Assembly (NCBI GenBank): GCA_903843225.1
Contig: CAIMOX010000038.1
Coordinates: forward strand, 1-64,000
Reading direction: 5' to 3'
Origin: an uncultured Actinomycetes bacterium
Lineage (GTDB): Bacteria; Actinomycetota; Actinomycetes; Nanopelagicales; Nanopelagicaceae
DNA: 64,000 bases
Of this stretch, positions 1 through 64,000 are shown piece after piece. The notes under the pieces were generated by a model. It ran no database searches and had not been told where the DNA came from. It worked only from the letters and a program-made list of their open reading frames with translations. A program made the position numbers and the translations under genes. Every line of letters begins with the position of its first letter. Within the stretch, counting starts at the first letter, position 1.

Positions 1-915
1 ATGGCCGAAGGTCAACGCCCCATGGGCGTCGGTTTCTTCTTCTCCCTCGGACACTCTTCGGTCGTGACTGCACTTGCGATCTTGCTTAATTTTGGAATTA
101 AATCACTTGGAGTTCAAGTGAAGGACGATAACTCATCGCTTCACCATTACACCGGCTTGATCGGGACAACGGTCAGTGGTTCTTTCTTGATGCTTATTGC
201 AATTCTGAATTTAGTCGTCCTTATTGGAGTCGTAAAAGTTTTCCTTGAGATGCGCAAGGGGCTATACGATGAATCAGAGCTTGAGAAGCACCTGAACTCT
301 CGCGGCTTCATGATGCGATTCTTTGGACCAATTGCGCGGCGAGTTGATAAGAGTTGGAAGATGTATCCAATCGGCGTTCTCTTCGGATTGGGATTTGATA
401 CGGCGACTGAAGTAGCACTCCTCGTGCTCGCCGGATCATCTGTTATCGCAGGACTTCCTTGGTGGGCGATCCTCTCGCTACCTATGCTCTTTGCCGGTGG
501 CATGAGCCTGCTCGATACCATTGACGGATCCTTTATGAACTTTGCCTATGGTTGGGCATTTTCCAAGCCAGTGCGCAAGGTTTATTACAACATCGTCATC
601 ACTGGACTTTCAGTGGTGGTTGCAATCTTTATCGGCGGCCTCGAAGTCGCCCAGGTAATTGCTGGACAGCTAAACCTCACAGGGGGTTTCTGGAATTATG
701 CCGGCGCTTTCAACATTAATAAGGCGGGGTTCATTATTGTCGGAATCTTCGTGGTTGTATGGGCCAGCGCGCTGCTGATCTGGCGTTATGGAAATATTGA
801 GGCCCGATGGCACAAACGCGCTCATGATGCGCAGCTTGCACGTGGTGAGAACACTGACCACGTAGCGGCTGGTATCGAGCTCGGTGCGATTAAAGATGGG
901 TTTAAGATCGACTAG
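1..915 (+). CDS. NiCoT-family nickel/cobalt permease, 5' truncated by window edge
   Basis: Secondary transporter for Ni2+ or Co2+ in the cytoplasmic membrane. The visible 304 residues carry the family signatures GFFFSLGHSSVV (about residues 11-22) and GLGFDTATE (about 129-137), with several hydrophobic segments. The family also has an HX4DH motif in an early helix; it is absent here and would lie upstream, so the ATG at base 1 is an internal methionine rather than the start. The charged loop at residues 85-122 is normal for NiCoT. It is followed 18 bases later by MarC, which has its own promoter. Ni versus Co specificity cannot be read from the sequence. Confidence 0.9.
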   Translation: MAEGQRPMGVGFFFSLGHSSVVTALAILLNFGIKSLGVQVKDDNSSLHHYTGLIGTTVSGSFLMLIAILNLVVLIGVVKVFLEMRKGLYDESELEKHLNSRGFMMRFFGPIARRVDKSWKMYPIGVLFGLGFDTATEVALLVLAGSSVIAGLPWWAILSLPMLFAGGMSLLDTIDGSFMNFAYGWAFSKPVRKVYYNIVITGLSVVVAIFIGGLEVAQVIAGQLNLTGGFWNYAGAFNINKAGFIIVGIFVVVWASALLIWRYGNIEARWHKRAHDAQLARGENTDHVAAGIELGAIKDGFKID

Positions 916-921
916 TTCAGA

Positions 922-927
922 TAGGCT
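922..927 (+). promoter_or_regulatory. -10 hexamer TAGGCT of leaderless promoter for marC-like gene
   Basis: TAGGCT ends exactly 6 bases before the ATG at 934 and no Shine-Dalgarno sequence is present, so transcription would start at the A of the start codon. Confidence 0.6.
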
Positions 928-933
928 TGAACT

Positions 934-1554
934 ATGCACAATTTAGCTTCACTCTCTGCAGTCGCATTCGGGTTGCAGGCATTCGTCACCCTCCTAGTCA
1001 TTTTGGATCCACCAGGTGCGACGCCATTCTTCTTAGCTTTAGTAGGAGATCGTCCTGCGCGGGAGAGAGTAAAACTTGCTTGGCAGGCAGCAGGGGTCTC
1101 TTTCATTGTGATCGTCGCTTTCGCACTCTTTGGAAAAGCAGTCCTCGGTTACCTCCATGTTTCAATCTTCGGGCTTCAGGGTGCCGGCGGACTTTTGCTC
1201 TTACTCATCTCACTCGAATTGCTTACTGGCAAAGATAATCCTGATGTTGATTCAAAGAAGGGTAATGTCGCACTTGTCCCACTTGGTACTCCCCTACTCG
1301 CTGGTCCTGGTGCGATCGTCACGACGATGCTTTATGCCAATTACGCTCATGGGAGTGCTCGAATCGGTTCCCTTTTTCTTGCTATCGTCGCAACCCATAT
1401 AGTTATTGGAATTTCTCTGATGTTCTCAACAAAGATTTTGGGGCTTATTAAAGAGTCCGGTGTCACTCTCTTTGCTCGTATTGCAGGCCTTCTCTTAGCT
1501 GCCATCGCAGTTGAGATGATCGTCGCCGCTATCAAGGGTTTCTTTAATCTCTAA
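934..1554 (+). CDS. MarC family integral membrane protein
   Basis: A 206-residue protein with about six hydrophobic helices. It matches the MarC/UPF0056 family in length and in the early PPGATPFF segment, which corresponds to the family's D-P-x-G-x-x-P-x-F motif (about residues 25-33). The family's transport substrate is not known; the original antibiotic-resistance link is disputed. The start is supported by the TAGGCT-N6-ATG layout. The ABC-F gene follows after 21 bases and may be co-transcribed. Confidence 0.85.
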   Translation: MHNLASLSAVAFGLQAFVTLLVILDPPGATPFFLALVGDRPARERVKLAWQAAGVSFIVIVAFALFGKAVLGYLHVSIFGLQGAGGLLLLLISLELLTGKDNPDVDSKKGNVALVPLGTPLLAGPGAIVTTMLYANYAHGSARIGSLFLAIVATHIVIGISLMFSTKILGLIKESGVTLFARIAGLLLAAIAVEMIVAAIKGFFNL

Positions 1555-1575
1555 CCTCTGTGAGAGACTGCCTTA

Positions 1576-3174
1576 GTGATTGCGACTCAGAGTGTTGAAC
1601 TACGTGCCGGAGCTCGCCTCTTAGTTAAAGACGTGACAGTTCGGATCAACCACGGTGATCGCATCGGTTTTGTCGGTCGAAATGGTGCTGGCAAATCCAC
1701 TCTTGCAAAAGTCCTCGCCGGCGAAACGATGCCTGCTGGTGGCCAAGTGCTTCGTACCGGATCAATCGGTTACCTCCCTCAAGATCCCCGGACCGGTGAT
1801 CAGGGTGAGTTAGTTCTTAACCGTATTCTCTCCGCTCGCGGCCTCGACCAAATCGCAATTCGAATGACAAAGGTTGAAGAAGAGATGGCCACCGCATCTC
1901 CTGAAGAGCTTGAAAAGGTAATGGATCGTTACTCACGAGTCAGTGCTGAGTTTGATACTGCAGGTGGTTATGCAGCCGCTGCAGAAGCAGAATCGATCGC
2001 GACCAACCTGGGGCTTCCTGAACATATCTTTACCAATACCCTCGATGGCTTATCTGGTGGCCAACGTCGTCGTATTGAATTAGCACGTCTACTCTTCAGT
2101 GGTTCCGAGACGCTCATCCTCGATGAACCTACTAACCACCTGGATGCCGACTCGATTATCTGGCTACGTGAGTACCTCACTAAATACTCTGGTGGACTTG
2201 TCATCATCTCGCACGATGTGAACCTCATCGAAACCGTCGTCAACAAGGTCTTCTACATTGATGGCAACCGAAACGTGATCGATGTCTACAACATGGGTTG
2301 GAAGAAGTATCTCCAGCAACGTGAAGATGATGAGCATCGTCGCAAGAAGGAACGCGCAAATGCGGAGAAGAAGGCTGCGATCCTCGCCAAGCAGGGTGAG
2401 AAGATGAAGGCGAAGGCCTCAAAGGCTGTCGCCGCTCAAAATATGTTGAAGCGATCCGAGCGTTTGCTCTCTGGTCTTGAAGCGGTGCGCGTGAGTGACA
2501 AGGTTGCAAAGCTGCGCTTCCCTACCCCTGCTCCTTGCGGTAAGACTCCGCTCATGGCCGAGGGACTCTCAAAGTCCTATGGTTCACTCGAAATCTTTAC
2601 CGATGTCTCACTCGCTATCGACCGATCATCGCGCGTGGTGATCTTGGGGCTCAATGGTGCCGGAAAGACAACACTTCTCAAGATTCTTGGTGGAGCGGCT
2701 GAATCTGACACTGGTGATATTCAGCCGGGTCATGGCTTAAAGATTGGTTACTACGCGCAGGAGCATGAGACTCTAGATTTCGAACGTTCTGTCCTTGCAA
2801 ATATGCTCTCATCCGGTGAAAAGATCAATGAACAACAGGCCCGGCAAGTCCTGGGTTCATTCCTCTTTGTTGGAGATGATGTTGATAAGCCCGTGAAAGT
2901 TCTAAGCGGTGGTGAACGAACCCGTCTTGCACTCGCCACTCTCGTAGTCGGTTCAGCCAACGTGCTCCTACTTGATGAACCCACAAATAACTTGGACCCG
3001 GAATCACGCGATGAGATTCTTGCCGCTCTTGGTGAATATCAGGGTGCTGTTGTGATGGTGAGCCACGATGAAGGAGCAGTTCGTGCCCTTAAGCCTGAGC
3101 GAGTCTTATTACTCCCAGATGGCGATGAAGATCTGTGGAATGACGAGTACTTCGACTTAATCGCCTTGGAATAG
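1576..3174 (+). CDS. ABC-F family ribosome-associated ATPase
   Basis: A soluble protein of 532 residues with two ABC ATPase domains and no membrane segment. The first has a Walker A GRNGAGKST (about residues 34-42) and signature LSGGQRRR. The second has GLNGAGKTT and LSGGERTR. The charged linker between them (KKERANAEKKAA region) is the P-site tRNA-interaction motif of ABC-F proteins, which act on the ribosomal E site rather than in transport. The start is GTG. Only a weak GAGACT-N6 sequence precedes it, so it may depend on the marC promoter. It could be a housekeeping EttA/Uup-like factor or an antibiotic-protection type; sequence alone does not decide. Confidence 0.9.
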   Translation: MIATQSVELRAGARLLVKDVTVRINHGDRIGFVGRNGAGKSTLAKVLAGETMPAGGQVLRTGSIGYLPQDPRTGDQGELVLNRILSARGLDQIAIRMTKVEEEMATASPEELEKVMDRYSRVSAEFDTAGGYAAAAEAESIATNLGLPEHIFTNTLDGLSGGQRRRIELARLLFSGSETLILDEPTNHLDADSIIWLREYLTKYSGGLVIISHDVNLIETVVNKVFYIDGNRNVIDVYNMGWKKYLQQREDDEHRRKKERANAEKKAAILAKQGEKMKAKASKAVAAQNMLKRSERLLSGLEAVRVSDKVAKLRFPTPAPCGKTPLMAEGLSKSYGSLEIFTDVSLAIDRSSRVVILGLNGAGKTTLLKILGGAAESDTGDIQPGHGLKIGYYAQEHETLDFERSVLANMLSSGEKINEQQARQVLGSFLFVGDDVDKPVKVLSGGERTRLALATLVVGSANVLLLDEPTNNLDPESRDEILAALGEYQGAVVMVSHDEGAVRALKPERVLLLPDGDEDLWNDEYFDLIALE

Positions 3175-3238
3175 AACGTTAACCCTTCGTTTACCACGCG
3201 TTTCACTAATGAAAAGACTCCTGTAACCATCCCCCTTC

Positions 3239-3244
3239 TAGCCT
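3239..3244 (+). promoter_or_regulatory. Candidate -10 hexamer TAGCCT for the iron ABC operon
   Basis: TAGCCT lies in the 118-base spacer, about 50 bases before the GTG at 3293. Unlike many genes here, this gene has a true leader with AGGAG at 3283-3287. A TTTCA-N4-TGAAA inverted repeat (3201-3214) lies upstream and TACGCGTA (3250-3257) lies just downstream. No recognised DtxR/IdeR or Fur box is visible. Confidence 0.35.
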
Positions 3245-3292
3245 GCTCCTACGCGTAATTGGTCGATTGCGCACCCAACATTAGGAGACATT

Positions 3293-4336
3293 GTGAAGAT
3301 TTCGCAGAAACTCTCACTTGCAGGCCTCGCAGCTCTCGCTGTACTTGCAGGATCACTTACACCAGTGGCTCACGCCGCTGATGCGCTACAGCTTTATGCA
3401 GCACTAGATTATTCAACCGATGTTGCTACAGCGTTTACCGCTAAGACTGGAATCCCGGTCAACGTGACAGCGCTTTCAACTGGTCCACTTCTTGCAAAGA
3501 TCACCGCTGAGAAGAACAACCCACAATGGGGCGTCTACTGGGCAGATGGTGCTGAGCCATGTGCAGCACTAGATATCGATAAGCAACTAGTCCACTACAA
3601 GCCAAAGGGTGCTCACCTCAATGCAATCGGTGCGCAGCTTGCTCCTAAGACAAATGCTTACCAGGTACCAGGATTCACTGAGATGGTCGGCGTTGTTTAT
3701 AACTCGTCAAAGGTTCGTAAGCCAACCTCATGGGATGACCTCGCATCAGCTGATTTCAAGAATCAAGTTGGCATGAATAACCCTTCAGTTTCCGGTCCAA
3801 CCTACCCATTTATCGCCGGCCTCATCCAGCAACTCGGTAGCGAAGATGCGATGAAGGCATACCTTCTTAAGCTCAAGGCAAATGGTCTTCGTGCATTTGA
3901 TAAGAACTCAAAGACTCTCGCTGCGCTCAATACTGGCGTCATCAATGTAGGTCTCGTTCAATCATCAGCAGCGATTACCGAAGTCAATACCTACAAGGCA
4001 AAGCCAGTTGCTGGTCTGACCCCTGCAGTTACCTACCTCTCAAAGACGACCGTTCTTCCGTCATGTCTTGCAATCGATGCTAAAGCCTCATCTTTCCAGC
4101 AAGATGCAGCGAAGAAGTTCGTTGACTTTGTCATGTCTTCTGAGGCCGTTGCCATCATGGTGAAGTCAAACACTGGAGATTCGCTCTTCTGGCCAACACT
4201 TGTAGGTCGTGCGCCATCAACAGCCACAACTACAATGCCTTCTCTCACTTCAGGATTGGTTCAGATTGTTGATCCATACAAGTACGCACTCATCCAAGGT
4301 GAAGTTCAGGACTGGTTTACAAAGAACATCGCTTAA
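3293..4336 (+). CDS. Iron(III)-type ABC transporter substrate-binding protein
   Basis: A 347-residue extracytoplasmic binding protein of the AfuA/FbpA (COG1840) type. The N-terminus is a Sec signal peptide with a hydrophobic core at about residues 8-23 and a VAHA-A cleavage site near residue 28. There is no lipobox cysteine, which is unusual for a Gram-positive binding protein. Two cysteines in the mature part (in AEPCAAL and LPSCLAI) could form a disulfide. GTG start with AGGAG 5 bases upstream. It is the first gene of a binding protein-permease-ATPase operon. Iron is inferred from the family and from the adjacent COG4280 protein; related transporters carry thiamine or phosphonates. Confidence 0.8.
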   Translation: MKISQKLSLAGLAALAVLAGSLTPVAHAADALQLYAALDYSTDVATAFTAKTGIPVNVTALSTGPLLAKITAEKNNPQWGVYWADGAEPCAALDIDKQLVHYKPKGAHLNAIGAQLAPKTNAYQVPGFTEMVGVVYNSSKVRKPTSWDDLASADFKNQVGMNNPSVSGPTYPFIAGLIQQLGSEDAMKAYLLKLKANGLRAFDKNSKTLAALNTGVINVGLVQSSAAITEVNTYKAKPVAGLTPAVTYLSKTTVLPSCLAIDAKASSFQQDAAKKFVDFVMSSEAVAIMVKSNTGDSLFWPTLVGRAPSTATTTMPSLTSGLVQIVDPYKYALIQGEVQDWFTKNIA

Positions 4337-4357
4337 GTTATTTAAGCGAAGATAGCG

Positions 4358-6112
4358 ATGTCGAAGACGAGAGGGCTCGATGGGGTACTCCCACGGGCTC
4401 TCTCTCTTTTTCGTTCTAAATTTTCCCCTATGACAGCTTTCTGGCTGATCATCATCAGTATTCTGGTTCTGCCTATTATTCTCTTCCTGGCCGTCGCTTT
4501 TAGTCCAAAACTTTTAGACCAAGGCCCGCAATGGTTCACCTTCTCTAGTTTCAAGGCAGCCGCAGATCCTTATTTTCTTCGATCTATCTGGCACTCATTT
4601 TTATTAGGCGTAATCTCAGCGGTTGCCGCTACCGCGATCGCAATTGGTGTCGCCTGGATAGTCCTGCGAACAAATGCGTCATCTCGCAAAGTTTGGAATC
4701 TCTCAATTTTTGCCCTCTTGCTCGCACCGTCATATCTCATAGCCCTGGGCTGGGAGCGCATCTTTGAGCGCGCCGGCGTTCTAAACATCATTGGGATCGA
4801 TCTTCCACATGTTCGTGATCTGCTTTATGGACCAATCGGAATTGGAATGATCCTGACATTTAAAGGAATTCCTTTCGCTTACCTCGTGATCTCAAATGCG
4901 ATGCGCGGTTTAGGTGAAGAGTTTGAACAAGCAGTAAGAGTTCATGGTGGCTCTCGCTTGCAGGCATTCAAGATGATGGCCACCCTCTTATTACCGGCTC
5001 TATGGTCAGGAATCGCAATTGTCTTTGCCGAGAGTATCAGTGACTTTGGTGTCGCTTCTCAGCTCTCATCGCCTGGTCGATATTCAGTTGCAACCTTCAC
5101 GCTCTACAAATCAGTGATGTCTATTCCTGTCTCGTTCCCGCTCTGCGCTGCAATTTCAATTATTCTTCTAGGACTAGTTGTTCTAGCGCTCCTCGCCCAA
5201 GCGAAAGCCCTTCGCGGCAGATCTTTTCGAGTGCTCAGTGGTCGAACGCGTCCTATCACTAGGCAGAAGCTCTCTCGAAGGGGTGCATTCGGCGCCAACT
5301 CAGCCATCTATGGACTCCTCTTCGTTACCTTGGGAATTCCCGTCTTTGGCGCAATATCTGCATCGATGATCCAGGGATTGGGTACAGTGATTTCAAATTA
5401 CCAATTCAATTTTGATAATTACTTCAGGGTAATCAAAAGCCCACTCCTGAGATCTCCACTCCTCTTCTCCGCTGAAGCGGCCCTCATCACCGCATCCGTT
5501 GCTGTAGTTTTAGCCGCAATCTCCTCAAAGATGCTTGTCTCAACCAAGAATGGCGTTGGAAAGAAGTTTCTTGATTTCTTCCTCTTGGCGGCAGTTGGGC
5601 TACCAGGCATCGTCTTTGCGATTGGGTATATCTTCGCCTACAACCTTCCTATTGCTCAGAAATACGGATTTCATCTCTACGGAACGGTGGCGCTCCTCGT
5701 TCTTGCATACACGGCGACCGCGTTACCCTCAACTACGCGCTCACTCGTTGGAAATATGAATCAGTTCCAAGAATCGCTTTCAGAGGCTTGCCGTGTTCAT
5801 GGTTTTACCGCGATCAAGACTTGGATCGCTGTTGTGCTCCCGCTTATATCTCGTCCGCTTCTAGCAGCTTGGTGTCTCACGTACTGTGGCACGTTACTTG
5901 AGCTTCCAGTGAGCCAGATTCTCTATCCACCTGGGCATGCGCCACTCGCTGTTGGAATCGATCACGCACTTGGAAATTATGATTTTGGTGGCGGTACCGC
6001 GATGGAGGTATTTGCGATCATCTCGGCTCTGCTTGTTGTCGCAGCAGTTTTCGCAGTGTATGAATTCTTCGCGCCTAAGGGCTGGAAACAACTAGGGAAG
6101 GCACGCGCATGA
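4358..6112 (+). CDS. Iron(III)-type ABC transporter permease, fused two-domain (FbpB-like)
   Basis: A 584-residue inner membrane permease with two binding-protein-dependent transport domains, each with an EAA-type loop: EEFEQAVRVHGGSRLQAFK (about residues 187-205) and ESLSEACRVHGFTAIKTW (about 471-488). A single chain therefore supplies both halves of the translocation pore, as in FbpB/SfuB (COG1178). It starts 21 bases after the binding-protein stop. Its stop overlaps the ATPase start by 4 bases (ATGA), indicating translational coupling. An internal ATG at 4430 is possible, but the upstream start gives the normal cytoplasmic N-terminal tail. Confidence 0.85.
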   Translation: MSKTRGLDGVLPRALSLFRSKFSPMTAFWLIIISILVLPIILFLAVAFSPKLLDQGPQWFTFSSFKAAADPYFLRSIWHSFLLGVISAVAATAIAIGVAWIVLRTNASSRKVWNLSIFALLLAPSYLIALGWERIFERAGVLNIIGIDLPHVRDLLYGPIGIGMILTFKGIPFAYLVISNAMRGLGEEFEQAVRVHGGSRLQAFKMMATLLLPALWSGIAIVFAESISDFGVASQLSSPGRYSVATFTLYKSVMSIPVSFPLCAAISIILLGLVVLALLAQAKALRGRSFRVLSGRTRPITRQKLSRRGAFGANSAIYGLLFVTLGIPVFGAISASMIQGLGTVISNYQFNFDNYFRVIKSPLLRSPLLFSAEAALITASVAVVLAAISSKMLVSTKNGVGKKFLDFFLLAAVGLPGIVFAIGYIFAYNLPIAQKYGFHLYGTVALLVLAYTATALPSTTRSLVGNMNQFQESLSEACRVHGFTAIKTWIAVVLPLISRPLLAAWCLTYCGTLLELPVSQILYPPGHAPLAVGIDHALGNYDFGGGTAMEVFAIISALLVVAAVFAVYEFFAPKGWKQLGKARA

Positions 6113-7185
6113 ATTTAGGTCACCAGATTCGAATCCTTGAGGCGCGAAAGAACTATGGCGCTCTTGCTGCGCTCAATGGTCTCTCGCTTGATATCAAAGC
6201 AGGTGAGTTCACCGTTCTACTAGGGCCATCTGGCTCCGGTAAATCTACGCTGATCCGGTCCCTAGCAGGAATCGAAAAATTAGATTCGGGTTCGATTTAC
6301 TTCGGTGATCACGAGGTTAGTCGCGGGCCACTCAATGTTGCACCCGAGAAGCGAGATCTAGCAATGGTCTTTCAAGATTATGCGCTATGGCCGCACTTGA
6401 CCGCCTCGGAAAATGTCGGGTATGCGCTCAAGCGTAGAAGATTCCCTAGCGATAAGTACAGCCAGCTTATTATCGAAGCGTTATCTCGAGTAGGTCTCGA
6501 GTCAAAGGGAGAGAACTATCCGCATCAACTTTCTGGCGGAGAGCAGCAGCGTGTTGCGCTTGCCCGAGCAATTGTTGCTAAACCCGCTCTACTCCTCTTT
6601 GATGAGCCACTATCAAATCTCGATGCTGACTTACGAGAAAGACTTCGCATTGAGATATCAACACTGACTCGCGAGATTGGCGCTTCCGCCTTGTACATTA
6701 CTCACGATCAATCAGAGGCCTTCGCTCTTGCGGATCAGATCGGCGTGATCAACAAAGGGTCAATCGAACAGATTGCCGCACCGGAAGTTATCTACGATCG
6801 TCCAGCGACTCGATTCGTCGCAAACTTCACAGGTACTGCCGGAAAGTTCACCGGAGTTGTAAAGTCCATCTCCAAGAAGAATTGCACTGTCAGCCTTGGA
6901 AAAGATCTCATCAAGGCTCGTCACACCGTACCTCTTGAGGTTGGTCAGGAAGTTGATGTACTCGTCCGTCCAGCGGCGACGAGCTTTACGATTGAGGGCC
7001 AAAACCGCATCTCATCAGTTATTACCGATATCGCGTACCGAGGCCGGGGCTACGAGCACGCCATCGATACTAAATACGGCTCGCTGACTGGCGTATTCGA
7101 TACTATTTCGCATCAGCGCGGAAGCACGACGGAAGTCACCATCGATCCAGATAAATGCATAGCTTTCCCCCTCGAGAAGAAGTAG
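6109..7185 (+). CDS. Iron(III)-type ABC transporter ATP-binding protein (FbpC/PotA-like)
   Basis: A 358-residue ATPase that powers the preceding permease. It has Walker A GPSGSGKST (about residues 38-46), Q-loop in VFQDYALWPH, signature LSGGEQQR, Walker B LLLFDEP and an H-loop in TLYITHDQSE-like sequence. The C-terminal third (about 240-358) is a TOBE/MOP-like regulatory domain, as in FbpC and other COG3842 members. It overlaps the permease by 4 bases and completes the importer operon. The COG4280 membrane gene follows 8 bases later and is probably in the same transcript. Confidence 0.85.
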   Translation: MNLGHQIRILEARKNYGALAALNGLSLDIKAGEFTVLLGPSGSGKSTLIRSLAGIEKLDSGSIYFGDHEVSRGPLNVAPEKRDLAMVFQDYALWPHLTASENVGYALKRRRFPSDKYSQLIIEALSRVGLESKGENYPHQLSGGEQQRVALARAIVAKPALLLFDEPLSNLDADLRERLRIEISTLTREIGASALYITHDQSEAFALADQIGVINKGSIEQIAAPEVIYDRPATRFVANFTGTAGKFTGVVKSISKKNCTVSLGKDLIKARHTVPLEVGQEVDVLVRPAATSFTIEGQNRISSVITDIAYRGRGYEHAIDTKYGSLTGVFDTISHQRGSTTEVTIDPDKCIAFPLEKK

Positions 7186-7193
7186 AGGCCACC

Positions 7194-8225
7194 ATGTTTC
7201 ACTCACTCAGCGGCAACGATATTGCCCTCTTTATCTCTGTCTTCTTGGCCTGTGCAGTAGAGGCGGTCGAAGCAGTCACTATCGTCCTCGCATCCGGTAC
7301 CTCACGCGGTTGGCGATCCACCTTCCAAGGTGTCATCAGCGCCCTCATCGTTCTCGCCGGATTGATCGTGGTGCTCGGGCCCAGTATTCAAAAGCTCCCA
7401 AAGAGCACGCTCCGATTGGCAGTTGGAGGGCTACTCCTTGTCTTCGGCCTGCAGTGGCTGCGCAAAGCAATCCTACGCGCAAGTGGATTCAAAGCGCTCC
7501 ACGATGAAGAGAAGATCTTCCGTGATGAAGTTGAAGCCGCGAAGAAGGTCGCCAAAGTCTCGAATTTTGTTGTCTCAGATTGGTACGCCTTTACCCTTTC
7601 GTTCAAGGGTGTGCTGCTCGAAGGCCTTGAAGTTGTCTTTATCGTTGTCACATTTGGAATTATTCAAAAGGGTTCGAATCCTCAAGCATTCGCTCTCGCA
7701 GTATGGGCAGCGGCTATCGCGGTTGTGATCGTAACGATTGCTGGCTTTGCGATCGCAAAGCCTTTAGCACGCGTTCCTGAAAATACTATGAAGTTTGTCG
7801 TCGGGACTCTGCTCACATCCTTTGGAATCTTCTGGGGCGCAGAGGGCGCTGGAGCAGAATGGCCACGTAAGGATCTCTCGCTACTCGCGATCATTCCATT
7901 CGTACTTCTCGTTTCCTTTGGCTTGATCGAATTTCTTAAAGTGCGCAAGGCCAAAAATTACCAGGTACGCAAACTCAGCCTTCCGACTTTTTCTGAGCCA
8001 AGTAAAGATGGGCCACTTGTGGTCCGCTGGGTTGGAGGCTTCCTCTTCTTCTGGTACGACTTCATCATCGGTGACGATTGGCGCGTAGCAGCTGGCGTAG
8101 TGCTCGGATTCTTTGCAATCCATAGCGTTGGCATCTCAGCGTGGTGGACTATGCCAGCGGTAGTAGCAGCAATGCTCAGCTATACCCTGCTTGAGGCGAC
8201 CCGCGAAGAGAAAATTAGCGCTTAA
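7194..8225 (+). CDS. COG4280-type membrane protein with two EGLE-like motifs
   Basis: A 343-residue protein with about eight hydrophobic segments and a charged loop at roughly residues 90-125. I chose the ATG at 7194 because the upstream start at 7155 would overlap the ATPase gene and add a non-hydrophobic tail; GAGG precedes 7194. It carries AVEAVEAVTIVL near the N-terminus and LLEGLEVVFIVV in the middle, both resembling the REGLE helices of FTR1 iron permeases but with the arginine replaced. The family is uncharacterised as far as I know. Its position as last gene of an iron(III)-type ABC operon suggests a metal-linked role, which is inference. Confidence 0.7.
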   Translation: MFHSLSGNDIALFISVFLACAVEAVEAVTIVLASGTSRGWRSTFQGVISALIVLAGLIVVLGPSIQKLPKSTLRLAVGGLLLVFGLQWLRKAILRASGFKALHDEEKIFRDEVEAAKKVAKVSNFVVSDWYAFTLSFKGVLLEGLEVVFIVVTFGIIQKGSNPQAFALAVWAAAIAVVIVTIAGFAIAKPLARVPENTMKFVVGTLLTSFGIFWGAEGAGAEWPRKDLSLLAIIPFVLLVSFGLIEFLKVRKAKNYQVRKLSLPTFSEPSKDGPLVVRWVGGFLFFWYDFIIGDDWRVAAGVVLGFFAIHSVGISAWWTMPAVVAAMLSYTLLEATREEKISA

Positions 8226-8236
8226 AGAGTTTCGTC

Positions 8237-9646
8237 TTACTTCGCTTCGTTCTCACCAGCGCGAAGTGCGACCGCTAGCTCACGGAAATCTTCGACCAAC
8301 ATATCGATCTCTTTCTGCGTATGAGCAAGGCTAATCAGCCACTGCTCATCGAGTCCCGGAGGCGTAATGATGCCACGATTGAGAGACCAGAGCCATGAGA
8401 GCTCGGCGATTTCAAAATCCGTTGCCTTGTAATCACGGTAGTTACGAACTTGATCAATAGACCAGGTAATGCAACCCTTCACGCCAAAGCCGACGGTGTG
8501 GGCTGGGAGCTCGTATTGATTAATGATCTCGGTAATGCGGTCAAGCGCATCGTGATTGAGTCGCTCTGCTTCAGCGAGTGCCTCAGGAGTGGCCACCATA
8601 TCAACGCCGCGGATTCCAGCCATAGCGAGTGGATTGCCATTGAAGGTTCCGAAGTGTGGCATCCGGTTATCAGTGATCGCATCCATCACGTGCTTCTTGC
8701 CACCGAAGGCTGCTACTGGCATTCCGCCGCCAATGGATTTAGCAAGGGTGATGAGATCTGGCTGGACGCCAAGTCGAACTGCCGCGCCATGCGGACCAGC
8801 TGTGAGACCGGTCTTTACTTCATCAAAGATTAAGAGAATTCCATATTGATCACAGAGCGCGCGAACAGATTCTAGGTAGCCATCATCTGGCAAGACGATT
8901 GCAAGATTCTCGAGAACTGGCTCTACGATGAAGCAGGCGATTGAATCATGATCTCGAGCAAAGACCTTCTCGAGCGCTTCAAGGTTATTGAACGGTACGA
9001 CAAAGACTACGCCTGGTGATGTTCCATCTTGCACGACTGCATGTGGCTCATCTGCCGGACCAGCCTCAGCAAGAGAAGGTTTGCCTGAGACTGTCATGGT
9101 GTCAGAGCTACCGTGGTAACCGCCTTCAACCTTAACGATCGCGTTCTTGCCAGTAAATGCCTTTGCCGTGCGCGCCGCATACATCGTCGCCTCGGTCCCA
9201 GAGTTTGCAAAACGAACTTGATCAATCTGGAATCGCTTGCAGAGGCGCTCCCCTGCATCACGAGAAATCGGTGATGGTGTAACAAAGAGCATTCCGGTGT
9301 CGAGCGCCTTCTTTGACTCTTCAACAACTGTTGGATTGAGGTGGCCGGCGAGCATTGCGCCAAATCCCATAGAGAGATCGAGTAATTGTCGGCCGTCTAC
9401 ATCGGTCATGTACGCGCCACGAGCTGAGACGATGGAGATCGGATATGGATCCCAGTGCTGGAAACTTGAGACAACACCGAGCGGCATACTCTTCTTTGCT
9501 ACTTCAAATTCGGTCTGTGAGGCGCCAGTATCTTTGGTAAAGCGAGCCCATTCGGCGGCCATCAACTTCGCGACTACTCTTTTGTCAACTGGACGAGTCG
9601 TCACCGCAGTGCGCACATATTTATTGGGATTGAGTGAATTTTTCAT
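8237..9646 (-). CDS. Class III PLP aminotransferase, glutamate-1-semialdehyde aminomutase-like
   Basis: A 469-residue PLP enzyme. Family features are the SGTEATMYAARTAK cofactor-phosphate loop, GGYHGSSD, the IFDEVKTG aspartate that holds the pyridine ring, and the Schiff-base lysine in LAKSIGGG. The closest family by motif is glutamate-1-semialdehyde 2,1-aminomutase (HemL). The long N-terminal extension (about 70 residues) and lack of neighbouring heme genes leave the substrate open, so it may be another aminotransferase. I use the ATG at 9646, preceded by TACCTT with a 7-base gap (leaderless layout); starts at 9682 or 9688 have neither such a box nor a Shine-Dalgarno sequence. It converges with COG4280 and diverges from the MFS gene. 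Confidence 0.75.
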   Translation of the reverse strand: MKNSLNPNKYVRTAVTTRPVDKRVVAKLMAAEWARFTKDTGASQTEFEVAKKSMPLGVVSSFQHWDPYPISIVSARGAYMTDVDGRQLLDLSMGFGAMLAGHLNPTVVEESKKALDTGMLFVTPSPISRDAGERLCKRFQIDQVRFANSGTEATMYAARTAKAFTGKNAIVKVEGGYHGSSDTMTVSGKPSLAEAGPADEPHAVVQDGTSPGVVFVVPFNNLEALEKVFARDHDSIACFIVEPVLENLAIVLPDDGYLESVRALCDQYGILLIFDEVKTGLTAGPHGAAVRLGVQPDLITLAKSIGGGMPVAAFGGKKHVMDAITDNRMPHFGTFNGNPLAMAGIRGVDMVATPEALAEAERLNHDALDRITEIINQYELPAHTVGFGVKGCITWSIDQVRNYRDYKATDFEIAELSWLWSLNRGIITPPGLDEQWLISLAHTQKEIDMLVEDFRELAVALRAGENEAK

Positions 9647-9653
9647 TTGGTTC

Positions 9654-9659
9654 AAGGTA
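9654..9659 (-). promoter_or_regulatory. -10 hexamer TACCTT of leaderless promoter for aminotransferase
   Basis: TACCTT ends 7 bases before the ATG at 9646. This favours that start over the two longer in-frame options. Confidence 0.45.
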
Positions 9660-9791
9660 TCAGAAGCCCTGAAGAGAGTCATTTTCACTGATTGTTCGCG
9701 TGTTGTTTCTAGACGTTTATTGCATTTTTCTCAAAGTTCTATGCCTGATGCGATATAGTTGAAACATAAACCAATAATTGAAGGGTAGTTC

Positions 9792-11252
9792 ATGACTAAA
9801 AAAGTAGAAGCTGCATTGGATCCAAATCGCTGGCGTGCACTCGGCGTTATCGCTATCGCACAGCTCATGGTCGTCTTAGATGCATCGATCGTTAACATTG
9901 CGATTCCAAGTGCTCAACGCGATCTCCATATCTCTGCAGCAAACCGTCAATGGGTCGTCACTGCCTACACTCTTGCCTTCGGATCACTCTTACTTTTGGG
10001 TGGACGTATCGCCGATATCGTCGGCCGCAAGAAAATTTTCATTATTGGCCTGACCGGCTTTGCCGCTGCATCAGCTCTCGGTGGAATCGCCTCTACCCAG
10101 GCCCTTCTCTTCGGAGCTCGTGGTATGCAAGGCATCTTCGGTGCCCTTCTCGCACCGGCCGCGCTCTCGCTCATCAACGTCACCTTCACACTTCCAAAAG
10201 AGCGCGCAAAGGCATTTGGTGTCTACGGCGCTATCGCCGGTGGTGGCGCAGCTATCGGTTTAATCATGGGCGGAACATTGACTCAGTACGCATCATGGCG
10301 TTGGTGTCTCGGCGTTAACGTTCCGATCGCTCTGCTCGCTGTCGCCTTGGCAATTCCCTTCATCAAGGAATCACGGGCTGAGGGCGAAAACGGTTACGCA
10401 CTTACTGGCGCAATTACCGTTTCGCTTGGATTGCTCTCCTTGGTCTACGGCTTAAGTGAAGCGGCGACCAAGGGTTGGGGTAAATCTTCGACCTATCAAT
10501 TCTTTATCTACGCAGCGGTCTTGCTCGTACTGTTCTTCTTCATCGAATCCCGTACAAAGCACCCACTGCTACCAATCCGAGTCCTTGCCGAGCGCAACCG
10601 CGGTGGTTCGTACCTGGCGACTCTCCTCATCGGCGCTGGGCTCTTCACCATGTTCTTATTCCTCAGCATCTACTTCCAGAACGTCTTGGGTTATAGCGCA
10701 CTGAGATCAGGCTTCGCCTTCTTGCCATTCTCTGTTGGTGTGATCACCTTTGCTGGTGTCGCTTCTACTCTCCTACCTAAGGTCGGTGCGCGACCATTGA
10801 TGTTAACTGGTCTGCTCATGGCAACCGCCGGACTCTTCTTCTTATCGCGCATTACCCCACACTCTTCCTATCTCACCGCAATCTTGCCAGCGCTCATCAT
10901 TATGAGTACTGGTCTTGCACTCGTCTTTATTCCAAGTGCGACAACAGGACTTCATGGAATCGGTGGACGTGACTCCGGAGTTGCATCAGCGATGATTAAC
11001 ACCAGTCAGCAGATCGGTGGCTCACTTGGTGCAGCGCTCCTAAATACTGTTGCAGTTACTGCTTCAACAGCATTTGCAAAGAGCCATACCTCGCTCGGTA
11101 AAGAGTTACCGGGCTTTGCCATGGTTCACGGTTTCTCTATCGCATTCCGTGTTGGTGCTGCTCTTCTACTCGTTGCTGCAGTGATTATCGCTCTCACGAT
11201 TAATGTGGGCAAGCACGCTGCCGAATCAACAGAGGGCGTAGCGCTGCATTAA
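9792..11252 (+). CDS. MFS drug exporter, DHA2 (14-TM EmrB/QacA-like) family
   Basis: A 486-residue proton-coupled exporter with about 14 transmembrane helices. DHA2 signatures are visible: LDASIVNIAIPS in helix 1 (motif D1), GGRIADIVGRKK in the loop between helices 2 and 3 (motif A), and the glycine-rich antiporter motif C near GAIAGGGAAIGLIMGG. The C-terminal half contains the SGVASAMINTSQQIGGSLG stretch typical of the family. It has a leader with AAGGG about 6 bases before the ATG. The 145-base divergent spacer to the aminotransferase holds no regulator gene. The substrate is unknown. Confidence 0.9.
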   Translation: MTKKVEAALDPNRWRALGVIAIAQLMVVLDASIVNIAIPSAQRDLHISAANRQWVVTAYTLAFGSLLLLGGRIADIVGRKKIFIIGLTGFAAASALGGIASTQALLFGARGMQGIFGALLAPAALSLINVTFTLPKERAKAFGVYGAIAGGGAAIGLIMGGTLTQYASWRWCLGVNVPIALLAVALAIPFIKESRAEGENGYALTGAITVSLGLLSLVYGLSEAATKGWGKSSTYQFFIYAAVLLVLFFFIESRTKHPLLPIRVLAERNRGGSYLATLLIGAGLFTMFLFLSIYFQNVLGYSALRSGFAFLPFSVGVITFAGVASTLLPKVGARPLMLTGLLMATAGLFFLSRITPHSSYLTAILPALIIMSTGLALVFIPSATTGLHGIGGRDSGVASAMINTSQQIGGSLGAALLNTVAVTASTAFAKSHTSLGKELPGFAMVHGFSIAFRVGAALLLVAAVIIALTINVGKHAAESTEGVALH

Positions 11253-11262
11253 TCAAAAGCAA

Positions 11263-11757
11263 CTACTTGCGACGATAGATAACTATCCCAAAAAGTAATC
11301 CGGCAACAATAAGAATCGTAGAAATCGAGACGATTCTTAAGTTCTTCGATGAATGGTGTGGCAGATTAGGTGCTAAAGAAGGCGCCGCTGCCACACCATT
11401 CTTGTATGTGAAGGTGTACTCGCCATCAAGAACGTGGCCATCAGCGGCTGCTACTCGGTAGTTCACGAGAACTGGGCCCTCGGCGTTATTTGGTCTAACT
11501 GCCACTGTGAGTACCGCGCCGTTAACAGTCGTGTCGCCTTCGAGGCTCTCTGCATTGGCATTCGTAACGCTAACCTTATTGATCTGTGCACCCGCTAGGA
11601 CCTGCAACGGTTCGCCAAAAGTCAGAGTGAGGTGATCTGGCCACTGCTGGATAGTCGTATCATGAACCGGATCACTCGAGATCAATGTCGTATGCGCGGA
11701 GGCAACTGGCGCAATTGCCAGAAAGATCGCCGCTAGAGCACCGGCGTAACGTTTCAT
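11263..11757 (-). CDS. CopC-domain copper-binding protein with C-terminal membrane anchor
   Basis: A 164-residue exported protein. The signal peptide (about residues 1-22) ends in SAH, so the mature protein would begin near His-Thr-Thr-Leu, matching the N-terminal histidine copper brace of CopC domains. The CopC beta-sandwich covers about residues 22-120 (DPVHD, LTLTFGEPL, NYRVAAADGH). A hydrophobic helix near the end followed by YRRK anchors it. The ATG at 11757 is chosen over the TTG at 11775, which would add residues before the signal peptide and overlap the SDR gene. It is last in an operon with the SDR and enoyl-CoA hydratase genes; no CopD partner is present. Confidence 0.8.
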   Translation of the reverse strand: MKRYAGALAAIFLAIAPVASAHTTLISSDPVHDTTIQQWPDHLTLTFGEPLQVLAGAQINKVSVTNANAESLEGDTTVNGAVLTVAVRPNNAEGPVLVNYRVAAADGHVLDGEYTFTYKNGVAAAPSLAPNLPHHSSKNLRIVSISTILIVAGLLFGIVIYRRK

Positions 11758-11767
11758 GCCCACGGTC

Positions 11768-12598
11768 TTAATCAAGGAAGAAATCCAGCAAGAAATCAGT
11801 GGTACCTGGCTTCACCGAATACTTCTCGAGATCGGTAATGCCTTCTGATGCGAGCAGCTCATCATCAACGAAGAAGTTTCCAGAAGTGGTCTTTGCATCG
11901 CGGTTGAGGATGATGTGGGCCGAATCTGCGAGGATCTCTGGGGTCCGGCAATAATCGGTATCGACGCCGGGGATCATCGCTAGCGCCGCTGTATCGATCG
12001 CGGTGCGAGGCCACAGAGCGTTTACTCCGATTCCATCACGCTTAAACTCTTCTGCCATTCCCAGAACACACATCGACATTCCGTATTTTGCCATTGTGTA
12101 GGCAAGGTGTGGCTTGAACCATTTTGGGTTCATAGAAAGTGGTGGCGAGAGCGTCAAAATGTGAGGATTACGGCCGGCTGCCGCTGACTCTCTGAGGTGC
12201 GGCAGTGCAGCTTGTGATGTCAAGAAGGTGCCGCGCACGTTGACATCAAACATTAGGTCAAATCGCTTAGCCGGAGTTGAAAGAGTCGGCGTTAAATTAA
12301 TCGCACTCGCATTGTTTATGAGAATATCTATTCCGCCGAAGGTTTCGACAGTCTGTGCGATTGCTGCTTCAATCTGATTCTCATCACGAATATCACATTG
12401 GATGGCTAGGCCTTCACCACCTGCAGCGTTGATCTCCTCGACTGATGAGTAAATTGTTCCTGGCAGTGTTGGGTGAGGCTCAGTTGTCTTAGCAGCGATC
12501 GCAACCTTCGCGCCATCCCGGGCGGCGCGTAAGGCAATCGCCAATCCGATTCCTCGTGAACCACCAGTAATAAATATCCGTTTTCCTTCGAGTGACAT
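11768..12598 (-). CDS. Short-chain dehydrogenase/reductase (HSDL2-like)
   Basis: A 276-residue NAD(P)-dependent oxidoreductase of the classical SDR fold. It has the cofactor motif TGGSRGIG (about residues 11-18), the NNAS motif, and the catalytic Tyr-x-x-x-Lys in AYTMAK. The pattern, including PPLSMNPKWF and a C-terminal FFVDDELL, resembles the HSDL2-like subgroup associated with fatty acid metabolism. It begins 2 bases after the enoyl-CoA hydratase stop, so the two are co-transcribed and may act on the same acyl substrates. The substrate is not determinable. Confidence 0.85.
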   Translation of the reverse strand: MSLEGKRIFITGGSRGIGLAIALRAARDGAKVAIAAKTTEPHPTLPGTIYSSVEEINAAGGEGLAIQCDIRDENQIEAAIAQTVETFGGIDILINNASAINLTPTLSTPAKRFDLMFDVNVRGTFLTSQAALPHLRESAAAGRNPHILTLSPPLSMNPKWFKPHLAYTMAKYGMSMCVLGMAEEFKRDGIGVNALWPRTAIDTAALAMIPGVDTDYCRTPEILADSAHIILNRDAKTTSGNFFVDDELLASEGITDLEKYSVKPGTTDFLLDFFLD

Positions 12599-12600
12599 GA

Positions 12601-13344
12601 CTAACCCTTCATCCGCGAGCTCATGAACTTCATAAATGCACCTTGTGTCTCATCTGACGCAAGCGCAATGCGAAACATCTCACCCTCGGCCTGCATGACG
12701 TTCTCCACTGCAATGTGTGAACCACTCTTAAGTAGTGCCTTCGTATTCAAAACCGCCGTTGGTGGCTGAAGAGCGATAACTTCAGCAATCTCTAGAGCCT
12801 TGCGGGTTGGGTCGTCTTCAATTCCATTGATGAGCCCAAGGGCGAGCGCTTCATCGGCTCCGAAACTTCGTCCGGTAAGAAAAATCTCTGAGGCTTTTGC
12901 ATGTCCTACTAGCTTTGGAAAGAGGATACTCGAGCCAGCTTCAGGCACAAGACCAAGTGTCACGAATGGCATTGAGAAGGTTGTATCGTCTGCGGCATAT
13001 ACGAGATCACAATGCATTAGCATCGTTGTGCCGATACCGACCGCATTTCCATGCACTGCTGCAATCAGAGGCTTCGGGAAATCGTGGAGCGCTTTGAGAA
13101 AGTGAAAGACTGGCGAAGACATTGTGATCTCTTCATTCATGAAATCCATGATGTCATTACCCGCAGTGAAGGCCTTACCGGCGCCTGAGATCACCACATC
13201 ACGAATTCCAAAATCTCCCGCCGCTTGATTGAGGCTATCTGCAAGTAACCGATACATCGATTGCGTAATTGCATTCTTCTTCTCAGGGCGATTGAGAGTG
13301 AGATGGAGAACTTGGTCTATCTGCTCGATAAGAATCTCTGACAT
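12601..13344 (-). CDS. Enoyl-CoA hydratase/isomerase family protein
   Basis: A 247-residue crotonase-fold enzyme acting on acyl-CoA thioesters. It shows NRPEKKNAIT near the N-terminus, the oxyanion-hole segments GKAFTAGNDI and AAVHGNAVGIG, and VYAADDTTFSMPFVTLGLVPEAG. The residue aligned with the second catalytic glutamate of hydratases is in VPEAGSS, but an isomerase role is equally possible. It is the first gene of a three-gene minus-strand operon and starts leaderless from TACACT-N6-ATG, 70 bases from the divergent LysE gene. Confidence 0.85.
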   Translation of the reverse strand: MSEILIEQIDQVLHLTLNRPEKKNAITQSMYRLLADSLNQAAGDFGIRDVVISGAGKAFTAGNDIMDFMNEEITMSSPVFHFLKALHDFPKPLIAAVHGNAVGIGTTMLMHCDLVYAADDTTFSMPFVTLGLVPEAGSSILFPKLVGHAKASEIFLTGRSFGADEALALGLINGIEDDPTRKALEIAEVIALQPPTAVLNTKALLKSGSHIAVENVMQAEGEMFRIALASDETQGAFMKFMSSRMKG

Positions 13345-13350
13345 GAGCTC

Positions 13351-13356
13351 AGTGTA
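13351..13356 (-). promoter_or_regulatory. -10 hexamer TACACT of leaderless promoter for enoyl-CoA hydratase operon
   Basis: TACACT on the minus strand ends 6 bases before the ATG at 13344; no Shine-Dalgarno sequence is seen. Confidence 0.6.
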
Positions 13357-13402
13357 GGGATACTTTCCGAGATAGATCCAAAATCTGGACCGGAGTTACC
13401 TC

Positions 13403-13408
13403 TAGGCT
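13403..13408 (+). promoter_or_regulatory. -10 hexamer TAGGCT of leaderless promoter for LysE-type gene
   Basis: TAGGCT ends 6 bases before the ATG at 13415. The AGGAG inside the 6-base gap is only one base from the ATG, too close to act as a ribosome binding site. Confidence 0.6.
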
Positions 13409-13414
13409 AGGAGT

Positions 13415-14065
13415 ATGACGATCGTTATCCCATCCCGCCTGTGGGAGTATGCGATTGCTGCCTTCTTGATCATCCTCGCCCCCGGGCCAAGCGTTCTCTT
13501 CACTATCGCCCGAGCGATCGCCTGGGGACGTGCTACCGCGCTCCTCACTGTGCTCGGCAACGTTCTGGGTATGTACCTCATGTCCATCTTTGTCTGCTTT
13601 GGACTTGGTCCGATCCTCTCTCGCTCCCACATCATCTTTAATCTTGTCCAATGGGGCGGAGGTATCTACCTGATCTACCTTGGGGTCAGCGCCATTAAAG
13701 ATAGTCCGCGCGATGCCGAAGGAATGCGCCAAATCGTAGATGCGAAGCCATCATCACTTGCAACAATTCGACAAGGGTTTATGGTCGGTGCACTCAATCC
13801 CAAGGGGTTGGTCTTCTTCGCCGCCATTGTTCCGCAATTTGTTGATCGTGATAAAGGATCAATCACGATGCAGATGCTCATCATGGCCACGGTCTTTGCC
13901 GCCATCGCCCTGTTATCTGATGGTAGCTGGGGCCTCTTAGCCGGGACTGTCCGAGAATGGTTCGCAAGCGATGTGAAACGGTTAATCAGGATGCGCACTA
14001 CCGGCGGGGCAGTCATGATCCTGCTCGGAATCTTCACGATTGCCCAATCACTCTGGAAGAAGTAG
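13415..14065 (+). CDS. LysE family amino acid exporter
   Basis: A 216-residue membrane protein with about six helices. The family pattern PGPSVLFTIARAIAWGRATALLT-like segment follows the first helix (about residues 22-44), and GALNPKGLVFF marks the middle, as in LysE/RhtB/ArgO exporters. These carry amino acids or derivatives out of the cell; the substrate cannot be inferred. It stands as a single leaderless gene between the divergent enoyl-CoA hydratase operon and the nuclease gene. Confidence 0.85.
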   Translation: MTIVIPSRLWEYAIAAFLIILAPGPSVLFTIARAIAWGRATALLTVLGNVLGMYLMSIFVCFGLGPILSRSHIIFNLVQWGGGIYLIYLGVSAIKDSPRDAEGMRQIVDAKPSSLATIRQGFMVGALNPKGLVFFAAIVPQFVDRDKGSITMQMLIMATVFAAIALLSDGSWGLLAGTVREWFASDVKRLIRMRTTGGAVMILLGIFTIAQSLWKK

Positions 14066-14146
14066 CACCACTCCCAGCGAGTCTCATCGAGCGCTGTCAG
14101 CCGTAGGTAGTTAAATATGGCTACATCAAAAAATAGGAGCGTAGAT

Positions 14147-14833
14147 ATGGGCGAACGTAGAGTTAATTTAAGTCCAAGTGATCTGACATTTTCGTGGGAC
14201 GGCTGCCATCGTGAGTTATGGCTGCAATATAACCACCAAGTTAAAGCACCGATGTTCATGCCGACTGTCGCCGAACTAGCAGAGTCGCAAGAGACCTACT
14301 TTATGAATAAGAGCGCCCCCCTGAGCACTTCAGCGATGCATCCTGATATTCCAGAGGCGAAGATTGTCGATCATGGCGGTTGGGTCCTCTCGCGCCCGAT
14401 CCAAGTCAATGGCGTTGATAGCCACCTCTCGGTGCGTGGCAAGTATGACCTACTCATTGAGTTCCCTGATGGCGCCTTCGGCATCATCGATTGCAAGATG
14501 CAGGCGCGCACTTCAGATAAGAGCGGCTTCTACTCTCCTCAACTTGAAGCGTATGCATATGCTCTCGAGAATCCTGCAAAGGGCGAGCCGAAGAAGATAT
14601 CGATGATCGGTATCTATTCCTGGTCGCTTCCCCAAGCATGGGGCAATGTGAACGCCGGCTTTGGTTACCGAGTGAACTCCAACTGGTACCCAGCAGAGCG
14701 AAACCCAGAAGCGCTACAGAAGCGTTTTGATGAGTTCATCACGATGATCAATGGAGAATGTCCCCCATCAAAGGATGGGTGTGAGCATTGCAAGTATCTC
14801 GCCGAACGTGAAGCGATCCTGAAGAAGAGCTAG
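14147..14833 (+). CDS. PD-(D/E)XK nuclease with Cas4/RecB-like four-cysteine pattern
   Basis: A 228-residue predicted nuclease. Visible active-site elements are Asp101 (GKYD), Asp115-Cys116-Lys117 (GIIDCK) and Gln132/Tyr136 (PQLEAY, the RecB-family QxxxY motif). One N-terminal cysteine (C20) and three near the C-terminus (C205, C212, C215) match the 4Fe-4S layout of Cas4/AddB-type nucleases, though with C-x6-C-x2-C spacing. The start at 14147 is chosen because AGGAG lies 7 bases upstream; an ATG at 14117 has none. No CRISPR or other repair gene is adjacent. Its biological partner is unknown. Confidence 0.7.
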   Translation: MGERRVNLSPSDLTFSWDGCHRELWLQYNHQVKAPMFMPTVAELAESQETYFMNKSAPLSTSAMHPDIPEAKIVDHGGWVLSRPIQVNGVDSHLSVRGKYDLLIEFPDGAFGIIDCKMQARTSDKSGFYSPQLEAYAYALENPAKGEPKKISMIGIYSWSLPQAWGNVNAGFGYRVNSNWYPAERNPEALQKRFDEFITMINGECPPSKDGCEHCKYLAEREAILKKS

Positions 14834-15529
14834 TTACTCGTTATCTGTCTCGGCTTTACGAGATTTTAAAATCTCAGCCTTCGCCTCTGAGGCGTACATA
14901 TCGACAAACTCTTGACCAGATAACTTCTGGATGGAGTTCATGATCACATCAGTTGCCTCACGGAGTACCTGCAGATCACGGCTGTCGCCAGTGAAGAAGA
15001 GTGGTTCACCAAAGACCATCTCGACGCGGCGTACCTTAGGAACGATCTGACCCGTAGGTTGGATCTCTGCCGTATTAAACATCGCAACTGGGACCACCGG
15101 GCAGCCAGATTCGATCGCCATCCGCGCAATTCCTGTGCGGCCCTTATAGAGACGCCCATCAGGTGAGCGAGTTCCCTCGGGATAAATTCCGATGCACTCC
15201 CCAGCCTTAAGAAGATCGAGTCCCGTCAGGATCGCCGCTTCACTTCTACGACCGCCAGCTCGATCAACTGGTACCTGTCCAAGGGCGATGAAGGTGAGCT
15301 TCTTAATAAAACCCTTGAGTCCGGGTGAGGTGAAGTACTCGCTCTTTGCCAAGAAGGTGACCTTGCGAGGGACGACTAGCGGCATGAAGATCGAGTCGCT
15401 GAATGAGAGGTGATTCGACGCAACAATGACGCCGCCATTATTGGGAACTAGACGTAGTCCGGTTACCTTCGGCCGAAAGAAGAGCATCAGAATCGGGGTC
15501 AAGAAAGATTTAAGGAAGGTGTACGCCAC
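14834..15529 (-). CDS. 1-acyl-sn-glycerol-3-phosphate acyltransferase family (PlsC-like)
   Basis: A 231-residue membrane-associated acyltransferase. It has the catalytic NHLSFSD (HX4D) block at about residues 38-44 and the EGTRSPDG glycerophosphate-binding block at about 119-126. It transfers acyl chains to lysophospholipid-type acceptors. The neighbourhood resembles M. tuberculosis, where a PlsC homologue (Rv2182c) sits near an SRPBCC gene, fadD15 and pimB, so a role in phosphatidylinositol mannoside or phospholipid acylation is plausible. A second PlsC homologue lies at 60938-61786. GTG start with leaderless TAAATT-N6. Confidence 0.85.
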   Translation of the reverse strand: MAYTFLKSFLTPILMLFFRPKVTGLRLVPNNGGVIVASNHLSFSDSIFMPLVVPRKVTFLAKSEYFTSPGLKGFIKKLTFIALGQVPVDRAGGRRSEAAILTGLDLLKAGECIGIYPEGTRSPDGRLYKGRTGIARMAIESGCPVVPVAMFNTAEIQPTGQIVPKVRRVEMVFGEPLFFTGDSRDLQVLREATDVIMNSIQKLSGQEFVDMYASEAKAEILKSRKAETDNE

Positions 15530-15535
15530 GGGGAT

Positions 15536-15541
15536 AATTTA
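15536..15541 (-). promoter_or_regulatory. -10 hexamer TAAATT of leaderless promoter for plsC-like gene
   Basis: TAAATT ends 6 bases before the GTG at 15529. Only 22 bp separate it from the divergent candidate -10 at 15564-15569. Confidence 0.55.
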
Positions 15542-15563
15542 GGGGATCAGCGCTCGGGTGTGA

Positions 15564-15569
15564 CACCAT
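15564..15569 (+). promoter_or_regulatory. Imperfect -10 (CACCAT) for alpha/beta hydrolase
   Basis: CACCAT sits at the 6-base leaderless spacing before the GTG at 15576 but lacks the first T of TANNNT. Confidence 0.3.
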
Positions 15570-15575
15570 CTGAGC

Positions 15576-16688
15576 GTGGCCGATATTGAAAATTCTCAAT
15601 CTTTTCTCCTCTCAGGAGGAAAAGTGGGCGTGTTGATGATCCATGGATTTACCGGATCCCCAGCAACTGTTGCGCCGTGGGCCCGCGGATTGGCGGATGA
15701 GGGTTACACGGTGAGTGTTCCACGGCTTGCAGGGCACGGGACTCGTTGGGAAGATCTCAATGACACTACGTGGCGAGATTGGTACTCCTCGGTGGAAGAT
15801 GCCTACCTTCAACTTCTGACCCATTGTGATCGAATCTTTATCGCTGGCTTTAGCGTTGGTGGAGCTCTAGCTTTAAAGTTTGCGCAGATCCGAGGAAGTG
15901 AGATTGAAGGTCTCATTCTTCTCAACGCCTCGATCTTCGATGAGCGCAAGAGTTATTTTCTGCTTCCATTCCTTAAACATCTCATCCCCTCTTTAAAGAG
16001 CGGAGCGATGGATGTCAATAAACCAAATCCGGTTCGCCATAGTTATGGTCGTCTGCCCTTAAAGGCCTTAGATTCCTTACGTGGGCTATGGAAGTCTGCT
16101 GAAGATGGCCTCTACCTCGTTGATACACCATTGATGGTCGCCTATTCAGTCGATGATCACGTTGTTGATCCACGAAATTCCGAAACAATTATCGATAATG
16201 TCTCGTCATCGGATATCCGCGAAGTGATCTTTGAAAAATCTTTCCATAACGTCGCACTCGATTACGATGCAGAGGTCCTGATCGAGGAGACGCTGATATT
16301 CATCCGAGATGTCTTGTCAGGTGAAATTACTCGCTCAACCGAGAGCGATGAACGTGAACTTATCGATGCAGAATTCGATGCCATTGTCTCTGGGTTATCC
16401 CTCGATGAATCAACGCCAAACACCTACCTTGATGAACTCGATAAGCCACAGGCAGATGATTTTCATATTCCAAATCCGCAACTTGCTCCGCTCTCAGAAT
16501 CTAACCGCAGCTCACTCTGGTTGCTCTTCGCAGGTGCCCTATTGATTCTGCTTTATATCTTTACTGGCTTTGACCTCTTCGGAAGTGGCGCATGGCCAGG
16601 AGTTATTGCGATTATCGGTGGTCTCGCCCGAATTATTTGGAACACCGCACGAAGATTTGATAACGGTGAAGATGGTGCCCTTTTTTAA
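15576..16688 (+). CDS. Alpha/beta hydrolase (carboxylesterase-like) with C-terminal membrane hairpin
   Basis: A 370-residue protein. The first about 250 residues are an alpha/beta hydrolase of the Est30/monoglyceride-lipase type: HGFTGSP oxyanion loop (23-29), nucleophile Ser93 in GFSVGG, acid Asp in SVDDHVVDP, and His in KSFHNVAL. An acidic, probably disordered linker follows (about 255-305), then two hydrophobic segments (about 308-350) that should anchor it to the membrane. The anchored tail is unusual for this family. GTG start. It converges on the ROK kinase with a 2-base gap. The substrate is likely an acylglycerol or ester, which is inference. Confidence 0.75.
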   Translation: MADIENSQSFLLSGGKVGVLMIHGFTGSPATVAPWARGLADEGYTVSVPRLAGHGTRWEDLNDTTWRDWYSSVEDAYLQLLTHCDRIFIAGFSVGGALALKFAQIRGSEIEGLILLNASIFDERKSYFLLPFLKHLIPSLKSGAMDVNKPNPVRHSYGRLPLKALDSLRGLWKSAEDGLYLVDTPLMVAYSVDDHVVDPRNSETIIDNVSSSDIREVIFEKSFHNVALDYDAEVLIEETLIFIRDVLSGEITRSTESDERELIDAEFDAIVSGLSLDESTPNTYLDELDKPQADDFHIPNPQLAPLSESNRSSLWLLFAGALLILLYIFTGFDLFGSGAWPGVIAIIGGLARIIWNTARRFDNGEDGALF

Positions 16689-16690
16689 AT

Positions 16691-17635
16691 TTAGACCCGA
16701 GCTAAATCTGCCGCTCCAACTAAGCCAGCGCCATTTCCTAGCGCCGCAGGAATGATTCGGGGTAATGGCAGCTTCCCTGAAAAAGGCATAAAAAGTTCAA
16801 GTGCAGAACGAGTTGGAGCAAGGAGAATTTCCCCGGCATCAACGACTCCCCCGCCAATCACGACACAAGCCGGGTTGAAGAGAACACTTAATGAAGCGAT
16901 TCCGGCACCAAGCCATTGAGCGGTGGTATTAAACCCGGCGAGAGCGACTGGATCTCCATCGCGGGCCGCTTCGGTGATGTGATGACCTGTGAGGCCTTGA
17001 ATAGTTCCATCACCGCGGGCCAACAAGTTGTAGGCGGCATCTGGTGAGGCGCTAATTGCTTCGCGGATATGACGCATGAGCGCTGTACCTGATGCATACT
17101 GCTCAAAACAACCGCGTTGTCCGCATCCACAGATATGACCTTCGGGGACGACTCGCATGTGACCAAACTCCGCCGCAATTCCGCCAATCCCACGATGAAG
17201 TTTTCCATCAATTATTGCGCCGCCACCAATTCCAGTTCCTACCGTCAAGAGAATCATCTCGCTCTCGCCACGACCGGCGCCGTACTTCGCTTCACCCCAT
17301 GCAGCAGCATTTGCATCATTCTCAATGACGACAGGAAGCCCTACGAGCGATCCGATCTCATTCTTGAGATTGATGCCGTTCCATCCTGAAATATTCGGAG
17401 TTGCGATCATGACCTCGCGATCACTGCTCACAAAACCGGCAGCCGACACACCAACGGCTACCGCTTTATGATTCTCCAAAAGTACTTTTGCAACATCGGC
17501 AATTGTCCTGGTGAGCGCTTGGCCACCCTCTTTTGGAGTTGACTCTCGATGCGTGGCCAAAATTGTGCCATCGACATCAACAACGCCGCCTAGAACTTTT
17601 GTCCCGCCAATATCAATACCGATAGTCAGGTCCAT
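16691..17635 (-). CDS. ROK family sugar kinase, probable glucokinase
   Basis: A 314-residue cytoplasmic kinase. The N-terminal GIDIGGTKVLGG is the ATP phosphate-binding segment, the ENDANAAAWGE stretch carries the catalytic aspartate, and CGCGQRGCFEQYASG is the ROK zinc motif C-x-C-x4-C preceded by a GH-type histidine (GHMRVVPEGHIC). This fits actinobacterial glucokinase. ATG at 17635 is preferred because proteins of this family begin right before DLTIGIDIGGTK; a GTG at 17650 would overlap the upstream SRPBCC gene, with which it forms an operon. Confidence 0.85.
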   Translation of the reverse strand: MDLTIGIDIGGTKVLGGVVDVDGTILATHRESTPKEGGQALTRTIADVAKVLLENHKAVAVGVSAAGFVSSDREVMIATPNISGWNGINLKNEIGSLVGLPVVIENDANAAAWGEAKYGAGRGESEMILLTVGTGIGGGAIIDGKLHRGIGGIAAEFGHMRVVPEGHICGCGQRGCFEQYASGTALMRHIREAISASPDAAYNLLARGDGTIQGLTGHHITEAARDGDPVALAGFNTTAQWLGAGIASLSVLFNPACVVIGGGVVDAGEILLAPTRSALELFMPFSGKLPLPRIIPAALGNGAGLVGAADLARV

Positions 17636-17639
17636 TGAA

Positions 17640-18077
17640 TTACGCTTCACACTTTACTTTGAGCTCTTTGAGCGCAAGGTCAATAGTGTCGCGCTCAGCC
17701 TTTGTACGCATCATGGCAGGTACGGGCATTGAGAGGGCAACCGTTAGCTCATATGTGACAGTAGTCGTCTCGTCGCCATTATCAACGATCGTGTACCCAC
17801 CTGACATCTGCGTCAACATATCCGCATCGTCGAGGGTGAAGGAGAGCGATGTTGGCGCCGTACTCCAGTCATAATCCAAAATGACGCGATCTTTTACCTG
17901 TCCCGCTTTAATCATCATCTCAATCTTTGTAGCGCGACCCTCGCCATCCTTCTCAAGGACGGTTGCACTCTTGATGGCGCTCGACCACTCGGGATAACCC
18001 GCTGGATTGAAGAGCAGGGCAGAGATCTCGCTGGCCGGAGCCTCGATCACAATAGAATTTTTCGATGTATCAGACAT
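17640..18077 (-). CDS. SRPBCC (START-like) family protein
   Basis: A 145-residue protein with the polyketide cyclase/START-like helix-grip fold pattern: an N-terminal strand, the PxxxISALLFNPAGYPEWSSA segment (about residues 15-37), alternating strands, and a long C-terminal helix. Such proteins bind hydrophobic ligands; the specific ligand is unknown. It corresponds in position to the SRPBCC protein Rv2185c near fadD15 and pimB of M. tuberculosis. The start at 18077 (MSDTSKNS) is set by TAACCT exactly 6 bases upstream; the ATG at 18083 has no such spacing. Confidence 0.8.
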   Translation of the reverse strand: MSDTSKNSIVIEAPASEISALLFNPAGYPEWSSAIKSATVLEKDGEGRATKIEMMIKAGQVKDRVILDYDWSTAPTSLSFTLDDADMLTQMSGGYTIVDNGDETTTVTYELTVALSMPVPAMMRTKAERDTIDLALKELKVKCEA

Positions 18078-18083
18078 GCCCAT

Positions 18084-18089
18084 AGGTTA
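18084..18089 (-). promoter_or_regulatory. -10 hexamer TAACCT of leaderless promoter for SRPBCC-ROK operon
   Basis: TAACCT ends 6 bases before the ATG at 18077 and decides that start over the ATG at 18083. Confidence 0.55.
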
Positions 18090-18127
18090 CCGCCCCAAAC
18101 CTCTAGCGGTTTGCGCGACCTGACCAC

Positions 18128-18133
18128 TACCGT
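18128..18133 (+). promoter_or_regulatory. -10 hexamer TACCGT of leaderless promoter for fadD15-like gene
   Basis: TACCGT ends 6 bases before the ATG at 18140; no Shine-Dalgarno sequence is visible. Confidence 0.55.
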
Positions 18134-18139
18134 TTCGCC

Positions 18140-19924
18140 ATGAATGAATTCTCGACCCCAGCGATCGTGCCACCTGCTACTGCTGGCAACCTCACTAATC
18201 TCGTCGCTGAACGTGCCTGGTTTGAACCGCAGCGGGTCATGCTCTCCCGCCCACTCGGCGATGGCTGGCAACCCGTAACCGCTCGAGAGTTTGAAGAAGA
18301 AGTTCGCACAACCGCCAAAGGTTTAATCGCAGCCGGAATTTGCGCCGGTGATCGTGTTGCAATCATGGCGAAGACACGTTACGAATGGACGATCCTTGAT
18401 TTTGCAATCTGGTTCGCTGGTGCGGTCTGCGTACCGATCTACGAAACCTCGAGTGCTGAACAGGTCCAGTGGATTCTTGAAGATTCAGGAGCAGTTGGCC
18501 TGGTTGTAGAAACGCCGGCGCTGCGAGAGATTGCTACGCCAGTCCTCGGAAAGAACTGTAAGTATGTGTGGACAATCACCGAGAATGCAATCCTCGAGCT
18601 CGTGCGTACAGGTTCAGGCATTACCGATGATGAGGTGAACCTTCGACGTGCTGGCCTTAACCCGGAATCCTTAGCAACTTTGATCTACACATCTGGCACC
18701 ACCGGAAAACCAAAAGGCGTGATGCTTACTCACGGCAACTTCCTCGCAGAGTGCGGCAATGTCGTGCAAGGTGCTGCTGATCTCTTCTTAAAACCTAACG
18801 GCTCAACACTTCTCTTCCTGCCCATCGCCCACGTTTTTGGCCGAATGATTGAGATCGGTGCGATCACTGCTGGACTACACCTAGCTCATTGTGGCGATAT
18901 AAATCGACTTCCCCAAGACCTTGCATCATTCAAACCATCATTTGTCCTCGCAGTCCCCCGGATCTTTGAGAAGATCTATAACGGTGCGGAGGCGCGTGCA
19001 GATGCGGCTGGAAAGGGAAATATTTTCCGCAAAGCAGCAGATGTTGCGATCAAATATTCAGAGGGGCTTGATGGTGGAGGAATCGGTCTCGCCCTTCGCC
19101 TTAAACATCGAATCTTCGACAAGTTGGTCTATTCAAAGATCCGTGCAGGAATGGGCGGAGCGGTTGAAGCAGCTATCTCTGGCGGTGCACCGCTAGGCGG
19201 ACGGCTTGGTCACTTCTACCGAGGTGCAGGTATTCGCGTCCTCGAAGGGTATGGACTTACTGAAACTACGGCAGGTGCAACGCTTAATCTCAGCACCGAA
19301 CAACATATCGGTTCTGTCGGCAAGCCGCTGCCAAGTACTACAGTCCGAATTGCCGAAGATGGTGAAGTGCTCATTAAGGGCCCTATCGTCATGCGTGGCT
19401 ACTGGCAGAACGATGAAGCCAACCGCGAGGTCTTCACCGAAGATGGCTTCTTCCGATCTGGCGACCTCGGAGCACTTGATAGCAAAGGTTTCTTAACAAT
19501 TACCGGCCGTAAGAAAGAAATTATCGTAACCGCCGGCGGAAAGAATGTTGCTCCAGCGGTTCTAGAAGACCGCGTCCGTGCTCATCCACTCGTCAGTCAA
19601 TGTATGGTCGTTGGTGACGCGAAACCATTTATCGCCGCACTCGTAACCCTCGATGTCGATGCGATGAAGGCATGGTCCGCCTCAAATAAGAAGGCAGGCA
19701 CATCCATCGCCGATCTTGCAAAGGATCCAGCTTTGATAGCTGTTATCCAGACTGCGATTGATGATGCAAATAAAGCTGTAAGCCGCGCAGAATCGATCCG
19801 CAAGTTTACAATTTTGCCAGTTGACTTCACTATCGCTGATGGTCAGCTGACGGCGAAGATGTCGGTCAAACGCCATGTGGTCGCGAAAGAGTTTGCCCGC
19901 GAGATCAACGAACTCTTCCTCTAA
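18140..19924 (+). CDS. Long-chain fatty-acid--CoA ligase (FadD15-like)
   Basis: A 594-residue AMP-forming acyl-CoA synthetase. It has the P-loop YTSGTTGKPKG (about residues 178-188), the GYGLTET adenine-binding motif, the RSGDLGALD hinge region, and the C-terminal catalytic lysine in LTAKMSVKR. It activates fatty acids to acyl-CoA for lipid synthesis or degradation. The gene lies between a PlsC/SRPBCC block and pimB, matching the fadD15 locus of mycobacteria. A small LuxR-type regulator gene follows 14 bases downstream and is probably co-transcribed. Confidence 0.9.
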   Translation: MNEFSTPAIVPPATAGNLTNLVAERAWFEPQRVMLSRPLGDGWQPVTAREFEEEVRTTAKGLIAAGICAGDRVAIMAKTRYEWTILDFAIWFAGAVCVPIYETSSAEQVQWILEDSGAVGLVVETPALREIATPVLGKNCKYVWTITENAILELVRTGSGITDDEVNLRRAGLNPESLATLIYTSGTTGKPKGVMLTHGNFLAECGNVVQGAADLFLKPNGSTLLFLPIAHVFGRMIEIGAITAGLHLAHCGDINRLPQDLASFKPSFVLAVPRIFEKIYNGAEARADAAGKGNIFRKAADVAIKYSEGLDGGGIGLALRLKHRIFDKLVYSKIRAGMGGAVEAAISGGAPLGGRLGHFYRGAGIRVLEGYGLTETTAGATLNLSTEQHIGSVGKPLPSTTVRIAEDGEVLIKGPIVMRGYWQNDEANREVFTEDGFFRSGDLGALDSKGFLTITGRKKEIIVTAGGKNVAPAVLEDRVRAHPLVSQCMVVGDAKPFIAALVTLDVDAMKAWSASNKKAGTSIADLAKDPALIAVIQTAIDDANKAVSRAESIRKFTILPVDFTIADGQLTAKMSVKRHVVAKEFAREINELFL

Positions 19925-19938
19925 GGAGAGTTTCCATC

Positions 19939-20322
19939 ATGTCTCACTCCACTACTCGCGCGCTCCTGAAGTTAATCAAGCATGACCTGAGCGCTATCGG
20001 AAGAAATGTCGATGAAACAATCGGGCGAAATGCAACTAATCAACATACTCGTTCCTCGCTGCGTGACATCCGAGAATCAATTGATACGCTCCAGAGCAAG
20101 ATTAGCGATTTGGGAAAAAGCGCCTCAATCCTCACTAAACGCGAGGAAGAGATCTTGGTCGCGCTCAGCTCAGGCAAGACTGCTCTGGCGATCTCTCGAC
20201 TCCTCCAGATTACCGAGCCCACAGTGAAGAGTCATGTGATGTCGATCTACCGAAAATTAGATGTTAACAATAAGACGAGCGCGCTCTCGGAGGCAGCTCG
20301 ATTAGGGCTACTTCCCAAATAA
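19939..20322 (+). CDS. Small LuxR-type helix-turn-helix regulator without receiver domain
   Basis: A 127-residue protein. Residues about 1-62 are polar and heptad-like, consistent with a short coiled coil. Residues about 65-127 are a GerE/LuxR DNA-binding domain: LTKREEEILVALSSG, then the recognition helix in EPTVKSHVMSIYRKL. There is no response-regulator receiver or sensor domain. AAGGAG precedes the ATG. It lies directly after the fadD15-like gene and overlaps the 3' end of the convergent pimB by 15 bases. Its target genes are unknown; control of the neighbouring lipid genes is a guess. Confidence 0.75.
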   Translation: MSHSTTRALLKLIKHDLSAIGRNVDETIGRNATNQHTRSSLRDIRESIDTLQSKISDLGKSASILTKREEEILVALSSGKTALAISRLLQITEPTVKSHVMSIYRKLDVNNKTSALSEAARLGLLPK

Positions 20323-21459
20323 GAGAGTGGTAAAACGCTCTCCCCATAAGGCCCAGCTCCACTCTTCCAGAACCCATTCACGACCTCGAGCGCCCATCGC
20401 AGCCGCACACTCTGGATCATTTAACAACGATATTGCCGCCTGTGCGATTGCACGAACATTGGTACCATCAACAACAAGACCACTCTCGCCATCGAGTACA
20501 GCATCAGGAGCACCTCCACTCGCTCCGCCAATAACTGGCAAGCCAGCAGAGCTCGCTTCTAAGTAGACGATACCGAGTCCCTCGACCTCCAATCCAAAGA
20601 AGCGAGAGCGCGATGGCATCGCAAAGAGATTGCCAAGCCGTAGGTATTCAGGAAGCTCGTCATACTTCAAGCGACCAACAAATCGAACTGATTCGCCGAG
20701 TGAATATTTTTTTACCAGAGACTCAAGGTGGTTGCGGTACGGACCTTCACCCACAAGTAGAAGAAGTGTGTTCGGCACATCGCGAAGAATCTCTGGCATC
20801 GCTTCGATCAATCGATCTTGCCCTTTACGGTGAACTAATCGTCCAACCGAAATGATGATCTTCTTGTCTGCAACTTTAAGTTTCTCGATCAGGAGCCCAG
20901 ATCGTGCTCCTGGAGTAAAGTGATTGATCGCGATTCCTGGGGCGACTCTGACGGCCTGGACCTTCTTGCTCAAAATCGGTTTCATCGCCTGATGTGTAAA
21001 TTCGCCAAGATAGGTAATCACATCAAGGTTCTTCGTAATCCTTCGCATAACCCATGAGAACGGCCAGACTCGAGACCACCACACCTCGTGGCCGTGAGTG
21101 AGAGCGACTTGTCGCTTCGCACCATTACGCCGTAGATACCCGCTCATCCAACCAAGTGGCGCAGCAGCGCCGTACCAAATAATTGTTGACGAGTGCTTCT
21201 TCATGATGGTTGCTACTGCGCGATTAACTCGTGGTGTAGGTAATAAAATTCGACTCTTATCCCGGTAAACGATCACTCCGTATCGTCGATGGAGTTCGTT
21301 ATCAAAGGCGAGGTCGCCATCTTGTGAGGATGTATAAATCGCAACCTCGTGGCCATTGAGTTCACCTAAGAGCCCAAGGATAAAACTCTCAATTCCCCCA
21401 GCGCGAGGCCCAAGGTCGTTTGTAACGAGTAGAACTGGCCTCTTCTCACTCGCGCTCAT
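20308..21459 (-). CDS. pimB: GT4 glycosyltransferase, PimB-type phosphatidylinositol monomannoside mannosyltransferase
   Basis: A 383-residue membrane-associated mannosyltransferase that adds the second mannose to phosphatidylinositol monomannoside from GDP-mannose. The N-terminal VTNDLGPRAGGIESF, the WYGAAAPLGW and THGHEVWWS segments, VGRLVHRKGQDRLIEA, and the C-terminal EVEGLGIVYLEASSAGLPVIGG nucleotide-binding region with its E-x7-E follow mycobacterial PimB closely as I remember it. The fadD15-like neighbour is also conserved. Start ATG with leaderless TAACCT-N6. It indicates that this organism makes phosphatidylinositol mannosides. Confidence 0.85.
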   Translation of the reverse strand: MSASEKRPVLLVTNDLGPRAGGIESFILGLLGELNGHEVAIYTSSQDGDLAFDNELHRRYGVIVYRDKSRILLPTPRVNRAVATIMKKHSSTIIWYGAAAPLGWMSGYLRRNGAKRQVALTHGHEVWWSRVWPFSWVMRRITKNLDVITYLGEFTHQAMKPILSKKVQAVRVAPGIAINHFTPGARSGLLIEKLKVADKKIIISVGRLVHRKGQDRLIEAMPEILRDVPNTLLLLVGEGPYRNHLESLVKKYSLGESVRFVGRLKYDELPEYLRLGNLFAMPSRSRFFGLEVEGLGIVYLEASSAGLPVIGGASGGAPDAVLDGESGLVVDGTNVRAIAQAAISLLNDPECAAAMGARGREWVLEEWSWALWGERFTTLLFGK

Positions 21460-21465
21460 CTCGGA

Positions 21466-21471
21466 AGGTTA
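21466..21471 (-). promoter_or_regulatory. -10 hexamer TAACCT of leaderless promoter for pimB
   Basis: TAACCT ends 6 bases before the ATG at 21459, in a 49-bp divergent spacer shared with the RibD-like gene. Confidence 0.6.
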
Positions 21472-21496
21472 ATGGCGCAAGGCTCTCGATCTCAAC

Positions 21497-21502
21497 TACG
21501 GT
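21497..21502 (+). promoter_or_regulatory. -10 hexamer TACGGT of leaderless promoter for RibD-C gene
   Basis: TACGGT ends 6 bases before the ATG at 21509; there is no Shine-Dalgarno sequence. Confidence 0.55.
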
Positions 21503-21508
21503 TGCCCC

Positions 21509-22015
21509 ATGACCATTGCTGCCAACCTCATTATCGGGAGCAACGGCGGCACCACCATCAGCGGACGCTCTACTCCCCTGAGTTCGGCTACCGACCGGAA
21601 GCGATTTCATGAATTGCGCGGGCGGGCGGATGCGATCATTATTGGCGGCCAGACCGCTAGAAGTGAGCCATATTCGAAGACGCCAGTACCGCTGATCGTC
21701 GTCACGCGCTCATCGGAGTTACCAGGCAGCGCAGCGAAAAATCCAACTGCGATCATGAGCAACGACGATGTAGCCACAACATTGAAACGGACCATGCAGA
21801 CCTACCCGTATCTACTGATCGAAGGTGGGGCGCATTTCTTACATGCCGCACTTGCTGCCGATCTTGTCGACGAGCTGTACATCACGGCGGCGGCAATGAG
21901 CGCTGAAGAACCTTTTACCGATCGCACCACGCTGACTCAGGGATTTCACCTCAAAAGCGAGCTTTCAATCGATGGTGATCTCTTCTTACATTATGCGCGC
22001 CTTCCCAATAACTAG
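21509..22015 (+). CDS. RibD C-terminal domain (pyrimidine reductase-like) protein
   Basis: A 168-residue protein made only of the dihydrofolate-reductase-like RibD C-terminal domain: AANLIIGSNGGTTISG near the start, RADAIIIGGQTARSE (about residues 38-52), and LLIEGGAHFLHAAL (about 100-113). In riboflavin synthesis this domain reduces the pyrimidine ribosyl side chain with NADPH. No deaminase domain or rib gene is adjacent, so the true role of this stand-alone copy is uncertain. The start is supported by leaderless spacing. Confidence 0.8.
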   Translation: MTIAANLIIGSNGGTTISGRSTPLSSATDRKRFHELRGRADAIIIGGQTARSEPYSKTPVPLIVVTRSSELPGSAAKNPTAIMSNDDVATTLKRTMQTYPYLLIEGGAHFLHAALAADLVDELYITAAAMSAEEPFTDRTTLTQGFHLKSELSIDGDLFLHYARLPNN

Positions 22016-22027
22016 TGAGAAAGAAAT

Positions 22028-22033
22028 TACCCT
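22028..22033 (+). promoter_or_regulatory. -10 hexamer TACCCT of leaderless promoter for DUF3000-rnd
   Basis: TACCCT ends 6 bases before the GTG at 22040. Confidence 0.5.
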
Positions 22034-22039
22034 TAGGTC

Positions 22040-22600
22040 GTGACAGGGTTTAAAACTGCGGGGATCAAACCCTGGGATGAGATTGTGGCGCAGATTCGCG
22101 CAATCTCTCTGCGCACCGAGATTGCGCTTGAAGAAGTTCCTGCACCTCAGAAACTTGCACCCTTTGCGATTGCCCTTACCGCCGATGTAGATATCGATGT
22201 CGGTACAGGTCGCTTTGTTCTCTTACATGACCCTGCAGGACAAGAAGGTTGGTCAGGTGAGTATCGCTGCGTCACCTTTGCCCGCGCTGCAATCGAAGAA
22301 GAACTAGCCAATGATCCATCGCTCTGCGATGTAAGTTGGTCATGGTTGGTGGAAGCGCTCGAAACCCATGGCGCTACTTATGGAAATCCCAGCGGTACAG
22401 TCACCCGGGTCGCTTCATCCTCTTATGGAGAGCTCGTAGGGCGAGATGAAGATTCTGAAGTCGAAGTTCGAGCGTCGTGGACGCCCACCGATGGTTCATC
22501 GATCGTTGCTCACGTCTTGGCCTGGGCCGAACTCGTTGCTCGCATCTCGGGACTAGAACCGCTACCTGAAGGCGTCACACAACTTCCGCTTGGTAGATAG
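22040..22600 (+). CDS. DUF3000 family protein
   Basis: A 186-residue soluble protein of the actinobacterial DUF3000 family, whose gene habitually precedes the HRDC/RNase D gene, as it does here (3-base gap). Visible stretches are LRTEIALEEVPAPQKLAPFAI-like N-terminus, DPAGQEGWSGEYRCVTFARA in the middle and SWTPTDGSSIVAHVLAWAEL near the end. No catalytic motif is apparent and the function is unknown; linkage suggests RNA metabolism. GTG start, leaderless. Confidence 0.8.
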   Translation: MTGFKTAGIKPWDEIVAQIRAISLRTEIALEEVPAPQKLAPFAIALTADVDIDVGTGRFVLLHDPAGQEGWSGEYRCVTFARAAIEEELANDPSLCDVSWSWLVEALETHGATYGNPSGTVTRVASSSYGELVGRDEDSEVEVRASWTPTDGSSIVAHVLAWAELVARISGLEPLPEGVTQLPLGR

Positions 22601-22603
22601 TCA

Positions 22604-23911
22604 ATGCCGATAGACGAAACTCCGCGGATCGCCGAACCACTTCTACTTCCCAGAGCTGGGATTCCACCACTTGTTGAAGATGATGCTGGCCTGCGCAATG
22701 TTATTGATCAACTCTCGCGTGGTGAAGGCCCGATCGCAGTTGATGCCGAACGCGCATCAGGCTTTCGTTACAGTCAACGCGCATACCTCATTCAAATCTT
22801 TCGCCGAGGTGGTGGCCTCCATTTGATCGATCCGATCGCGGCAAACAATCTAGCAACTTGGGCTGCACTCGACACCGCCTTCAAGGAATGTGAGTGGATC
22901 ATCCATGCCAGTACTCAAGACCTGCCTTGTCTTCGCGAACTCGGAATCAATCCAACTAAGCTCTTTGATACTGAACTCGGCGGAAGAATTGCTGGATGTG
23001 AACGTGTTGGCCTGGGCGCTCTCACCGAAGCACTTCTCGGGTTGCAATTAGCAAAAGAACACAGTGCAGTCGATTGGTCTATTCGTCCCCTCAAGGATGA
23101 GTGGCTCGCCTATGCCGCACTCGATGTTGACGTCCTCATCGATCTTCGCGATGAGATGGAGAAATTACTCATCGAACGCGGATATCTTGAGTATGCACTC
23201 GAAGATTTTGCTGCGATTTTAATATCTAGCGCGGTCATCCCTGCGGCGAAGCGTGACCCATGGCGCAAAGCAGCCGGGATTCATAAAGTCCGTGATCGAT
23301 TATCTTTAGCCATCATTCGTGATCTTTGGATTGCCCGGGATATCTACGCCCGCACTGTCGATACTGCGCCAGGAAGAATTTTCAATGATGATGCGCTCCT
23401 TGAGATTGCCATCAAACGTCCTACAACAATGGATCTCTTCACAAAAATCATTACCCGTCGTAGTCGTGGAAAAGAACAACCAGTGACGCAGTGGTTTGAT
23501 CTTTATCGGAACACTCTCAATCTTCCCAAGGATCAACTCCCCGAACTTCGTCTCTCACCTGTTGGGCTACCTCCGCAGAAGTTGTGGAAGGATCGCAATC
23601 CGCTCGGGTATGCACGACTGACTCATGCGCGTGCAGCAGTCTTAGAGCGAGCGCACGAACTCTCGATCCCCGCTGAAAATCTCATCTCACCTGACGCAGT
23701 CAGGCAGGCGATGTGGCATAACCCCGCAGATGGCGATGGTCTGAGTTACCTTGAAGAGAAACTTCGTGCAGCAGGTGCCCGCTCGTGGCAGATCTCACTG
23801 ATCGCGCCTTCACTCGTTGGGCCCCTTCATGAGAGTGAGCCCCTACCTCCAGCAGCACCTGAAGTCGACCCTACTGAGCCTGCGGCAGCCGATCAGCCTC
23901 CGGTCGAATAG
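22604..23911 (+). CDS. rnd: HRDC domain-containing ribonuclease D
   Basis: A 435-residue 3'-5' exoribonuclease of the DEDDy type. Exo motifs are visible in order: VDAERASGF (Exo I, D-x-E), HASTQDLPCL (Exo II), and YAALDVDVLIDL (Exo III with Tyr and Asp). Two HRDC-like helical regions follow (about residues 215-300 and 320-395), then a proline/alanine-rich acidic tail. It probably trims tRNA or other structured RNA. It is co-transcribed with the DUF3000 gene. Downstream lies the palindrome before FTR1. Confidence 0.9.
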   Translation: MPIDETPRIAEPLLLPRAGIPPLVEDDAGLRNVIDQLSRGEGPIAVDAERASGFRYSQRAYLIQIFRRGGGLHLIDPIAANNLATWAALDTAFKECEWIIHASTQDLPCLRELGINPTKLFDTELGGRIAGCERVGLGALTEALLGLQLAKEHSAVDWSIRPLKDEWLAYAALDVDVLIDLRDEMEKLLIERGYLEYALEDFAAILISSAVIPAAKRDPWRKAAGIHKVRDRLSLAIIRDLWIARDIYARTVDTAPGRIFNDDALLEIAIKRPTTMDLFTKIITRRSRGKEQPVTQWFDLYRNTLNLPKDQLPELRLSPVGLPPQKLWKDRNPLGYARLTHARAAVLERAHELSIPAENLISPDAVRQAMWHNPADGDGLSYLEEKLRAAGARSWQISLIAPSLVGPLHESEPLPPAAPEVDPTEPAAADQPPVE

Positions 23912-23918
23912 AGGGTAT

Positions 23919-23942
23919 TTACGCAACATTCAGGTTGCGTAA
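23919..23942. promoter_or_regulatory. 24-bp perfect inverted repeat over the FTR1 promoter -35 region
   Basis: Two 9-base arms, TTACGCAAC and GTTGCGTAA, flank a 6-base centre. The right arm covers TTGCGT (23935-23940), which stands 17 bases from the -10 TAGGCT and would be the -35. This is the expected place for a repressor operator of the iron permease gene. It could instead be an rnd terminator, but no T-run follows. Confidence 0.5.
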
Positions 23943-23957
23943 TTCAAAGCCCGACCC

Positions 23958-23963
23958 TAGGCT
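23958..23963 (+). promoter_or_regulatory. -10 hexamer TAGGCT of leaderless promoter for FTR1 gene
   Basis: TAGGCT ends 6 bases before the ATG at 23970. With TTGCGT 17 bases upstream this is the most complete promoter in the window. Confidence 0.65.
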
Positions 23964-23969
23964 TGACCC

Positions 23970-24791
23970 ATGTTGAGCACCTTCCTGATCGCGCTCCGTG
24001 AAGGCCTTGAAGCCTCACTGATCGTCTCGATTCTGATCGCCTACCTCAGCCGCACCGGTCGGGCGAGTTTTGCCCGCTATATCTGGATCGGTGTAGGCGG
24101 CGCAGTGCTCCTGAGCTTTGGTCTAGGCGCGCTCCTCTCCTTTACCTCAGCAAGCCTCTCTACGCGCGGTGAGGCGCTCTTTGCCGGCCTTACCTCCGTC
24201 CTGGCAGTCTCTTTCGTGACAGTTATGGTCTTCTGGATGAAGCGCACCGCTCGAGGGCTAGGACGTGAGCTCCAGTCCCGTGTTGACGATGCCCTTCCCT
24301 TGGGAGGTTTTGCTCTCATATCAGCATCATTCTTCGCTGTAGCGCGTGAAGGCCTAGAGACCTCGCTCTTTATCTACTCCAACTTCAAAGCGGTTGGATC
24401 TCATGCCGGACCAACTCTGGGCCTGATTGTTGGGCTTGCCACATCAGTAACGCTTGGCGCCTTGATCTATCGCAAGACGGTAAAGCTCAACCTAGGCAAA
24501 TTCTTTACCGTGACGGGCTACGGCCTCATCATTGTTGCCGGCGGAGTGCTCTCCCATGCGGTCGCTGAATTTCAAAGTCGAGGTGATCTTCCCGGAGCCA
24601 CATCACTGATCTGGAATCAACAGAACGGAAACGGATTTCTCTGGACGATTATCGATGGCAGCGTTGGTATCGGCGCAGAGATGAGCTACCTACAACTCAC
24701 GACCTGGGCTATTTATCTCGCTGTGGTGATCTCGATCTACCGTCGCCCGGCAAAGCTCTCAGAGCTTGCCCCACTCAGCAAGGTCCAGTAG
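23970..24791 (+). CDS. FTR1 family iron permease
   Basis: A 273-residue membrane permease with about seven helices. It has the two REGLE iron-binding helices of the family: LREGLEASLI (about residues 9-18) and AREGLETSLF (about 127-136). FTR1 proteins import iron, often oxidised by a partner (EfeO/EfeB or a multicopper oxidase); no partner gene is adjacent here, so it may act alone or with unlinked factors. It is a single-gene unit with its own promoter and a palindrome that may mediate metal control. Confidence 0.9.
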   Translation: MLSTFLIALREGLEASLIVSILIAYLSRTGRASFARYIWIGVGGAVLLSFGLGALLSFTSASLSTRGEALFAGLTSVLAVSFVTVMVFWMKRTARGLGRELQSRVDDALPLGGFALISASFFAVAREGLETSLFIYSNFKAVGSHAGPTLGLIVGLATSVTLGALIYRKTVKLNLGKFFTVTGYGLIIVAGGVLSHAVAEFQSRGDLPGATSLIWNQQNGNGFLWTIIDGSVGIGAEMSYLQLTTWAIYLAVVISIYRRPAKLSELAPLSKVQ

Positions 24792-24898
24792 TTCACATTT
24801 TCGCTACTGACGAGTAACCTCTCGCTCATACACTTCCGAGATCGACACAGGGCGATCTTTCGATCGGGGTGCCGGTAAAGGGCGGTAAGAGCGTGAGT

Positions 24899-26095
24899 AT
24901 GAACCGAGTTGTCCTCGTTGATGCAGTGAGATCCCCATTTGGTAAAGCTGGCAGCCTCTATCAAGGTACTCGAGCCGATGACATTCTCGTTCGCGTCATG
25001 CGCGGCCTCCTTGAACGCAACCCCGGCTTACCACTCGCCCAGATTGATGACGTCGCAATTGCGGCAGCGAGTCAGACTGGTGATCAAGGAATGAATATCG
25101 GTCGTAGCGCCGCAATTCTCGCTGGCTTACCTAAATCTGTTCCTGGCTATTCCATCGATCGTTGGTGCGCCGGAGCGATGACCGCAGTAACCACTCTCGC
25201 TGGTGCAATCGCTATGGGCTCGTACGATCTCGCCATCGCTGGTGGTGTCGAACATATGGGTAATCATCCGATGGGAGAACTCATGGATCCTAATCCTCGC
25301 TACCTCGCCGAGAAGTTAGTTGATCCCGATGCGCTCGCTATGGGAAATACCGCAGAGCGACTCCACGATAAATTTCCACATCTCACTAAAGAGCGTGCCG
25401 ATGCCTATGCGCTCGGATCACAACGCAAAACCGCTGATGCTTATGCGCAAGGTGAGATCCAACGCGATCTCATCCCCGTTGCGATTCGTAATCCAGAGCT
25501 TGGCTATGGCGTTGCAACGACAGATGAGCCACCGCGTCCGGGCACCACGATGGAAGTACTCGCTGGCCTCAAAACTCCATTCCGTCCAGCAGGACGTGTC
25601 ACCCCAGGAAACGCTGCGGGGCTCAACGATGGCGCAACCGCTGCCATCCTTGCCAGTGAAGGTAAAGCAAAAGAATTAGGTCTTCCTATTAAAGCAATCT
25701 TGGTCAACTTCGCCTTCGCTGGTGTCGAACCTGAAATTATGGGTTATGGGCCGGTTCCATCCACCATTAAAGCGCTCGCTAAAGCTGGTCTTACCATCGA
25801 CGACATTGGACTCCTTGAAGTGAATGAGGCCTTTGCGATTCAAGTTCTCTCATTCCTCGATTATTTCAGCATCGCAGATGATGATCCTCGAGTCAATATC
25901 CATGGCGGAGCAATCGCCGTCGGACATCCGCTCGCATCATCTGGAATTCGCTTGATGCTCAACCTTGCGCGCGGATTCGAGAAGCACCCAGAAGTGCGTT
26001 ACGGCATCACCACCATGTGTATCGGTCTCGGTATGGGCGGAACTGTTATCTGGGAGAACCCACACTTCGTTGGCTCAACAGGAAAGGTTGCCTAA
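24899..26095 (+). CDS. fadA: Acetyl-CoA acyltransferase (thiolase), beta-oxidation FadA type
   Basis: A 398-residue thiolase catalysing the last step of fatty-acid beta-oxidation. The acylated cysteine is in DRWCAGAM (about residue 90), with EVNEAFA, HGGAIAVGHPLASSG and the second catalytic cysteine in MCIGLGMGG near the C-terminus. It overlaps the fadB start by one base (TAATG), so they are translationally coupled as the two subunits of a trifunctional-type complex. The ATG at 24899 gives the normal N-terminus (NRVVLVDAVRSPFG); GTGs at 24893 and 24869 are alternatives. No clear promoter box was found. Confidence 0.9.
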   Translation: MNRVVLVDAVRSPFGKAGSLYQGTRADDILVRVMRGLLERNPGLPLAQIDDVAIAAASQTGDQGMNIGRSAAILAGLPKSVPGYSIDRWCAGAMTAVTTLAGAIAMGSYDLAIAGGVEHMGNHPMGELMDPNPRYLAEKLVDPDALAMGNTAERLHDKFPHLTKERADAYALGSQRKTADAYAQGEIQRDLIPVAIRNPELGYGVATTDEPPRPGTTMEVLAGLKTPFRPAGRVTPGNAAGLNDGATAAILASEGKAKELGLPIKAILVNFAFAGVEPEIMGYGPVPSTIKALAKAGLTIDDIGLLEVNEAFAIQVLSFLDYFSIADDDPRVNIHGGAIAVGHPLASSGIRLMLNLARGFEKHPEVRYGITTMCIGLGMGGTVIWENPHFVGSTGKVA

Positions 26096-28227
26096 TGTCA
26101 TCTGCTGCCGGCGTTGATACAACAATCACACTTCCCGAGGGTGCGCCAGAAGAAGTTATTACTCGATCTCTCTTGCGCGAGGTTGATCTTCGCCCCTTTG
26201 GATTTGAAGGCACGCTCTCACTGATCACACTTGATAACGGTTTAGATCACAATCGACCAAATACGCTAGGCCCGAAGACACTGATTGAACTCAACGAACG
26301 CCTCAGTGAAGCAGAGGCAAGCAGTTCGGTTGCGATCGCGATTACTGGTAAGCCTTTCATCTTTGCAGCAGGTGCAGATCTCTCAGCGCTCTCATTTCTT
26401 TCAGACGCTTCACAAGCACGTGCAATCGGAAAACTTGGACACGATGTCTTGCGTCGCTTCCATGATTCAATAAAGCCAACATTTGCTTTCATCAATGGCT
26501 TAGCTCTCGGTGGCGGTCTGGAAATTGGGCTTCACTGCGATTACCGGACAATGGCATCGACAGCAGTTACTGGACTGCCCGAGGTCTTCTTAGGACTAGT
26601 CCCTGGTTGGGGCGGGGCAACGATTCTGCCAACGCTCATTGGTCCAGAGAAAGCCGTCCAAGTAATCATGGTTAACGCGCTTAATAACAACACGATGCTG
26701 AAGGCAAAGGATGCTGCCGCTCTTGGCATCGTTGATGCGGTCTATGAACCATCTGACTTTCTCGAGCACTCAGTGCAATTCGCGGCAGATATTCTCACCG
26801 GCAAACGAACGATTGAACGCTTTGATCACACCCGCGAAGTAGATTCATGGGAGAAGGCTCTCGCTACTGGCCGCGCTGCTATGGTGAAGAAGTATGGAAC
26901 GGCAGAGATCGCCTCTCCCCTCAAGGCGCTCGAGCTCATCGCCGGAGCACGTACCGCTTCACGCAGTGAAGGGTTTGACGCTGAAGATATCGCCTTAACC
27001 AATCTCGTAATGAGCGATCCACTTCGGGCATCGCTCTACGCCTTTAACTTGGTCCAGAAGAAGCGTAAGAAAGTTGAAGGTGCACCTAAACCAGCACTTG
27101 CTCGCAAGGTGACCAAGGTTGGCGTCGTTGGCGCTGGTCTCATGGCATCGCAATTAGCGCTGATCATTCTTCGCAATCTCAAAGTTCCTGTTCTCATCAC
27201 TGATCTTGACCAAGAGCGCGTCGATAAGGGCATCGCCTACATCAATGCCGAGCTCACAAAATTAGTGGAGAAGCGCCGCCTCTCCCCTGAGAGCGCCACT
27301 CGCCTCTCAGGTCTTATCACCGGATCAGTCGATAAGAGCGCTTACGCCGGATGTGATTTCATTATTGAGGCGATCTTTGAGGAACTCTCTCTCAAGCAGA
27401 AACTCTTTAAAGAACTAGAAGGATTCATCTCCGATGAGTGCATCCTGGCTACCAATACCTCTTCACTCTCTGTGACAAAGATGTCTGAGGGTCTGGCCCA
27501 TCCGGAGCGCGTCATTGGCTTCCACTTCTTCAACCCAGTCGCGGTCATGCCGTTGCTTGAAATTGCTCGGACTCCCGCTACTGATGATGCAACAACAGCA
27601 ACCGCAGTTGCGATTGGTAAAGAGCTCAAAAAGACAATGGTGATCGTCAAGGATTCACCAGCCTTTGTTGTGAACCGTCTCTTGACGCGATTCATGGGTG
27701 AGATTACTGACGCGATTGATGAAGGCACTCCGACCGATGTCGCCGACAGTGCGATGAGCCCACTAGGCCTTCCGATGTCATCACTCCAGCTTCTAGGTCT
27801 CGTCGGACCAGGAGTTGCGCTCCATGTCGCCGAAACTCTCCATCATGATCTTGGAGATCGCTACAAGATCTCTCCGACGATGCAGGCCTTTGTCGATAAG
27901 GGAATCCGTACCTTCTACCTCAAATCTGATGACGGATCACTTGTCGTCAATCCAGAGGCGGCGGGACTTGTAAAGGCGGGGTCTTCACCATCAACGGCAG
28001 AGCAGGTTCGAATTCGCGCTCTTAATGCGCTCGCCAGTGAGGCGAAGATGATGCTCAATGAAGGCGTTGTTGCCACTGCAGCAGAGATCGATCTCTGCAT
28101 GCTCTTAGGGTGTGGCTGGCCATTCCACCTTGGTGGAATCTTGCCTTATCTTGATCGCGAAGGAACTAGCGAGGCTGTGAACGGTTCGCGTTTCCATCCT
28201 GCGGGAGTTGCGTCGCTTCCTCAATAA
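26095..28227 (+). CDS. fadB: Bifunctional enoyl-CoA hydratase/3-hydroxyacyl-CoA dehydrogenase
   Basis: A 710-residue multifunctional beta-oxidation subunit. The N-terminal crotonase domain (about residues 30-230) has the oxyanion segment [18 protein letters not shown] and [14 protein letters not shown]. The NAD-binding domain begins at [14 protein letters not shown] (about 338), with [12 protein letters not shown] and [16 protein letters not shown]; the C-terminal dehydrogenase repeats follow ([11 protein letters not shown]). The ATG at 26095 overlaps the thiolase stop; a longer frame upstream reads through the thiolase gene. Its last 62 bases overlap the 3' end of convergent dxs. Confidence 0.9.
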
Positions 28228-30103
28228 TTCCAGCAGCTGAACTTGTTGAGCTCCAGCCAACGAGTGAGCGAGTGATGCTCTGCACCGTTATACCGATCTC
28301 ACTCAAGATTTGAGCGCGCTTTGCATGCTCGAAGAATTCAAGCGGAACACCAATTGAGTGAACTGGGATAGCGAGATCGTGCTCGCGAAATAGCTCAGAG
28401 ATCGTGCTTGCGATTCCGCCATGTTCAATGCCATCTTCAAGAACTACCACGCTCTTGTATCGACCAGCCATCGTGACAAGTGATTGCGGGAGTGGTTTCA
28501 CCCAACGAGGATCTATAACGGTAACGCCAACGCCCTCACGGTAGGCCTGCGCAGCTGCTTCAACAGCGATCTGTGCTAACGCACCGACGCTGACAAAGAG
28601 AATATCTGCGCTCTCACCGCGGTAGAGAACGTCGATGCCATCACGACGTTCGAAGGCTGGAATATCAGCGTTTACTGCGCCCTTCGGGAAACGAAGAAGA
28701 GTTGGGCGGTCATCAACCGTTACGGCTTCACGCAGTAGCTCACGCAAGCGCTCGCCATCACGAGGCGCCGCAATGCGTAGCGTCGGGACTATGCCAGCGA
28801 GTGCGAGATCCCAGATTCCATTATGCGAGGGACCGTCATCACCGGTGATACCGGCGCGATCGAGGACAAAGGTAACGCCGGCCTTATGGAGAGCGACATC
28901 AAGTAAGAGTTGATCAAAGGCTCGATTTAAAAATGTTGAGTAGACAGCGACGACGGGATGGAGTCCGGCATACGCCATACCTGCAGCCGCTGCTGCGGCA
29001 TGTTGCTCCGCAATGCCGACATCAAAGGTGCGTTCTGGGAATTTGGCTGCAAAGCGATCAAGTCCGGTAGGTCCAAGCATTGCTGCAGTAATGGCGACTA
29101 GATCTTCTCGCTCGCCTCCGATCGCTACGAGTTCTTGTGAAAAGATTGAGGTCCACGACGGTGCCGATTGAGAGAGCGGCTCGCCTGTCTCAGAATCGAC
29201 GATACCGACAGCATGGAACTTCTCGGCCTCATCACGGAGCGCTGGCGCGTGGCCACGCCCCTTCTCGGTAAGTACATGAACGAGAACTGGTTCGCCGAAT
29301 GCCTTTGCCAAACGTAACGAATCTTCAATCGCTGCGATGTTGTGACCATCAACTGGTCCAATATATTTCAAGCCAAGATCTTCAAACATCCCTTGCGGTG
29401 CGACGATATCTTTAATCCCTTTTTTAACACCATGAAGCGTCTCATAGATCGGTTGACCAACTACTGGCGTGCGCTCTAGAACGCTCTTACCCCAATCAAG
29501 AAACTTCTCGTATCCACTTGTTGTGCGAAGGGTAGAGAGATATGTTGCGATGCCACCAACAGTCGGTGAGTAACTGCGCTCATTGTCATTCACGATGATG
29601 ACTAATGGAAGCTCTTTCGAGGCTGCAATATTGTTCAGAGCCTCCCACGCCATTCCACCTGTCAACGATCCATCGCCCACAAGTGCAACCACCTTGCGAT
29701 CTTTAATCTTCTGAATCTTAAAAGCAGTTGCGATTCCGTGAGCCCACGAGAGCGCTCCGGATGCATGAGAGTTCTCGATGACATCGTGTTCGGACTCGCT
29801 ACGACTCGGGTAGCCAGAGATTCCACCCTTTTGGCGAAGTTGATCAAATGCCGATGCGCGGCCGGTGAGAATTTTATGAACGTAACTTTGGTGTCCCGTG
29901 TCAAAGAGCATGACATCACTAGGTGAGTTAAATACTCGGTGCATCGCGATGGTGAGCTCAACCACCCCGAGATTTGGACCTAGGTGTCCCCCAGTGCGCG
30001 AGACCTTCTCGATCAAGAAAGCTCGAATCTCGCTTGCAAGTTCATTCAACTCCGCCTGGCTCAGGTGAGCGAGGTCGGACGGTGACATAATCTTTTCAAG
30101 CAT
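28166..30103 (-). CDS. dxs: 1-deoxy-D-xylulose-5-phosphate synthase
   Basis: A 645-residue TPP enzyme that condenses pyruvate and glyceraldehyde 3-phosphate, the first step of the MEP isoprenoid pathway. Features include [16 protein letters not shown], the TPP motif [15 protein letters not shown] (about residues 142-156), [23 protein letters not shown] with the catalytic glutamate, and [15 protein letters not shown]. The core ends near [11 protein letters not shown]; the last 25 or so residues are atypical and encoded largely opposite the 3' end of fadB, so the stop codon appears to have shifted. Leaderless start from TAGACT-N6-ATG. Confidence 0.95.
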
Positions 30104-30109
30104 GAGTGA

Positions 30110-30115
30110 AGTCTA
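30110..30115 (-). promoter_or_regulatory. -10 hexamer TAGACT of leaderless promoter for dxs
   Basis: TAGACT ends 6 bases before the ATG at 30103. Confidence 0.6.
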
Positions 30116-30151
30116 AAGGTTCGAGCGGTAAACCGCCCTCTTAACCGAGCC

Positions 30152-32809
30152 TTACTTCATGAGTGATCGTAGGACGTACTGCATGATTCCACCATGACGG
30201 TAATAATCCGCTTCACCCGGCGTATCGATTCGAAGGAGGGCTTGGAAGCTCTTCCCATCTGCCGTTACCGTCACCTGCTTTGGCGCAGGGCCAACGTTGA
30301 GTTCAGTGATGCCTGAAATCTCAAAACTCTCGGTTCCAGTAAGGCCAAGTGATGCCGCGTTCTGACCCGGCAGATATTGAAGTGGAAGCACACCCATACC
30401 GATGAGATTTGAGCGATGGATACGTTCGAAAGATTCAGCGATAACTGCTTTCACTCCAAGGAGTGCAGTTCCCTTCGCAGCCCAGTCGCGTGAAGAACCA
30501 GATCCATATTCCTTGCCAGCAAGAATAACGAGTGGAACTCCGGCAGCTTGGTAATCGGTAGATGCATCGAAGATTGATGATTGCTCACCGTTCTTCAAGA
30601 AGTTACGAGTGAATCCACCCGAAACATCATCAAGAAGGAGATTCTTCAGGCGAATGTTTGCAAAGGTGCCACGGATCATGACCTCATGATTTCCGCGGCG
30701 TGAGCCATATGAGTTGAAATCTCCTCGTTCGATTCCATGCTCAGATAAATATTTACCCGCAGGTGAATCTGCCTTGATATTTCCCGCTGGGGAGATGTGA
30801 TCGGTGGTGATCGAATCTCCAAGTACGGCGAGAACGCGAGCACCTGCAATATTTGTCACAGGCTTTGGTTCGCGCGGCATTCCTTCAAAGTATGGAGGCT
30901 TGCGAACGTAGGTGGATTTCTGATCCCACTCAAAAGTCTTACCTGTCGGTGTCGCCAATGACTTCCAGCGATGATCACCTTCAAAGACGGTGGAGTAGTC
31001 CTTCTTAAACATATCGGATGTGATGACTTCATCCATCACGGCTTGAATCTCTCCGGCAGATGGCCAGATATCTTTCAGGTATACAGCCGCGCCACTCTTA
31101 TCCGTTCCGATTGGATCGCTCTCAAAGTCGTGATCCATTGTTCCGGTAAGCGCATAGGCAACGACTAATGGTGGAGATGCGAGGTAGTTCATCTTTACAT
31201 CAGGACTGATACGACCTTCAAAGTTACGGTTTCCAGAGAGAACCGCTGTGACAGCGAGATCGTTATCGTTTATTGTTTTGCTGATCTCAACTGGAAGTGG
31301 ACCAGAGTTTCCGATACATGTGACGCAACCATAACCCACCAGGTTGAACCCAAGTTCTTCGAGATACGGCGTGAGCCCAGACTTATCAAAGTAATTTGTC
31401 ACAACTTTGGAGCCTGGCGCTAATGAAGTCTTTACCCATGGCTTTGAAACGAGTCCCTTCTCCACTGCCTTCTTGGCAAGGAGAGCTGCACCGATCATTA
31501 CTGATGGATTCGAGGTATTTGTACAGGAGGTGATGGAGGCTATTACTACATCGCCATTCTTTAATTCAGAGCTCTTGCCACCGCGGGTATATGGCACTGC
31601 TGTCGTTGTTGTCTTCTCCGTGATGTATGAAGGAATGATCTTTTCAAAAGATTCTTTCGAATCACGAAGCGAGATTCGATCTTGTGGGCGCTTGGGGCCA
31701 GAGATTGATGGCACAACTGTAGAGAGATCGAGCTCGATCGTCTCGGAGTAGCGAGGAGCTACTGCTGGATCATGCCAGAGTCCATTTGTCTTCGCGTATT
31801 TTTCAACGAGTTCTAGTTGATCATCGCTACGACCAGTGAGCTTCAAGTAATTGAGTGTCTCTTGATCGATCGGGAAGATCGCACAGGTTGAACCATATTC
31901 AGGAGCCATATTTCCGATAGCAGTTCTTGTCGCCATCGAAAGAGATGAGACCCCCGCGCCATAGAACTCAACAAACTTTCCAACAACGCCAAGCTTTCGG
32001 AGCATCTCAGTGATTGTAAGTACCAGATCAGTTGCTGTAGTGCCTACTGGCATATCGCCAGATAATTTGAAGCCAACAACCTTTGGAATCAGCATAGAGA
32101 CAGGCTGTCCGAGGAGAGCTGCTTCAGCTTCAATTCCTCCAACGCCCCAACCGAGAACGCCAAGGCCATTGACCATCGTTGTATGTGAATCAGTTCCAAC
32201 AACCGTGTCAGGATAGGCGCGAAGCTCTCCGTCGACGGAGCGAGTCATAATCACGCGAGCTAAGAATTCTATATTTACCTGGTGAACGATTCCGGTGCCA
32301 GGTGGAACTACTTTGAACTCATCAAAGGCGGTCTGGCCCCAACGTAAGAAGCGATAGCGCTCTTGATTGCGCACGTATTCAATATCGGTGTTCTCTTCGA
32401 AGGCGGTCTTTGTTCCAAAGAGATCGGCAATGACCGAGTGATCAATCACGAGTTCGGCAGGTGCCAGTGGATTAACCTTCGTAGGATCGCCACCGAGATC
32501 GACGATCGCCTCACGCATTGTTGCGAGATCAACAATGCACGGCACACCGGTGAAATCCTGCATAATCACGCGCGCAGGAGTGAACTGAATTTCGGTATCT
32601 GGCTCAGATGATGGATCCCATGAGGCTAGGGCGCGAATCTGATCGGCGGTGATATTTGCACCATCTTCGGTGCGCAGCAGATTCTCCAAAAGGATCTTCA
32701 GGCTGTACGGGAGATCTTTAACCCCATCAAGCCCGGTGATATCAAAAATCTCATAGCTCTTACCTGCAACGGATAGGGCCTTCTTTGCGCCAAACGAGTT
32801 CTTGCTCAT
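30152..32809 (-). CDS. acnA: Aconitate hydratase A
   Basis: An 885-residue TCA-cycle enzyme interconverting citrate and isocitrate. The 4Fe-4S ligands are in [11 protein letters not shown] and [15 protein letters not shown], and the swivel domain carries [16 protein letters not shown] with the substrate-binding serine/arginine. Length and order match bacterial AcnA/IRP1-type proteins. The spacer to downstream dxs is 48 bases, but dxs has its own promoter box, so the two are separate or only partly linked. Leaderless start from TAGGAT-N6-ATG. Confidence 0.95.
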
Positions 32810-32815
32810 GGGCCA

Positions 32816-32821
32816 ATCCTA
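32816..32821 (-). promoter_or_regulatory. -10 hexamer TAGGAT of leaderless promoter for acnA
   Basis: TAGGAT ends 6 bases before the ATG at 32809. Confidence 0.6.
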
Positions 32822-32830
32822 GTGAAAGAG

Positions 32831-34078
32831 TTACTTCAGATTAAATCTGACGACAGTTTCGACGTGCTGGGTCATTGGGAAGAGGTCAAAAGCCACGATC
32901 GAATCCATCGTGTAACCGCCCTCTGTGATCCATTTCGCATCGCGCGCCAGGGATGCTGGGTTGCATGAGATGTAGACAATCGTTGTAGGGCGGAGTTTGA
33001 GCAGGCTCAGAACCACAAGCTCGCCAGCGCCAGTTCTTGGTGGATCGAGGAGCACGAGGTCAGCCTTCTCAATCTTAGGAAGGAGCTGTTCCACCATTCC
33101 GGAGTGGATCTGTACATTCGCATAACCCTTAAAAATTGAGGTCGCATCAGCAAGTGCGCGGCGATCTGATTCGATTAAGTGCACCTTGCCCTTAGCTCCG
33201 ACCGATTGTGCAAGTGCACCAGTGAAGAGTCCCACTCCCCCGTAGAGATCGCAGACGGTATCCCCAGGGCGAACATCCAGGAGCTCCATAGCGTGTTCGA
33301 CAAGCGTTGCAGGGGCGAGTTTGTGCGCCTGCCAAAATGAAGAGGGTGAAATTGTGTAGGTCATTCCCTCTACAACTTCATGGAGTTGCGTTGGACCAGA
33401 AAGGCTCCGTCCTCCGCGCGAAATATTGGTCTCGCGTGAGCTCGACGTCGCTACTTCAATGCGCGCATCACCATTAAAAGTCTTAGCTGCAAGTGCGGGG
33501 ACATCCATCTCCTCCACGGCGATCAAACAATCATCAATCTCCTGAACTTCTTTACTTCGGTGTTGGTACAGACCAATCTTTCCAAAATCTGAGATCGCAA
33601 AATCCATTCGAGTGCGCCAATGGAGCCCGTCCTCGGGTTCTACTCCGCGAACTTCACAGGTAAGGCCAAGATCAGAGAGGGAGATCTTTCCCAACCGTTC
33701 AAATTGTTCAGTGACGATCGCCGCTTTGAGTACGCGCTGGTAGGCAATATCAATATGCTGGAAGTCGCAGCCACCACATCCCCCAGGACGCGCGTATGAA
33801 CACGGCGCAACAACGCGATATGGCGATGGCTTCAGTACTTCAATGACATCTGCACGTGTCACTTTCGAGACGACAGAGGTCACTTCAACAACAACGTGCT
33901 CTCCTGGAATTGCGTGCCGGACAAAGAGGACCTGCCCCTCGTGGCGGGCGATGAAATGTCCACCATGGGCTGGAGCCAGGATTTCGACCGTTACCTGATC
34001 TCCGACTTCCAGACGCGCGGTTTGCGCGCCATGAGGCTGTGCATTCTGGGAGGGTTCGTGTTCAGGATCGGTATGCAT
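32831..34078 (-). CDS. TRAM-domain RNA (uracil-5-) methyltransferase, TrmA/RlmCD-like
   Basis: A 415-residue SAM-dependent RNA methyltransferase. A TRAM domain occupies about residues 22-85. It is followed by the iron-sulfur cysteine cluster CSYARPGGCGGCDFQH, a Rossmann SAM-binding part with VCDLYGGVGLFTG, and the nucleophilic cysteine in VYISCNPASLARD. It methylates C5 of a uridine in tRNA or 23S rRNA; which one is not determinable. It corresponds in position to the TrmA-like gene beside the Trk genes of mycobacteria. The spacer to divergent trkA is only 40 bp. Confidence 0.9.
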   Translation of the reverse strand: MHTDPEHEPSQNAQPHGAQTARLEVGDQVTVEILAPAHGGHFIARHEGQVLFVRHAIPGEHVVVEVTSVVSKVTRADVIEVLKPSPYRVVAPCSYARPGGCGGCDFQHIDIAYQRVLKAAIVTEQFERLGKISLSDLGLTCEVRGVEPEDGLHWRTRMDFAISDFGKIGLYQHRSKEVQEIDDCLIAVEEMDVPALAAKTFNGDARIEVATSSSRETNISRGGRSLSGPTQLHEVVEGMTYTISPSSFWQAHKLAPATLVEHAMELLDVRPGDTVCDLYGGVGLFTGALAQSVGAKGKVHLIESDRRALADATSIFKGYANVQIHSGMVEQLLPKIEKADLVLLDPPRTGAGELVVLSLLKLRPTTIVYISCNPASLARDAKWITEGGYTMDSIVAFDLFPMTQHVETVVRFNLK

Positions 34079-34084
34079 TAAGCA

Positions 34085-34090
34085 ACCCTA
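34085..34090 (-). promoter_or_regulatory. -10 hexamer TAGGGT of leaderless promoter for TrmA-like gene
   Basis: TAGGGT ends 6 bases before the ATG at 34078. Its position coincides with where the -35 of the divergent trkA promoter should lie. Confidence 0.6.
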
Positions 34091-34105
34091 ACCGAGTTAT
34101 GGGTG

Positions 34106-34111
34106 TAAGTT
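34106..34111 (+). promoter_or_regulatory. -10 hexamer TAAGTT of leaderless promoter for trkA pair
   Basis: TAAGTT ends 7 bases before the GTG at 34119. Confidence 0.5.
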
Positions 34112-34118
34112 TTCCTCT

Positions 34119-34781
34119 GTGCATGTAGTCATTATGGGTTGTGGGCGCGTGGGCTCTGGTTTAGCTCTCGAACTCGAAGCAAAGGGCCATACGGTCGCCG
34201 TTATCGATCACAATCGTGAGTCATTCCGTAGATTGGGACCGAACTTCAACGGTCAGACTGTTGCTGGGGTCGGCTTCGATCGAGATACCCTTATTGAAGC
34301 TGGTATTGAAAAGGCAGGCGCCTTTGCTGCTGTTTCTAACGGTGATAACTCAAATATTCTCGCTGCCCGAGTTGCGCGTGAAACTTATAGCGTTGAACAT
34401 GTCGTCGCTCGAATCTACGATGCCGATCGCGCCGAGATTTACCAGCGATTGGGTATTCCTACTGTTGCCACAGTTCTCTGGACAACGGATCAGATTCTTC
34501 GCCGCCTCGTACCTGAAGGCTCTCGTTCTGAGTGGCGCGATGCGAGCGGACTCATCAAACTCTGCGAAGTTACCATTGAAGCTTCTTGGTACGGACACCC
34601 GGCGCTCTGGATTGAGGAGCACACCCCCGCTCGCCTCGCCTTCATCACCCGCCTTGGCGAAGGTCTCATCCCTGATCAACACACCGTCCTTCAAGAGGGT
34701 GATCTCGTGCATGTCATGGTCGCCGAGAAAGATATCGCCGAAGTAGATGTGATTCTCGCAAAACCGCTTGAGAGGAACTAA
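34119..34781 (+). CDS. TrkA/Ktr potassium uptake NAD-binding protein (first copy)
   Basis: A 220-residue cytosolic regulatory subunit of a K+ uptake system. It has an N-terminal RCK Rossmann domain with VIMGCGRVGSGLALELEAKGH (split: GCGRVGSG at about residues 7-14) and acidic DHN at the end of strand 2, followed by a TrkA-C domain (about 140-220). The second copy starts within its stop codon, as in the ceoB/ceoC pair of mycobacteria. No membrane TrkH/KtrB gene is in the window. GTG start, leaderless with 7-base spacing. Confidence 0.9.
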   Translation: MHVVIMGCGRVGSGLALELEAKGHTVAVIDHNRESFRRLGPNFNGQTVAGVGFDRDTLIEAGIEKAGAFAAVSNGDNSNILAARVARETYSVEHVVARIYDADRAEIYQRLGIPTVATVLWTTDQILRRLVPEGSRSEWRDASGLIKLCEVTIEASWYGHPALWIEEHTPARLAFITRLGEGLIPDQHTVLQEGDLVHVMVAEKDIAEVDVILAKPLERN

Positions 34782-35440
34782 TGCGTATCGCAATTGCTGG
34801 CGCCGGAAATGTAGGACGAGCTATCGCGCGCGAACTTTTGGCTAATGGTCATCAAGTTCTTCTGATCGACCGCGAACCTAAAGCGCTCAAGATGGACTCT
34901 GTTCCAACTGCCGAATGGCTCCTCGCAGATGCTTGTGAGATCGCCTCACTCGATAATGCCAAGCTTGGTGGCGCTCAGGTTCTCGTTGCCGCTACCGGTG
35001 ATGACAAAGTGAACCTCGTCTGCTCTCTACTCGCTAAGACTGAGTATGGAGTCCCACGTGTCGTAGCTCGAGTCAATCATCCTAAGAACGAGTGGCTCTT
35101 CGACTCCTCATGGGGCGTAGATGTTGCGGTATCAACCCCGCGCATCATCAGCGCGCTCGTTGAGGAAGCGGTCTCTGTTGGTGACGTTGTCCGCCTCTTC
35201 TCACTCCGCAAAGGCGAAGCGAATCTTGTGGAAATCACCCTTCCAGACAACGCCCAATGCTGCGGAAAGACAATTGGCGAGATCACATTCCCGGATAATT
35301 CATCACTTGCAGCTATCGTGCGAGATGGCAGCGTTATCGCGCCACAACCTCACATGATGTTGATGAGTGGAGACGAACTCCTCTTTGTTGCCACCGCGCT
35401 TGCTGAAGAAGAGTTGAAGAGCTGCTTGATCGGCGAATAA
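34781..35440 (+). CDS. TrkA/Ktr potassium uptake NAD-binding protein (second copy)
   Basis: A 219-residue RCK protein, paralogous to the preceding gene. It has IAGAGNVGRAIARELL (about residues 4-19), IDREPKAL for nucleotide ribose binding, and a C-terminal TrkA-C domain (about 140-219) rich in charged strands. It overlaps the first copy by one base, implying coupled synthesis and probably a heteromeric gating ring. It converges on the DUF3159 gene with no gap between stop codons. Confidence 0.9.
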   Translation: MRIAIAGAGNVGRAIARELLANGHQVLLIDREPKALKMDSVPTAEWLLADACEIASLDNAKLGGAQVLVAATGDDKVNLVCSLLAKTEYGVPRVVARVNHPKNEWLFDSSWGVDVAVSTPRIISALVEEAVSVGDVVRLFSLRKGEANLVEITLPDNAQCCGKTIGEITFPDNSSLAAIVRDGSVIAPQPHMMLMSGDELLFVATALAEEELKSCLIGE

Positions 35441-36076
35441 TTACACGCTCTCAGGCTTAGCAGCCTTTACCGACGGCACTCGGCGCAGAATCTGCCACGT
35501 TCCCCACAGAACTATGAGATAGAGCGGATAGCCCAAGAAGAAGTTTGCAATTCCGAGCGCATTCAATTTATTTGCCTCATAGAGTGGATATTGAATCGCA
35601 ATACGAAGTGCAAACATCCCCGCCCATAACCATCCAGCTTGGGTATAAACCCGTTTACGGGCTACGTTTTTACGCCACTCAAGATTCTCGCCGAGAATCG
35701 GCCCAATAACTAACCCCAGTAATGGATATCGAATCAGATTTGCTCCACCATAGAGAGCAAGGAAGAAAATGTTTTTATAGATACTTGGTAGGTAAAAGGC
35801 CGCTGCTTTACCGCTATGGCCGGCGAAGAGCGCGCAGATCGCAATTCCAAAGAGTCCGCTCAGCGCATGTTGCAACGACTCGCGCTTGATAAGTCGATAG
35901 AGCGTTAAGAGCAATGAAAGTCCAATGGATCCATAGAGCGCAGGATGGAGATGGTGACCGAAGTTGAAGATGATAAGAAAGAGCAAGGATGGAAGACCAC
36001 TATCAATCAGACCTCGAGTTCCTCCAAGAGCTGAGAGTATTTTGGCCCGGTCATCATGTGATTCATCAACGGTCAT
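35441..36076 (-). CDS. DUF3159 family membrane protein
   Basis: A 211-residue membrane protein with about five or six hydrophobic helices, matching the actinobacterial DUF3159 family in its GGTRGLIDSGLPSLLFLIIF start (about residues 18-37), LYRLIKRES loop and ARKRVYTQAGWLWAGMF segment. The function is unknown. It overlaps the dut stop by 4 bases (ATGA) and is the last gene of the thioesterase-dut-DUF3159 operon. The same gene neighbourhood (Trk, DUF3159, dut, DUF3093, DUF4193) is typical of Actinobacteria. Confidence 0.8.
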   Translation of the reverse strand: MTVDESHDDRAKILSALGGTRGLIDSGLPSLLFLIIFNFGHHLHPALYGSIGLSLLLTLYRLIKRESLQHALSGLFGIAICALFAGHSGKAAAFYLPSIYKNIFFLALYGGANLIRYPLLGLVIGPILGENLEWRKNVARKRVYTQAGWLWAGMFALRIAIQYPLYEANKLNALGIANFFLGYPLYLIVLWGTWQILRRVPSVKAAKPESV

Positions 36077-36513
36077 GAGTTGCCCGTACTTCCAAAGCCG
36101 CCGCTTCCACGTTCAGATCCAGGAAGGTTTTCAACTTCGATAAATTCAGCACGCTCTACGCGTTGAATAACAAGTTGGGCGATGCGATCACCCTTCGAAA
36201 AGGTGATCGCATCGCGAAGGTCATGGTTGATCAGAATCATTTGTAATTCACCGCGAAAAGCGGCATCAATTGTTCCGGGTGTATTGACCATCGAGATGCC
36301 ATATTTAATCGCTAGCCCTGATCGCGGATGTACAAATGCAGCGTAACCATCCGGCAGCGCAATCGATAAGCCTGTCGGGACAAGTGCCCGCTCCCCCGGT
36401 TCGATCGTGACATCAACTCTGGTGCAGATATCGGCGCCAGCATCACCGCCCTTCGCGTAGTGCGGCAGCGGGACTCCATCTTCAAGTCGTTGTATCAATA
36501 CCTTAACGCTCAT
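36073..36513 (-). CDS. dut: dUTP diphosphatase
   Basis: A 146-residue trimeric dUTPase that hydrolyses dUTP to dUMP, keeping uracil out of DNA and feeding thymidylate synthesis. All five motifs are visible: GDAGADI, PRSGLAIKYG, the GTIDAAFRGE substrate motif, GDRIAQLVIQ, and the C-terminal RGSGGFGSTG P-loop-like arm. Length is normal. It overlaps both neighbours by 4 bases (thioesterase upstream and DUF3159 downstream), so all three are translationally coupled. Confidence 0.95.
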   Translation of the reverse strand: MSVKVLIQRLEDGVPLPHYAKGGDAGADICTRVDVTIEPGERALVPTGLSIALPDGYAAFVHPRSGLAIKYGISMVNTPGTIDAAFRGELQMILINHDLRDAITFSKGDRIAQLVIQRVERAEFIEVENLPGSERGSGGFGSTGNS

Positions 36514-37094
36514 GGATTGATCTCAAAGTCTGGGTCAACAAAGGCGAGCAACTCTGGATGAGCGGTGACATGATCAAGATATGCCTTCGGTGCGTTATCG
36601 AGGAAATGTTTCATTGGAACGATAATAAAGAGCGCAGATGACTTCACTGCAATCGGTCCATCGAGAGAACCGAGGTGACCTTCTGCCGCTACATACACTT
36701 TGCGATTTACCTGCCCCGAAATCCACGCACGAATATGCAACTGAGTTCCGATTGGTACTGGTAGAAGAAAGTCCGTCTCAAGGCGGGCCGTTACCGCTGG
36801 TGCACGTATCAACCACATCAATTTTCCAAGGGCTTCATCAAAGGCGAGTGAGAGCAGTCCACCGTGCGCTAAGCCCGGCGCACCTTGATGATTCTCGGTG
36901 ACAGTGAATACTGCTGTGAGATCCTGTCCTTCGCCAACATGGGCGATGAGATGTAAACCAGTCGGGTGCAACTCTCCGCAACCAAAGCAGTGGCCAAAGT
37001 GCGAAGGGATCTGCGTTCCCGAAGGCGGGGCCTTGGGATGGCGTTCAGGGATCTTGGCCTCTGCTGGCGGGATCGTGCTCGGAACTCTGCTCAC
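36510..37094 (-). CDS. PaaI-family hotdog-fold thioesterase
   Basis: A 194-residue acyl-CoA thioesterase-like protein. An N-terminal proline-rich tail precedes HFGHCFGCGELHPTGL (a C-x2-C pair), then the hotdog signature GAPGLAHGGLLSLAFDEALG (about residues 73-92) with the catalytic acidic residue in FDEA. The substrate is unknown. It is the first gene of an operon with dut and DUF3159. GTG start with leaderless TACTCT-N6, in a 44-bp spacer shared with divergent DUF3093. Confidence 0.8.
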   Translation of the reverse strand: MSRVPSTIPPAEAKIPERHPKAPPSGTQIPSHFGHCFGCGELHPTGLHLIAHVGEGQDLTAVFTVTENHQGAPGLAHGGLLSLAFDEALGKLMWLIRAPAVTARLETDFLLPVPIGTQLHIRAWISGQVNRKVYVAAEGHLGSLDGPIAVKSSALFIIVPMKHFLDNAPKAYLDHVTAHPELLAFVDPDFEINP

Positions 37095-37100
37095 CAGGTA

Positions 37101-37106
37101 AGAGTA
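37101..37106 (-). promoter_or_regulatory. -10 hexamer TACTCT of leaderless promoter for thioesterase-dut operon
   Basis: TACTCT ends 6 bases before the GTG at 37094. Confidence 0.55.
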
Positions 37107-37126
37107 ACTTGTGAACGAATCAAGGG

Positions 37127-37132
37127 TAAGTT
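37127..37132 (+). promoter_or_regulatory. -10 hexamer TAAGTT of leaderless promoter for DUF3093 gene
   Basis: TAAGTT ends 6 bases before the GTG at 37139. Only 20 bp separate it from the divergent -10 at 37101-37106. Confidence 0.55.
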
Positions 37133-37138
37133 CGGCTC

Positions 37139-37576
37139 GTGGAAGAGATGAGATTTAGATCGCGCGACCCTTGGCCAATCTGGCTCTGGCTCTTCTTGAT
37201 CTTCCTTACCGGTTCTCTCTCAGTGGCAATCGATGCAGCGCTCGGATCTCGCTGGGGCTGGATCAGTTTGATCGCCCAGCTCGCGCTTTTAGTGTGGAGC
37301 GCCATAACAACCCCACTTGAGATTTCAGTGGATCAGAAGATCCTCACCGTTGGTAACGCCTCAATTGAGCGAGGATTCATCGCTTCTGCAACAGCGCTGA
37401 CATCGACTCAGATGGCGCTGCTTCGCGGGCGAGATGCCAATCCTCAGTGCTGGATGGCGCTGCGATTTTGGGTCTCAACAGGAGTAAGAATTGATATTAA
37501 CGATTCAGCCGACCCAACGCCCTATTGGCTAGTGAGTGCAAAAAAGGCGACTGCGTTAGCAGTCGCCCTTTCGTAA
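37139..37576 (+). CDS. DUF3093 family membrane protein
   Basis: A 145-residue protein of the actinobacterial DUF3093 family. Two hydrophobic helices (about residues 12-30 and 35-55) are followed by a cytoplasmic or external domain ending in DPTPYWLVSAKKATALAVAL. The function is unknown. Its last nine codons are also the inverted repeat of a terminator that serves the convergent DUF4193 gene, so the C-terminal sequence is constrained by both roles. GTG start, leaderless. Confidence 0.8.
   Translation: MEEMRFRSRDPWPIWLWLFLIFLTGSLSVAIDAALGSRWGWISLIAQLALLVWSAITTPLEISVDQKILTVGNASIERGFIASATALTSTQMALLRGRDANPQCWMALRFWVSTGVRIDINDSADPTPYWLVSAKKATALAVALS
37541..37567 (-). terminator. Intrinsic terminator for DUF4193 gene, inside DUF3093 coding end
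   Basis: GGCGACTGC and GCAGTCGCC (37546-37554 and 37559-37567) form a 9-bp GC-rich stem with a 4-base loop. On the minus strand it is followed by a run of six T (37540-37545 region), the standard intrinsic terminator layout. On the plus strand only CTTTCG follows, so it is weaker there. Confidence 0.75.
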
Positions 37577-37614
37577 TACTCTTAATGTTTCCCATCACTA
37601 ATCAATCCAGTTAA

Positions 37615-37911
37615 TTAAGCACAATCCTTACAGACTGCCTTTGCACCTTCACCTTTAGCAAGTTGAGTGATGTGATGTACGAGGAAGCATCGTGAGCATG
37701 TGAACTCATCCTCTTGCTTTGGAACAACTCGAACAGAGAGTTCTTCTCCAGAAAGATCTGCACCGGGGAGTTCAAGACTCTCGGCAGCTTCTTCTTCATC
37801 AACATCTACCTGCCCAGATTGGGCATCAGCCCTACGTGCTTTGAGCTCCTCGAGCGATTCTTCGTGAAGTTCTTCATCCGTTTTTCGCGGGGTGTCGTAA
37901 TCCGTAGCCAT
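37615..37911 (-). CDS. DUF4193 family zinc-ribbon-like protein
   Basis: A 98-residue protein of the actinobacterial DUF4193 family. It begins MATDYDTPRKTDEE, has a long acidic middle (DVDEEEAAESLELPGADLSG region), and ends with a zinc-ribbon-like cysteine set, FTCSRCFL (C-x2-C) and VCKDC (C-x2-C). The function is unknown; the acidic body plus zinc ribbon would fit a partner of RNA polymerase or another nucleic-acid enzyme, but that is speculation. The start at 37911 has a strong AGGAGG just upstream, so this gene has a leader, unlike its neighbours. Confidence 0.85.
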   Translation of the reverse strand: MATDYDTPRKTDEELHEESLEELKARRADAQSGQVDVDEEEAAESLELPGADLSGEELSVRVVPKQEDEFTCSRCFLVHHITQLAKGEGAKAVCKDCA

Positions 37912-38154
37912 GGCACCTCCTCCTACTTCTCGTACCTCTTCGGTTTGCACCGACTTGCATGGGCGATCCGGCCAGGTGGCTTAATCGCTAACTTCTTTGG
38001 GCGGTTTTGATCAGAGATCTAAAATGCCGTACAGGGCGGATAGTGTCCTATCCCTGACCTATATGCCAATGAACGCTCGGCGTGTTGTATTTATTCCCTA
38101 AAAGTTCGCTCAGATGTAAGGAAATCGGAGACGAAATCTGAGGTAACTACCGTT
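37912..38154. other. Longest gene-free spacer (243 bp), leader region of DUF4193
   Basis: It holds the DUF4193 Shine-Dalgarno sequence (AGGAGG within about 15 bases of 37911). Further up are an inverted repeat GGATAG-TGTC-CTATCC (38038-38053) and a long-range CTCAGAT/ATCTGAG pair (about 38110-38145) just beyond the desaturase stop. No reading frame here looks coding and no RNA gene was recognised. A promoter for DUF4193 must lie here, but I cannot place it. Confidence 0.4.
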
Positions 38155-39123
38155 TTAGCGTGAAAGTCGGATGCTCTCTTTACCCCGCGCGGCTAGACGT
38201 TCAAAGTGAACCTCACGCTTATCGTTGAAGATCTCCACGTCGCGAGCCGCCTGCTTCAAAAATAGTGCAAGTTCTTCGCGAGCTGCAGCGCCATCACCAG
38301 TGAGAGTTGTGAGCTCAAAGACACCCCAGGCTCTAAGAACAGGCATGACAACATCCTCGAGGTGCAGTTGCAGATCATAAATACCGGCGAGAGCAATCTG
38401 AACCGACTTGCGACCCCAACCAGGCATTCCTACACCAGGCATCGCGAAGTTGAGAAGTACGTCAGTAATCGCGCGCATTGCAAGATTTGGCTCCAACTTA
38501 ATCGCCTCTGCTAAGAGATTGCGATAGAAGAGCATATGAAGATTCTCATCTAGTGCGACGCGAGCCAGCATTCCTTCGCAAATCTCATCATCGGAGATAC
38601 GGCCAGTATTACGGTGTGAGATGCGCGTTGCGAGCTCCTGGAAGGTCACATAAGCAACGGTGTGCAACATATCGTTGGGGAATGGAGTTTGATATCCAAC
38701 TTCCATGTGAGCCATGCGCAGATCTTCGAGCTCTGTTGGGTCAACACCGCGAGTCGCCATCAGATAATCACGTAACACAATGCTGTGGCGGGCTTCTTCT
38801 GCCGTCCATCGATTGATCCAGGTATTCCATGCTCCATCGCGTGACATCGAGTTCGCAATCTCGGTGTGGTACGAGGGAAGATTATCTTCAGTCATCAAAT
38901 TTAAGACAAGAGAATCCTGCGCTACAGCAGTGAGGCGTGAATCTTTCGCCTCCCATGCATCGCCATTGAGTGGCCCAGCAAAAGTTCGTCCCTCTGACCA
39001 GGGAACATACTCATGGGGATACCAATTCTTCGTAGTCTTAATGTGGCGTTCGAGTTCGACCGCAACGGCAGGCTCTAGGTCGCGGATGAGGCGAGCTTGG
39101 ACTGCGGGATCTAGCTCTTGCAC
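38155..39123 (-). CDS. Acyl-[acyl-carrier-protein] desaturase
   Basis: A 322-residue soluble diiron desaturase that introduces a double bond into acyl-ACP. The two diiron-ligand motifs are present: EEARHSIVLRDY (E-x2-H, about residues 109-120) and DENLHMLFYR (E-x2-H, about 192-201). It resembles mycobacterial DesA-type proteins. It starts at GTG with AAGGAG 6 bases upstream (39130-39135) and a candidate -10 TAGATT at 39151-39156, so it has a short leader. It stands alone downstream of trmD, where rplS is usually found in related genomes. Confidence 0.9.
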   Translation of the reverse strand: MQELDPAVQARLIRDLEPAVAVELERHIKTTKNWYPHEYVPWSEGRTFAGPLNGDAWEAKDSRLTAVAQDSLVLNLMTEDNLPSYHTEIANSMSRDGAWNTWINRWTAEEARHSIVLRDYLMATRGVDPTELEDLRMAHMEVGYQTPFPNDMLHTVAYVTFQELATRISHRNTGRISDDEICEGMLARVALDENLHMLFYRNLLAEAIKLEPNLAMRAITDVLLNFAMPGVGMPGWGRKSVQIALAGIYDLQLHLEDVVMPVLRAWGVFELTTLTGDGAAAREELALFLKQAARDVEIFNDKREVHFERLAARGKESIRLSR

Positions 39124-39195
39124 GAATGACTCCTTTATGCGAATCTCAATAATCTACGAGGTAACGCTACCCTGATTGGTGTAGTTGCGCAGGCG

Positions 39196-39903
39196 TTATT
39201 CCCGTAACTGGCGAGTACGAGCCTCTGATTGAGCAGATCGCCAGCGTGCGATCTCGGCGTGGTTACCAGAGAGTAGTACCGGTGGCACTTCATGCCCGCG
39301 CCATGATGCCGGCTTTGTATAGCTCGGATACTCAACAAGATTTTCGTTCTCTTCCCCGCGAATCGAATGGGACTCTTCCTCAAGAGACGCTGGGTTACCA
39401 ATTACGCCAGGAATCAATCGAATGATGGCTTCCAGGATGACAAGGGCAGCAACTTCTCCCCCATTTAATACATAATCACCGATCGAGATCTCGCGAACCG
39501 TGAAATTTTCCACACCTTGGTAGTGCTCGGTAATTCGATAATCAATTCCTTCATAACGACCGCACGCAAAGATCAGATGCTCTTTCTGCGCGAGCTCGTA
39601 GGCCATCGATTGATCGAATCGCTTACCGGCAGGAGTCAACATAATGAGTTCGTGATGGCCGGTGCTCTTCTGCGCCACGCTCTCGATTGCGTTCGCCCAG
39701 GGCTCGGCCGACATCACCATTCCGGCGCCGCCACCATACGGTGTGTCATCGACTGATTTATGTGCACCCTGTGCAAAGTCACGGAGATCAGTAATAGCGA
39801 TATCAATGAGTTCGTTCTCTTGCGCCTTACCAACGAGTGAGAGCGAGAGTGGGGCCAAATACTCTGGGAAGATCGAAATAACGTCGAACTGAAGTTTGCT
39901 CAT
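39196..39903 (-). CDS. trmD: tRNA (guanine-N1-)-methyltransferase
   Basis: A 235-residue SPOUT methyltransferase forming m1G37 in tRNAs, which prevents frameshifting. It has the N-terminal FDVISIFPEYL, the trefoil-knot segments LIFACGRYEGIDYRI and ISIGDYVLNGGEVAALVI, and the PLLSGNH-type VPPVLLSGNHAEIARWR near the C-terminus. It is last in the rpsP-khpA-rimM-trmD operon and starts 2 bases after the rimM stop. Confidence 0.95.
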   Translation of the reverse strand: MSKLQFDVISIFPEYLAPLSLSLVGKAQENELIDIAITDLRDFAQGAHKSVDDTPYGGGAGMVMSAEPWANAIESVAQKSTGHHELIMLTPAGKRFDQSMAYELAQKEHLIFACGRYEGIDYRITEHYQGVENFTVREISIGDYVLNGGEVAALVILEAIIRLIPGVIGNPASLEEESHSIRGEENENLVEYPSYTKPASWRGHEVPPVLLSGNHAEIARWRSAQSEARTRQLRE

Positions 39904-39905
39904 CG

Positions 39906-40457
39906 CTATTCGCCTTCCTCAATCTCATTGTTACCGGCAATTATGGCATCGGCGCTATTGAGTAATCCTGGTGGCGGAACGATAGTAATAAGAGAATTTT
40001 CTAGATCAATCTCCGGAACGATCTCATAGACAAAGGGGATGAGAATTTCGCCGTTCTCAGTCTCTACCGCAAGGAGGTCTTGACCCGGCAGGTTCAGGAC
40101 ATCAGTGAGAGTACCGACATGTACACCTTCATCAGTCTGGACCTTTAACCCGATGAGCTGTTGGACATGGAATTCGTCCTCGTGGAGATTTTCTTGCGAC
40201 ATATCAACCTCTGCCTTCAGCAAAGTGTCGCGAAACTTCTCGATCTCATTACGGCTATTCGCCTCAGCAAATTTAAGGAGCAAGATCCCGTTGTGATCAC
40301 GAGCGGCCGTAATGGTGAGTGGCCCAACGCTTTCGGGCTCCGTCATAAGTTTCGCACCGATGTAGAACCGTTCATCCGGTACATCGGTGCGAACTTCAAT
40401 AGTTGCTTCGCCCAGAACTCCGTGCGCGCGGCCTATGCGACCAACGACAAGGAGCAC
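39906..40457 (-). CDS. rimM: Ribosome maturation factor RimM
   Basis: A 183-residue 16S rRNA processing factor that binds ribosomal protein S19 in the 30S head. The N-terminal RimM domain starts VVGRIGRAHGVLGEATIEV, and the C-terminal PRC-barrel covers about residues 95-172 with DVLNLPGQDLLAVE and ILIPFVYEIVPEIDL. The tail is acidic. It lies between khpA and trmD with 2-base spacings, the conserved order. Confidence 0.95.
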   Translation of the reverse strand: MLLVVGRIGRAHGVLGEATIEVRTDVPDERFYIGAKLMTEPESVGPLTITAARDHNGILLLKFAEANSRNEIEKFRDTLLKAEVDMSQENLHEDEFHVQQLIGLKVQTDEGVHVGTLTDVLNLPGQDLLAVETENGEILIPFVYEIVPEIDLENSLITIVPPPGLLNSADAIIAGNNEIEEGE

Positions 40458-40459
40458 TC

Positions 40460-40699
40460 TTAACGGGCCTCGTCTGCCTCGATGAGATCGACGCGAACTG
40501 AACGACCAGCGATTGCACTCATCACAGTACGAAGAGCGCGGGCGGTGCGACCATTACGGCCGATAACCTTACCGATATCTTCTGGATGAACGCGAACTTC
40601 AAGAGTTGTACCGCGACGATGATCTTTCTCGGTAATAACGACTTCCTCAGGATTATCGACGATCCCTTTTACGAGATGCTCGAGAGCTTCGTCAATCAT
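40460..40699 (-). CDS. khpA: KH-domain RNA-binding protein KhpA
   Basis: A 79-residue protein consisting of one KH domain with the IGRNGRTARALR G-x-x-G loop (about residues 48-59). KhpA-type proteins bind RNA, often with KhpB, and affect cell division and small-RNA biology in Gram-positive bacteria. It overlaps the rpsP stop by one base and precedes rimM, the usual arrangement. Confidence 0.9.
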   Translation of the reverse strand: MIDEALEHLVKGIVDNPEEVVITEKDHRRGTTLEVRVHPEDIGKVIGRNGRTARALRTVMSAIAGRSVRVDLIEADEAR

Positions 40700-41202
40700 T
40701 ATTCGGCAGGTATCTCTTCGGTGGTCGCAACATCAGCAGGAACCTCTGCCTCACTTGCAACTTCTTGGGTTTCGACAGGAGCCTCTACTGGCGCTGACTT
40801 TGCAGCCAACTTATCTGCAGCCTTCTTCTTTGCAGTGGTGGCGCCATCAGCTGGTTCAGCCATAGCTTCCTTGACTGCAGCTTCGTAGGCAATGCGCTTG
40901 TGTGGCTTTGGTTCTGCAATGCGGAGTGTTCCCTCTTGTCCAGGAAGACCCTTGTGCTTCTGCCAATCGCCAGTGATCTTTAAGATCGCCTCTACGGCCT
41001 CAGTTGGTTGTGCACCAACTCCGAGCCAATACTGCGCACGAGCTGTATCTACCTGGATGAATGAAGGTTCCTGGCCTGGTGTGTAACGGCCGATCTCTTC
41101 GATCGCACGTGAGTTACGAGCTGAACGAGCATCTGCAACAACAATTCGGTAATGCGGGGTGCGAATCTTTCCGAGACGCATCAACTTAATTTTTACAGCC
41201 AC
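40699..41202 (-). CDS. rpsP: 30S ribosomal protein S16 with long acidic tail
   Basis: A 167-residue S16. The conserved core is the first about 85 residues ([35 protein letters not shown] in segments such as [14 protein letters not shown]). The remaining about 80 residues are alanine, glutamate and proline rich ([17 protein letters not shown]), longer than the core-only S16 of Proteobacteria but common in Actinobacteria. It is the first gene of the rpsP-khpA-rimM-trmD operon. GTG start with GGAG about 10 bases upstream. Confidence 0.95.
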
Positions 41203-41362
41203 GTAGGTGGTACTCCTTGAAGTGTTCGAACCGAAGAGGTAACTCTCAGTGGGAGCGAGAGCGCTTCATCGATCCATAATGGATTGTTAGTGCGAAAGGG
41301 GTAGAGGGCCCTTCTGCAGGTAGCCAATCTTGCCACCTATGCCCTCAGCACCCAAATTGGCT
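41203..41362 (-). promoter_or_regulatory. 160-bp structured spacer between ffh end and rpsP
   Basis: On the minus strand AGCCAAT just after the ffh stop can pair with ATTGGCT about 35 bases later, enclosing GC-rich material, and an AGAAGGGCCCTCT near-palindrome follows. This could be an ffh terminator, an rpsP leader structure, or both. No U-run or clear -10 was identified. The rpsP Shine-Dalgarno GGAG is near 41213. Confidence 0.35.
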
Positions 41363-42844
41363 CTAACTCTCCTCGGCCGCCCGTTTGGCGGGATTCCCAG
41401 ATTTTGACTTCTTCTTCGGAGCAGTTCGGCCCGGCGAAGGCGCAGGAAGGCCCATTCCAGCAGGCATACCCATTCCAGCAGGCATACCCATGCGAGCCAT
41501 TCCGGCGGGTAGCCCCATTCCTGCGGGCATACCTTTACCGCTGCGCATCTGCTTCATCATCTTCTGAGCGGCGCTAAATCGATCAACGAGATTATTTACC
41601 TCTGAGACCTGACGACCACTCCCCTTGGCGATACGTGCACGACGTGAACCATTGAGCACCTTGGGGTCATTGCGTTCGATAGGTGTCATCGATTGCACGA
41701 TCGCCTGGGTTCGTACTAATTCGTTATCATCAAAATTCTCGATCTGCTTCTTAATTGCTCCAGCACCAGGCAACATCGCCAACATCTTTGACATTGATCC
41801 CATATTTTTCATCGCCTCTAATTGGGCGAGAAAGTCTGTGAGAGTGAAATCTTCACCCTTAATAAACTTCTCTTCTAAGCGAGAGGTGGTCGCCGAATCC
41901 ATCGAACGCTTGGCCTGCTCGGCCAATGTTTGAATATCTCCGAGTCCCAAGATTCGTGAGGCCATGCGATCTGGGTAGAAGAGATCAAAATCTTCAACCT
42001 TCTCACCAGTTGATGCGAAGAGGATCGGTTTACCGGTCTTCTCGAGAATAGAGAGCGCAGCTCCTCCTCGAGCATCACCATCGAGTTTCGTTAAGACGAC
42101 GCCATCGAACCCAACCCCCGCTTGGAAGGCTTCCGCAGCTCGCACCGCATCTTGGCCGACCATCGCATCAACTACAAAGAGGATCTCATCGGGCGATACC
42201 GCATCACGAATTCGGATCGCTTCATTCATCAATTCTTGGTCAACGCCGAGGCGACCAGCGGTATCGACGATAACGATGTTGTAAAGCTTCTCCTGCGCAA
42301 AGACAAGACCTGCCTTGGCTACCGATACTGGATCGCCGACGCCATTACCTGGCTCCGGTGCGAAGACTGGAACTTTGATAGAAGCGCCGACCACTTGAAG
42401 TTGGGTGACTGCATTTGGGCGCTGCAGATCAGATGCGACAAGTAGCGGAGTGTTGCCAGCGCTCTTTAAGTGGAGCGCGAGTTTCCCCGCGAGCGAGGTC
42501 TTACCGGCGCCTTGAAGGCCTGTCAGCATAATGACGGTAGGGGGCTTCTTCGCCAAGGTGATCCTGCGTGAGTTCCCGCCAAGAATTGCGGTGAGTTCTT
42601 CATTGACGATCGTGAAAATCGCCTGCGATGGGTTGATCCCCTTATTTACTTCCTCAAGTTTTTCTAGCGAACGATCGATGATGCGCGCGATAAATTTATC
42701 AACGACATCGAGAGCAACATCCGATTCAATGAGTGCAGCTCGAATCTCCGCACCTATAGCCTCGATATCTCCGCTCTTTAACCGCCCCTTAGAGCGCAGC
42801 GATGAGAATGCACTGGAAAATTTTGAGGTGAGTTTATCGAACAC
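41363..42844 (-). CDS. ffh: Signal recognition particle protein Ffh
   Basis: A 493-residue SRP GTPase that binds signal peptides and 4.5S RNA and delivers ribosomes to FtsY. The NG domain has the P-loop GLQGAGKTS (about residues 108-116), the DTAGRLG motif and TKLDGDARGG. The methionine-rich M domain carries the RNA-binding SRRARIAKGSGR. The C-terminus is extended by imperfect GMPAGMG repeats encoded by an 18-base tandem repeat. Leaderless GTG start from TAGGCT-N6. Confidence 0.95.
   Translation of the reverse strand: MFDKLTSKFSSAFSSLRSKGRLKSGDIEAIGAEIRAALIESDVALDVVDKFIARIIDRSLEKLEEVNKGINPSQAIFTIVNEELTAILGGNSRRITLAKKPPTVIMLTGLQGAGKTSLAGKLALHLKSAGNTPLLVASDLQRPNAVTQLQVVGASIKVPVFAPEPGNGVGDPVSVAKAGLVFAQEKLYNIVIVDTAGRLGVDQELMNEAIRIRDAVSPDEILFVVDAMVGQDAVRAAEAFQAGVGFDGVVLTKLDGDARGGAALSILEKTGKPILFASTGEKVEDFDLFYPDRMASRILGLGDIQTLAEQAKRSMDSATTSRLEEKFIKGEDFTLTDFLAQLEAMKNMGSMSKMLAMLPGAGAIKKQIENFDDNELVRTQAIVQSMTPIERNDPKVLNGSRRARIAKGSGRQVSEVNNLVDRFSAAQKMMKQMRSGKGMPAGMGLPAGMARMGMPAGMGMPAGMGLPAPSPGRTAPKKKSKSGNPAKRAAEES
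41451..41486 (-). repeat. 18-bp tandem repeat (2 exact copies) in ffh M-domain tail
   Basis: CCCATTCCAGCAGGCATA occurs at 41451-41468 and again at 41469-41486, followed by a degenerate third copy. It encodes the GMPAGM repeats. Confidence 0.8.
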
Positions 42845-42850
42845 GGGAAG

Positions 42851-42856
42851 AGCCTA
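42851..42856 (-). promoter_or_regulatory. -10 hexamer TAGGCT of leaderless promoter for ffh
   Basis: TAGGCT ends 6 bases before the GTG at 42844; no Shine-Dalgarno sequence is present at working distance. Confidence 0.6.
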
Positions 42857-42876
42857 CAACGAAGGAGAAGGCGCCT

Positions 42877-45138
42877 CTAGCGCTGCCCAACGTGACCTTC
42901 GATTTGGGCGATGAGTTCGTTTGTGCGTTGGCCAGAGAGCGCCCTGCCGGCTCCATCGGTGATATAAAAAGTATCAAAGGCTTCAGCTCCCAGCGTTGCC
43001 ACAATTGCAGCCCTGATATCGACGCCACAGGTAGAGATGAAGGAGGCGAGATCAAAAAGTAGTCCGGGGCGGTCGTGCATTCTCACTTCAAGAACTGTGG
43101 CATCGGTGGCTAGATCATTCATCGCGGTAACTAGAGGGGGTGGTACTAAAATTCCTGGGTACCGTCGATAATTCCTCATGCGATCTTCTAGCTTCGCTTC
43201 AATATCTAATTCGCCGGCCAAAGCTCGTTGTAAGTTCTCCAGAATCCTTACCGCGTCAGGATCTTGTGCGTAGGCATCGAGTGCAACGATCCACGTCATT
43301 ACTGCGACGCCGTCTACAGTTCTGGTGCGGGCAGAGCGGAGGTCCATCCGAAGGATAGAGAGAACGCCTGCCACGATCGATAAGAGTCCACGTTGATCAG
43401 GTGAGACAATTTCTATCTCATGAACTTCATCAAGACGTTTTACTTCAACGTTAAGTTCACCAATTTTTACTTTTTCTATCGCTGCAGCAGTGAGTTCAGG
43501 TTTTGGAGCGGGCGGCGCCCCTTGCATTACCGCCAACGACCTTTGAACTAGATCTGAAACAAGGCCCGCCTTCCATGAGGACCACGCGCTCTTCCCTGTC
43601 GCTTCTCCGTCTGCAATGCTCAACGCATGGAGAAGCTCCAAAGTATCAGCATCGGGGATAACCTCCACAACAGAGTTGATTGTCTGTGGATCATCTAGAT
43701 CGCGTCTCGTTGCAATAGTCGGTAAAAGTAGATGCTCCTTCACAAGCAGAGCCAGTGTCTGGCAATCCTCATGTGAAAATCCAAGACGTTGGGCAAGTGG
43801 ATATATGAGTTCTGCACCAAAGAGTGAGTGATCTTTGCCTTCATATCCCTTCCCGATATCATGAAAGAGCGCACCGACGAGCAATAAATCTGGACGACGT
43901 ACCTCACGAGTGAGGGAAGCAGCCTTCACGGCCGTTTCGAGCATATGGCGATCAACGGTGTGGCGATGTAAGACATTGCGTTGCGGTAAGAACCGGACAT
44001 GTTCCCATTCAGGAATCCAACGCGCAATTAGTCCTTCTTGATCGAGCGCTTCAAAGACTTGAATCATCTCTAAGCCTGAGCCGATCAGAGATACAAGATC
44101 CTCGCGAGATTGACGTGGCCAAGGAGTTGGTAGCGCGGCAAAATTTTTAGCGATCATCGTGCAGGCTTCTAGCGAAAGCGGGATACCGCGCTGGGCCGAG
44201 AGCGCTGCAGCGCGCAGCCCGATTCCGGGATCGACACTGATATCTACGCCATCTTGTAAGCGAACTTCGTTTCCAACTTCAATGAGACCTTTACCGATAA
44301 CTCGCTCCTGACTTCGGCGCCAGAAACTCTTCCTCTCTCGATGTTCCATCTGGTGCCAGGTTAAATCCATGACGTAATCAACCGAACGAGCAGCCTTTGC
44401 AACCTCGAGCATTAAGTGATCAGCATCGATAAATTTCAAATCTTCGGCAACAGCGTCCTGATCAGTAAGTAATAAGTGATCTCGATTTCTTCCTGTGACA
44501 GTATGTAATGAATCTCGGACAGCCATGAGTAGAGCTTCCGCATCGCTCACTCGATCCAAGGCCACTGGCACGACCTGACTTCTCGCAATCGCACGAAGGG
44601 TTGTAATGTCTCGAAGTCCACCTCGAGCCTCTTTTAAATCTGGCTCCAAAAGATAAGCCAGCTCCCCTGATACTTCGGCTCTGGCAGCAACAGCCGCTTT
44701 GACTTCGAGTCGATAATTTTCGAAATTCTTTATCCAGGAGGTCTTAGCGTTACTTATTACAGCGCTTGCAAGCGATTCACTTCCGGCAAGGTAGCGCGCA
44801 TCAAGTAACCCCATCGCTACTCGAATATCTGTTGATGCACTCTCCTCGGTTTGGGAGATAGTTCGAACTGAGTGATCAACTGAGCGGGATGAATTCCAGA
44901 GTGGATAGAGAATTGCATTCACAAATGAGCTCAACTGATCAGCAGCCATCTTGCTATCGTGCACAATGAGGAGATCAATGTCAGAGCCAGGTGATAGCTC
45001 GCCACGCCCATAACCGCCGACAGCGCAGAGCGATACTTGAGAGCTCTCACAACCAGAAAGTGAGAGAGCGCCGAGAAAGAGAGAATTGATCTCTCTATCG
45101 ATCTCATTAGATCGTTCTCGGCGCTCTTGTGTTCCCAT
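42877..45138 (-). CDS. glnD: [Protein-PII] nucleotidyltransferase GlnD
   Basis: A 753-residue sensor enzyme that modifies and de-modifies the PII protein in response to glutamine. It has the nucleotidyltransferase motif GGYGRGELSPGSDIDLL (about residues 43-59), the HD phosphohydrolase motif GALFHDIGKG with downstream KDHSLFGAEL, and two ACT domains near the C-terminus (about 565-640 and 680-750), the second containing RPGLLFDLASFIS. In Actinobacteria GlnD adenylylates GlnK rather than uridylylating it. It follows glnB by 31 bases but also has its own TAGGCT-N7 box. Confidence 0.95.
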   Translation of the reverse strand: MGTQERRERSNEIDREINSLFLGALSLSGCESSQVSLCAVGGYGRGELSPGSDIDLLIVHDSKMAADQLSSFVNAILYPLWNSSRSVDHSVRTISQTEESASTDIRVAMGLLDARYLAGSESLASAVISNAKTSWIKNFENYRLEVKAAVAARAEVSGELAYLLEPDLKEARGGLRDITTLRAIARSQVVPVALDRVSDAEALLMAVRDSLHTVTGRNRDHLLLTDQDAVAEDLKFIDADHLMLEVAKAARSVDYVMDLTWHQMEHRERKSFWRRSQERVIGKGLIEVGNEVRLQDGVDISVDPGIGLRAAALSAQRGIPLSLEACTMIAKNFAALPTPWPRQSREDLVSLIGSGLEMIQVFEALDQEGLIARWIPEWEHVRFLPQRNVLHRHTVDRHMLETAVKAASLTREVRRPDLLLVGALFHDIGKGYEGKDHSLFGAELIYPLAQRLGFSHEDCQTLALLVKEHLLLPTIATRRDLDDPQTINSVVEVIPDADTLELLHALSIADGEATGKSAWSSWKAGLVSDLVQRSLAVMQGAPPAPKPELTAAAIEKVKIGELNVEVKRLDEVHEIEIVSPDQRGLLSIVAGVLSILRMDLRSARTRTVDGVAVMTWIVALDAYAQDPDAVRILENLQRALAGELDIEAKLEDRMRNYRRYPGILVPPPLVTAMNDLATDATVLEVRMHDRPGLLFDLASFISTCGVDIRAAIVATLGAEAFDTFYITDGAGRALSGQRTNELIAQIEGHVGQR

Positions 45139-45145
45139 GGGGAAG

Positions 45146-45151
45146 AGCCTA
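45146..45151 (-). promoter_or_regulatory. -10 hexamer TAGGCT, leaderless promoter for glnD
   Basis: TAGGCT ends 7 bases before the ATG at 45138, inside the glnB-glnD spacer. It would allow glnD expression independent of amtB-glnB. Confidence 0.5.
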
Positions 45152-45169
45152 CTTGACTCTTTTTATCTC

Positions 45170-45520
<351 letters not shown>

Positions 45521-46798
45521 TTACTTCGTCTTGGTGAGGTTAGAGAGGAAACGTGAACCATCCGAGTAGGAAGCATTCTCGTATGCAGTTTCGGCATGCT
45601 CGGATAGATCGAGGCCAGATTGCTCTGCATCCTCGCTCACGCGAAGGCCGATCGTCTTATGAAGAATCGTGGCCAAGATGTAGGTAGCGATGAATGAATA
45701 CGCGACCACGGCTACTACCGCAACCGCCTGGTGACCCAAAAGCGTCCATCCACCCTTGTAGAAGAAGCCATTCGCTCCTGCTGAGTTAGTCATCTTGGTT
45801 GAGAAGAAGCCAATCAAAAGCGCTCCAAGTACTCCACCCACTAAGTGGACTCCGACGACATCGAGTGCATCGTCAAAGCCAAACTTATTCTTCAGTCCGA
45901 CAGCGAGTGCGCAGATCACACCAGCCGCCAAGCCAATTGCGATTGAACCCATTGGGCTAACAAAACCACATGCTGGAGTGATAGCAACGAGTCCTGCGAC
46001 CGCACCCGATGCAGCTCCGAGAGTAGTTGCATGTCCATCACGGAGCTTCTCAACTACCATCCAAGCCAAAAGGGCTGCGCCTGTTGCAGTATTTGTATTG
46101 ATGAATGCGTAGGCAGAGAGAGTATTCGCTGAGAGGGCAGATCCGGCGTTGAATCCGAACCAGCCAAACCACAGAAGCCCAGCTCCGAGTAGAACGAAGG
46201 GAACATTGTGTGGACGCATGCGCTCTTTCGGCCAACCCTTTCGCTTTCCAACAACAAGGATGACAGCGAGAGCAGCGGCACCAGCGTTAGCATGCACAAC
46301 AGTTCCACCTGCAAAATCAAGTGCGCCGAGTTTGAAGAGCCAGCCACTTGGTGAGAAGACCCAGTGAGCGACTGGTGCATAGACAACGATGAGCCAGATG
46401 CCGCAGAAGAGCGACCAAGCACCAAACTTTAAGCGATCTGCTGTTCCACCAGTAATAAGTGCGGGTGTGATGATCGCAAACATAAGTTGGAATGCACAGA
46501 AGACTAATGGCGGGATTGTGAGTGACTCGAAACCAGTAGCTTGTTGCCAAATATGGTTGAGACCAAATTGATGAAGATCACCAATCCACTTTCCTTTTCC
46601 ACTAAATGCGAGGCTATAGACGCCAGTTATCCAAAGGACTGAGACGATTCCCATCGTCACATAATTTTGAGCAAGCATTGCAAGTACATTCTTTCCACGG
46701 ACCATTCCGCCGTAAAAGAATGCGAGACCAGGTGTCATGAGAAGCACCAAGGCAGATGCAACAAGGATCCAAGCAGTATCTCCGGTATTAAAGTTCAT
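45521..46798 (-). CDS. amtB: Ammonium transporter Amt
   Basis: A 425-residue trimeric ammonium channel with about 11 helices. It has the N-terminal FFYGGMVRGKN, the first pore histidine in VVHANAGAAAL and the second in VVGVHLVGGVLG, and SGLDLSEHAETAY in the C-terminal tail that interacts with PII. The ATG at 46798 is chosen because GGAG lies 5 bases upstream; an earlier in-frame start at 46834 adds 12 residues. It leads the amtB-glnB-glnD cluster. Confidence 0.95.
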   Translation of the reverse strand: MNFNTGDTAWILVASALVLLMTPGLAFFYGGMVRGKNVLAMLAQNYVTMGIVSVLWITGVYSLAFSGKGKWIGDLHQFGLNHIWQQATGFESLTIPPLVFCAFQLMFAIITPALITGGTADRLKFGAWSLFCGIWLIVVYAPVAHWVFSPSGWLFKLGALDFAGGTVVHANAGAAALAVILVVGKRKGWPKERMRPHNVPFVLLGAGLLWFGWFGFNAGSALSANTLSAYAFINTNTATGAALLAWMVVEKLRDGHATTLGAASGAVAGLVAITPACGFVSPMGSIAIGLAAGVICALAVGLKNKFGFDDALDVVGVHLVGGVLGALLIGFFSTKMTNSAGANGFFYKGGWTLLGHQAVAVVAVVAYSFIATYILATILHKTIGLRVSEDAEQSGLDLSEHAETAYENASYSDGSRFLSNLTKTK

Positions 46799-46887
46799 GA
46801 ACTCTCCAAGATGTAAGAAGGAGTTCCTCCGCATTGAGGGTTCGCCCTTAGGGGCTAGTGGCGAATAGTGTTACTTTCGCGCGAGGT

Positions 46888-46903
46888 AAATGTATCAACA
46901 TTT
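46888..46903. promoter_or_regulatory. 16-bp inverted repeat upstream of amtB
   Basis: AAATGT-ATCA-ACATTT lies about 90 bases upstream of the amtB start in the 132-bp spacer, a plausible position for a nitrogen-control operator. It does not match the GlnR or AmtR consensus as I know them, so it is a candidate only. Confidence 0.3.
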
Positions 46904-46930
46904 TGGTGAAAAAAGTTCAGCTCTAGCCAA

Positions 46931-47788
46931 CTATTCTGAAATAAGTCCCTTGAGGTAAAGCTCTGGCTCGAAGAGCTGGAGATCCCCTGCCCCTTCACCG
47001 CTGCCTATAAATTTGACTGGAATCCCCGTCGTCGCCTCGATCGCGAGCGCGACTCCCCCTTTAGCCGACCCATCCATCTTGGTCAGGATCAGGCCAGTGA
47101 CGGCGACGCTTTCGGCGAAGAGCTTTGCCTGCGCGATCCCGTTTTGCCCCGTGGTCGCATCTACGACAAGTAGTACCTCATCAATCGGGCTGACCTTTTC
47201 GACCACGCGGCGAATCTTTCCGAGCTCATCCATTAACCCAGATTTAGTGTGCAATCGACCTGCAGTATCGATAATGAAGATATCGGCATGATCGCCGATC
47301 GCGCGTTTGATGCCATCAAAGGCAACCGAAGCGGGATCCCCCTCTGTCTTGCCGACAATGACCGGCACTCCAATTCGATCTCCCCACGTTTGAATCTGAT
47401 CGATCGCGGCAGCGCGGAAGGTATCAGCTGCTGCAACAACAACACTTGCGCCTTGACTCTTGAAATATTGCATCAACTTAGCGACCGATGTCGTCTTACC
47501 TGTTCCGTTCACACCAACAATCATTATTGAAGTTGTTCTTTCATCTGCTCGAGGTATTGAGCGTGAAGCTGGGCTCAGCTTTTCACGGAGCGCGTGCAGC
47601 AGCGCACCTTCAATATCGCCACTCTCAGAACTGCGCCCCCGTGCAAGCTCCTTTGAAATCTCAATAATTTCACCGGTGAGATGAGCGCCGAGATCGGCTT
47701 CGATAAGGAGGCTTTCAAACTCCTCCCAATCAGCAGGGGCAATCGCACCACCGCGAAATTTCGCAAAGATTTTGCTAAAAAGCGCCAT
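46931..47788 (-). CDS. ftsY: Signal recognition particle receptor FtsY (NG domain only)
   Basis: A 285-residue SRP receptor GTPase. It has GVNGTGKTTSVAKL (P-loop, about residues 92-105), DTAGRLHTKSGLM and TKMDGSAKGG, and a C-terminal KFIGSGEGAGDLQLF. The acidic A domain found before the NG domain in E. coli is missing; the protein starts almost directly with the N domain (MALFSKIFAKFRGG, a possible amphipathic membrane-targeting helix). It starts 12 bases after smc, the conserved pair in Actinobacteria. Confidence 0.95.
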   Translation of the reverse strand: MALFSKIFAKFRGGAIAPADWEEFESLLIEADLGAHLTGEIIEISKELARGRSSESGDIEGALLHALREKLSPASRSIPRADERTTSIMIVGVNGTGKTTSVAKLMQYFKSQGASVVVAAADTFRAAAIDQIQTWGDRIGVPVIVGKTEGDPASVAFDGIKRAIGDHADIFIIDTAGRLHTKSGLMDELGKIRRVVEKVSPIDEVLLVVDATTGQNGIAQAKLFAESVAVTGLILTKMDGSAKGGVALAIEATTGIPVKFIGSGEGAGDLQLFEPELYLKGLISE

Positions 47789-47800
47789 CAGAATTAGGCC

Positions 47801-50800
47801 TTACGCGACAGGTTCATTCTCACGCAGACGCTGTGAGATAACTTCAGAGACGCCATCGCCGCGCATGGTGACACCATAAAGCGCATCAGCGATCTCCATG
47901 GTGCGCTTCTGGTGAGTAATGATGATCAGCTGAGATTTCTCTCGAAGCTCTTCAAAGACTCCAAGGAGTCGACCCAAGTTTGTGTCATCAAGCGCTGCTT
48001 CAACTTCATCCATGACATAGAACGGACTTGGACGCGCCTTGAAGATCGCAACCAGCATCGCTACCGCAACAAGGGAACGCTCACCTCCCGAGAGGAGCGA
48101 GAGCCGCTTGACACGCTTTCCTGGTGGACGCGCTTCAACATCAACCCCAGAGTTCATCAAGTCATCTGGATTGGTGAGAATTAAACGACCTTCACCACCC
48201 GGGAAGAGGCGAGCAAAGATTCCTCTAAATTCACGCTCGGTATCGAGATAGGCCTGGTGGAAGATCTCTTGGACTTTGTCATCCACTTCTTTCACAATGT
48301 CGAGGAGATCTTTCTTCGTCTTCTTCAAATCTTCGAGTTGTTCTGCGAGGTACTTGAGGCGCTCTTCAAGAGCGTTGTACTCTTCAAGTGCAAGTGGATT
48401 AATTTTGCCCAGCATCGCAAGTGCGCGCTCTGCCTGTACAAGTCGCTTCTCTTGTTGATCGCGGCGATATGGAATCAGGTCACCTTGGATCCAGTTGCCT
48501 TCTTCATCTTCGATAAATGTAGGTACATCGTTCTCTGGGCCGTATTCAGCCATCAAGGTAATGACATCGATACCGAGCTCTTCGATCGCTCTCGCTTCAA
48601 GAGCTTCGATACGAAGTCGCTGCTCTGCACGAGCAATTTCATCACGGTGCACACTTGAAGTAAGAGTTTCGAGCTCAGTGGTGAGCTCACGATTACGTCC
48701 TCGTACTGTGAGAATCTCACCTTCGCGCTCGGTGCGTGCTGTTTCAAGTCGTTGGCGTTCTGCCAAAGCTTTAGAGATAGAAACCTCAATCTGAATCAAT
48801 GTTTCATATGCAGTATCTGCGATAGCTTGAGCGGTAGTTGCGGCAATGGCTCGCTGCTCGCGCTTTACGATCGCCTTGGATGCGCTTTCACGCTCGTGGT
48901 TCGCTGAGTCCTCAAGGCTTTTTGCGCGCGCAGCGATCGCCGTGATGCGCTCTTCGAGAGTTCGAACTTCTAATCTCGCCTCAACTTCTGTCGATCGCAT
49001 CGCCGAAAGTCCCGAACGTAAATCTTCAAGTTGAGTAAGGTCAGGCTCAATAGGTTCTTGGGCTGATTGGTGTTGAGTCATTGCAGCAGCAAGATCACGC
49101 TCATCATTAGCACGTTGTTCTGTTGCTTCACCTTCAGATCGAGTCAGTCGGTCTACCTCGGCTAGTGCACTTTTGACGTTCTGACCGGCGACTGCCATCT
49201 GCTCGGCAAGTCCAGACATCTTCGCATCTGAATCATTGAGACGTGAGAGCGCTTGATCATGTGCGATTCGGGCTACCGCCACCTCATCTGTACATCGAAT
49301 TAATTCGAAGGAGAGGGTCTCGCAGCGCGCGATCGCTTGATCTAAATTCTCTTGCGTCCGAGCAAGGAGTGCATTAATCTCGATGGCCGACTGTGAGCCA
49401 GCAGATCCACCACGTACTCGGCTTCGGCTAATTAAATCGCCATCACGAGTGACGGCGATCAGAGATTTATGTGCGGCGATAGCGGCTTCGCCATCAGCAA
49501 GAGTTTCTACTGCAACGTAGCGCCCAAGTAGGGCCTTCATCATCGGATCAATACCTTGCGAGGTAATAAGAGAGGTCAGTGCAGTGAGACCGCTCTGCTG
49601 CGCAGCGCTTGAGGCGACATCATCACTGATCTCATCTTCCACGATAAGAAGTTCGGAACGGCCACCTGACTTTGCCTTAAGCATGCCAAGTGCGCTCACG
49701 GCAGAGCTCAGATCTTCGACCACAATGGAGTCAGCTAATGGCCCAAGAGCTGCAGCAACAGCTGCTTCCCAACCATTATCGATGGAGATAAGTGAGGAGA
49801 GACGACCTTTTACTCTCGCCGAACTCTCACCCGAGAGAATCGATTCTCCCCCATCACGATGAGTAAGCGACTCAGTGAGCGCCGTTAATCGGGAAGAGAG
49901 TCCAGCGCGATCACGTTGCGCTGCTTGCTCTTCTTCTTGAACCTGCGTGAACTTGCCTTGAAGATCTTGTAACAGCGACTTTGCTGATTCATATTGCGCA
50001 TCGAGATCTGTCTCGGATGCATCAAGCCCAGCGATCTCTGCCTCGAGTGATGCAAAATCTCCACGGAAGCGCTTGAGACGTTCGGATGCTTCATCTCGCG
50101 CTGCCGTGAGACGTGTGATTTCCGCATTAGTGGCATCGATACGAGATCGCAATCCATTGATGTGGCCCTCTTGACGAGCCGTACCCTCACGCTGATCTGC
50201 GATCGCACGAAGTGCTGCGCTCACGCGATTCTCTTCTTGCAAGAGTTGTGCTTCCTGCTCGCGCAATTTTGAAGTGACGCTGCTCAAAGCGCTTTGCGCT
50301 TCGGTATGAACAGTACGGAGTGAGCTCTCTTCACTTCGGAGAGTGAGCGCTTCTTGCTCCATCGTATCTGGATCACGGCCACCAGCTCGTGCTACATCGG
50401 CATCTTCGGAGAGGAAGCGTGCCCGTTCAGATGAGAGCGATTGAATTCCGCGGAATTTCTCACGTTGAGCAGTGAGGCGATAAAAATTCTCTTGAGCTTG
50501 AACAAGAAGTGGGTTTTCTAGAGAACTCTTATGGTCGAGTTCCTCTTCCCGAGTGCGTGCCAATCGAAGTGCTTCTTCAACCTCATCACGCCTCGAACGC
50601 AAGACGGTCTCATCGGCAACTTCTGCATCTAAGGTCGATCGCATCTGGATCAAGTCATCGGCTAATAGGCGCAACCTTGAATCTCGAACATCGGATTGAA
50701 TCGTTGAGGCTTTGCGTGCAACCTCTGCCTGCTTACCAAGTGGCTTCAGGTTGCGGCGAAGTTCGACCGTGAGATCTTGAATACGAGAGAGATTGCCTTG

Positions 50801-51352
50801 CATCGAATCTAATTTACGCAGCGCCTTCTCTTTGCGCTTGCGGTGCTTAAGCACGCCAGCAGCTTCTTCAATGAAAGCTCGACGTTCCTCTGGATTAGCG
50901 AGGAGGATCGCATCGAGTTGACCTTGACCGACGATGACGTGCATCTCGCGGCCGATACCGCTATCACTGAGGAGCTCTTGGATATCAAGGAGACGAGTTG
51001 TATCGCCGTTCAGTAAATATTCAGATGTTCCGTTACGAAAGAGAACACGACTAATTGTTACCTCAGTGAAATCAATAGGGAGAGTCTGATCGGTATTATC
51101 GATCGTCACCGAGACTTCAGCGCGACCTAGCGGTGCTCGACCTGATGTCCCCGCGAAGATGACATCTTCCATCTTGCCACCACGAAGAGATTTTGCGCCT
51201 TGCTCGCCCATGACCCATGAGAGGGCATCAAGGACATTCGACTTACCAGAACCATTAGGTCCCACCACGCAGGTGATACCCGGTTCAAAATTGAGGGTGG
51301 TCGAAGAGGCGAAGGATTTAAATCCTTTGAGGGTAATACTCTTCAAATACAC
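47801..51352 (-). CDS. smc: Chromosome segregation protein SMC
   Basis: An 1183-residue condensin ATPase that organises and segregates the chromosome. The N-terminal head has GPNGSGKSNVLDALSW (about residues 32-47). Two long coiled coils flank a hinge (about residues 510-660). The C-terminal head has the LSLLSGGERSLVAVAML signature and Walker B YVMDEVEAALDD. Length is typical. GTG start with leaderless TAGGTT-N6. It leads the smc-ftsY operon; rnc is 60 bases upstream and mutM, usually between them, is absent. Confidence 0.97.
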   Translation of the reverse strand: MYLKSITLKGFKSFASSTTLNFEPGITCVVGPNGSGKSNVLDALSWVMGEQGAKSLRGGKMEDVIFAGTSGRAPLGRAEVSVTIDNTDQTLPIDFTEVTISRVLFRNGTSEYLLNGDTTRLLDIQELLSDSGIGREMHVIVGQGQLDAILLANPEERRAFIEEAAGVLKHRKRKEKALRKLDSMQGNLSRIQDLTVELRRNLKPLGKQAEVARKASTIQSDVRDSRLRLLADDLIQMRSTLDAEVADETVLRSRRDEVEEALRLARTREEELDHKSSLENPLLVQAQENFYRLTAQREKFRGIQSLSSERARFLSEDADVARAGGRDPDTMEQEALTLRSEESSLRTVHTEAQSALSSVTSKLREQEAQLLQEENRVSAALRAIADQREGTARQEGHINGLRSRIDATNAEITRLTAARDEASERLKRFRGDFASLEAEIAGLDASETDLDAQYESAKSLLQDLQGKFTQVQEEEQAAQRDRAGLSSRLTALTESLTHRDGGESILSGESSARVKGRLSSLISIDNGWEAAVAAALGPLADSIVVEDLSSAVSALGMLKAKSGGRSELLIVEDEISDDVASSAAQQSGLTALTSLITSQGIDPMMKALLGRYVAVETLADGEAAIAAHKSLIAVTRDGDLISRSRVRGGSAGSQSAIEINALLARTQENLDQAIARCETLSFELIRCTDEVAVARIAHDQALSRLNDSDAKMSGLAEQMAVAGQNVKSALAEVDRLTRSEGEATEQRANDERDLAAAMTQHQSAQEPIEPDLTQLEDLRSGLSAMRSTEVEARLEVRTLEERITAIAARAKSLEDSANHERESASKAIVKREQRAIAATTAQAIADTAYETLIQIEVSISKALAERQRLETARTEREGEILTVRGRNRELTTELETLTSSVHRDEIARAEQRLRIEALEARAIEELGIDVITLMAEYGPENDVPTFIEDEEGNWIQGDLIPYRRDQQEKRLVQAERALAMLGKINPLALEEYNALEERLKYLAEQLEDLKKTKKDLLDIVKEVDDKVQEIFHQAYLDTEREFRGIFARLFPGGEGRLILTNPDDLMNSGVDVEARPPGKRVKRLSLLSGGERSLVAVAMLVAIFKARPSPFYVMDEVEAALDDTNLGRLLGVFEELREKSQLIIITHQKRTMEIADALYGVTMRGDGVSEVISQRLRENEPVA

Positions 51353-51358
51353 GGGGGA

Positions 51359-51364
51359 AACCTA
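51359..51364 (-). promoter_or_regulatory. -10 hexamer TAGGTT of leaderless promoter for smc
   Basis: TAGGTT ends 6 bases before the GTG at 51352. Confidence 0.55.
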
Positions 51365-51412
51365 TCGGCAAAGTGGGGTCGGGGCTAAAAACGGCGCACC
51401 TCAAGGAAAGGT

Positions 51413-52138
51413 TTAGGGTTTAACCTCACGCGCTAGCAAAATCTCATACGCCAACTTTGCAGCAACTTGTTCTGCCTCGCGTTTACTCTTTCCATTGCCT
51501 TGCGGAAAACGCTCGCCACCAAGAAGTGTGATCGCAGTAAAACTTTTATCGTGGTCTGGGCCCGACTCTTCAATTTCGTACTCTGGTGCACCAAGGCCAC
51601 GGAGCGCAGCAAGTTCTTGTAGCGCAGTCTTACCGTCAAGGGTTGCACCTTCAGCGGTTGCAGCAGAGAGTGCTGATTCGCACCATCGAAGTACGCATTG
51701 CGCTGTCGTTGTATACCCATGATCGAGATAGATCGCGCCAACAAGTGCTTCAAGGCAATCTGCTAAGAGTGAGTTCTTATCTCGGCCACCTGTGGACTCT
51801 TCGCCCTTGCCAATAAGCAGGTACTGCCCAAGCTCTAACTCACGTGCAATAGTTGCGAGTGCGCGGGTATTGACGACACTTGAGCGTAAGGGTGAGAGTT
51901 TGCTTTCGTCGAAATTAGGGTAGCGCTCAAAGAGGGCCTCTGTAATAAGTAAGCCAATCACTGAATCGCCAAGAAATTCGAGGCGCTCATTGGTGGGAAC
52001 TCCACCATTCTCATACGAATATGAACGGTGAGTTAGTGCTAATTGGAGCAGCTCATCCTTAACCGATATTCCGAGTGCTTCGGTTAGGCGCGAGTACAGA
52101 TCAGACCTCGAGGACCTGACGACGGTTGTATGTGCCAC
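51413..52138 (-). CDS. rnc: Ribonuclease III
   Basis: A 241-residue double-strand-specific endoribonuclease that processes rRNA and other RNA. It has LALTHRSYSYENG, the catalytic NERLEFLGDSVIGLL motif (about residues 53-67), and a C-terminal dsRNA-binding domain (about 160-236) with KTALQELAA and GKSKREAEQVAAKLA. The GTG at 52138 lies inside rpmF in another frame (38-base overlap). The only other start-like codon is a CTG at 52099 with GAGG 6 bases upstream, just after the rpmF stop, which would give a typical-length N-terminus. The start is therefore uncertain. Confidence 0.9.
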   Translation of the reverse strand: MAHTTVVRSSRSDLYSRLTEALGISVKDELLQLALTHRSYSYENGGVPTNERLEFLGDSVIGLLITEALFERYPNFDESKLSPLRSSVVNTRALATIARELELGQYLLIGKGEESTGGRDKNSLLADCLEALVGAIYLDHGYTTTAQCVLRWCESALSAATAEGATLDGKTALQELAALRGLGAPEYEIEESGPDHDKSFTAITLLGGERFPQGNGKSKREAEQVAAKLAYEILLAREVKP

Positions 52139-52274
52139 AGGTAGGGCAGGCTGTGTGCTGAAGCTTTGGTGACTGGCACTGGCCGCATGTGGCGACCGCT
52201 GCAGGTGTTGTCTTCCATGAGCTACGACGGGTGCGCGTACGTGAACGCGACATCTTTCGCTTTGGTACTGGCAT
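52101..52274 (-). CDS. rpmF: 50S ribosomal protein L32
   Basis: A 57-residue ribosomal protein, read directly from the sequence. It begins MPVPKRKMSRSRTRTRRS and carries the zinc-binding pairs CGQC and CPTC (C-x2-C at about residues 30-33 and 43-46), ending in RRQVLEV. Thus this is the four-cysteine zinc form. AAGGAG lies 6 bases before the ATG. It sits between the DUF177 gene and rnc, the conserved order, and overlaps the proposed rnc start. Confidence 0.95.
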   Translation of the reverse strand: MPVPKRKMSRSRTRTRRSSWKTTPAAVATCGQCQSPKLQHTACPTCGTYNRRQVLEV

Positions 52275-52415
52275 GGCCAACTCCTTCTACATTGTTGAGC
52301 ACTACATTCTTGAATATCTAGCTAGCTATAGAGCTATCTAAAAATTACTGGCTCGGGGTTACCGAAGCAAGAGCAGAAGTATCCCTGAAAATCGGGGTAG
52401 ATACAAACCGGGAAG

Positions 52416-53030
52416 TCAGACGGAGCCCTCAGGCCTCTCGGGAGGGGGTGTCAGATTCTCGAGGCCGGCCAATTTCTCGAGTCCAGCCCAGCGGATATCT
52501 ACCTGGTCGTGGCCGTGATCTTCCGGTAGCTCCTCCCACTTCACGCCGCAGCCTGGGCAGAGCCCCAGGCAATTTTCATCGCAGAGTGGGTTTACTGGGA
52601 GATTAAGAATAATGGCATCGCGGATTGGGGCCTCCAGATCAATGTAATCACCTTGCATGGTGAGTACCGGATCTTCATCATCAACAATCACTTCAGCTTC
52701 ACGTCGCTTTGGCTGGCGTGAGCGTGGGTCACTCTCATAAATATAGAGCTCGTGAAAATCTTCTTCTACCTCTTGCTCAACTCTATCTAAACAGCGAATG
52801 CACTCTCCGACCGCGAGTGCTCGAACTGTTGCACTTGCCAGAACACCTTCTTCAACGGCTTGGAGACGAAGATCAACCTCTATCGGTTCATCCTGTGGGA
52901 CTGCAAAGAGCGGAATGCCTAGTGGCTCATGCGCATCAAAGGTTAATTCGTATTCACGCAGCTCACCTGCACGACGCGGAAGATCGGCACAGTTAAAGAG
53001 AAATGGTCCTTGATGTACAGAGTTCATCAC
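52416..53030 (-). CDS. DUF177 (YceD-like) family protein
   Basis: A 204-residue protein of the DUF177 family whose gene is almost always next to rpmF, as here; the plant relative is linked to 23S rRNA accumulation. It has ECIRCLDRV (C-x2-C, about residue 77) and DENCLGLCPGCGV (C-x3-C-x2-C, about 153-164), probably binding zinc. The middle is acidic. It begins 2 bases after the DivIVA-like gene stop and so shares that operon. Confidence 0.85.
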   Translation of the reverse strand: MMNSVHQGPFLFNCADLPRRAGELREYELTFDAHEPLGIPLFAVPQDEPIEVDLRLQAVEEGVLASATVRALAVGECIRCLDRVEQEVEEDFHELYIYESDPRSRQPKRREAEVIVDDEDPVLTMQGDYIDLEAPIRDAIILNLPVNPLCDENCLGLCPGCGVKWEELPEDHGHDQVDIRWAGLEKLAGLENLTPPPERPEGSV

Positions 53031-53032
53031 TG

Positions 53033-53524
53033 CTACGCCAGATCTGAAAGATCGTGTTTTTCTCCGATACCTTGAAGCTTGTCGCGACCGCGAGAGACTG
53101 CATCGAGAGTTTTATTGAGAATAACTTCAAGGGTAGCAAGGCGTGAGTCAATATAGGCTTCGATCTCCTCGCGCTCTTTACGCGCTTCTTCATCTACTTC
53201 GTCAAGAATTCTTCTAGCCTCTTTGCGGGCAGCTGCAACAATCTCAGTCTGCTCAATCATTGTCGCTACTTCTTCACGTGCATGGCCGATGAGTTGATCA
53301 GCACTCAATCGAGCTTCTTCGAGAATGATCTCGCGAGTTGCGATGATCTCTTGAGCGTGGGCTAAGTCGGCAGGGAAGGCTTCGCGCGCTTGGTCTAAGA
53401 CTTCAAGTAGTTCACCTCGGTGCACCACACAACTTGCAGAAAGTGGGACGCCGCGAGCATCTTCAACCGTCGTAATGGCGCTTTGAATTCGCTCAATAAC
53501 TGTCATTACCTGCTGTGAATCCAT
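53033..53524 (-). CDS. DivIVA/ATP-synthase-b-like coiled-coil protein
   Basis: A 163-residue, highly helical and charged protein. The long EIVAAARKEARRILDEVDEEARKE stretch (split: AARKEARRILDEVDEEARK at about residues 97-115) and LSADQLIGHAREEVATMIEQ predict a coiled coil. Similar proteins at this locus in Actinobacteria are annotated as DivIVA-domain or F0 subunit B-like; they are not ATP synthase subunits. A role in polar growth or septation is likely but unproven. A strong AGGAGG precedes the ATG. It heads an operon with DUF177 and probably rpmF-rnc. Confidence 0.7.
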   Translation of the reverse strand: MDSQQVMTVIERIQSAITTVEDARGVPLSASCVVHRGELLEVLDQAREAFPADLAHAQEIIATREIILEEARLSADQLIGHAREEVATMIEQTEIVAAARKEARRILDEVDEEARKEREEIEAYIDSRLATLEVILNKTLDAVSRGRDKLQGIGEKHDLSDLA

Positions 53525-53572
53525 CAGACACCTCCTCCTTGAGATTCGCTCAATACCTGCGTTATAGAAAGT

Positions 53573-54052
53573 TTATCGTGAAGTGAGTCTAGAAGTTACA
53601 CGCTCAATGATCTGTGCCGGCAAATAGGCGGAGACATCTCCTCCAAAGGTCGCAATCTCTTTGACGAGAGAGGACGAGAGGAATGAATGGGCTGGGGCGG
53701 TCGACATGAAGAGCGTCTCAACTCCTTTAAGCTGAAGGTTTATTTGCGACATCTGAAGTTCGTAATCAAAGTCTGTGACGGCGCGAAGACCTTTGACAAT
53801 TGCCTTAACATCATGGGTCTGGCAGTAATCAACTAATAGTCCGCTCCACGAATCAACGCGAACATTTGGATATTCGGTGGTGACTTCAGCAATCATCTCG
53901 AGACGTTCTTCAACAGTAAAGAGCGTCTTCTTTGTCTGATTCACGAGAACAGCAATCACTACTTCGTCAAAGAGCGCGCTTGCTCGTTTGATGATATCGA
54001 GATGACCGAAGGTGATTGGATCAAAGGACCCTGGGCAGACGACGCGATTCAC
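53573..54052 (-). CDS. coaD: Phosphopantetheine adenylyltransferase
   Basis: A 159-residue enzyme that adenylylates 4'-phosphopantetheine, the penultimate step in coenzyme A synthesis. The nucleotidyltransferase motif CPGSFDPITFGHLDII (about residues 6-21) contains T/HxGH-type TFGH, and the C-terminal AHSFLSSSLVKEIA is the second ATP-binding segment. It overlaps rsmD by 4 bases; recG-rsmD-coaD form an operon. Confidence 0.95.
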   Translation of the reverse strand: MNRVVCPGSFDPITFGHLDIIKRASALFDEVVIAVLVNQTKKTLFTVEERLEMIAEVTTEYPNVRVDSWSGLLVDYCQTHDVKAIVKGLRAVTDFDYELQMSQINLQLKGVETLFMSTAPAHSFLSSSLVKEIATFGGDVSAYLPAQIIERVTSRLTSR

Positions 54053-54627
54053 TCTGAAACGGTAGCAGAATAGCCACCGTAGAAGATACTTCCTTGCCCA
54101 TATGTGCGGATCTTCTCAAGATCCATTGATTGTGGCCACGCAAAGGGTGTTCCTTTGCTCTTACGCTCGATTGCTATCAGTCCCCGCGGCTGAAGGAGGT
54201 TCTTCACCACAATTGTGTCGAGAATAACCTCTACCTCGCTATTCGGAAGATCATAAGGCGGATCCATAAAGATAATGTCGTAGTGAACTGGAAACTCTGA
54301 CTCAAGAAATTTCGCCGCCTTCGATTGAAAGACTTTGTGCTTGCGCGATGGCTCGGTCAGAAGATTGAAGTTCTTAATGGCGACTTCGGCAATCTCTCTA
54401 TCTGCTTCGACGGCATGCACTAGCGCCGCTCCGCGAGAGAGGGCTTCAACGCCTACCGCCCCGCTACCAGCGAAGAGATCGAGAAAGTTGAGATCGCGAA
54501 TGCTGGCAAACTCAGATTCGAGTGAGGAGAAGAGGCCCTCACGTGCGCGATCTGACGTTGGGCGGACTCCATCTCCGGTCGGAGATGAAAGTGTCTTACC
54601 TCTACCGCTTCCTGCAATGATTCGCAA
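54049..54627 (-). CDS. rsmD: 16S rRNA (guanine(966)-N2)-methyltransferase RsmD
   Basis: A 192-residue SAM-dependent methyltransferase acting on G966 of 16S rRNA. It has RIIAGSGRGKTLSSP and RPTSDRAREGLFSSL near the N-terminus, the SAM loop NFLDLFAGSGAVGVEALSRG (about residues 46-65), and the catalytic IFMDPPYDLP. The start is TTG at 54627, required to keep the family N-terminus, and GGAGG lies about 10 bases upstream. It is between recG and coaD. Confidence 0.95.
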   Translation of the reverse strand: MRIIAGSGRGKTLSSPTGDGVRPTSDRAREGLFSSLESEFASIRDLNFLDLFAGSGAVGVEALSRGAALVHAVEADREIAEVAIKNFNLLTEPSRKHKVFQSKAAKFLESEFPVHYDIIFMDPPYDLPNSEVEVILDTIVVKNLLQPRGLIAIERKSKGTPFAWPQSMDLEKIRTYGQGSIFYGGYSATVSE

Positions 54628-54656
54628 AAGAGCTCCCTCCCAACTTCATCATGACC

Positions 54657-56879
54657 TCAACCTTTATCAACGAACGAGGCGCTCTCTTCTTGCATCAGAG
54701 CATCCACCTCAGCAGCTAAGTGTGGCGCATTTTTTAACTCTGGATCGCGTTCAATGAGTGCGACGGCCGCTGATCGCGCACTCTCAATGAGATCTTCATC
54801 TCGAAGGACTCGAAGTAAACGTAGATGTGACCTCGTTCCAGATTGAGCGCTTCCCAAGACATCGCCTTCGGATCGTTGTTCGAGATCGATTCGAGCTAAT
54901 TCAAAACCATCCAGAGTGGATGCCACTGCTTCGAGTCTAGCCATCGCTGAATTTTCAGGTTCACTGTTTGTGACAAGAAGACACAATCCTGCAACCGATC
55001 CTCGACCGACTCGACCGCGCAGCTGATGCAGTTGAGAGACGCCAAACCGATCAGCATCCATAATCACCATAGTGGAGGCGTTAGGAACATCTACACCAAC
55101 TTCAATCACTGTAGTTGCGACAAGTACATCTATTTCGCCAGCGCTGAAGGCGTTCATTGTCGCCTCCTTCTCTTGTGCACTTTGGCGACCGTGGAGCACG
55201 GCAACTTTCAGACCCTTAAGCGGTCCAAGTGCGAGCCTTGGGGCAAGTTCCTCAACTGCTGTCATTGGAATTTTTGACTCATCTGGGATCTCGCCGAGCG
55301 CGCGAGCAATTTCGAGATCGCTCGCACTTAAATTGGCAAAGCCATCATTGCCTTCTTCTCCAATGGTCTCGGAAATCCGTGGTGCGACGACATAGGCCTG
55401 ATGTCCCTTCGAAACCTCTTCCACAATACGACTCCACGCTCGCTCGAGATAGTGTGGTTTCTCCAGCGTCGGAATTACAAAAGTTTGAATGGGGATTCGG
55501 CCTGAAGGTAGCGCTCGTAGCGTTGAAATATCCAAATCGCCAAAGATCGTCATTGCAACAGTGCGCGGAATAGGCGTTGCAGTCATGACTAAGAGATGTG
55601 GAGGATGGGTCGCTTTATTGCGAAGCGCATCGCGCTGCTCAACACCGAATCGGTGTTGTTCATCAACGACAACGAGGCCGAGATCTTTAAAATCAACTCC
55701 CTCGCTTAGGAGTGCGTGGGTACCGATCACAATTCCAGCTTCACCTGATGCTATTTTGCCTAGCGCTTCCCTCTTTGCAGCCGCACTCATCGATCCAGTG
55801 AGTAGTGCTAGTTGAGTACCGATCTCATTGCCACCCAGAACACCGCCATCAGCGAGGTCGCCTAATAATTTACGCATCGTAATAAAGTGTTGCTGAGCAA
55901 GAACCTCAGTAGGCGCAAGAATCGCCGTCTGACCACCGCTCTCGACCACGATGAGAGCAGCGCGAAGTGCAACAACCGTCTTTCCGGATCCCACTTCACC
56001 TTGGAGCAGGCGGTGCATTGGATAACCCTGTGAAAGATCTCGGTCAATCTCAGCCATAACATCCATCTGACCCTCGGTGTATTTCCAAGGCAACCTTCGC
56101 TCAAACTCATCAAGTAAGCCTCCGTGTTGAACAATTCGTGAGGTCGTAGCGAGCGCACGAAGATCGATTCGCCGCTTCGCCAAAAGAATCTGCAACAAGA
56201 GCGCTTCGTCAAAGGTCAGCCGCTCCTTAGCCACCTCTGCCTCTTCGCGACTAGAAGGGATGTGAATCTGGCGATAGGCCTCATCGAGTGTTGGGTAGCT
56301 GTATTCCATTCGAATATCCTCGGGAAGGAAATCTGGAATCTCCTCAAGTGAGTCGAGCGCCAACTCTATGCATTTGCCAATCTTCCATGAAGGGAGTTTT
56401 GAAACTGCTGGATAGACCGCGATAAATTTGCCAGCAAAGGCGGCGATCGCTTGATCAACATCTTCCCCATCTGGGATAAGTTCGTAGTCAGGATGCGAGA
56501 GCTGCCTCTTATTATTGAAGAGGCCGACCTTGCCAGCGAAGAGCCCAGTGCGCCCGACTCGGAGTTCTTTTTCGCGCCATGGTTGGTTGAAAAAGGTCAG
56601 TGAGATAGTTGAGGTGCCATCTGTGAGTACAACCTCCAGGATGGTCCGTCCAGAAGCCCGGCGCAGGGATGAGCGCGAGATCTCGGCTAGGACCGTCACC
56701 TCCTCACCCTCTTGCAGGGCGCTCATATCGGTAAGCTCGCCTCGTTCGACATAGCGGCGCGGGTAGTGACGAAGTAACTCCCCAATTGTGGTCAGGCCAA
56801 AACCCTTCTCAAGCGCCTTGGCGGTGCGATCTCCAACGACCGCTTTCAGGGCGGTCTCAAGTGTGATCGGGGCAGACAT
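54657..56879 (-). CDS. recG: ATP-dependent DNA helicase RecG
   Basis: A 740-residue helicase that remodels stalled replication forks and Holliday junctions. An N-terminal wedge/OB domain (about residues 40-150) is followed by the helicase core with LQGEVGSGKTVVALRAA (motif I), VVDEQHRFGVEQR (motif II DEQH), MTATPIPRT (motif III) and LHQLRGRVGRG (motif VI). The ATG at 56879 is chosen as the usual start; an in-frame ATG at 56909 adds 10 residues. No clear promoter or Shine-Dalgarno sequence separates the two. Confidence 0.95.
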   Translation of the reverse strand: MSAPITLETALKAVVGDRTAKALEKGFGLTTIGELLRHYPRRYVERGELTDMSALQEGEEVTVLAEISRSSLRRASGRTILEVVLTDGTSTISLTFFNQPWREKELRVGRTGLFAGKVGLFNNKRQLSHPDYELIPDGEDVDQAIAAFAGKFIAVYPAVSKLPSWKIGKCIELALDSLEEIPDFLPEDIRMEYSYPTLDEAYRQIHIPSSREEAEVAKERLTFDEALLLQILLAKRRIDLRALATTSRIVQHGGLLDEFERRLPWKYTEGQMDVMAEIDRDLSQGYPMHRLLQGEVGSGKTVVALRAALIVVESGGQTAILAPTEVLAQQHFITMRKLLGDLADGGVLGGNEIGTQLALLTGSMSAAAKREALGKIASGEAGIVIGTHALLSEGVDFKDLGLVVVDEQHRFGVEQRDALRNKATHPPHLLVMTATPIPRTVAMTIFGDLDISTLRALPSGRIPIQTFVIPTLEKPHYLERAWSRIVEEVSKGHQAYVVAPRISETIGEEGNDGFANLSASDLEIARALGEIPDESKIPMTAVEELAPRLALGPLKGLKVAVLHGRQSAQEKEATMNAFSAGEIDVLVATTVIEVGVDVPNASTMVIMDADRFGVSQLHQLRGRVGRGSVAGLCLLVTNSEPENSAMARLEAVASTLDGFELARIDLEQRSEGDVLGSAQSGTRSHLRLLRVLRDEDLIESARSAAVALIERDPELKNAPHLAAEVDALMQEESASFVDKG

Positions 56880-57019
56880 GGCCCTATTCTCTCTTATTCT
56901 CTCTGACATCTGAGGAGAAGCGCTCGCAGGAGTTCGAGGGCTCGATTAGCCTAAAGGGGCGGCGGGGCGGTAGCCTTTCGCCTTCCGAAGAGGGTTAGAG
57001 ACCCTCAACTTAACTTTTG

Positions 57020-57025
57020 AAGGAG
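57020..57025 (+). promoter_or_regulatory. Shine-Dalgarno AAGGAG setting the rpmB start
   Basis: AAGGAG stands 6 bases before the GTG at 57032. It shows that the reading frame starting at 57017 is too long. A GAGGGT-TAGAG-ACCCTC hairpin (56990-57006) lies 13 bases upstream in the leader. Confidence 0.8.
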
Positions 57026-57031
57026 TTCACC

Positions 57032-57217
57032 GTGGCATCAAACTGCGATATCTGCGGCAAAGGCCCTAGCTTTGGCAACAAGGTCTCACACTCCATGCGC
57101 AAGACCCGTCGCCGCTGGAATCCAAATATTCAGCGCATCCGTACCCTCGTTGCAGGCCAGACTAAGCGTCAGAATGTCTGCTCATCATGCATGAAGGCCG
57201 GCAAGGTCTCCCGCTAG
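57032..57217 (+). CDS. rpmB: 50S ribosomal protein L28
   Basis: A 61-residue ribosomal protein: CDICGKGPSFGNKVSHS, then RKTRRRWNPNIQ and a C-terminal VCSSCMKAGKV. The two cysteine pairs (C-x2-C near residues 4-7 and 52-55) are the zinc-binding form. It starts at GTG with a clear Shine-Dalgarno sequence, divergent from recG. In many Actinobacteria a DAK-domain gene stands between rpmB and recG; it is missing here. Confidence 0.95.
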   Translation: MASNCDICGKGPSFGNKVSHSMRKTRRRWNPNIQRIRTLVAGQTKRQNVCSSCMKAGKVSR

Positions 57218-57268
57218 CTCTCCCTGATCACTCACGACGTGATCCACCAGTTCACAGTTCAGATGTAA

Positions 57269-57970
57269 ATGAAGATCTATGCCCACCGCGGCGCCTCACA
57301 TGATTTCCCTGAGATGTCTCGCGCTGCCTATCTGGGCGCAGTCGAACAAGGTGCAGATGGTTTTGAATGTGACCTTCGCCTAACTAAAGATCACATCCTT
57401 ATTTGTTGGCACGATGATGACTTAATGCGGATAGCTGGATCTCCGCTCGTGGTGGCTCAATCTAGCCTGGTCGAGTTAAGAGAAGTTACTGAGATTCTTA
57501 CCTTTAAAGAACTTCTTGAGATCGCAATTACCCATAAGAAGAGTCTGGCGTTGGAAACAAAACACCCAGTTCCGACTCGTGGGGCAGTTGAAGTAGAACT
57601 ACTGGAGATCCTCTCAGCCCATCAAAATCAGATTTTAGAGGCGAAGATTGATATCGCCATCATGTCTTTTTCTTGGCGTGCAATCCGGCGTATCCGCCAG
57701 AGTGGCTATCTGAGTATTTATCTCATCGCTCACCGATGGCAGAGATTTATCGAACGCAGCGCCGGCTTTGGGCCGGGGATATTCTTACTGCGCGCTGACC
57801 CAACCCTTGGAAAAAAACTGAAAGTTAAGGATCGTGCGCTCTACATCTGGACTGTAAATATCACAGAGGACCTTCGTCTTGCCTATGAAGCACAGGCAGA
57901 TGTCGTGATGAGTGACCGCCCATCTGAGATGAAGGTAGCTCTGAAAGAGATGATTAGTCGAAGTGGTTAA
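57269..57970 (+). CDS. Glycerophosphodiester phosphodiesterase
   Basis: A 233-residue TIM-barrel enzyme that hydrolyses glycerophosphodiesters to glycerol 3-phosphate and an alcohol. The catalytic segment YAHRGASHDFPE (about residues 4-15), ADGFECDLRLTKD (metal-binding E-x-D) and WHDDDLMR (second histidine) are all present. There is no signal peptide, so it is cytoplasmic. It follows rpmB by 51 bases with neither a Shine-Dalgarno sequence nor a leaderless box that I can see. Its end overlaps convergent thiL by 17 bases. Confidence 0.9.
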   Translation: MKIYAHRGASHDFPEMSRAAYLGAVEQGADGFECDLRLTKDHILICWHDDDLMRIAGSPLVVAQSSLVELREVTEILTFKELLEIAITHKKSLALETKHPVPTRGAVEVELLEILSAHQNQILEAKIDIAIMSFSWRAIRRIRQSGYLSIYLIAHRWQRFIERSAGFGPGIFLLRADPTLGKKLKVKDRALYIWTVNITEDLRLAYEAQADVVMSDRPSEMKVALKEMISRSG

Positions 57971-58877
57971 AACCTTCATGGGTCGCGATGAAGCCATCAA
58001 CAAGAACTCTAGAGCCTTCTAAAACACTTCCAATTCTTAGGAAACCTGTGGGTAGTTTTGAGCCGCCTGCCACCGTCGCTACAAAAATATGATCCTCTCC
58101 CCCATGAAGCACCCACTCCCAAATGTCGCCACCGTTCTCAACTGCGATCTGTTCCAGCTGATCAAAACCAGGCGCCAGGGCGAGTAGCTCTCGTTCAATA
58201 GCAATCTGGACCTGTGAGGCGCTAGCAATATGTGTTAACTCCGAGATTAATCCATCTGAAACATCACACATCGAATGTGCAATCGCCGAGATCGCTTGTG
58301 CCTTCTCATACTCAACTGTGGGATTTCGATGCTCAGAACTCTTCTCATCCAGTGTCCCGCGGAGCAACATATGTAAACCACCGGCAGATTCGCCAGGGAG
58401 TTTTGAGATTACGACATCATCTCCTACCTTCGCGCCACTTCGAAGTATTGGATCTCCGACAGAACCAAAAACACTAATAGAGAGAACAATCTGGTCTGCA
58501 TGGGTAAGGTCTCCACCAACGACATGTGCTCCAACAGATGTGGCTTCATCAAAGATTCCGAGTGCGAGCTCTTCAATCTCTTCCACGGTGAACTCCCTCG
58601 GCAGGGCCGCCGCTACAAGTAGGTACTCAGGACGACCACCGATTGCAAAGATATCTGCAAGATTGGCTGAGGTGATCTTTGCGCCAATTTCATAGAGTGA
58701 GGACCAACGTCGATCAAAGTGAACTCCCTCAACTGCCATATCTGAAGCAAGCGCTATTGGGGTGAGGTGCGCTTTCACGACTGCAGCATCGTCACCAATC
58801 CCAACAATAAGTGACTCCGGCTCACCCCTCATAAATATTCTCGAAAGTGCGGCGATTAGCTCTGACTCAGTTGCCAT
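57954..58877 (-). CDS. thiL: Thiamine-monophosphate kinase
   Basis: A 307-residue enzyme that phosphorylates thiamine monophosphate to the cofactor thiamine diphosphate, which is needed by Dxs among others. It has the GIGDDAAVV ATP/metal motif (about residues 26-34), ASDMAVEGVHF, VVGGDLTHADQIVLSISVFG and CDVSDGLISEL. GAGAGG precedes the ATG by 3-4 bases, so it has a leader. It is last in the minus-strand series after ddl, at a 40-base distance. Confidence 0.95.
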   Translation of the reverse strand: MATESELIAALSRIFMRGEPESLIVGIGDDAAVVKAHLTPIALASDMAVEGVHFDRRWSSLYEIGAKITSANLADIFAIGGRPEYLLVAAALPREFTVEEIEELALGIFDEATSVGAHVVGGDLTHADQIVLSISVFGSVGDPILRSGAKVGDDVVISKLPGESAGGLHMLLRGTLDEKSSEHRNPTVEYEKAQAISAIAHSMCDVSDGLISELTHIASASQVQIAIERELLALAPGFDQLEQIAVENGGDIWEWVLHGGEDHIFVATVAGGSKLPTGFLRIGSVLEGSRVLVDGFIATHEGFNHFD

Positions 58878-58917
58878 AATCCTCTCCCCGCTTGAGATTG
58901 CGCACTTACAGAAACTA

Positions 58918-59937
58918 TTATCGAGTGACGTGGTTGCTTCTTGCTAGAGCGGTATCAATGAGGGCAGTGATCAACTCTGTATAACTTTTACCGGCGCTTG
59001 ACCAGAGCTTTGGGAAAACTGAAGTAGAGGTGAAGCCAGGCATCGTATTAATTTCATTGATAACCAAATCACCAGTGCCCGTATAGAAAAAGTCAACGCG
59101 CGCCAGTCCTTCGCACCCAAGGGATGTGAAAGCTCGAATTGCTGCTGCACGAATTTCATCACTTGGCAGATCGGTAGGAAGTTCAATGTGAGTTGACCCG
59201 TCGAGATATTTCGCTTCAAAGTCATAGAACTCAAAACGAGGATCGATCACAATCTCACCCAGAGGTGATGCTTGAATCGAGCCATCACCTTCTAGAACTG
59301 CACATTCGATTTCCCGTCCAGCGATCGCTTCTTCGATCATCACCTTTGTATCAAAGGTAAGTGCTTCATCAATGGCGCAAGCGAGGTGATCGGCACTTTT
59401 TACCTTTGTGGTTCCACGACTTGAGCCACCGCGGGCAGGTTTTACAAAGAGCGGATAATTTAAAGTCCCGGTTTCGATTACGCCATGCCAATCACGCTGG
59501 TGGAGCACAATTCCTGGCGCTACTTTTAACCCGTTGGCTTCAAAGATTGGTTTTGCAAAAGATTTGTCCATAGCAACGGCACTTGCCAGGACGCCAGAAC
59601 CTACATATCGAATACCGGCTACTTCAAGCAGTCCCTGGACTGTGCCATCTTCGCCATAAGGCCCGTGCAAGATAGGGAAGACAACATCAGGCTGGAGTTG
59701 ATCAATCGCCTCAGAAATTGTGCGAGGTGAACCGCCTTTAATCTCTGGAAGCAATCCATCGGCAATCTCAAGTACCTGATCGGAAGCCGGAATGACCCAC
59801 TGCCCGCTCTTGGTTATACCAACGAGAACTGGCGTAAAGCGGGTGCGATCAATCGCTTTCATGATGGCTCCTGCAGAGATGCAAGAAATTTCATGCTCGC
59901 TGCTCGCTCCACCGCAGAGGATCATTACTGTCTTCAT
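58918..59937 (-). CDS. ddl: D-alanine--D-alanine ligase
   Basis: A 339-residue ATP-grasp enzyme that makes D-Ala-D-Ala for peptidoglycan. It has ILCGGASSEHEISCISA at the start, HGPYGEDGTVQGLLE (about residues 94-108), FVKPARGGSSRGTTKV, and the metal-binding EINTMPGFTSTSVFP. It overlaps gpsA by 4 bases. Peptidoglycan and phospholipid synthesis are thus combined in the plsC-gpsA-ddl operon. Confidence 0.95.
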   Translation of the reverse strand: MKTVMILCGGASSEHEISCISAGAIMKAIDRTRFTPVLVGITKSGQWVIPASDQVLEIADGLLPEIKGGSPRTISEAIDQLQPDVVFPILHGPYGEDGTVQGLLEVAGIRYVGSGVLASAVAMDKSFAKPIFEANGLKVAPGIVLHQRDWHGVIETGTLNYPLFVKPARGGSSRGTTKVKSADHLACAIDEALTFDTKVMIEEAIAGREIECAVLEGDGSIQASPLGEIVIDPRFEFYDFEAKYLDGSTHIELPTDLPSDEIRAAAIRAFTSLGCEGLARVDFFYTGTGDLVINEINTMPGFTSTSVFPKLWSSAGKSYTELITALIDTALARSNHVTR

Positions 59938-60941
59938 GTCAGCTCTGCTCTCAAACTCACACTCATCAGATGCTCCATCGCTGCGGTCGGATTCATGACG
60001 CCGGAGACGACATCCGAGACAACTTCAATGATCGGAACCTCAACTCCTACGCGATGAGCAAGTTCTCGAATCGCTCGAGCCGATGCTACTCCTTCAACGG
60101 TCTTAGGCATGATGGCACGCGCCTCTTGCATTGAGCCGGTGCGCCCAAGCGCTTCCCCAAAAGTTCTATTTCGAGAGAGAGGCGACCCGCAACTTGCCAC
60201 CAAATCACCCATTCCAGCCAGTCCGAGATTGGTGAGGGGGTTGGCGCCGTAACCAATTCCAAATCTGGCGACTTCACCAAGTCCACGAGTAATAATCATC
60301 GATTGGGTATTTTCGCCATAGCCCAATCCGATCGACATACCCACAGCGAGTGCAATGACTGATTTTGTCGCTCCTGCTAATTCGCACCCCACGAGATCGT
60401 GTGATGGATAAACACGAAAATATGGATTTGTTAAAAGTTCAATCATTTGATCAACAACAAGGGGGCTGGTGGATGCTGCAACAGCGCCAGCGGGCTGGCG
60501 CAAGATTAATTCTCCCGCAAGGTTTGGGCCAGTTATTAAACCTAAATTCTCTCGCGGAAATTGCAACTCTTCCTCAATGATCTCCGTCATCCTTTTAAAG
60601 GAATCGGCTTCAATGCCTTTTAAGGTGCTAATAATTTTCTTTTCGTGCGTGAGGTAATCTCGCCATAACTCAATATTTTCTCGAAGCGTCTGTGCAGGCA
60701 CAGCAAGAAGTATCAAATCTGAGTAACCCATCGCTTCTTCTATATCTGTCGTTGCGCGGATTCGGGAGTCAAGCTCTACTTCTCCTAAAAATTTACTATT
60801 TGTGTGGGAAGTATTGATCTCGTTAACGACTTCCCTATTGCGTCCCCACATCAAGGGATCATTTCCAGCGTCAACAATGATCTGTGCGAGTGTTGTACCC
60901 CAAGCTCCGGTACCCAAAACTGTGCATTTCACAGTTGTCAC
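59934..60941 (-). CDS. gpsA: Glycerol-3-phosphate dehydrogenase [NAD(P)+]
   Basis: A 335-residue enzyme that reduces dihydroxyacetone phosphate to sn-glycerol 3-phosphate, the backbone of phospholipids. It has VLGTGAWGTTLAQIIVDAG (NAD-binding, about residues 8-26), STLKGIEAD, GPNLAGELI, the catalytic lysine region AGATKSVIALAVG, and NPLTNLGLAGMGDLVASC. It overlaps both plsC upstream and ddl downstream by 4 bases. Confidence 0.95.
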   Translation of the reverse strand: MTTVKCTVLGTGAWGTTLAQIIVDAGNDPLMWGRNREVVNEINTSHTNSKFLGEVELDSRIRATTDIEEAMGYSDLILLAVPAQTLRENIELWRDYLTHEKKIISTLKGIEADSFKRMTEIIEEELQFPRENLGLITGPNLAGELILRQPAGAVAASTSPLVVDQMIELLTNPYFRVYPSHDLVGCELAGATKSVIALAVGMSIGLGYGENTQSMIITRGLGEVARFGIGYGANPLTNLGLAGMGDLVASCGSPLSRNRTFGEALGRTGSMQEARAIMPKTVEGVASARAIRELAHRVGVEVPIIEVVSDVVSGVMNPTAAMEHLMSVSLRAELT

Positions 60942-61786
60942 TCTCTCTTTCTGTCGTTGCGTGCTGACTGCCCTGCCGCTCGCTTAAAGTTACCAATTCG
61001 GGGTAGATCTGAAAGGTGGGGATCAAAGATCTGGGTTGGCGCCTGCTCTCCTCTGATCTTCTCCAACCCTGTTGTAATCGCCGCCATAACGTAATCGGTA
61101 GCTTCTGTAAGAGCGACAGGATCGTCCTCGCACCCCTCCCATTGCGTGAAATGCAATGGGGCGCCTGCCCACACACTCACCTTGGTCCGTGGGAAGAGTT
61201 TAAGGCGTTTGCCATATGTAGGAAGAATCTCCTGTGCCCCCCACTGAGCACACGGAATCACCGGGACTTGAGTCATGATCGCAAGGCGAGCTATGCCAGT
61301 CTTAGCTTTCATAGGCCAGGTATCTGCATCTCGGGTGAGCGTGCCCTCCGGATAGACGCCAAGACAATGGCCCGCCTCAAGAAATGCCACGGCATGGCGC
61401 AAGGCGAAAGAGGCATCTGCTGTTTCGCGCTCAACGGGAACCTGGCCTGAGCCCGCGATAATTTTTCCGATGAACGGAACTTTAAATACTGAGGCTTTAC
61501 CTAAAAATCGCGGTGCTCGACCATTGGCATATAAGAAGTGAGCGAAGATCAACGGATCAATAAGCGAGATGTGATTCGAGACGACAATCACTGGGCCGCT
61601 CTTCGGTAAGTTTTCGATCCCGCGCCAATCGCGCTTCGTTATCAAACGCAGTAGAGGAATGATCACCCCTGCGCCGAACTTAAAGTATCCATTTGTCCCC
61701 AGAGGTTTACCAACTGGTGGCAGATATGAGATCTCAAATTTCGTCTGCCCATCGCTGGTTGCATCACCAGGAGTTGCCGGATTCAT
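60938..61786 (-). CDS. plsC: 1-acyl-sn-glycerol-3-phosphate acyltransferase
   Basis: A 282-residue membrane-bound acyltransferase producing phosphatidic acid. It has the NHISLIDPL catalytic block (HX4D, about residues 73-81), the FKVPFIGKIIAGSGQVPVER segment, and YPEGTLTRD (about 148-156). It leads the plsC-gpsA-ddl operon, so the glycerol 3-phosphate supply is co-expressed. The C-terminus is basic (KRAAGQSARNDRKRE). Leaderless start from TAGGAT-N6-ATG. Confidence 0.9.
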   Translation of the reverse strand: MNPATPGDATSDGQTKFEISYLPPVGKPLGTNGYFKFGAGVIIPLLRLITKRDWRGIENLPKSGPVIVVSNHISLIDPLIFAHFLYANGRAPRFLGKASVFKVPFIGKIIAGSGQVPVERETADASFALRHAVAFLEAGHCLGVYPEGTLTRDADTWPMKAKTGIARLAIMTQVPVIPCAQWGAQEILPTYGKRLKLFPRTKVSVWAGAPLHFTQWEGCEDDPVALTEATDYVMAAITTGLEKIRGEQAPTQIFDPHLSDLPRIGNFKRAAGQSARNDRKRE

Positions 61787-61792
61787 GAGCAG

Positions 61793-61798
61793 ATCCTA
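61793..61798 (-). promoter_or_regulatory. -10 hexamer TAGGAT of leaderless promoter for plsC-gpsA-ddl
   Basis: TAGGAT ends 6 bases before the ATG at 61786. Confidence 0.6.
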
Positions 61799-61836
61799 AC
61801 TGTGCAACGCCAACGAATACACATGTGGGAAGATGA

Positions 61837-61864
61837 GAAAGGGAGCCATCGCTGGCTCCCTTTC
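61837..61864 (-). terminator. Hairpin terminator after the HU gene
   Basis: GAAAGGGAGCC and GGCTCCCTTTC form an 11-bp perfect stem with a 6-base loop, 20 bases past the HU stop. The 3' flank is only moderately T-rich, so efficiency is uncertain. It also lies upstream of the plsC promoter. Confidence 0.6.
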
Positions 61865-61883
61865 CATTTATACTGCAATAAAA

Positions 61884-62336
61884 CTACTTGCGCTTTACAG
61901 CCTTCTTAACAACTTTCTTAGCAGGAGCCTTCTTAGCTACCTTCTTGACAACTTTCTTAGCTGGAGCCTTCTTAGCTGGAGCCTTCTTAGCTGGAGCCTT
62001 CTTAGCTACTGGCTTTGCGACTACCTTGACAGGAGGCTTTGGTGCTGGCTCAAGCTTGCGTGCGCCAGAGATAACTTCCTTCAGTGCCTTTGCAGGGAGG
62101 AAGCGAACCTTCTTGCTCGCCTTGATCTGGATTGTCTCGCCAGTGAAAGGGTTACGACCCTTACGTGCAGCGCGATCTACCTTCTTGAACTTACCGAAGT
62201 CATTAACCATGACATCTTCGCCCTTTGAGATATTGCGAACGATTGAGTCAAAGACGATATCGACAGCGCGAGCTGCCTCTTTCTTGTTATCACCAAAGTG
62301 CGGTGCCAAATATGCAATGAACTGGGCCTTGTTCAT
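61884..62336 (-). CDS. hup: HU family DNA-binding protein with Lys/Ala/Pro tail
   Basis: A 150-residue nucleoid protein. The first about 95 residues are a standard HU domain: MNKAQFIAYLAPHFG, DFGKFKKVDRAARKGRNP, the beta-arm TGETIQIKASKKVRFLPAKALK. The remaining about 50 residues are repeats of AKKAP and KKVVKKVAKK, like the histone-H1-like tail of mycobacterial HupB. The DNA encoding them has a 15-base tandem repeat. AGGGGAG precedes the ATG; the leader holds an inverted repeat at 62360-62377. Confidence 0.95.
   Translation of the reverse strand: MNKAQFIAYLAPHFGDNKKEAARAVDIVFDSIVRNISKGEDVMVNDFGKFKKVDRAARKGRNPFTGETIQIKASKKVRFLPAKALKEVISGARKLEPAPKPPVKVVAKPVAKKAPAKKAPAKKAPAKKVVKKVAKKAPAKKVVKKAVKRK
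61954..62007 (-). repeat. 15-bp tandem repeat (3.6 copies) in the HU tail
   Basis: TTCTTAGCTGGAGCC occurs at 61954-61968, 61969-61983 and 61984-61998, with a partial fourth copy. It encodes the AKKAP repeats. Copy number could vary between strains by slippage. Confidence 0.85.
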
Positions 62337-62359
62337 AAACTCCCCTTATTAAATGGTTT

Positions 62360-62377
62360 GTTAAGCAATTACTTAAC
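62360..62377. promoter_or_regulatory. 18-bp inverted repeat in the HU leader
   Basis: GTTAAG-CAATTA-CTTAAC lies 23-41 bases before the HU start. It may be an operator or an RNA hairpin just upstream of the ribosome binding site. Confidence 0.4.
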
Positions 62378-62453
62378 GTTGTGAGAAATCTACGCAGAGT
62401 GGTGATTTATAGGGGTTATAACGCTCGGTGTGTCGCGGTAAAAAATTCGAATC

Positions 62454-62465
62454 TTTACGCGTAAA
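62454..62465. other. 12-bp palindrome TTTACGCGTAAA
   Basis: It stands between the leuD terminator and the HU leader. It may belong to the HU promoter region; no known factor is assigned. Confidence 0.25.
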
Positions 62466-62471
62466 AAGTGC

Positions 62472-62504
62472 AAAAAAACCCTCAACGCAATGTTGAGGGT
62501 TTTT
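62472..62504 (-). terminator. Intrinsic terminator of the leuCD operon
   Basis: ACCCTCAAC and GTTGAGGGT (62478-62486 and 62492-62500) pair around a 5-base loop. On the minus strand a run of seven T follows (62472-62478), 15 bases past the leuD stop. Confidence 0.9.
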
Positions 62505-62518
62505 GGGATTCTCTCTTC

Positions 62519-63118
62519 CTAAGCGCGAATTGGCAGTGTTTGAGGCTTAAAAGTTGCTCTCTTCGCTTCAAATGCGCTTACCTGGTCGATCTTCTTCAAG
62601 GTTAGGCCGATATCGTCGAGCCCTTCCATCAAGCGCCAGCGCGTGTAATCATCGATCTCAAAGGCGTGAATTGCGCTTCCATAGCGGATGTTTTTCGCCT
62701 CAAGGTCGACTGTTATCGCAAGCTTTGGATCGTTCTCGATCTGCTGCCAGATCTCTTCAATAACAGACTGTGAAATAAGGACTGTAAGCAGTCCAGCCTT
62801 CTGGGAATTACCGCGGAAGATATCTGCAAAACGGCTCGAGAGGACTACCTTAAAGCCATAATTTTGAAGAGCCCAGACTGCGTGCTCGCGGGATGAGCCG
62901 GTTCCAAAATCTGGTCCTGCAACGAGAATCGTCGCTCCCTGATAATCACTCTTGTTCAGCACAAACTCTGGATCGCTACGCCAAGCAGAGAAGAGGCCAT
63001 CTTCAAATCCACTCTTCGTCACGCGCTTGAGATATACCGCCGGGATAATTTGATCGGTATCAACGTTGCTGCGACGAAGTGGAATCGCTGTTCCAGTATG
63101 TGAAATAAATTTTTCCAT
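62519..63118 (-). CDS. leuD: 3-isopropylmalate dehydratase small subunit
   Basis: A 199-residue swivel-domain subunit that, with LeuC, isomerises 2- to 3-isopropylmalate in leucine synthesis. It has [20 protein letters not shown] (about residues 13-32), the substrate loop [17 protein letters not shown], and [15 protein letters not shown]. It starts 11 bases after the leuC stop and is followed by a strong terminator. Confidence 0.95.
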
Positions 63119-63129
63119 GATCGCGCTCC

Positions 63130-64000
63130 TTACAAATCTGATGGTGATGAGAGTGTTCCACGAATTGCAGTTGCTGCTGCAACGAGCGGACTGACAAGGT
63201 GAGTACGTCCGCCTTTACCTTGGCGACCTTCAAAATTGCGATTTGAGGTCGAGGCTGCGCGTTCTTGCGGCTTGAGTTGATCAGGATTCATTCCAAGGCA
63301 CATCGAGCATCCAGCATTTCGCCATTCACCGCCCGCATCTAAAAAGATCTTATCGAGTCCTTCGGACTCTGCTTGGAGTCGCACCCTCGCAGAACCAGGG
63401 ACAACAAGAAGGCGCACAGAATCTGCAATCTTTTTGCCCTTCAATATATCTGCTGCCGCGCGGAGATCTTCGATTCGACCGTTAGTGCAAGAGCCCAAAA
63501 AGACTGTATCAACTGATACAGATTTCAGTGGAGTTCCTGCTGTGAGCCCCATGTAGGTAAGTGCGCGTTCTGCTGCACCACGCTCTTCAACATCAGCGAT
63601 ATCGGCTGGGTTTGGAATATTTGAGTTGAGCGGGAGTCCCTGCCCTGGGTTTGTACCCCATGTTACAAATGGTTCTAGCTCATCCGCATTGATGGTGATC
63701 TCTTTATCAAAGACGGCATCGCTATCACTCTGTAGGGTCTTCCAGTAAGCAAGGGCGTTATCCCAATCGGCTCCGATTGGTGCATGAGGCTTATCTTTAA
63801 CGTAGCTAAAGGTGGTCTCATCCGGTGCGATTAAGCCAGCACGGGCGCCGGCCTCAATAGACATATTGCAGACGGTCATGCGACCTTCCATAGAGAGCGC
63901 GCGAATCGCTGAACCTCGGTATTCAAGGACATAGCCTTGGCCGCCGCCGGTTCCAATCTTCGCGATGATCGCAAGAATGATGTCCTTAGACGTTACGCCA
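63130..64000 (-). CDS. leuC: 3-isopropylmalate dehydratase large subunit, 5' part beyond window
   Basis: The visible C-terminal 289 residues of the 4Fe-4S hydro-lyase subunit. The frame stays open to the window edge and reads [20 protein letters not shown] before [18 protein letters not shown], so the ATG at 63891 is internal. Cluster ligands are visible in [13 protein letters not shown] and the [13 protein letters not shown] pair. The C-terminus [18 protein letters not shown] is typical. It is the upstream partner of leuD. Confidence 0.95.

Follow-up and report, generated by a model that had tools for sequence, protein, structure and literature searches.

The layout described here is of a kind already known in the Actinobacteria. 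In the survey of Zheng et al. (2011; PMC3160421), TANNNT-led genes occurred in nearly all Actinobacteria and made up a mean of 19.2% and a maximum of 29.8% of genes, with the first T of the element about 12 bases before the start codon and with Shine–Dalgarno (SD)-led and leaderless genes side by side, as in the genome studied here. That survey predates these genomes; in the one studied here we estimate the leaderless-type share at 25% (19–31) of all genes and about 50–66% of divergent unit heads. Mycobacterium tuberculosis and M. smegmatis (PMC3898074; PMC4633059) likewise combine a TANNNT −10 element, no conserved −35, a pyrimidine at −1, ATG or GTG starts and leadered ribosomal protein genes, and 22–26% of transcripts there are leaderless by experiment, whereas the share predicted here among divergent heads is about double. 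In mycobacteria the leaderless state is largely conserved between species (approximately 73%; PMC3898074; PMC4633059), and a 5′ ATG or GTG is necessary and sufficient for leaderless translation, while TTG fails; in M. smegmatis messages with such ends have been shown to be translated efficiently (PMC4633059). The leaderless genes of Corynebacterium glutamicum also all start with AUG or GUG and have a TAnnnT −10 with a weak −35, although at 33% of mRNAs by RNA-seq they form a lower share than is predicted here (PMC3890552). In Deinococcus deserti, of another phylum, leaderless genes are the majority layout as here, reaching up to about 60% of genes according to a statement in a review (PMC9031893), so that majority use is high for Actinobacteria yet has precedent. 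A sequence-only reading of our locus had noted that leaderless mRNAs are known to be common in Actinobacteria, which the published survey bears out (PMC3160421). What is new is the lineage and the extent: approximately 50% of divergent heads are leaderless-type in this genus and a sister genus, the corresponding estimate for other actinobacteria being approximately 19%, and this small genome uses the layout about two times as often as its larger relatives do. Our literature search found no paper that brings together leaderless and Nanopelagicales, and none that does so for Planktophila and transcription start sites. The acI bacteria (Nanopelagicales) rank with the most abundant in fresh water. 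Gene finders that rely on SD sequences may place their starts wrongly, and the knowledge that roughly half of their unit heads are leaderless-type would lead to corrected start sites and promoter maps.

The window analysed is a 64 kb stretch of a 1.35 Mb actinobacterial genome (54 contigs, 99.9% complete). The closest relatives of its ffh gene come from freshwater actinobacteria that are uncultured, and the identity to Ca. Planktophila lacus is approximately 70%, which places it in the Nanopelagicales. Twenty-one starts had been listed as having TANNNT at a fixed distance, and on direct reading all 21 are correct, 18 of them at 6 bases and three (9646, 34119, and 45138) at 7. On the forward strand, boxes 6 bases before the start codon are TAGGCT (922–927; ATG 934, MarC family), TAGGCT (13403–13408; ATG 13415, amino-acid efflux protein of LysE/RhtB type), TACCGT (18128–18133; ATG 18140, acyl-CoA synthetase), TACGGT (21497–21502; ATG 21509, RibD C-terminal domain), TACCCT (22028–22033; GTG 22040, DUF3000), TAGGCT (23958–23963; ATG 23970, FTR1 iron permease), and TAAGTT (37127–37132; GTG 37139, DUF3093), and TAAGTT at 34106–34111 lies 7 bases before GTG 34119 (TrkA-N). 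On the reverse strand, those at 6 bases are TACACT (13351–13356; ATG 13344, enoyl-CoA hydratase), TAAATT (15536–15541; GTG 15529, acyltransferase), TAACCT (18084–18089; ATG 18077, polyketide cyclase-like), TAACCT (21466–21471; ATG 21459, glycosyltransferase), TAGACT (30110–30115; ATG 30103, dxs), TAGGAT (32816–32821; ATG 32809, acnA), TAGGGT (34085–34090; ATG 34078, TRAM/tRNA U5-methyltransferase-like), TACTCT (37101–37106; GTG 37094, thioesterase-like), TAGGCT (42851–42856; GTG 42844, ffh), TAGGTT (51359–51364; GTG 51352, smc), and TAGGAT (61793–61798; ATG 61786, acylglycerol-phosphate acyltransferase-like), and those at 7 bases are TACCTT (9654–9659; ATG 9646, class-III aminotransferase) and TAGGCT (45146–45151; ATG 45138, glnD). 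One further start, absent from the earlier list, is the ATG at 4430 of gene 4358/4430, 7 bases after TAAATT (4417–4422, forward strand). Altogether approximately 22 of the 41 leading genes in the window (54%) are leaderless-type against about 1.7 expected by chance, a count with a binomial probability of about 3e-20 at the measured background of approximately 2% per position, the figure being approximate given that candidate starts were chosen among, though the background had equal freedom.

Some local arrangements may be noted. One of the listed genes has two ATGs, at 18083 and 18077; only the second, 18077, lies 6 bases from the box, and ATG 18083 directly adjoins it. The spacers 34078–34119 and 37094–37139 each hold a pair of divergent leaderless-type promoters within 40–44 bp; two polymerases probably cannot bind at once at either, and the gene pairs may therefore compete for transcription. 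Between 51400 and 64000 leaderless-type starts are nearly lacking, with only 61786 among about a dozen leading genes, a scarcity that may reflect chance or functional clustering.

The count by spacing was then extended to 384 kb of this genome (the window and 320 kb more, approximately 28% of the genome). Genes were called by a dicodon model blind to promoters and SD sequences, any candidate start whose score fell within a fixed margin was admitted, and start choice was equally free at every distance; the gene callers used at first had missed dxs and short genes and were dropped. For the strict TANNNT motif at distances of 0 to 12 bases, the 219 leading genes gave counts of 4, 9, 3, 4, 3, 3, 53, 20, 8, 4, 4, 1, and 5 over a background of 4.45, so the mode is at exactly 6 bases (53/219 against 4.5 expected). 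Divergent genes have no stop codon upstream from which the TA could come, and among these 27 of 82 have the motif at 6 bases against 1.8 expected. Operon-internal genes showed an excess of 0.00 (−0.10 to 0.09; n = 118) at the fixed PWM threshold, the box being confined to the heads of transcription units, and no spacing peak was found in E. coli K-12 under identical treatment. The histogram over all ATG and GTG triplets that the earlier reading had proposed gave only a weak ATG bump at 6 bases (z = 1.9–2.2) and none for GTG; it is nearly flat because only a few percent of these triplets are real starts. A three-class EM mixture (leaderless, SD, null), started from a TANNNT seed and flat spacing, recovered TAnnnT unaided at 6, 7, and 8 bases, with fitted shares of about 20% and 9% for the last two. 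Decoy upstream sequences gave similar class shares in this mixture, and its mixing proportions, being prior-driven, were discarded in favor of excess-over-background estimates.

The boxes are also retained in orthologs, which were taken from the ffh-region loci of up to 64 Nanopelagicales and are counted as orthologs rather than as independent events. A box at 6–8 bases was kept in 25/25 orthologs of the thioesterase-like gene, 9/9 of the TrkA-N gene, 8/9 of acnA, 27/32 of glnD, 18/22 of the DUF3093 gene, 34/42 of smc, and 44/64 of ffh, while the sequence further upstream is mostly diverged. This comparison is our strongest evidence for selection on box and spacing together. Several genes of the window are leadered: SD sequences lead the genes for ribosomal protein S16 (40699–41202, reverse strand; AAGGAG, with a leader), the HU-type DNA-binding protein (61884–62336, reverse strand; AAGGGGAG), P-II, and a fatty acid desaturase. 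S16 and P-II served as controls: among S16 orthologs, 0/58 have a −10 at 6–8 bases and 45 have an SD-like 5-mer, and for P-II the box occurs in 0/59 and an SD in 50.

The start region itself has the expected features. An SD 4-mer precedes 10–12% of leaderless-type starts against 17–18% in the control, hence without excess, as had been claimed; the companion claim, that operon-internal and leadered genes have one, held for only about half, since 43–49% of the non-leaderless genes carry an SD 4-mer against 10–12% in the control stretch. At the SD-less starts 32809 and 61786 an AGGA lies inside the −10 box itself, and at 37139 an AAGG stands just ahead of it. Leaderless-type start codons comprise 58 ATG and 22 GTG, with TTG in 0/80 (p = 0.026 against other starts), and relatives have a few TTG among theirs. 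The base at −1 is a pyrimidine in 83% of leaderless-type starts against approximately 46% elsewhere (p ~ 7e-9). Transcription that starts on a purine usually has a pyrimidine just before it, and C is the commonest −1 base at the transcription start sites of M. tuberculosis (PMC3898074). Taken together, the −1 pyrimidine and the lack of TTG and of SD sequences are what is expected if transcription begins on the start codon. The −10 logo is TAnnnT, a G is favored two bases ahead of the box, and any −35 signal is weak at most, a description close to that given for M. tuberculosis promoters (PMC3898074): in this genome, 21% of the promoters match 4/6 of TTGACA at proper spacing against 15% in shuffled sequence, in line with the remark that few have a recognisable −35, and in 33 Nanopelagicales loci the figures are 28% and 17%. 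A TANNNT −10 with a weak or absent −35 is what a housekeeping sigma-A promoter should present. This assembly yielded no 16S rRNA gene; in three genomes of the sister genus the 16S anti-SD is intact, so both modes of initiation can coexist, consistent with a mixed system.

We consider it very probable, from these sequence patterns, that the boxes are ordinary sigma-A type promoters giving leaderless mRNAs, and that Nanopelagicales have this layout genome-wide, at about half of their unit heads. The prediction of leaderless transcription agrees with the sequence at each point where it could be confronted with it: the 6–7 base spacing, the restriction to unit heads, the lack of SD, the use of ATG and GTG only, the −1 pyrimidine, the order-wide conservation, and the lack of a strong −35. 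RNA polymerase containing the principal sigma factor would take the first base of the start codon, A or G, as its initiation nucleotide, and the ribosome, by analogy with Mycobacterium, would bind the 5′-terminal AUG or GUG directly, with no SD pairing, while SD sequences would serve the operon-internal genes and some leadered ones; the leaderless layout would have been inherited from actinobacterial stock. The rigid spacing, singled out earlier as the striking element, is indeed present but is no separate oddity, because the 6–7 base gap is dictated by the geometry of RNA polymerase when the transcript starts on the start codon.

A related possibility is that the promoters are real but followed by a very short leader of 1–5 bases, which would make the mRNAs near-leaderless rather than strictly so. 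The motif by itself does not distinguish a leader of 0 bases from one of 1–3, RNA polymerase can shift its start by one or two bases, and the fitted shares at 7 and 8 bases, together with 20 ffh orthologs at 9, are in keeping with such leaders; however, a mode as sharp as that at 6 bases, together with the −1 pyrimidine and the lack of TTG, points to transcription starting on the RTG itself, and we regard the short leader as unlikely, though to be taken seriously. Far less credible is that TANNNT at −12 is not a promoter but a translation signal, an AU-rich element by which the ribosome binds leadered mRNAs; non-SD, AT-rich ribosome-binding sites are known in other phyla (PMC9581028), but a signal of that kind would be expected in operon-internal genes too, where the box is missing, and the sequence is promoter-like and alternates with SD. 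That the pattern arose by chance or annotation, from starts picked for a nearby TANNNT by a reader choosing among several start codons, or from the TA of upstream stop codons, has a negligible probability and we count it as refuted by the 384-kb spacing counts, for although a G+C content of 51% makes TANNNT common and the all-triplet histogram has hardly any peak, the 6-base peak is still there when coding potential alone decides the starts and each distance has equal freedom, as well as in divergent genes and in orthologs, and E. coli treated identically has none.

With the boxes read as promoters of leaderless mRNAs, their share can be compared among genomes. In this genome the excess over background, which for all genes gives the 25% cited above, reaches 50% (36–63) of divergent genes at a fixed PWM threshold and 66% (51–80) at the threshold chosen for maximum excess, which carries a null bias of approximately 8%; the value near 50% is a lower bound for divergent leading genes. 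Calling the leaderless layout the default for leading genes was thus a slight overstatement, since it accounts for about half of the heads (50–66% of divergent ones, 54% in the window) and about half of the leading genes in the window show no such box. With the strict motif, the share is 49% of 170 divergent genes when this genome, its genus, and the sister genus g18 are pooled, 26% of 132 in two other family members, and 19% of 400 in other actinobacteria (eight genomes and nine Microbacteriaceae loci), the difference between 49% and 19% having a Fisher p of approximately 3e-13, uncorrected for phylogeny and differing G+C. The same method gave 29% (17–40) of divergent genes for a genome from an MspA-bearing family, probably Mycobacteriaceae, which is close to the 22–26% measured in M. 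tuberculosis (PMC3898074) and suggests that the method is roughly calibrated. An apparent absence of leaderless genes in a 2.2 Mb relative (G138) was gone once 300 kb of sequence was used. By length of the divergent spacer, the share in Nanopelagicales is approximately 77% at 30–60 bp, 54% at 60–100 bp, and 24% above 100 bp, against 34%, 36%, and 14–24% in other actinobacteria. Part of this trend is trivial because a leader needs room, but it is mainly in short spacers that the two groups differ, as would fit a layout driven by genome compaction. A broader proposal, that leaderless is the majority mode for unit heads in streamlined Nanopelagicales, concentrated in divergent spacers of 30–60 bp, and that compaction drives conversion from leadered to leaderless, with apparent switches in both directions (smc and the desaturase), remains tentative, and we put its chances somewhat short of even.

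Orthologs with switched leaderless and leadered states make the evolution of both initiation modes traceable. The 20 ffh orthologs mentioned above (L012–L014, L017, L021, L022, L024, L031, L036, L038, L040, L044, L046–L049, L052, L053, L056, and L061) have a gap of exactly 9 bases between −10 and ATG, longer by one codon than the usual 6, which suggests either that the leader is 3 bases long or that a start codon further upstream has been lost. In one clade (L029, L039, L041, L042, L054, L055, L057, and L058) smc has kept its promoter, GATAGGTTTGCGCC, and its start codon lies 10–25 bases further downstream, preceded by a purine-rich, SD-like sequence, an apparent switch from leaderless to leadered; in some members the old 5′ ATG is left out of frame and might open a leaderless upstream ORF. 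Most orthologs of the fatty acid desaturase gene (38155–39123, reverse strand; upstream region 39124–39180) are leaderless-type (L005, L007, L015, L018, L020, L066, and others) and share a conserved near-palindrome, GTAACTCGCNAGTAACC with the core ACTCGCGAGT, about 25–45 bases before the start, possibly an operator. The window gene has lost the palindrome as well as the leaderless box and uses the SD AAGGAG instead.

Follow-up and report, generated by a model that had tools for sequence, protein, structure and literature searches.

What does a perfect 24-bp palindrome do over the -35 region of an iron permease promoter, and which protein would read it there? The question arises in the genome of an uncultured actinobacterium of the Nanopelagicaceae, which are among the most abundant freshwater bacteria, and the locus lies in a window of 64,000 nucleotides, this being the whole stretch of DNA analyzed. 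In well-studied actinobacteria, the control of iron import is done by DtxR/IdeR; for example, the iron uptake of Mycobacterium tuberculosis is under IdeR. In the genome considered here, the palindrome is very probably the operator for a different protein, SufR, a putative [4Fe-4S] repressor whose gene comes first in the suf operon of this same genome. The parts of the locus are as follows.

23919..23942, no strand: proposed SufR operator, the 24-bp palindrome TTACGCAAC-ATTCAG-GTTGCGTAA, with arms near-invariant and loop variable over 72 efeU upstream regions
23919-23927, 23928-23933 and 23934-23942: the parts of the palindrome, TTACGCAAC, ATTCAG and GTTGCGTAA, in that order
23924-23937: the core of the palindrome, CAAC-N6-GTTG
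23935..23940, + strand: -35-like hexamer TTGCGT, within the right arm, 17 bp from the -10 and a poor match to the consensus
23958..23963, + strand: -10 element TAGGCT, with TANNNT at the matching spacing in 71 of the 72 efeU upstream regions
23970..24791, + strand: efeU, an FTR1/EfeU-family iron permease of 273 aa (PF03239, E 2e-52; NF041756 above cut-off)
22604..23911, + strand: rnd (ribonuclease D-like), the upstream neighbor, which has no part in the proposed mechanism

A sequence-only reading of this locus had described a perfect palindrome overlapping TTGCGT, a 17-bp spacer, TAGGCT, and six bases to the ATG of an FTR1 gene, and its coordinates and letters are all correct. The perfect 9-6-9 inverted repeat is 27 bp upstream of efeU, TAGGCT begins 15 bp past the palindrome, and six bases lead from TAGGCT to the efeU ATG at 23970. 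The FTR1 identity of the open reading frame is borne out by PF03239 and by NF041756 (EfeU), against which the product scores 272.7 bits with a cut-off of 255. A generic sigma-70 scan called no promoter at efeU, where each hexamer matches the consensus at just three of six positions. The efeU promoter is probably a leaderless one, or nearly so.

An inverted repeat alone is weak evidence, and conservation is the real evidence. Perfect 9-6-9 repeats occur three times in the window, compared to zero or one in each of 10 Markov shuffles, and since two of the three lie elsewhere, the palindrome was dropped as stand-alone evidence. One of the other two is within a long open frame (30155-32818), and the other, AAGGGAGCC-ATCGCT-GGCTCCCTT at positions 61839-61862, is terminator-like. 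Allowing up to three mismatches, a search of the window for this specific motif gives a single occurrence, where 0.03 are expected.

The conservation of the site was followed in 72 efeU upstream regions, each from a different family genome. Of the 201 genomes searched, 149 have efeU, and the 72 were chosen as the 30 best efeU matches plus 42 picked across genera. The motif is present with at most two mismatches in all 72 (56 perfect, 15 with one mismatch, and one with two), and so is the CAAC-N6-GTTG core. Identity per alignment column ranges from 0.85 to 1.00 in the arms and from 0.42 to 0.94 in the loop, with a mean of 0.47 in the left flank, and the 72 sites have 33 different loops among them. 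In 71 of the 72 regions, a TANNNT follows the site at a distance of 15 or 16 nt, against a random-position background of about 2%. In the family as a whole, one or more sites within two mismatches are found in 193 of the 201 genomes, a reversed control pattern giving nearly always zero, and the other eight genomes have no site within two mismatches. The repressor-type position that had been suspected at the -35 of this iron gene is therefore a conserved, operator-like one, and conservation upstream of FTR1 in relatives, on which that suspicion had been made to depend, extends to every upstream region in the sample.

The manner in which the arms vary is also informative. None of the 17 arm changes at the efeU sites is compensated in the opposite arm; it is a DNA sequence rather than an RNA stem that is conserved. 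Taken with the near-invariant arms, the varied loops, and the TANNNT spacing, such changes are what a DNA site for a protein shows when it keeps a set position in a promoter. It is extremely improbable that the repeat acts as an RNA hairpin, be it a terminator of rnd or a structure in the efeU leader, even though the RNA strand of the repeat folds well (z -3.4) and 109 of the 115 loci with an efeU tblastn match have rnd immediately before them. There is no run of T, the same site is found at sufR, and rnd is not seen in 35 of the 53 fbpA/Nramp loci that carry the site, some of these being short contigs. The repeat precedes the -10 and is therefore outside the efeU transcript. The concern that the hairpin might only terminate rnd is answered by the missing T run and by the sites that precede sufR and fbpA loci without rnd; these two points, along with the lack of compensation, led to the rejection of both the terminator and the hairpin.

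If the palindrome is a protein site, the next question is which protein binds it. A search of the genome for the motif had been recommended, and it returns two places in 1.35 Mb when up to three mismatches are allowed, one at efeU and the other at sufR. This second site, TTACGCAAC-ACTTCT-GTTGTGAAA, differs from the motif at two of 18 positions, has its CAAC-N6-GTTG core intact, and sits at the start of sufR, between this reverse-strand gene and ctaA (COX15). The suf genes are in the order sufR-sufB-D-C-S-U (L253). In the available excerpts of the respective papers, CAAC-N6-GTTG is reported as the SufR operator of cyanobacteria (PMC8593673, PMC13421787) and, by way of a citing paper, of Streptomyces avermitilis (PMC11995493). 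SufR is proposed as the regulator because the second genomic site is at sufR and because the core equals this published operator. By the same token, the idea of a new metal-responsive operator is not supported, since the core is one already published, and the signal is likely to be the status of Fe-S clusters and not the binding of a metal ion as such.

The GTG start codon of sufR is inside the site (in GTTGTGAAA), and its first letter is the last G of GTTG. In S. avermitilis, the last G of the SufR motif is the transcription start of sufR, according to the part of PMC11995493 available. Since the start codon opens with that G in this genome, the sufR message is probably leaderless here too.

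Across the family, 61 sufR upstream regions were compared, made up of 23 of the 30 loci from the first search (seven shorter ones were dropped) and 38 that were fetched. All but one of them (60 of 61) retain the right arm, GTTGTGAAA, the exception being a contig end. In the left half, the full CAAC-N6-GTTG is found in 37 of the 61 and [AT]CAC-N6-GTTG in 23, with one contig end. The sufR site is looser than the efeU site across the family, and this counts against the SufR reading. Within the same genomes, the 9-bp extended arms are common to the efeU and sufR sites.

The regulator itself is detected in 97 of 99 good-quality genomes of the family. The SufR of this genome matches TIGR02702, the model for cyanobacterial SufR, over nearly the whole model, scoring 60 bits against a cut-off of 178.8. 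This cut-off, which belongs to an equivalog named for cyanobacteria, is not reached by the protein, and SufR homologs from other actinobacteria likewise fall below it (71-85 bits). The protein is claimed here as a putative actinobacterial SufR and not as a member of the TIGR02702 equivalog. Its N-terminal winged helix matches HTH_20 and HTH_5 above cut-off, and its structure is predicted with a pLDDT of 84. A fold search with this model gave weak MarR-type winged-helix matches alone (best E 1.1e-3), and a search of the PDB with the sequence gave no match. The cysteine pattern C-X3-C-X12-C-X27-C is present in 38 of 39 sequences, namely this SufR and its homologs. In the M. tuberculosis SufR (Rv1460), C203, C216, and C244 are essential, as given in the available part of PMC6034842, and the X12 and X27 spacings between them are identical to those found here. 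Carrying these presumed ligand cysteines, the protein is a candidate [4Fe-4S] repressor. The likeness to M. tuberculosis also extends to the regulator gene, which comes first in the suf operon there too. Unlike what is proposed for the Nanopelagicaceae, the reported direct target of Rv1460 is the suf operon.

The site is not limited to efeU. In genomes of the family without efeU, 33 loci were looked at (30 genomes chosen for having a site, plus three further loci), and the site precedes an FbpA-type gene in 29, an Nramp gene in one, and sufR/ctaA in two, with one locus having no assignment; the loci were assigned by reading, and representatives were checked against Pfam and the PDB. The FbpA-type representative matches the ferric-iron binding protein of PDB 7w3w (E 7e-75), and the Nramp representative matches PF01566. 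The FbpA-type ABC protein is non-homologous to EfeU. Most of the sites at efeU-less loci are 27-28 bp before the start codon, which is the geometry seen at efeU. The site follows the iron-import function, not a single gene, and, going by these comparisons, the operator looks to have stayed in place while one transporter was traded for another behind it.

Two further observations concern the surroundings of such sites. A third site in one genome (G074, L390:1501, one mismatch) has no evident iron gene nearby; a small exported-protein-like ORF is 104 bp away, and an ORF that by eye looks like a peptide-type ABC binding protein is 111 bp away. Also, rnd is present in 18 of the 53 fbpA/Nramp loci (L074-L079, L081-L083, L085-L087, L091, L096, L167, L183, L193, and L235), mostly right before the site, with fbpA occupying the slot that efeU has elsewhere.

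A wider scan, with one genome per species and 84,980 species, gave at least 120 exact stretches. Among the 120 listed, 85 precede EfeU and 23 precede FbpA. The remaining 12 of those listed precede FeoA (one), FecCD (one), Peripla_BP_2 (two), and an ABC ATPase (one), or have no assignment (seven); the Peripla_BP_2 proteins are periplasmic binding proteins of the type carrying iron-siderophores. These FeoA, FecCD, Peripla_BP_2, and ABC ATPase loci (L207, L140, L152, L179, and L211) are from Timonella, Demequina, Promicromonosporaceae, and Arthrobacter. In a sample of the class, the family has the motif with at most one mismatch in 40 of its 41 genomes, and it is rare elsewhere (11 of 353). Eight of those 11 are from one genus, and the three of these eight that were inspected adjoin a flavoprotein, not an iron gene; in another of the 11 (G339), the site is 27 bp before an efeU gene. 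In three of the seven stretches with no assignment, which are non-actinobacterial records from unrelated phyla (L139:5780, L196:1517, and L209:5458), the exact motif stands before ORFs that look SRPBCC-like by eye, where perhaps an unrelated regulator uses a similar palindrome. Six other actinobacteria (L266-L271) carry the motif at iron-type (five) or FbpA-type (one) genes, and the full CAAC-N6-GTTG is absent from the 250 bp before their sufR match, so the SufR idea is not yet extendable to these six. Like the looser sufR sites, the low TIGR02702 score, the third site in G074, the rarity of the motif outside the family, the eight family genomes that have no site, and these six actinobacteria weigh against the SufR reading.

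These last cases bear on whether another, uncharacterized regulator binds the site, its likeness to the SufR motif being a matter of convergence. The SufR assignment does rest on sequence comparison, the SRPBCC-like loci suggest that another family may use a similar palindrome, and the sufR site differs in those other actinobacteria whose iron-type genes carry the motif. This explanation is quite unlikely all the same, given the 9-bp arms that the efeU and sufR sites of the same genomes have in common and the functional logic of joining iron uptake to Fe-S assembly. Decidedly improbable, too, is that the genome's single, Nur-like Fur-family protein binds the palindrome and represses efeU on a metal ion. 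The genome has one FUR-family gene, the closest PDB entry to which is 3eyy, which we take to be Nur, the nickel regulator of Streptomyces coelicolor. The Nur box is TGCAA-N5-TTGCA, and the letters of its half-sites are shared with the GCAAC...GTTGC of the palindrome. However, the half-sites are spaced as GCAA-N8-TTGC in 72 of 72 efeU upstream regions and with N5 in none, and a Nur-type Fur box was rejected on this spacing. The same palindrome also marks the start of sufR, a place at which the SufR of S. avermitilis is reported to bind in the literature available in part, and the presence of FUR-family proteins does not discriminate, as they are found in 57 of 61 genomes. Near the genome's own fur gene, no Nur-type box beyond chance was found. 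This gene, the only FUR-family one found in the genome (L276:4719-5129), is just before a YgfZ-like ORF, by eye.

The usual regulators of actinobacterial iron genes were considered as well. The consensus of the DtxR/IdeR box is TTAGGTTAGSCTAACCTAA-like. The palindrome is like such boxes in being a repressor site at an iron-uptake promoter and unlike them in its sequence, and the window has no match within three mismatches of the consensus, in agreement with the initial impression that the motif does not resemble a DtxR/IdeR site. A DtxR/IdeR box was rejected on this difference in sequence, and no DtxR protein was detected in the genome. Among 61 family genomes, DtxR was found in four, all from one genus (g6), which is the only one of 17 genera sampled to have it. 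In all three g6 genomes inspected (L383, L384, and L385), a DtxR-like box, TAGGTTAGGCATACCTAA or TAGGTTAGGCAAGCCTAA, is present between the proposed SufR palindrome and efeU, matching at 15 of 18 defined positions. This contrast, in which DtxR is present and a DtxR-like box lies beside the SufR site, supports the SufR picture. A regulator of the Rrf2 family (IscR/RirA) was also rejected, as no Rrf2 protein was detected in the genome; such proteins are above cut-off in two of the 61 family genomes.

The type of operator is already known, and what looks new is direct control of iron import by SufR. SufR is described as dedicated to the suf locus in the available part of a review (PMC8593673), and the only targets given for cyanobacterial SufR in the available part of another paper are sufBCDS and ftrC (PMC13421787). 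Compared to the SufR operators of Synechocystis sufBCDS/sufR and S. avermitilis sufRBDCSU, as described in the available excerpts, the site here has the same CAAC-N6-GTTG core, position in the promoter, and kind of regulator, and the regulator gene heads the suf operon, as it does in S. avermitilis. The differences are that the best site here fronts an iron importer, not suf, and that conservation extends over longer arms (9 bp). In the portions available of the literature on SufR, efeU, iron uptake, and iron regulation in Nanopelagicales, control of iron import by SufR was not found to be reported, and no paper there joined SufR to efeU. The proposed control would work like that of RirA in Rhizobium and its relatives, which is described in the available part of PMC6748827 as a [4Fe-4S] repressor of iron uptake that loses its cluster when iron is low, bringing about derepression. 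Unlike SufR, RirA is a member of the Rrf2 family, an unrelated protein, and has an IRO box.

From what SufR does in other bacteria, a holo-SufR dimer over the -35 would be expected to block RNA polymerase. While Fe-S clusters are plentiful, holo-SufR would keep efeU repressed. Iron shortage, oxidants, or NO would lead to the loss of the cluster, and the apo-SufR would leave the DNA, with efeU and the suf operon being induced together. SufR would in this way couple iron import to iron-sulfur demand in the Nanopelagicaceae.

We also consider it fairly probable, if with more reserve, that the role of main iron-import repressor in this family has passed from DtxR/IdeR to SufR. A SufR operator-promoter cassette would have stayed fixed while the transporters behind it (EfeU, FbpA-type ABC, and Nramp) were swapped, uptake would be set by Fe-S status and not by free iron, and g6 would have a DtxR-like box added. 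SufR acting directly on iron import, as it appears to do, would be a RirA-like, cluster-sensing iron regulator for actinobacteria, drawn from another protein family. It would provide a simple account of iron regulation in streamlined freshwater actinobacteria without detectable DtxR, and a testable case of transporter exchange behind one conserved operator.
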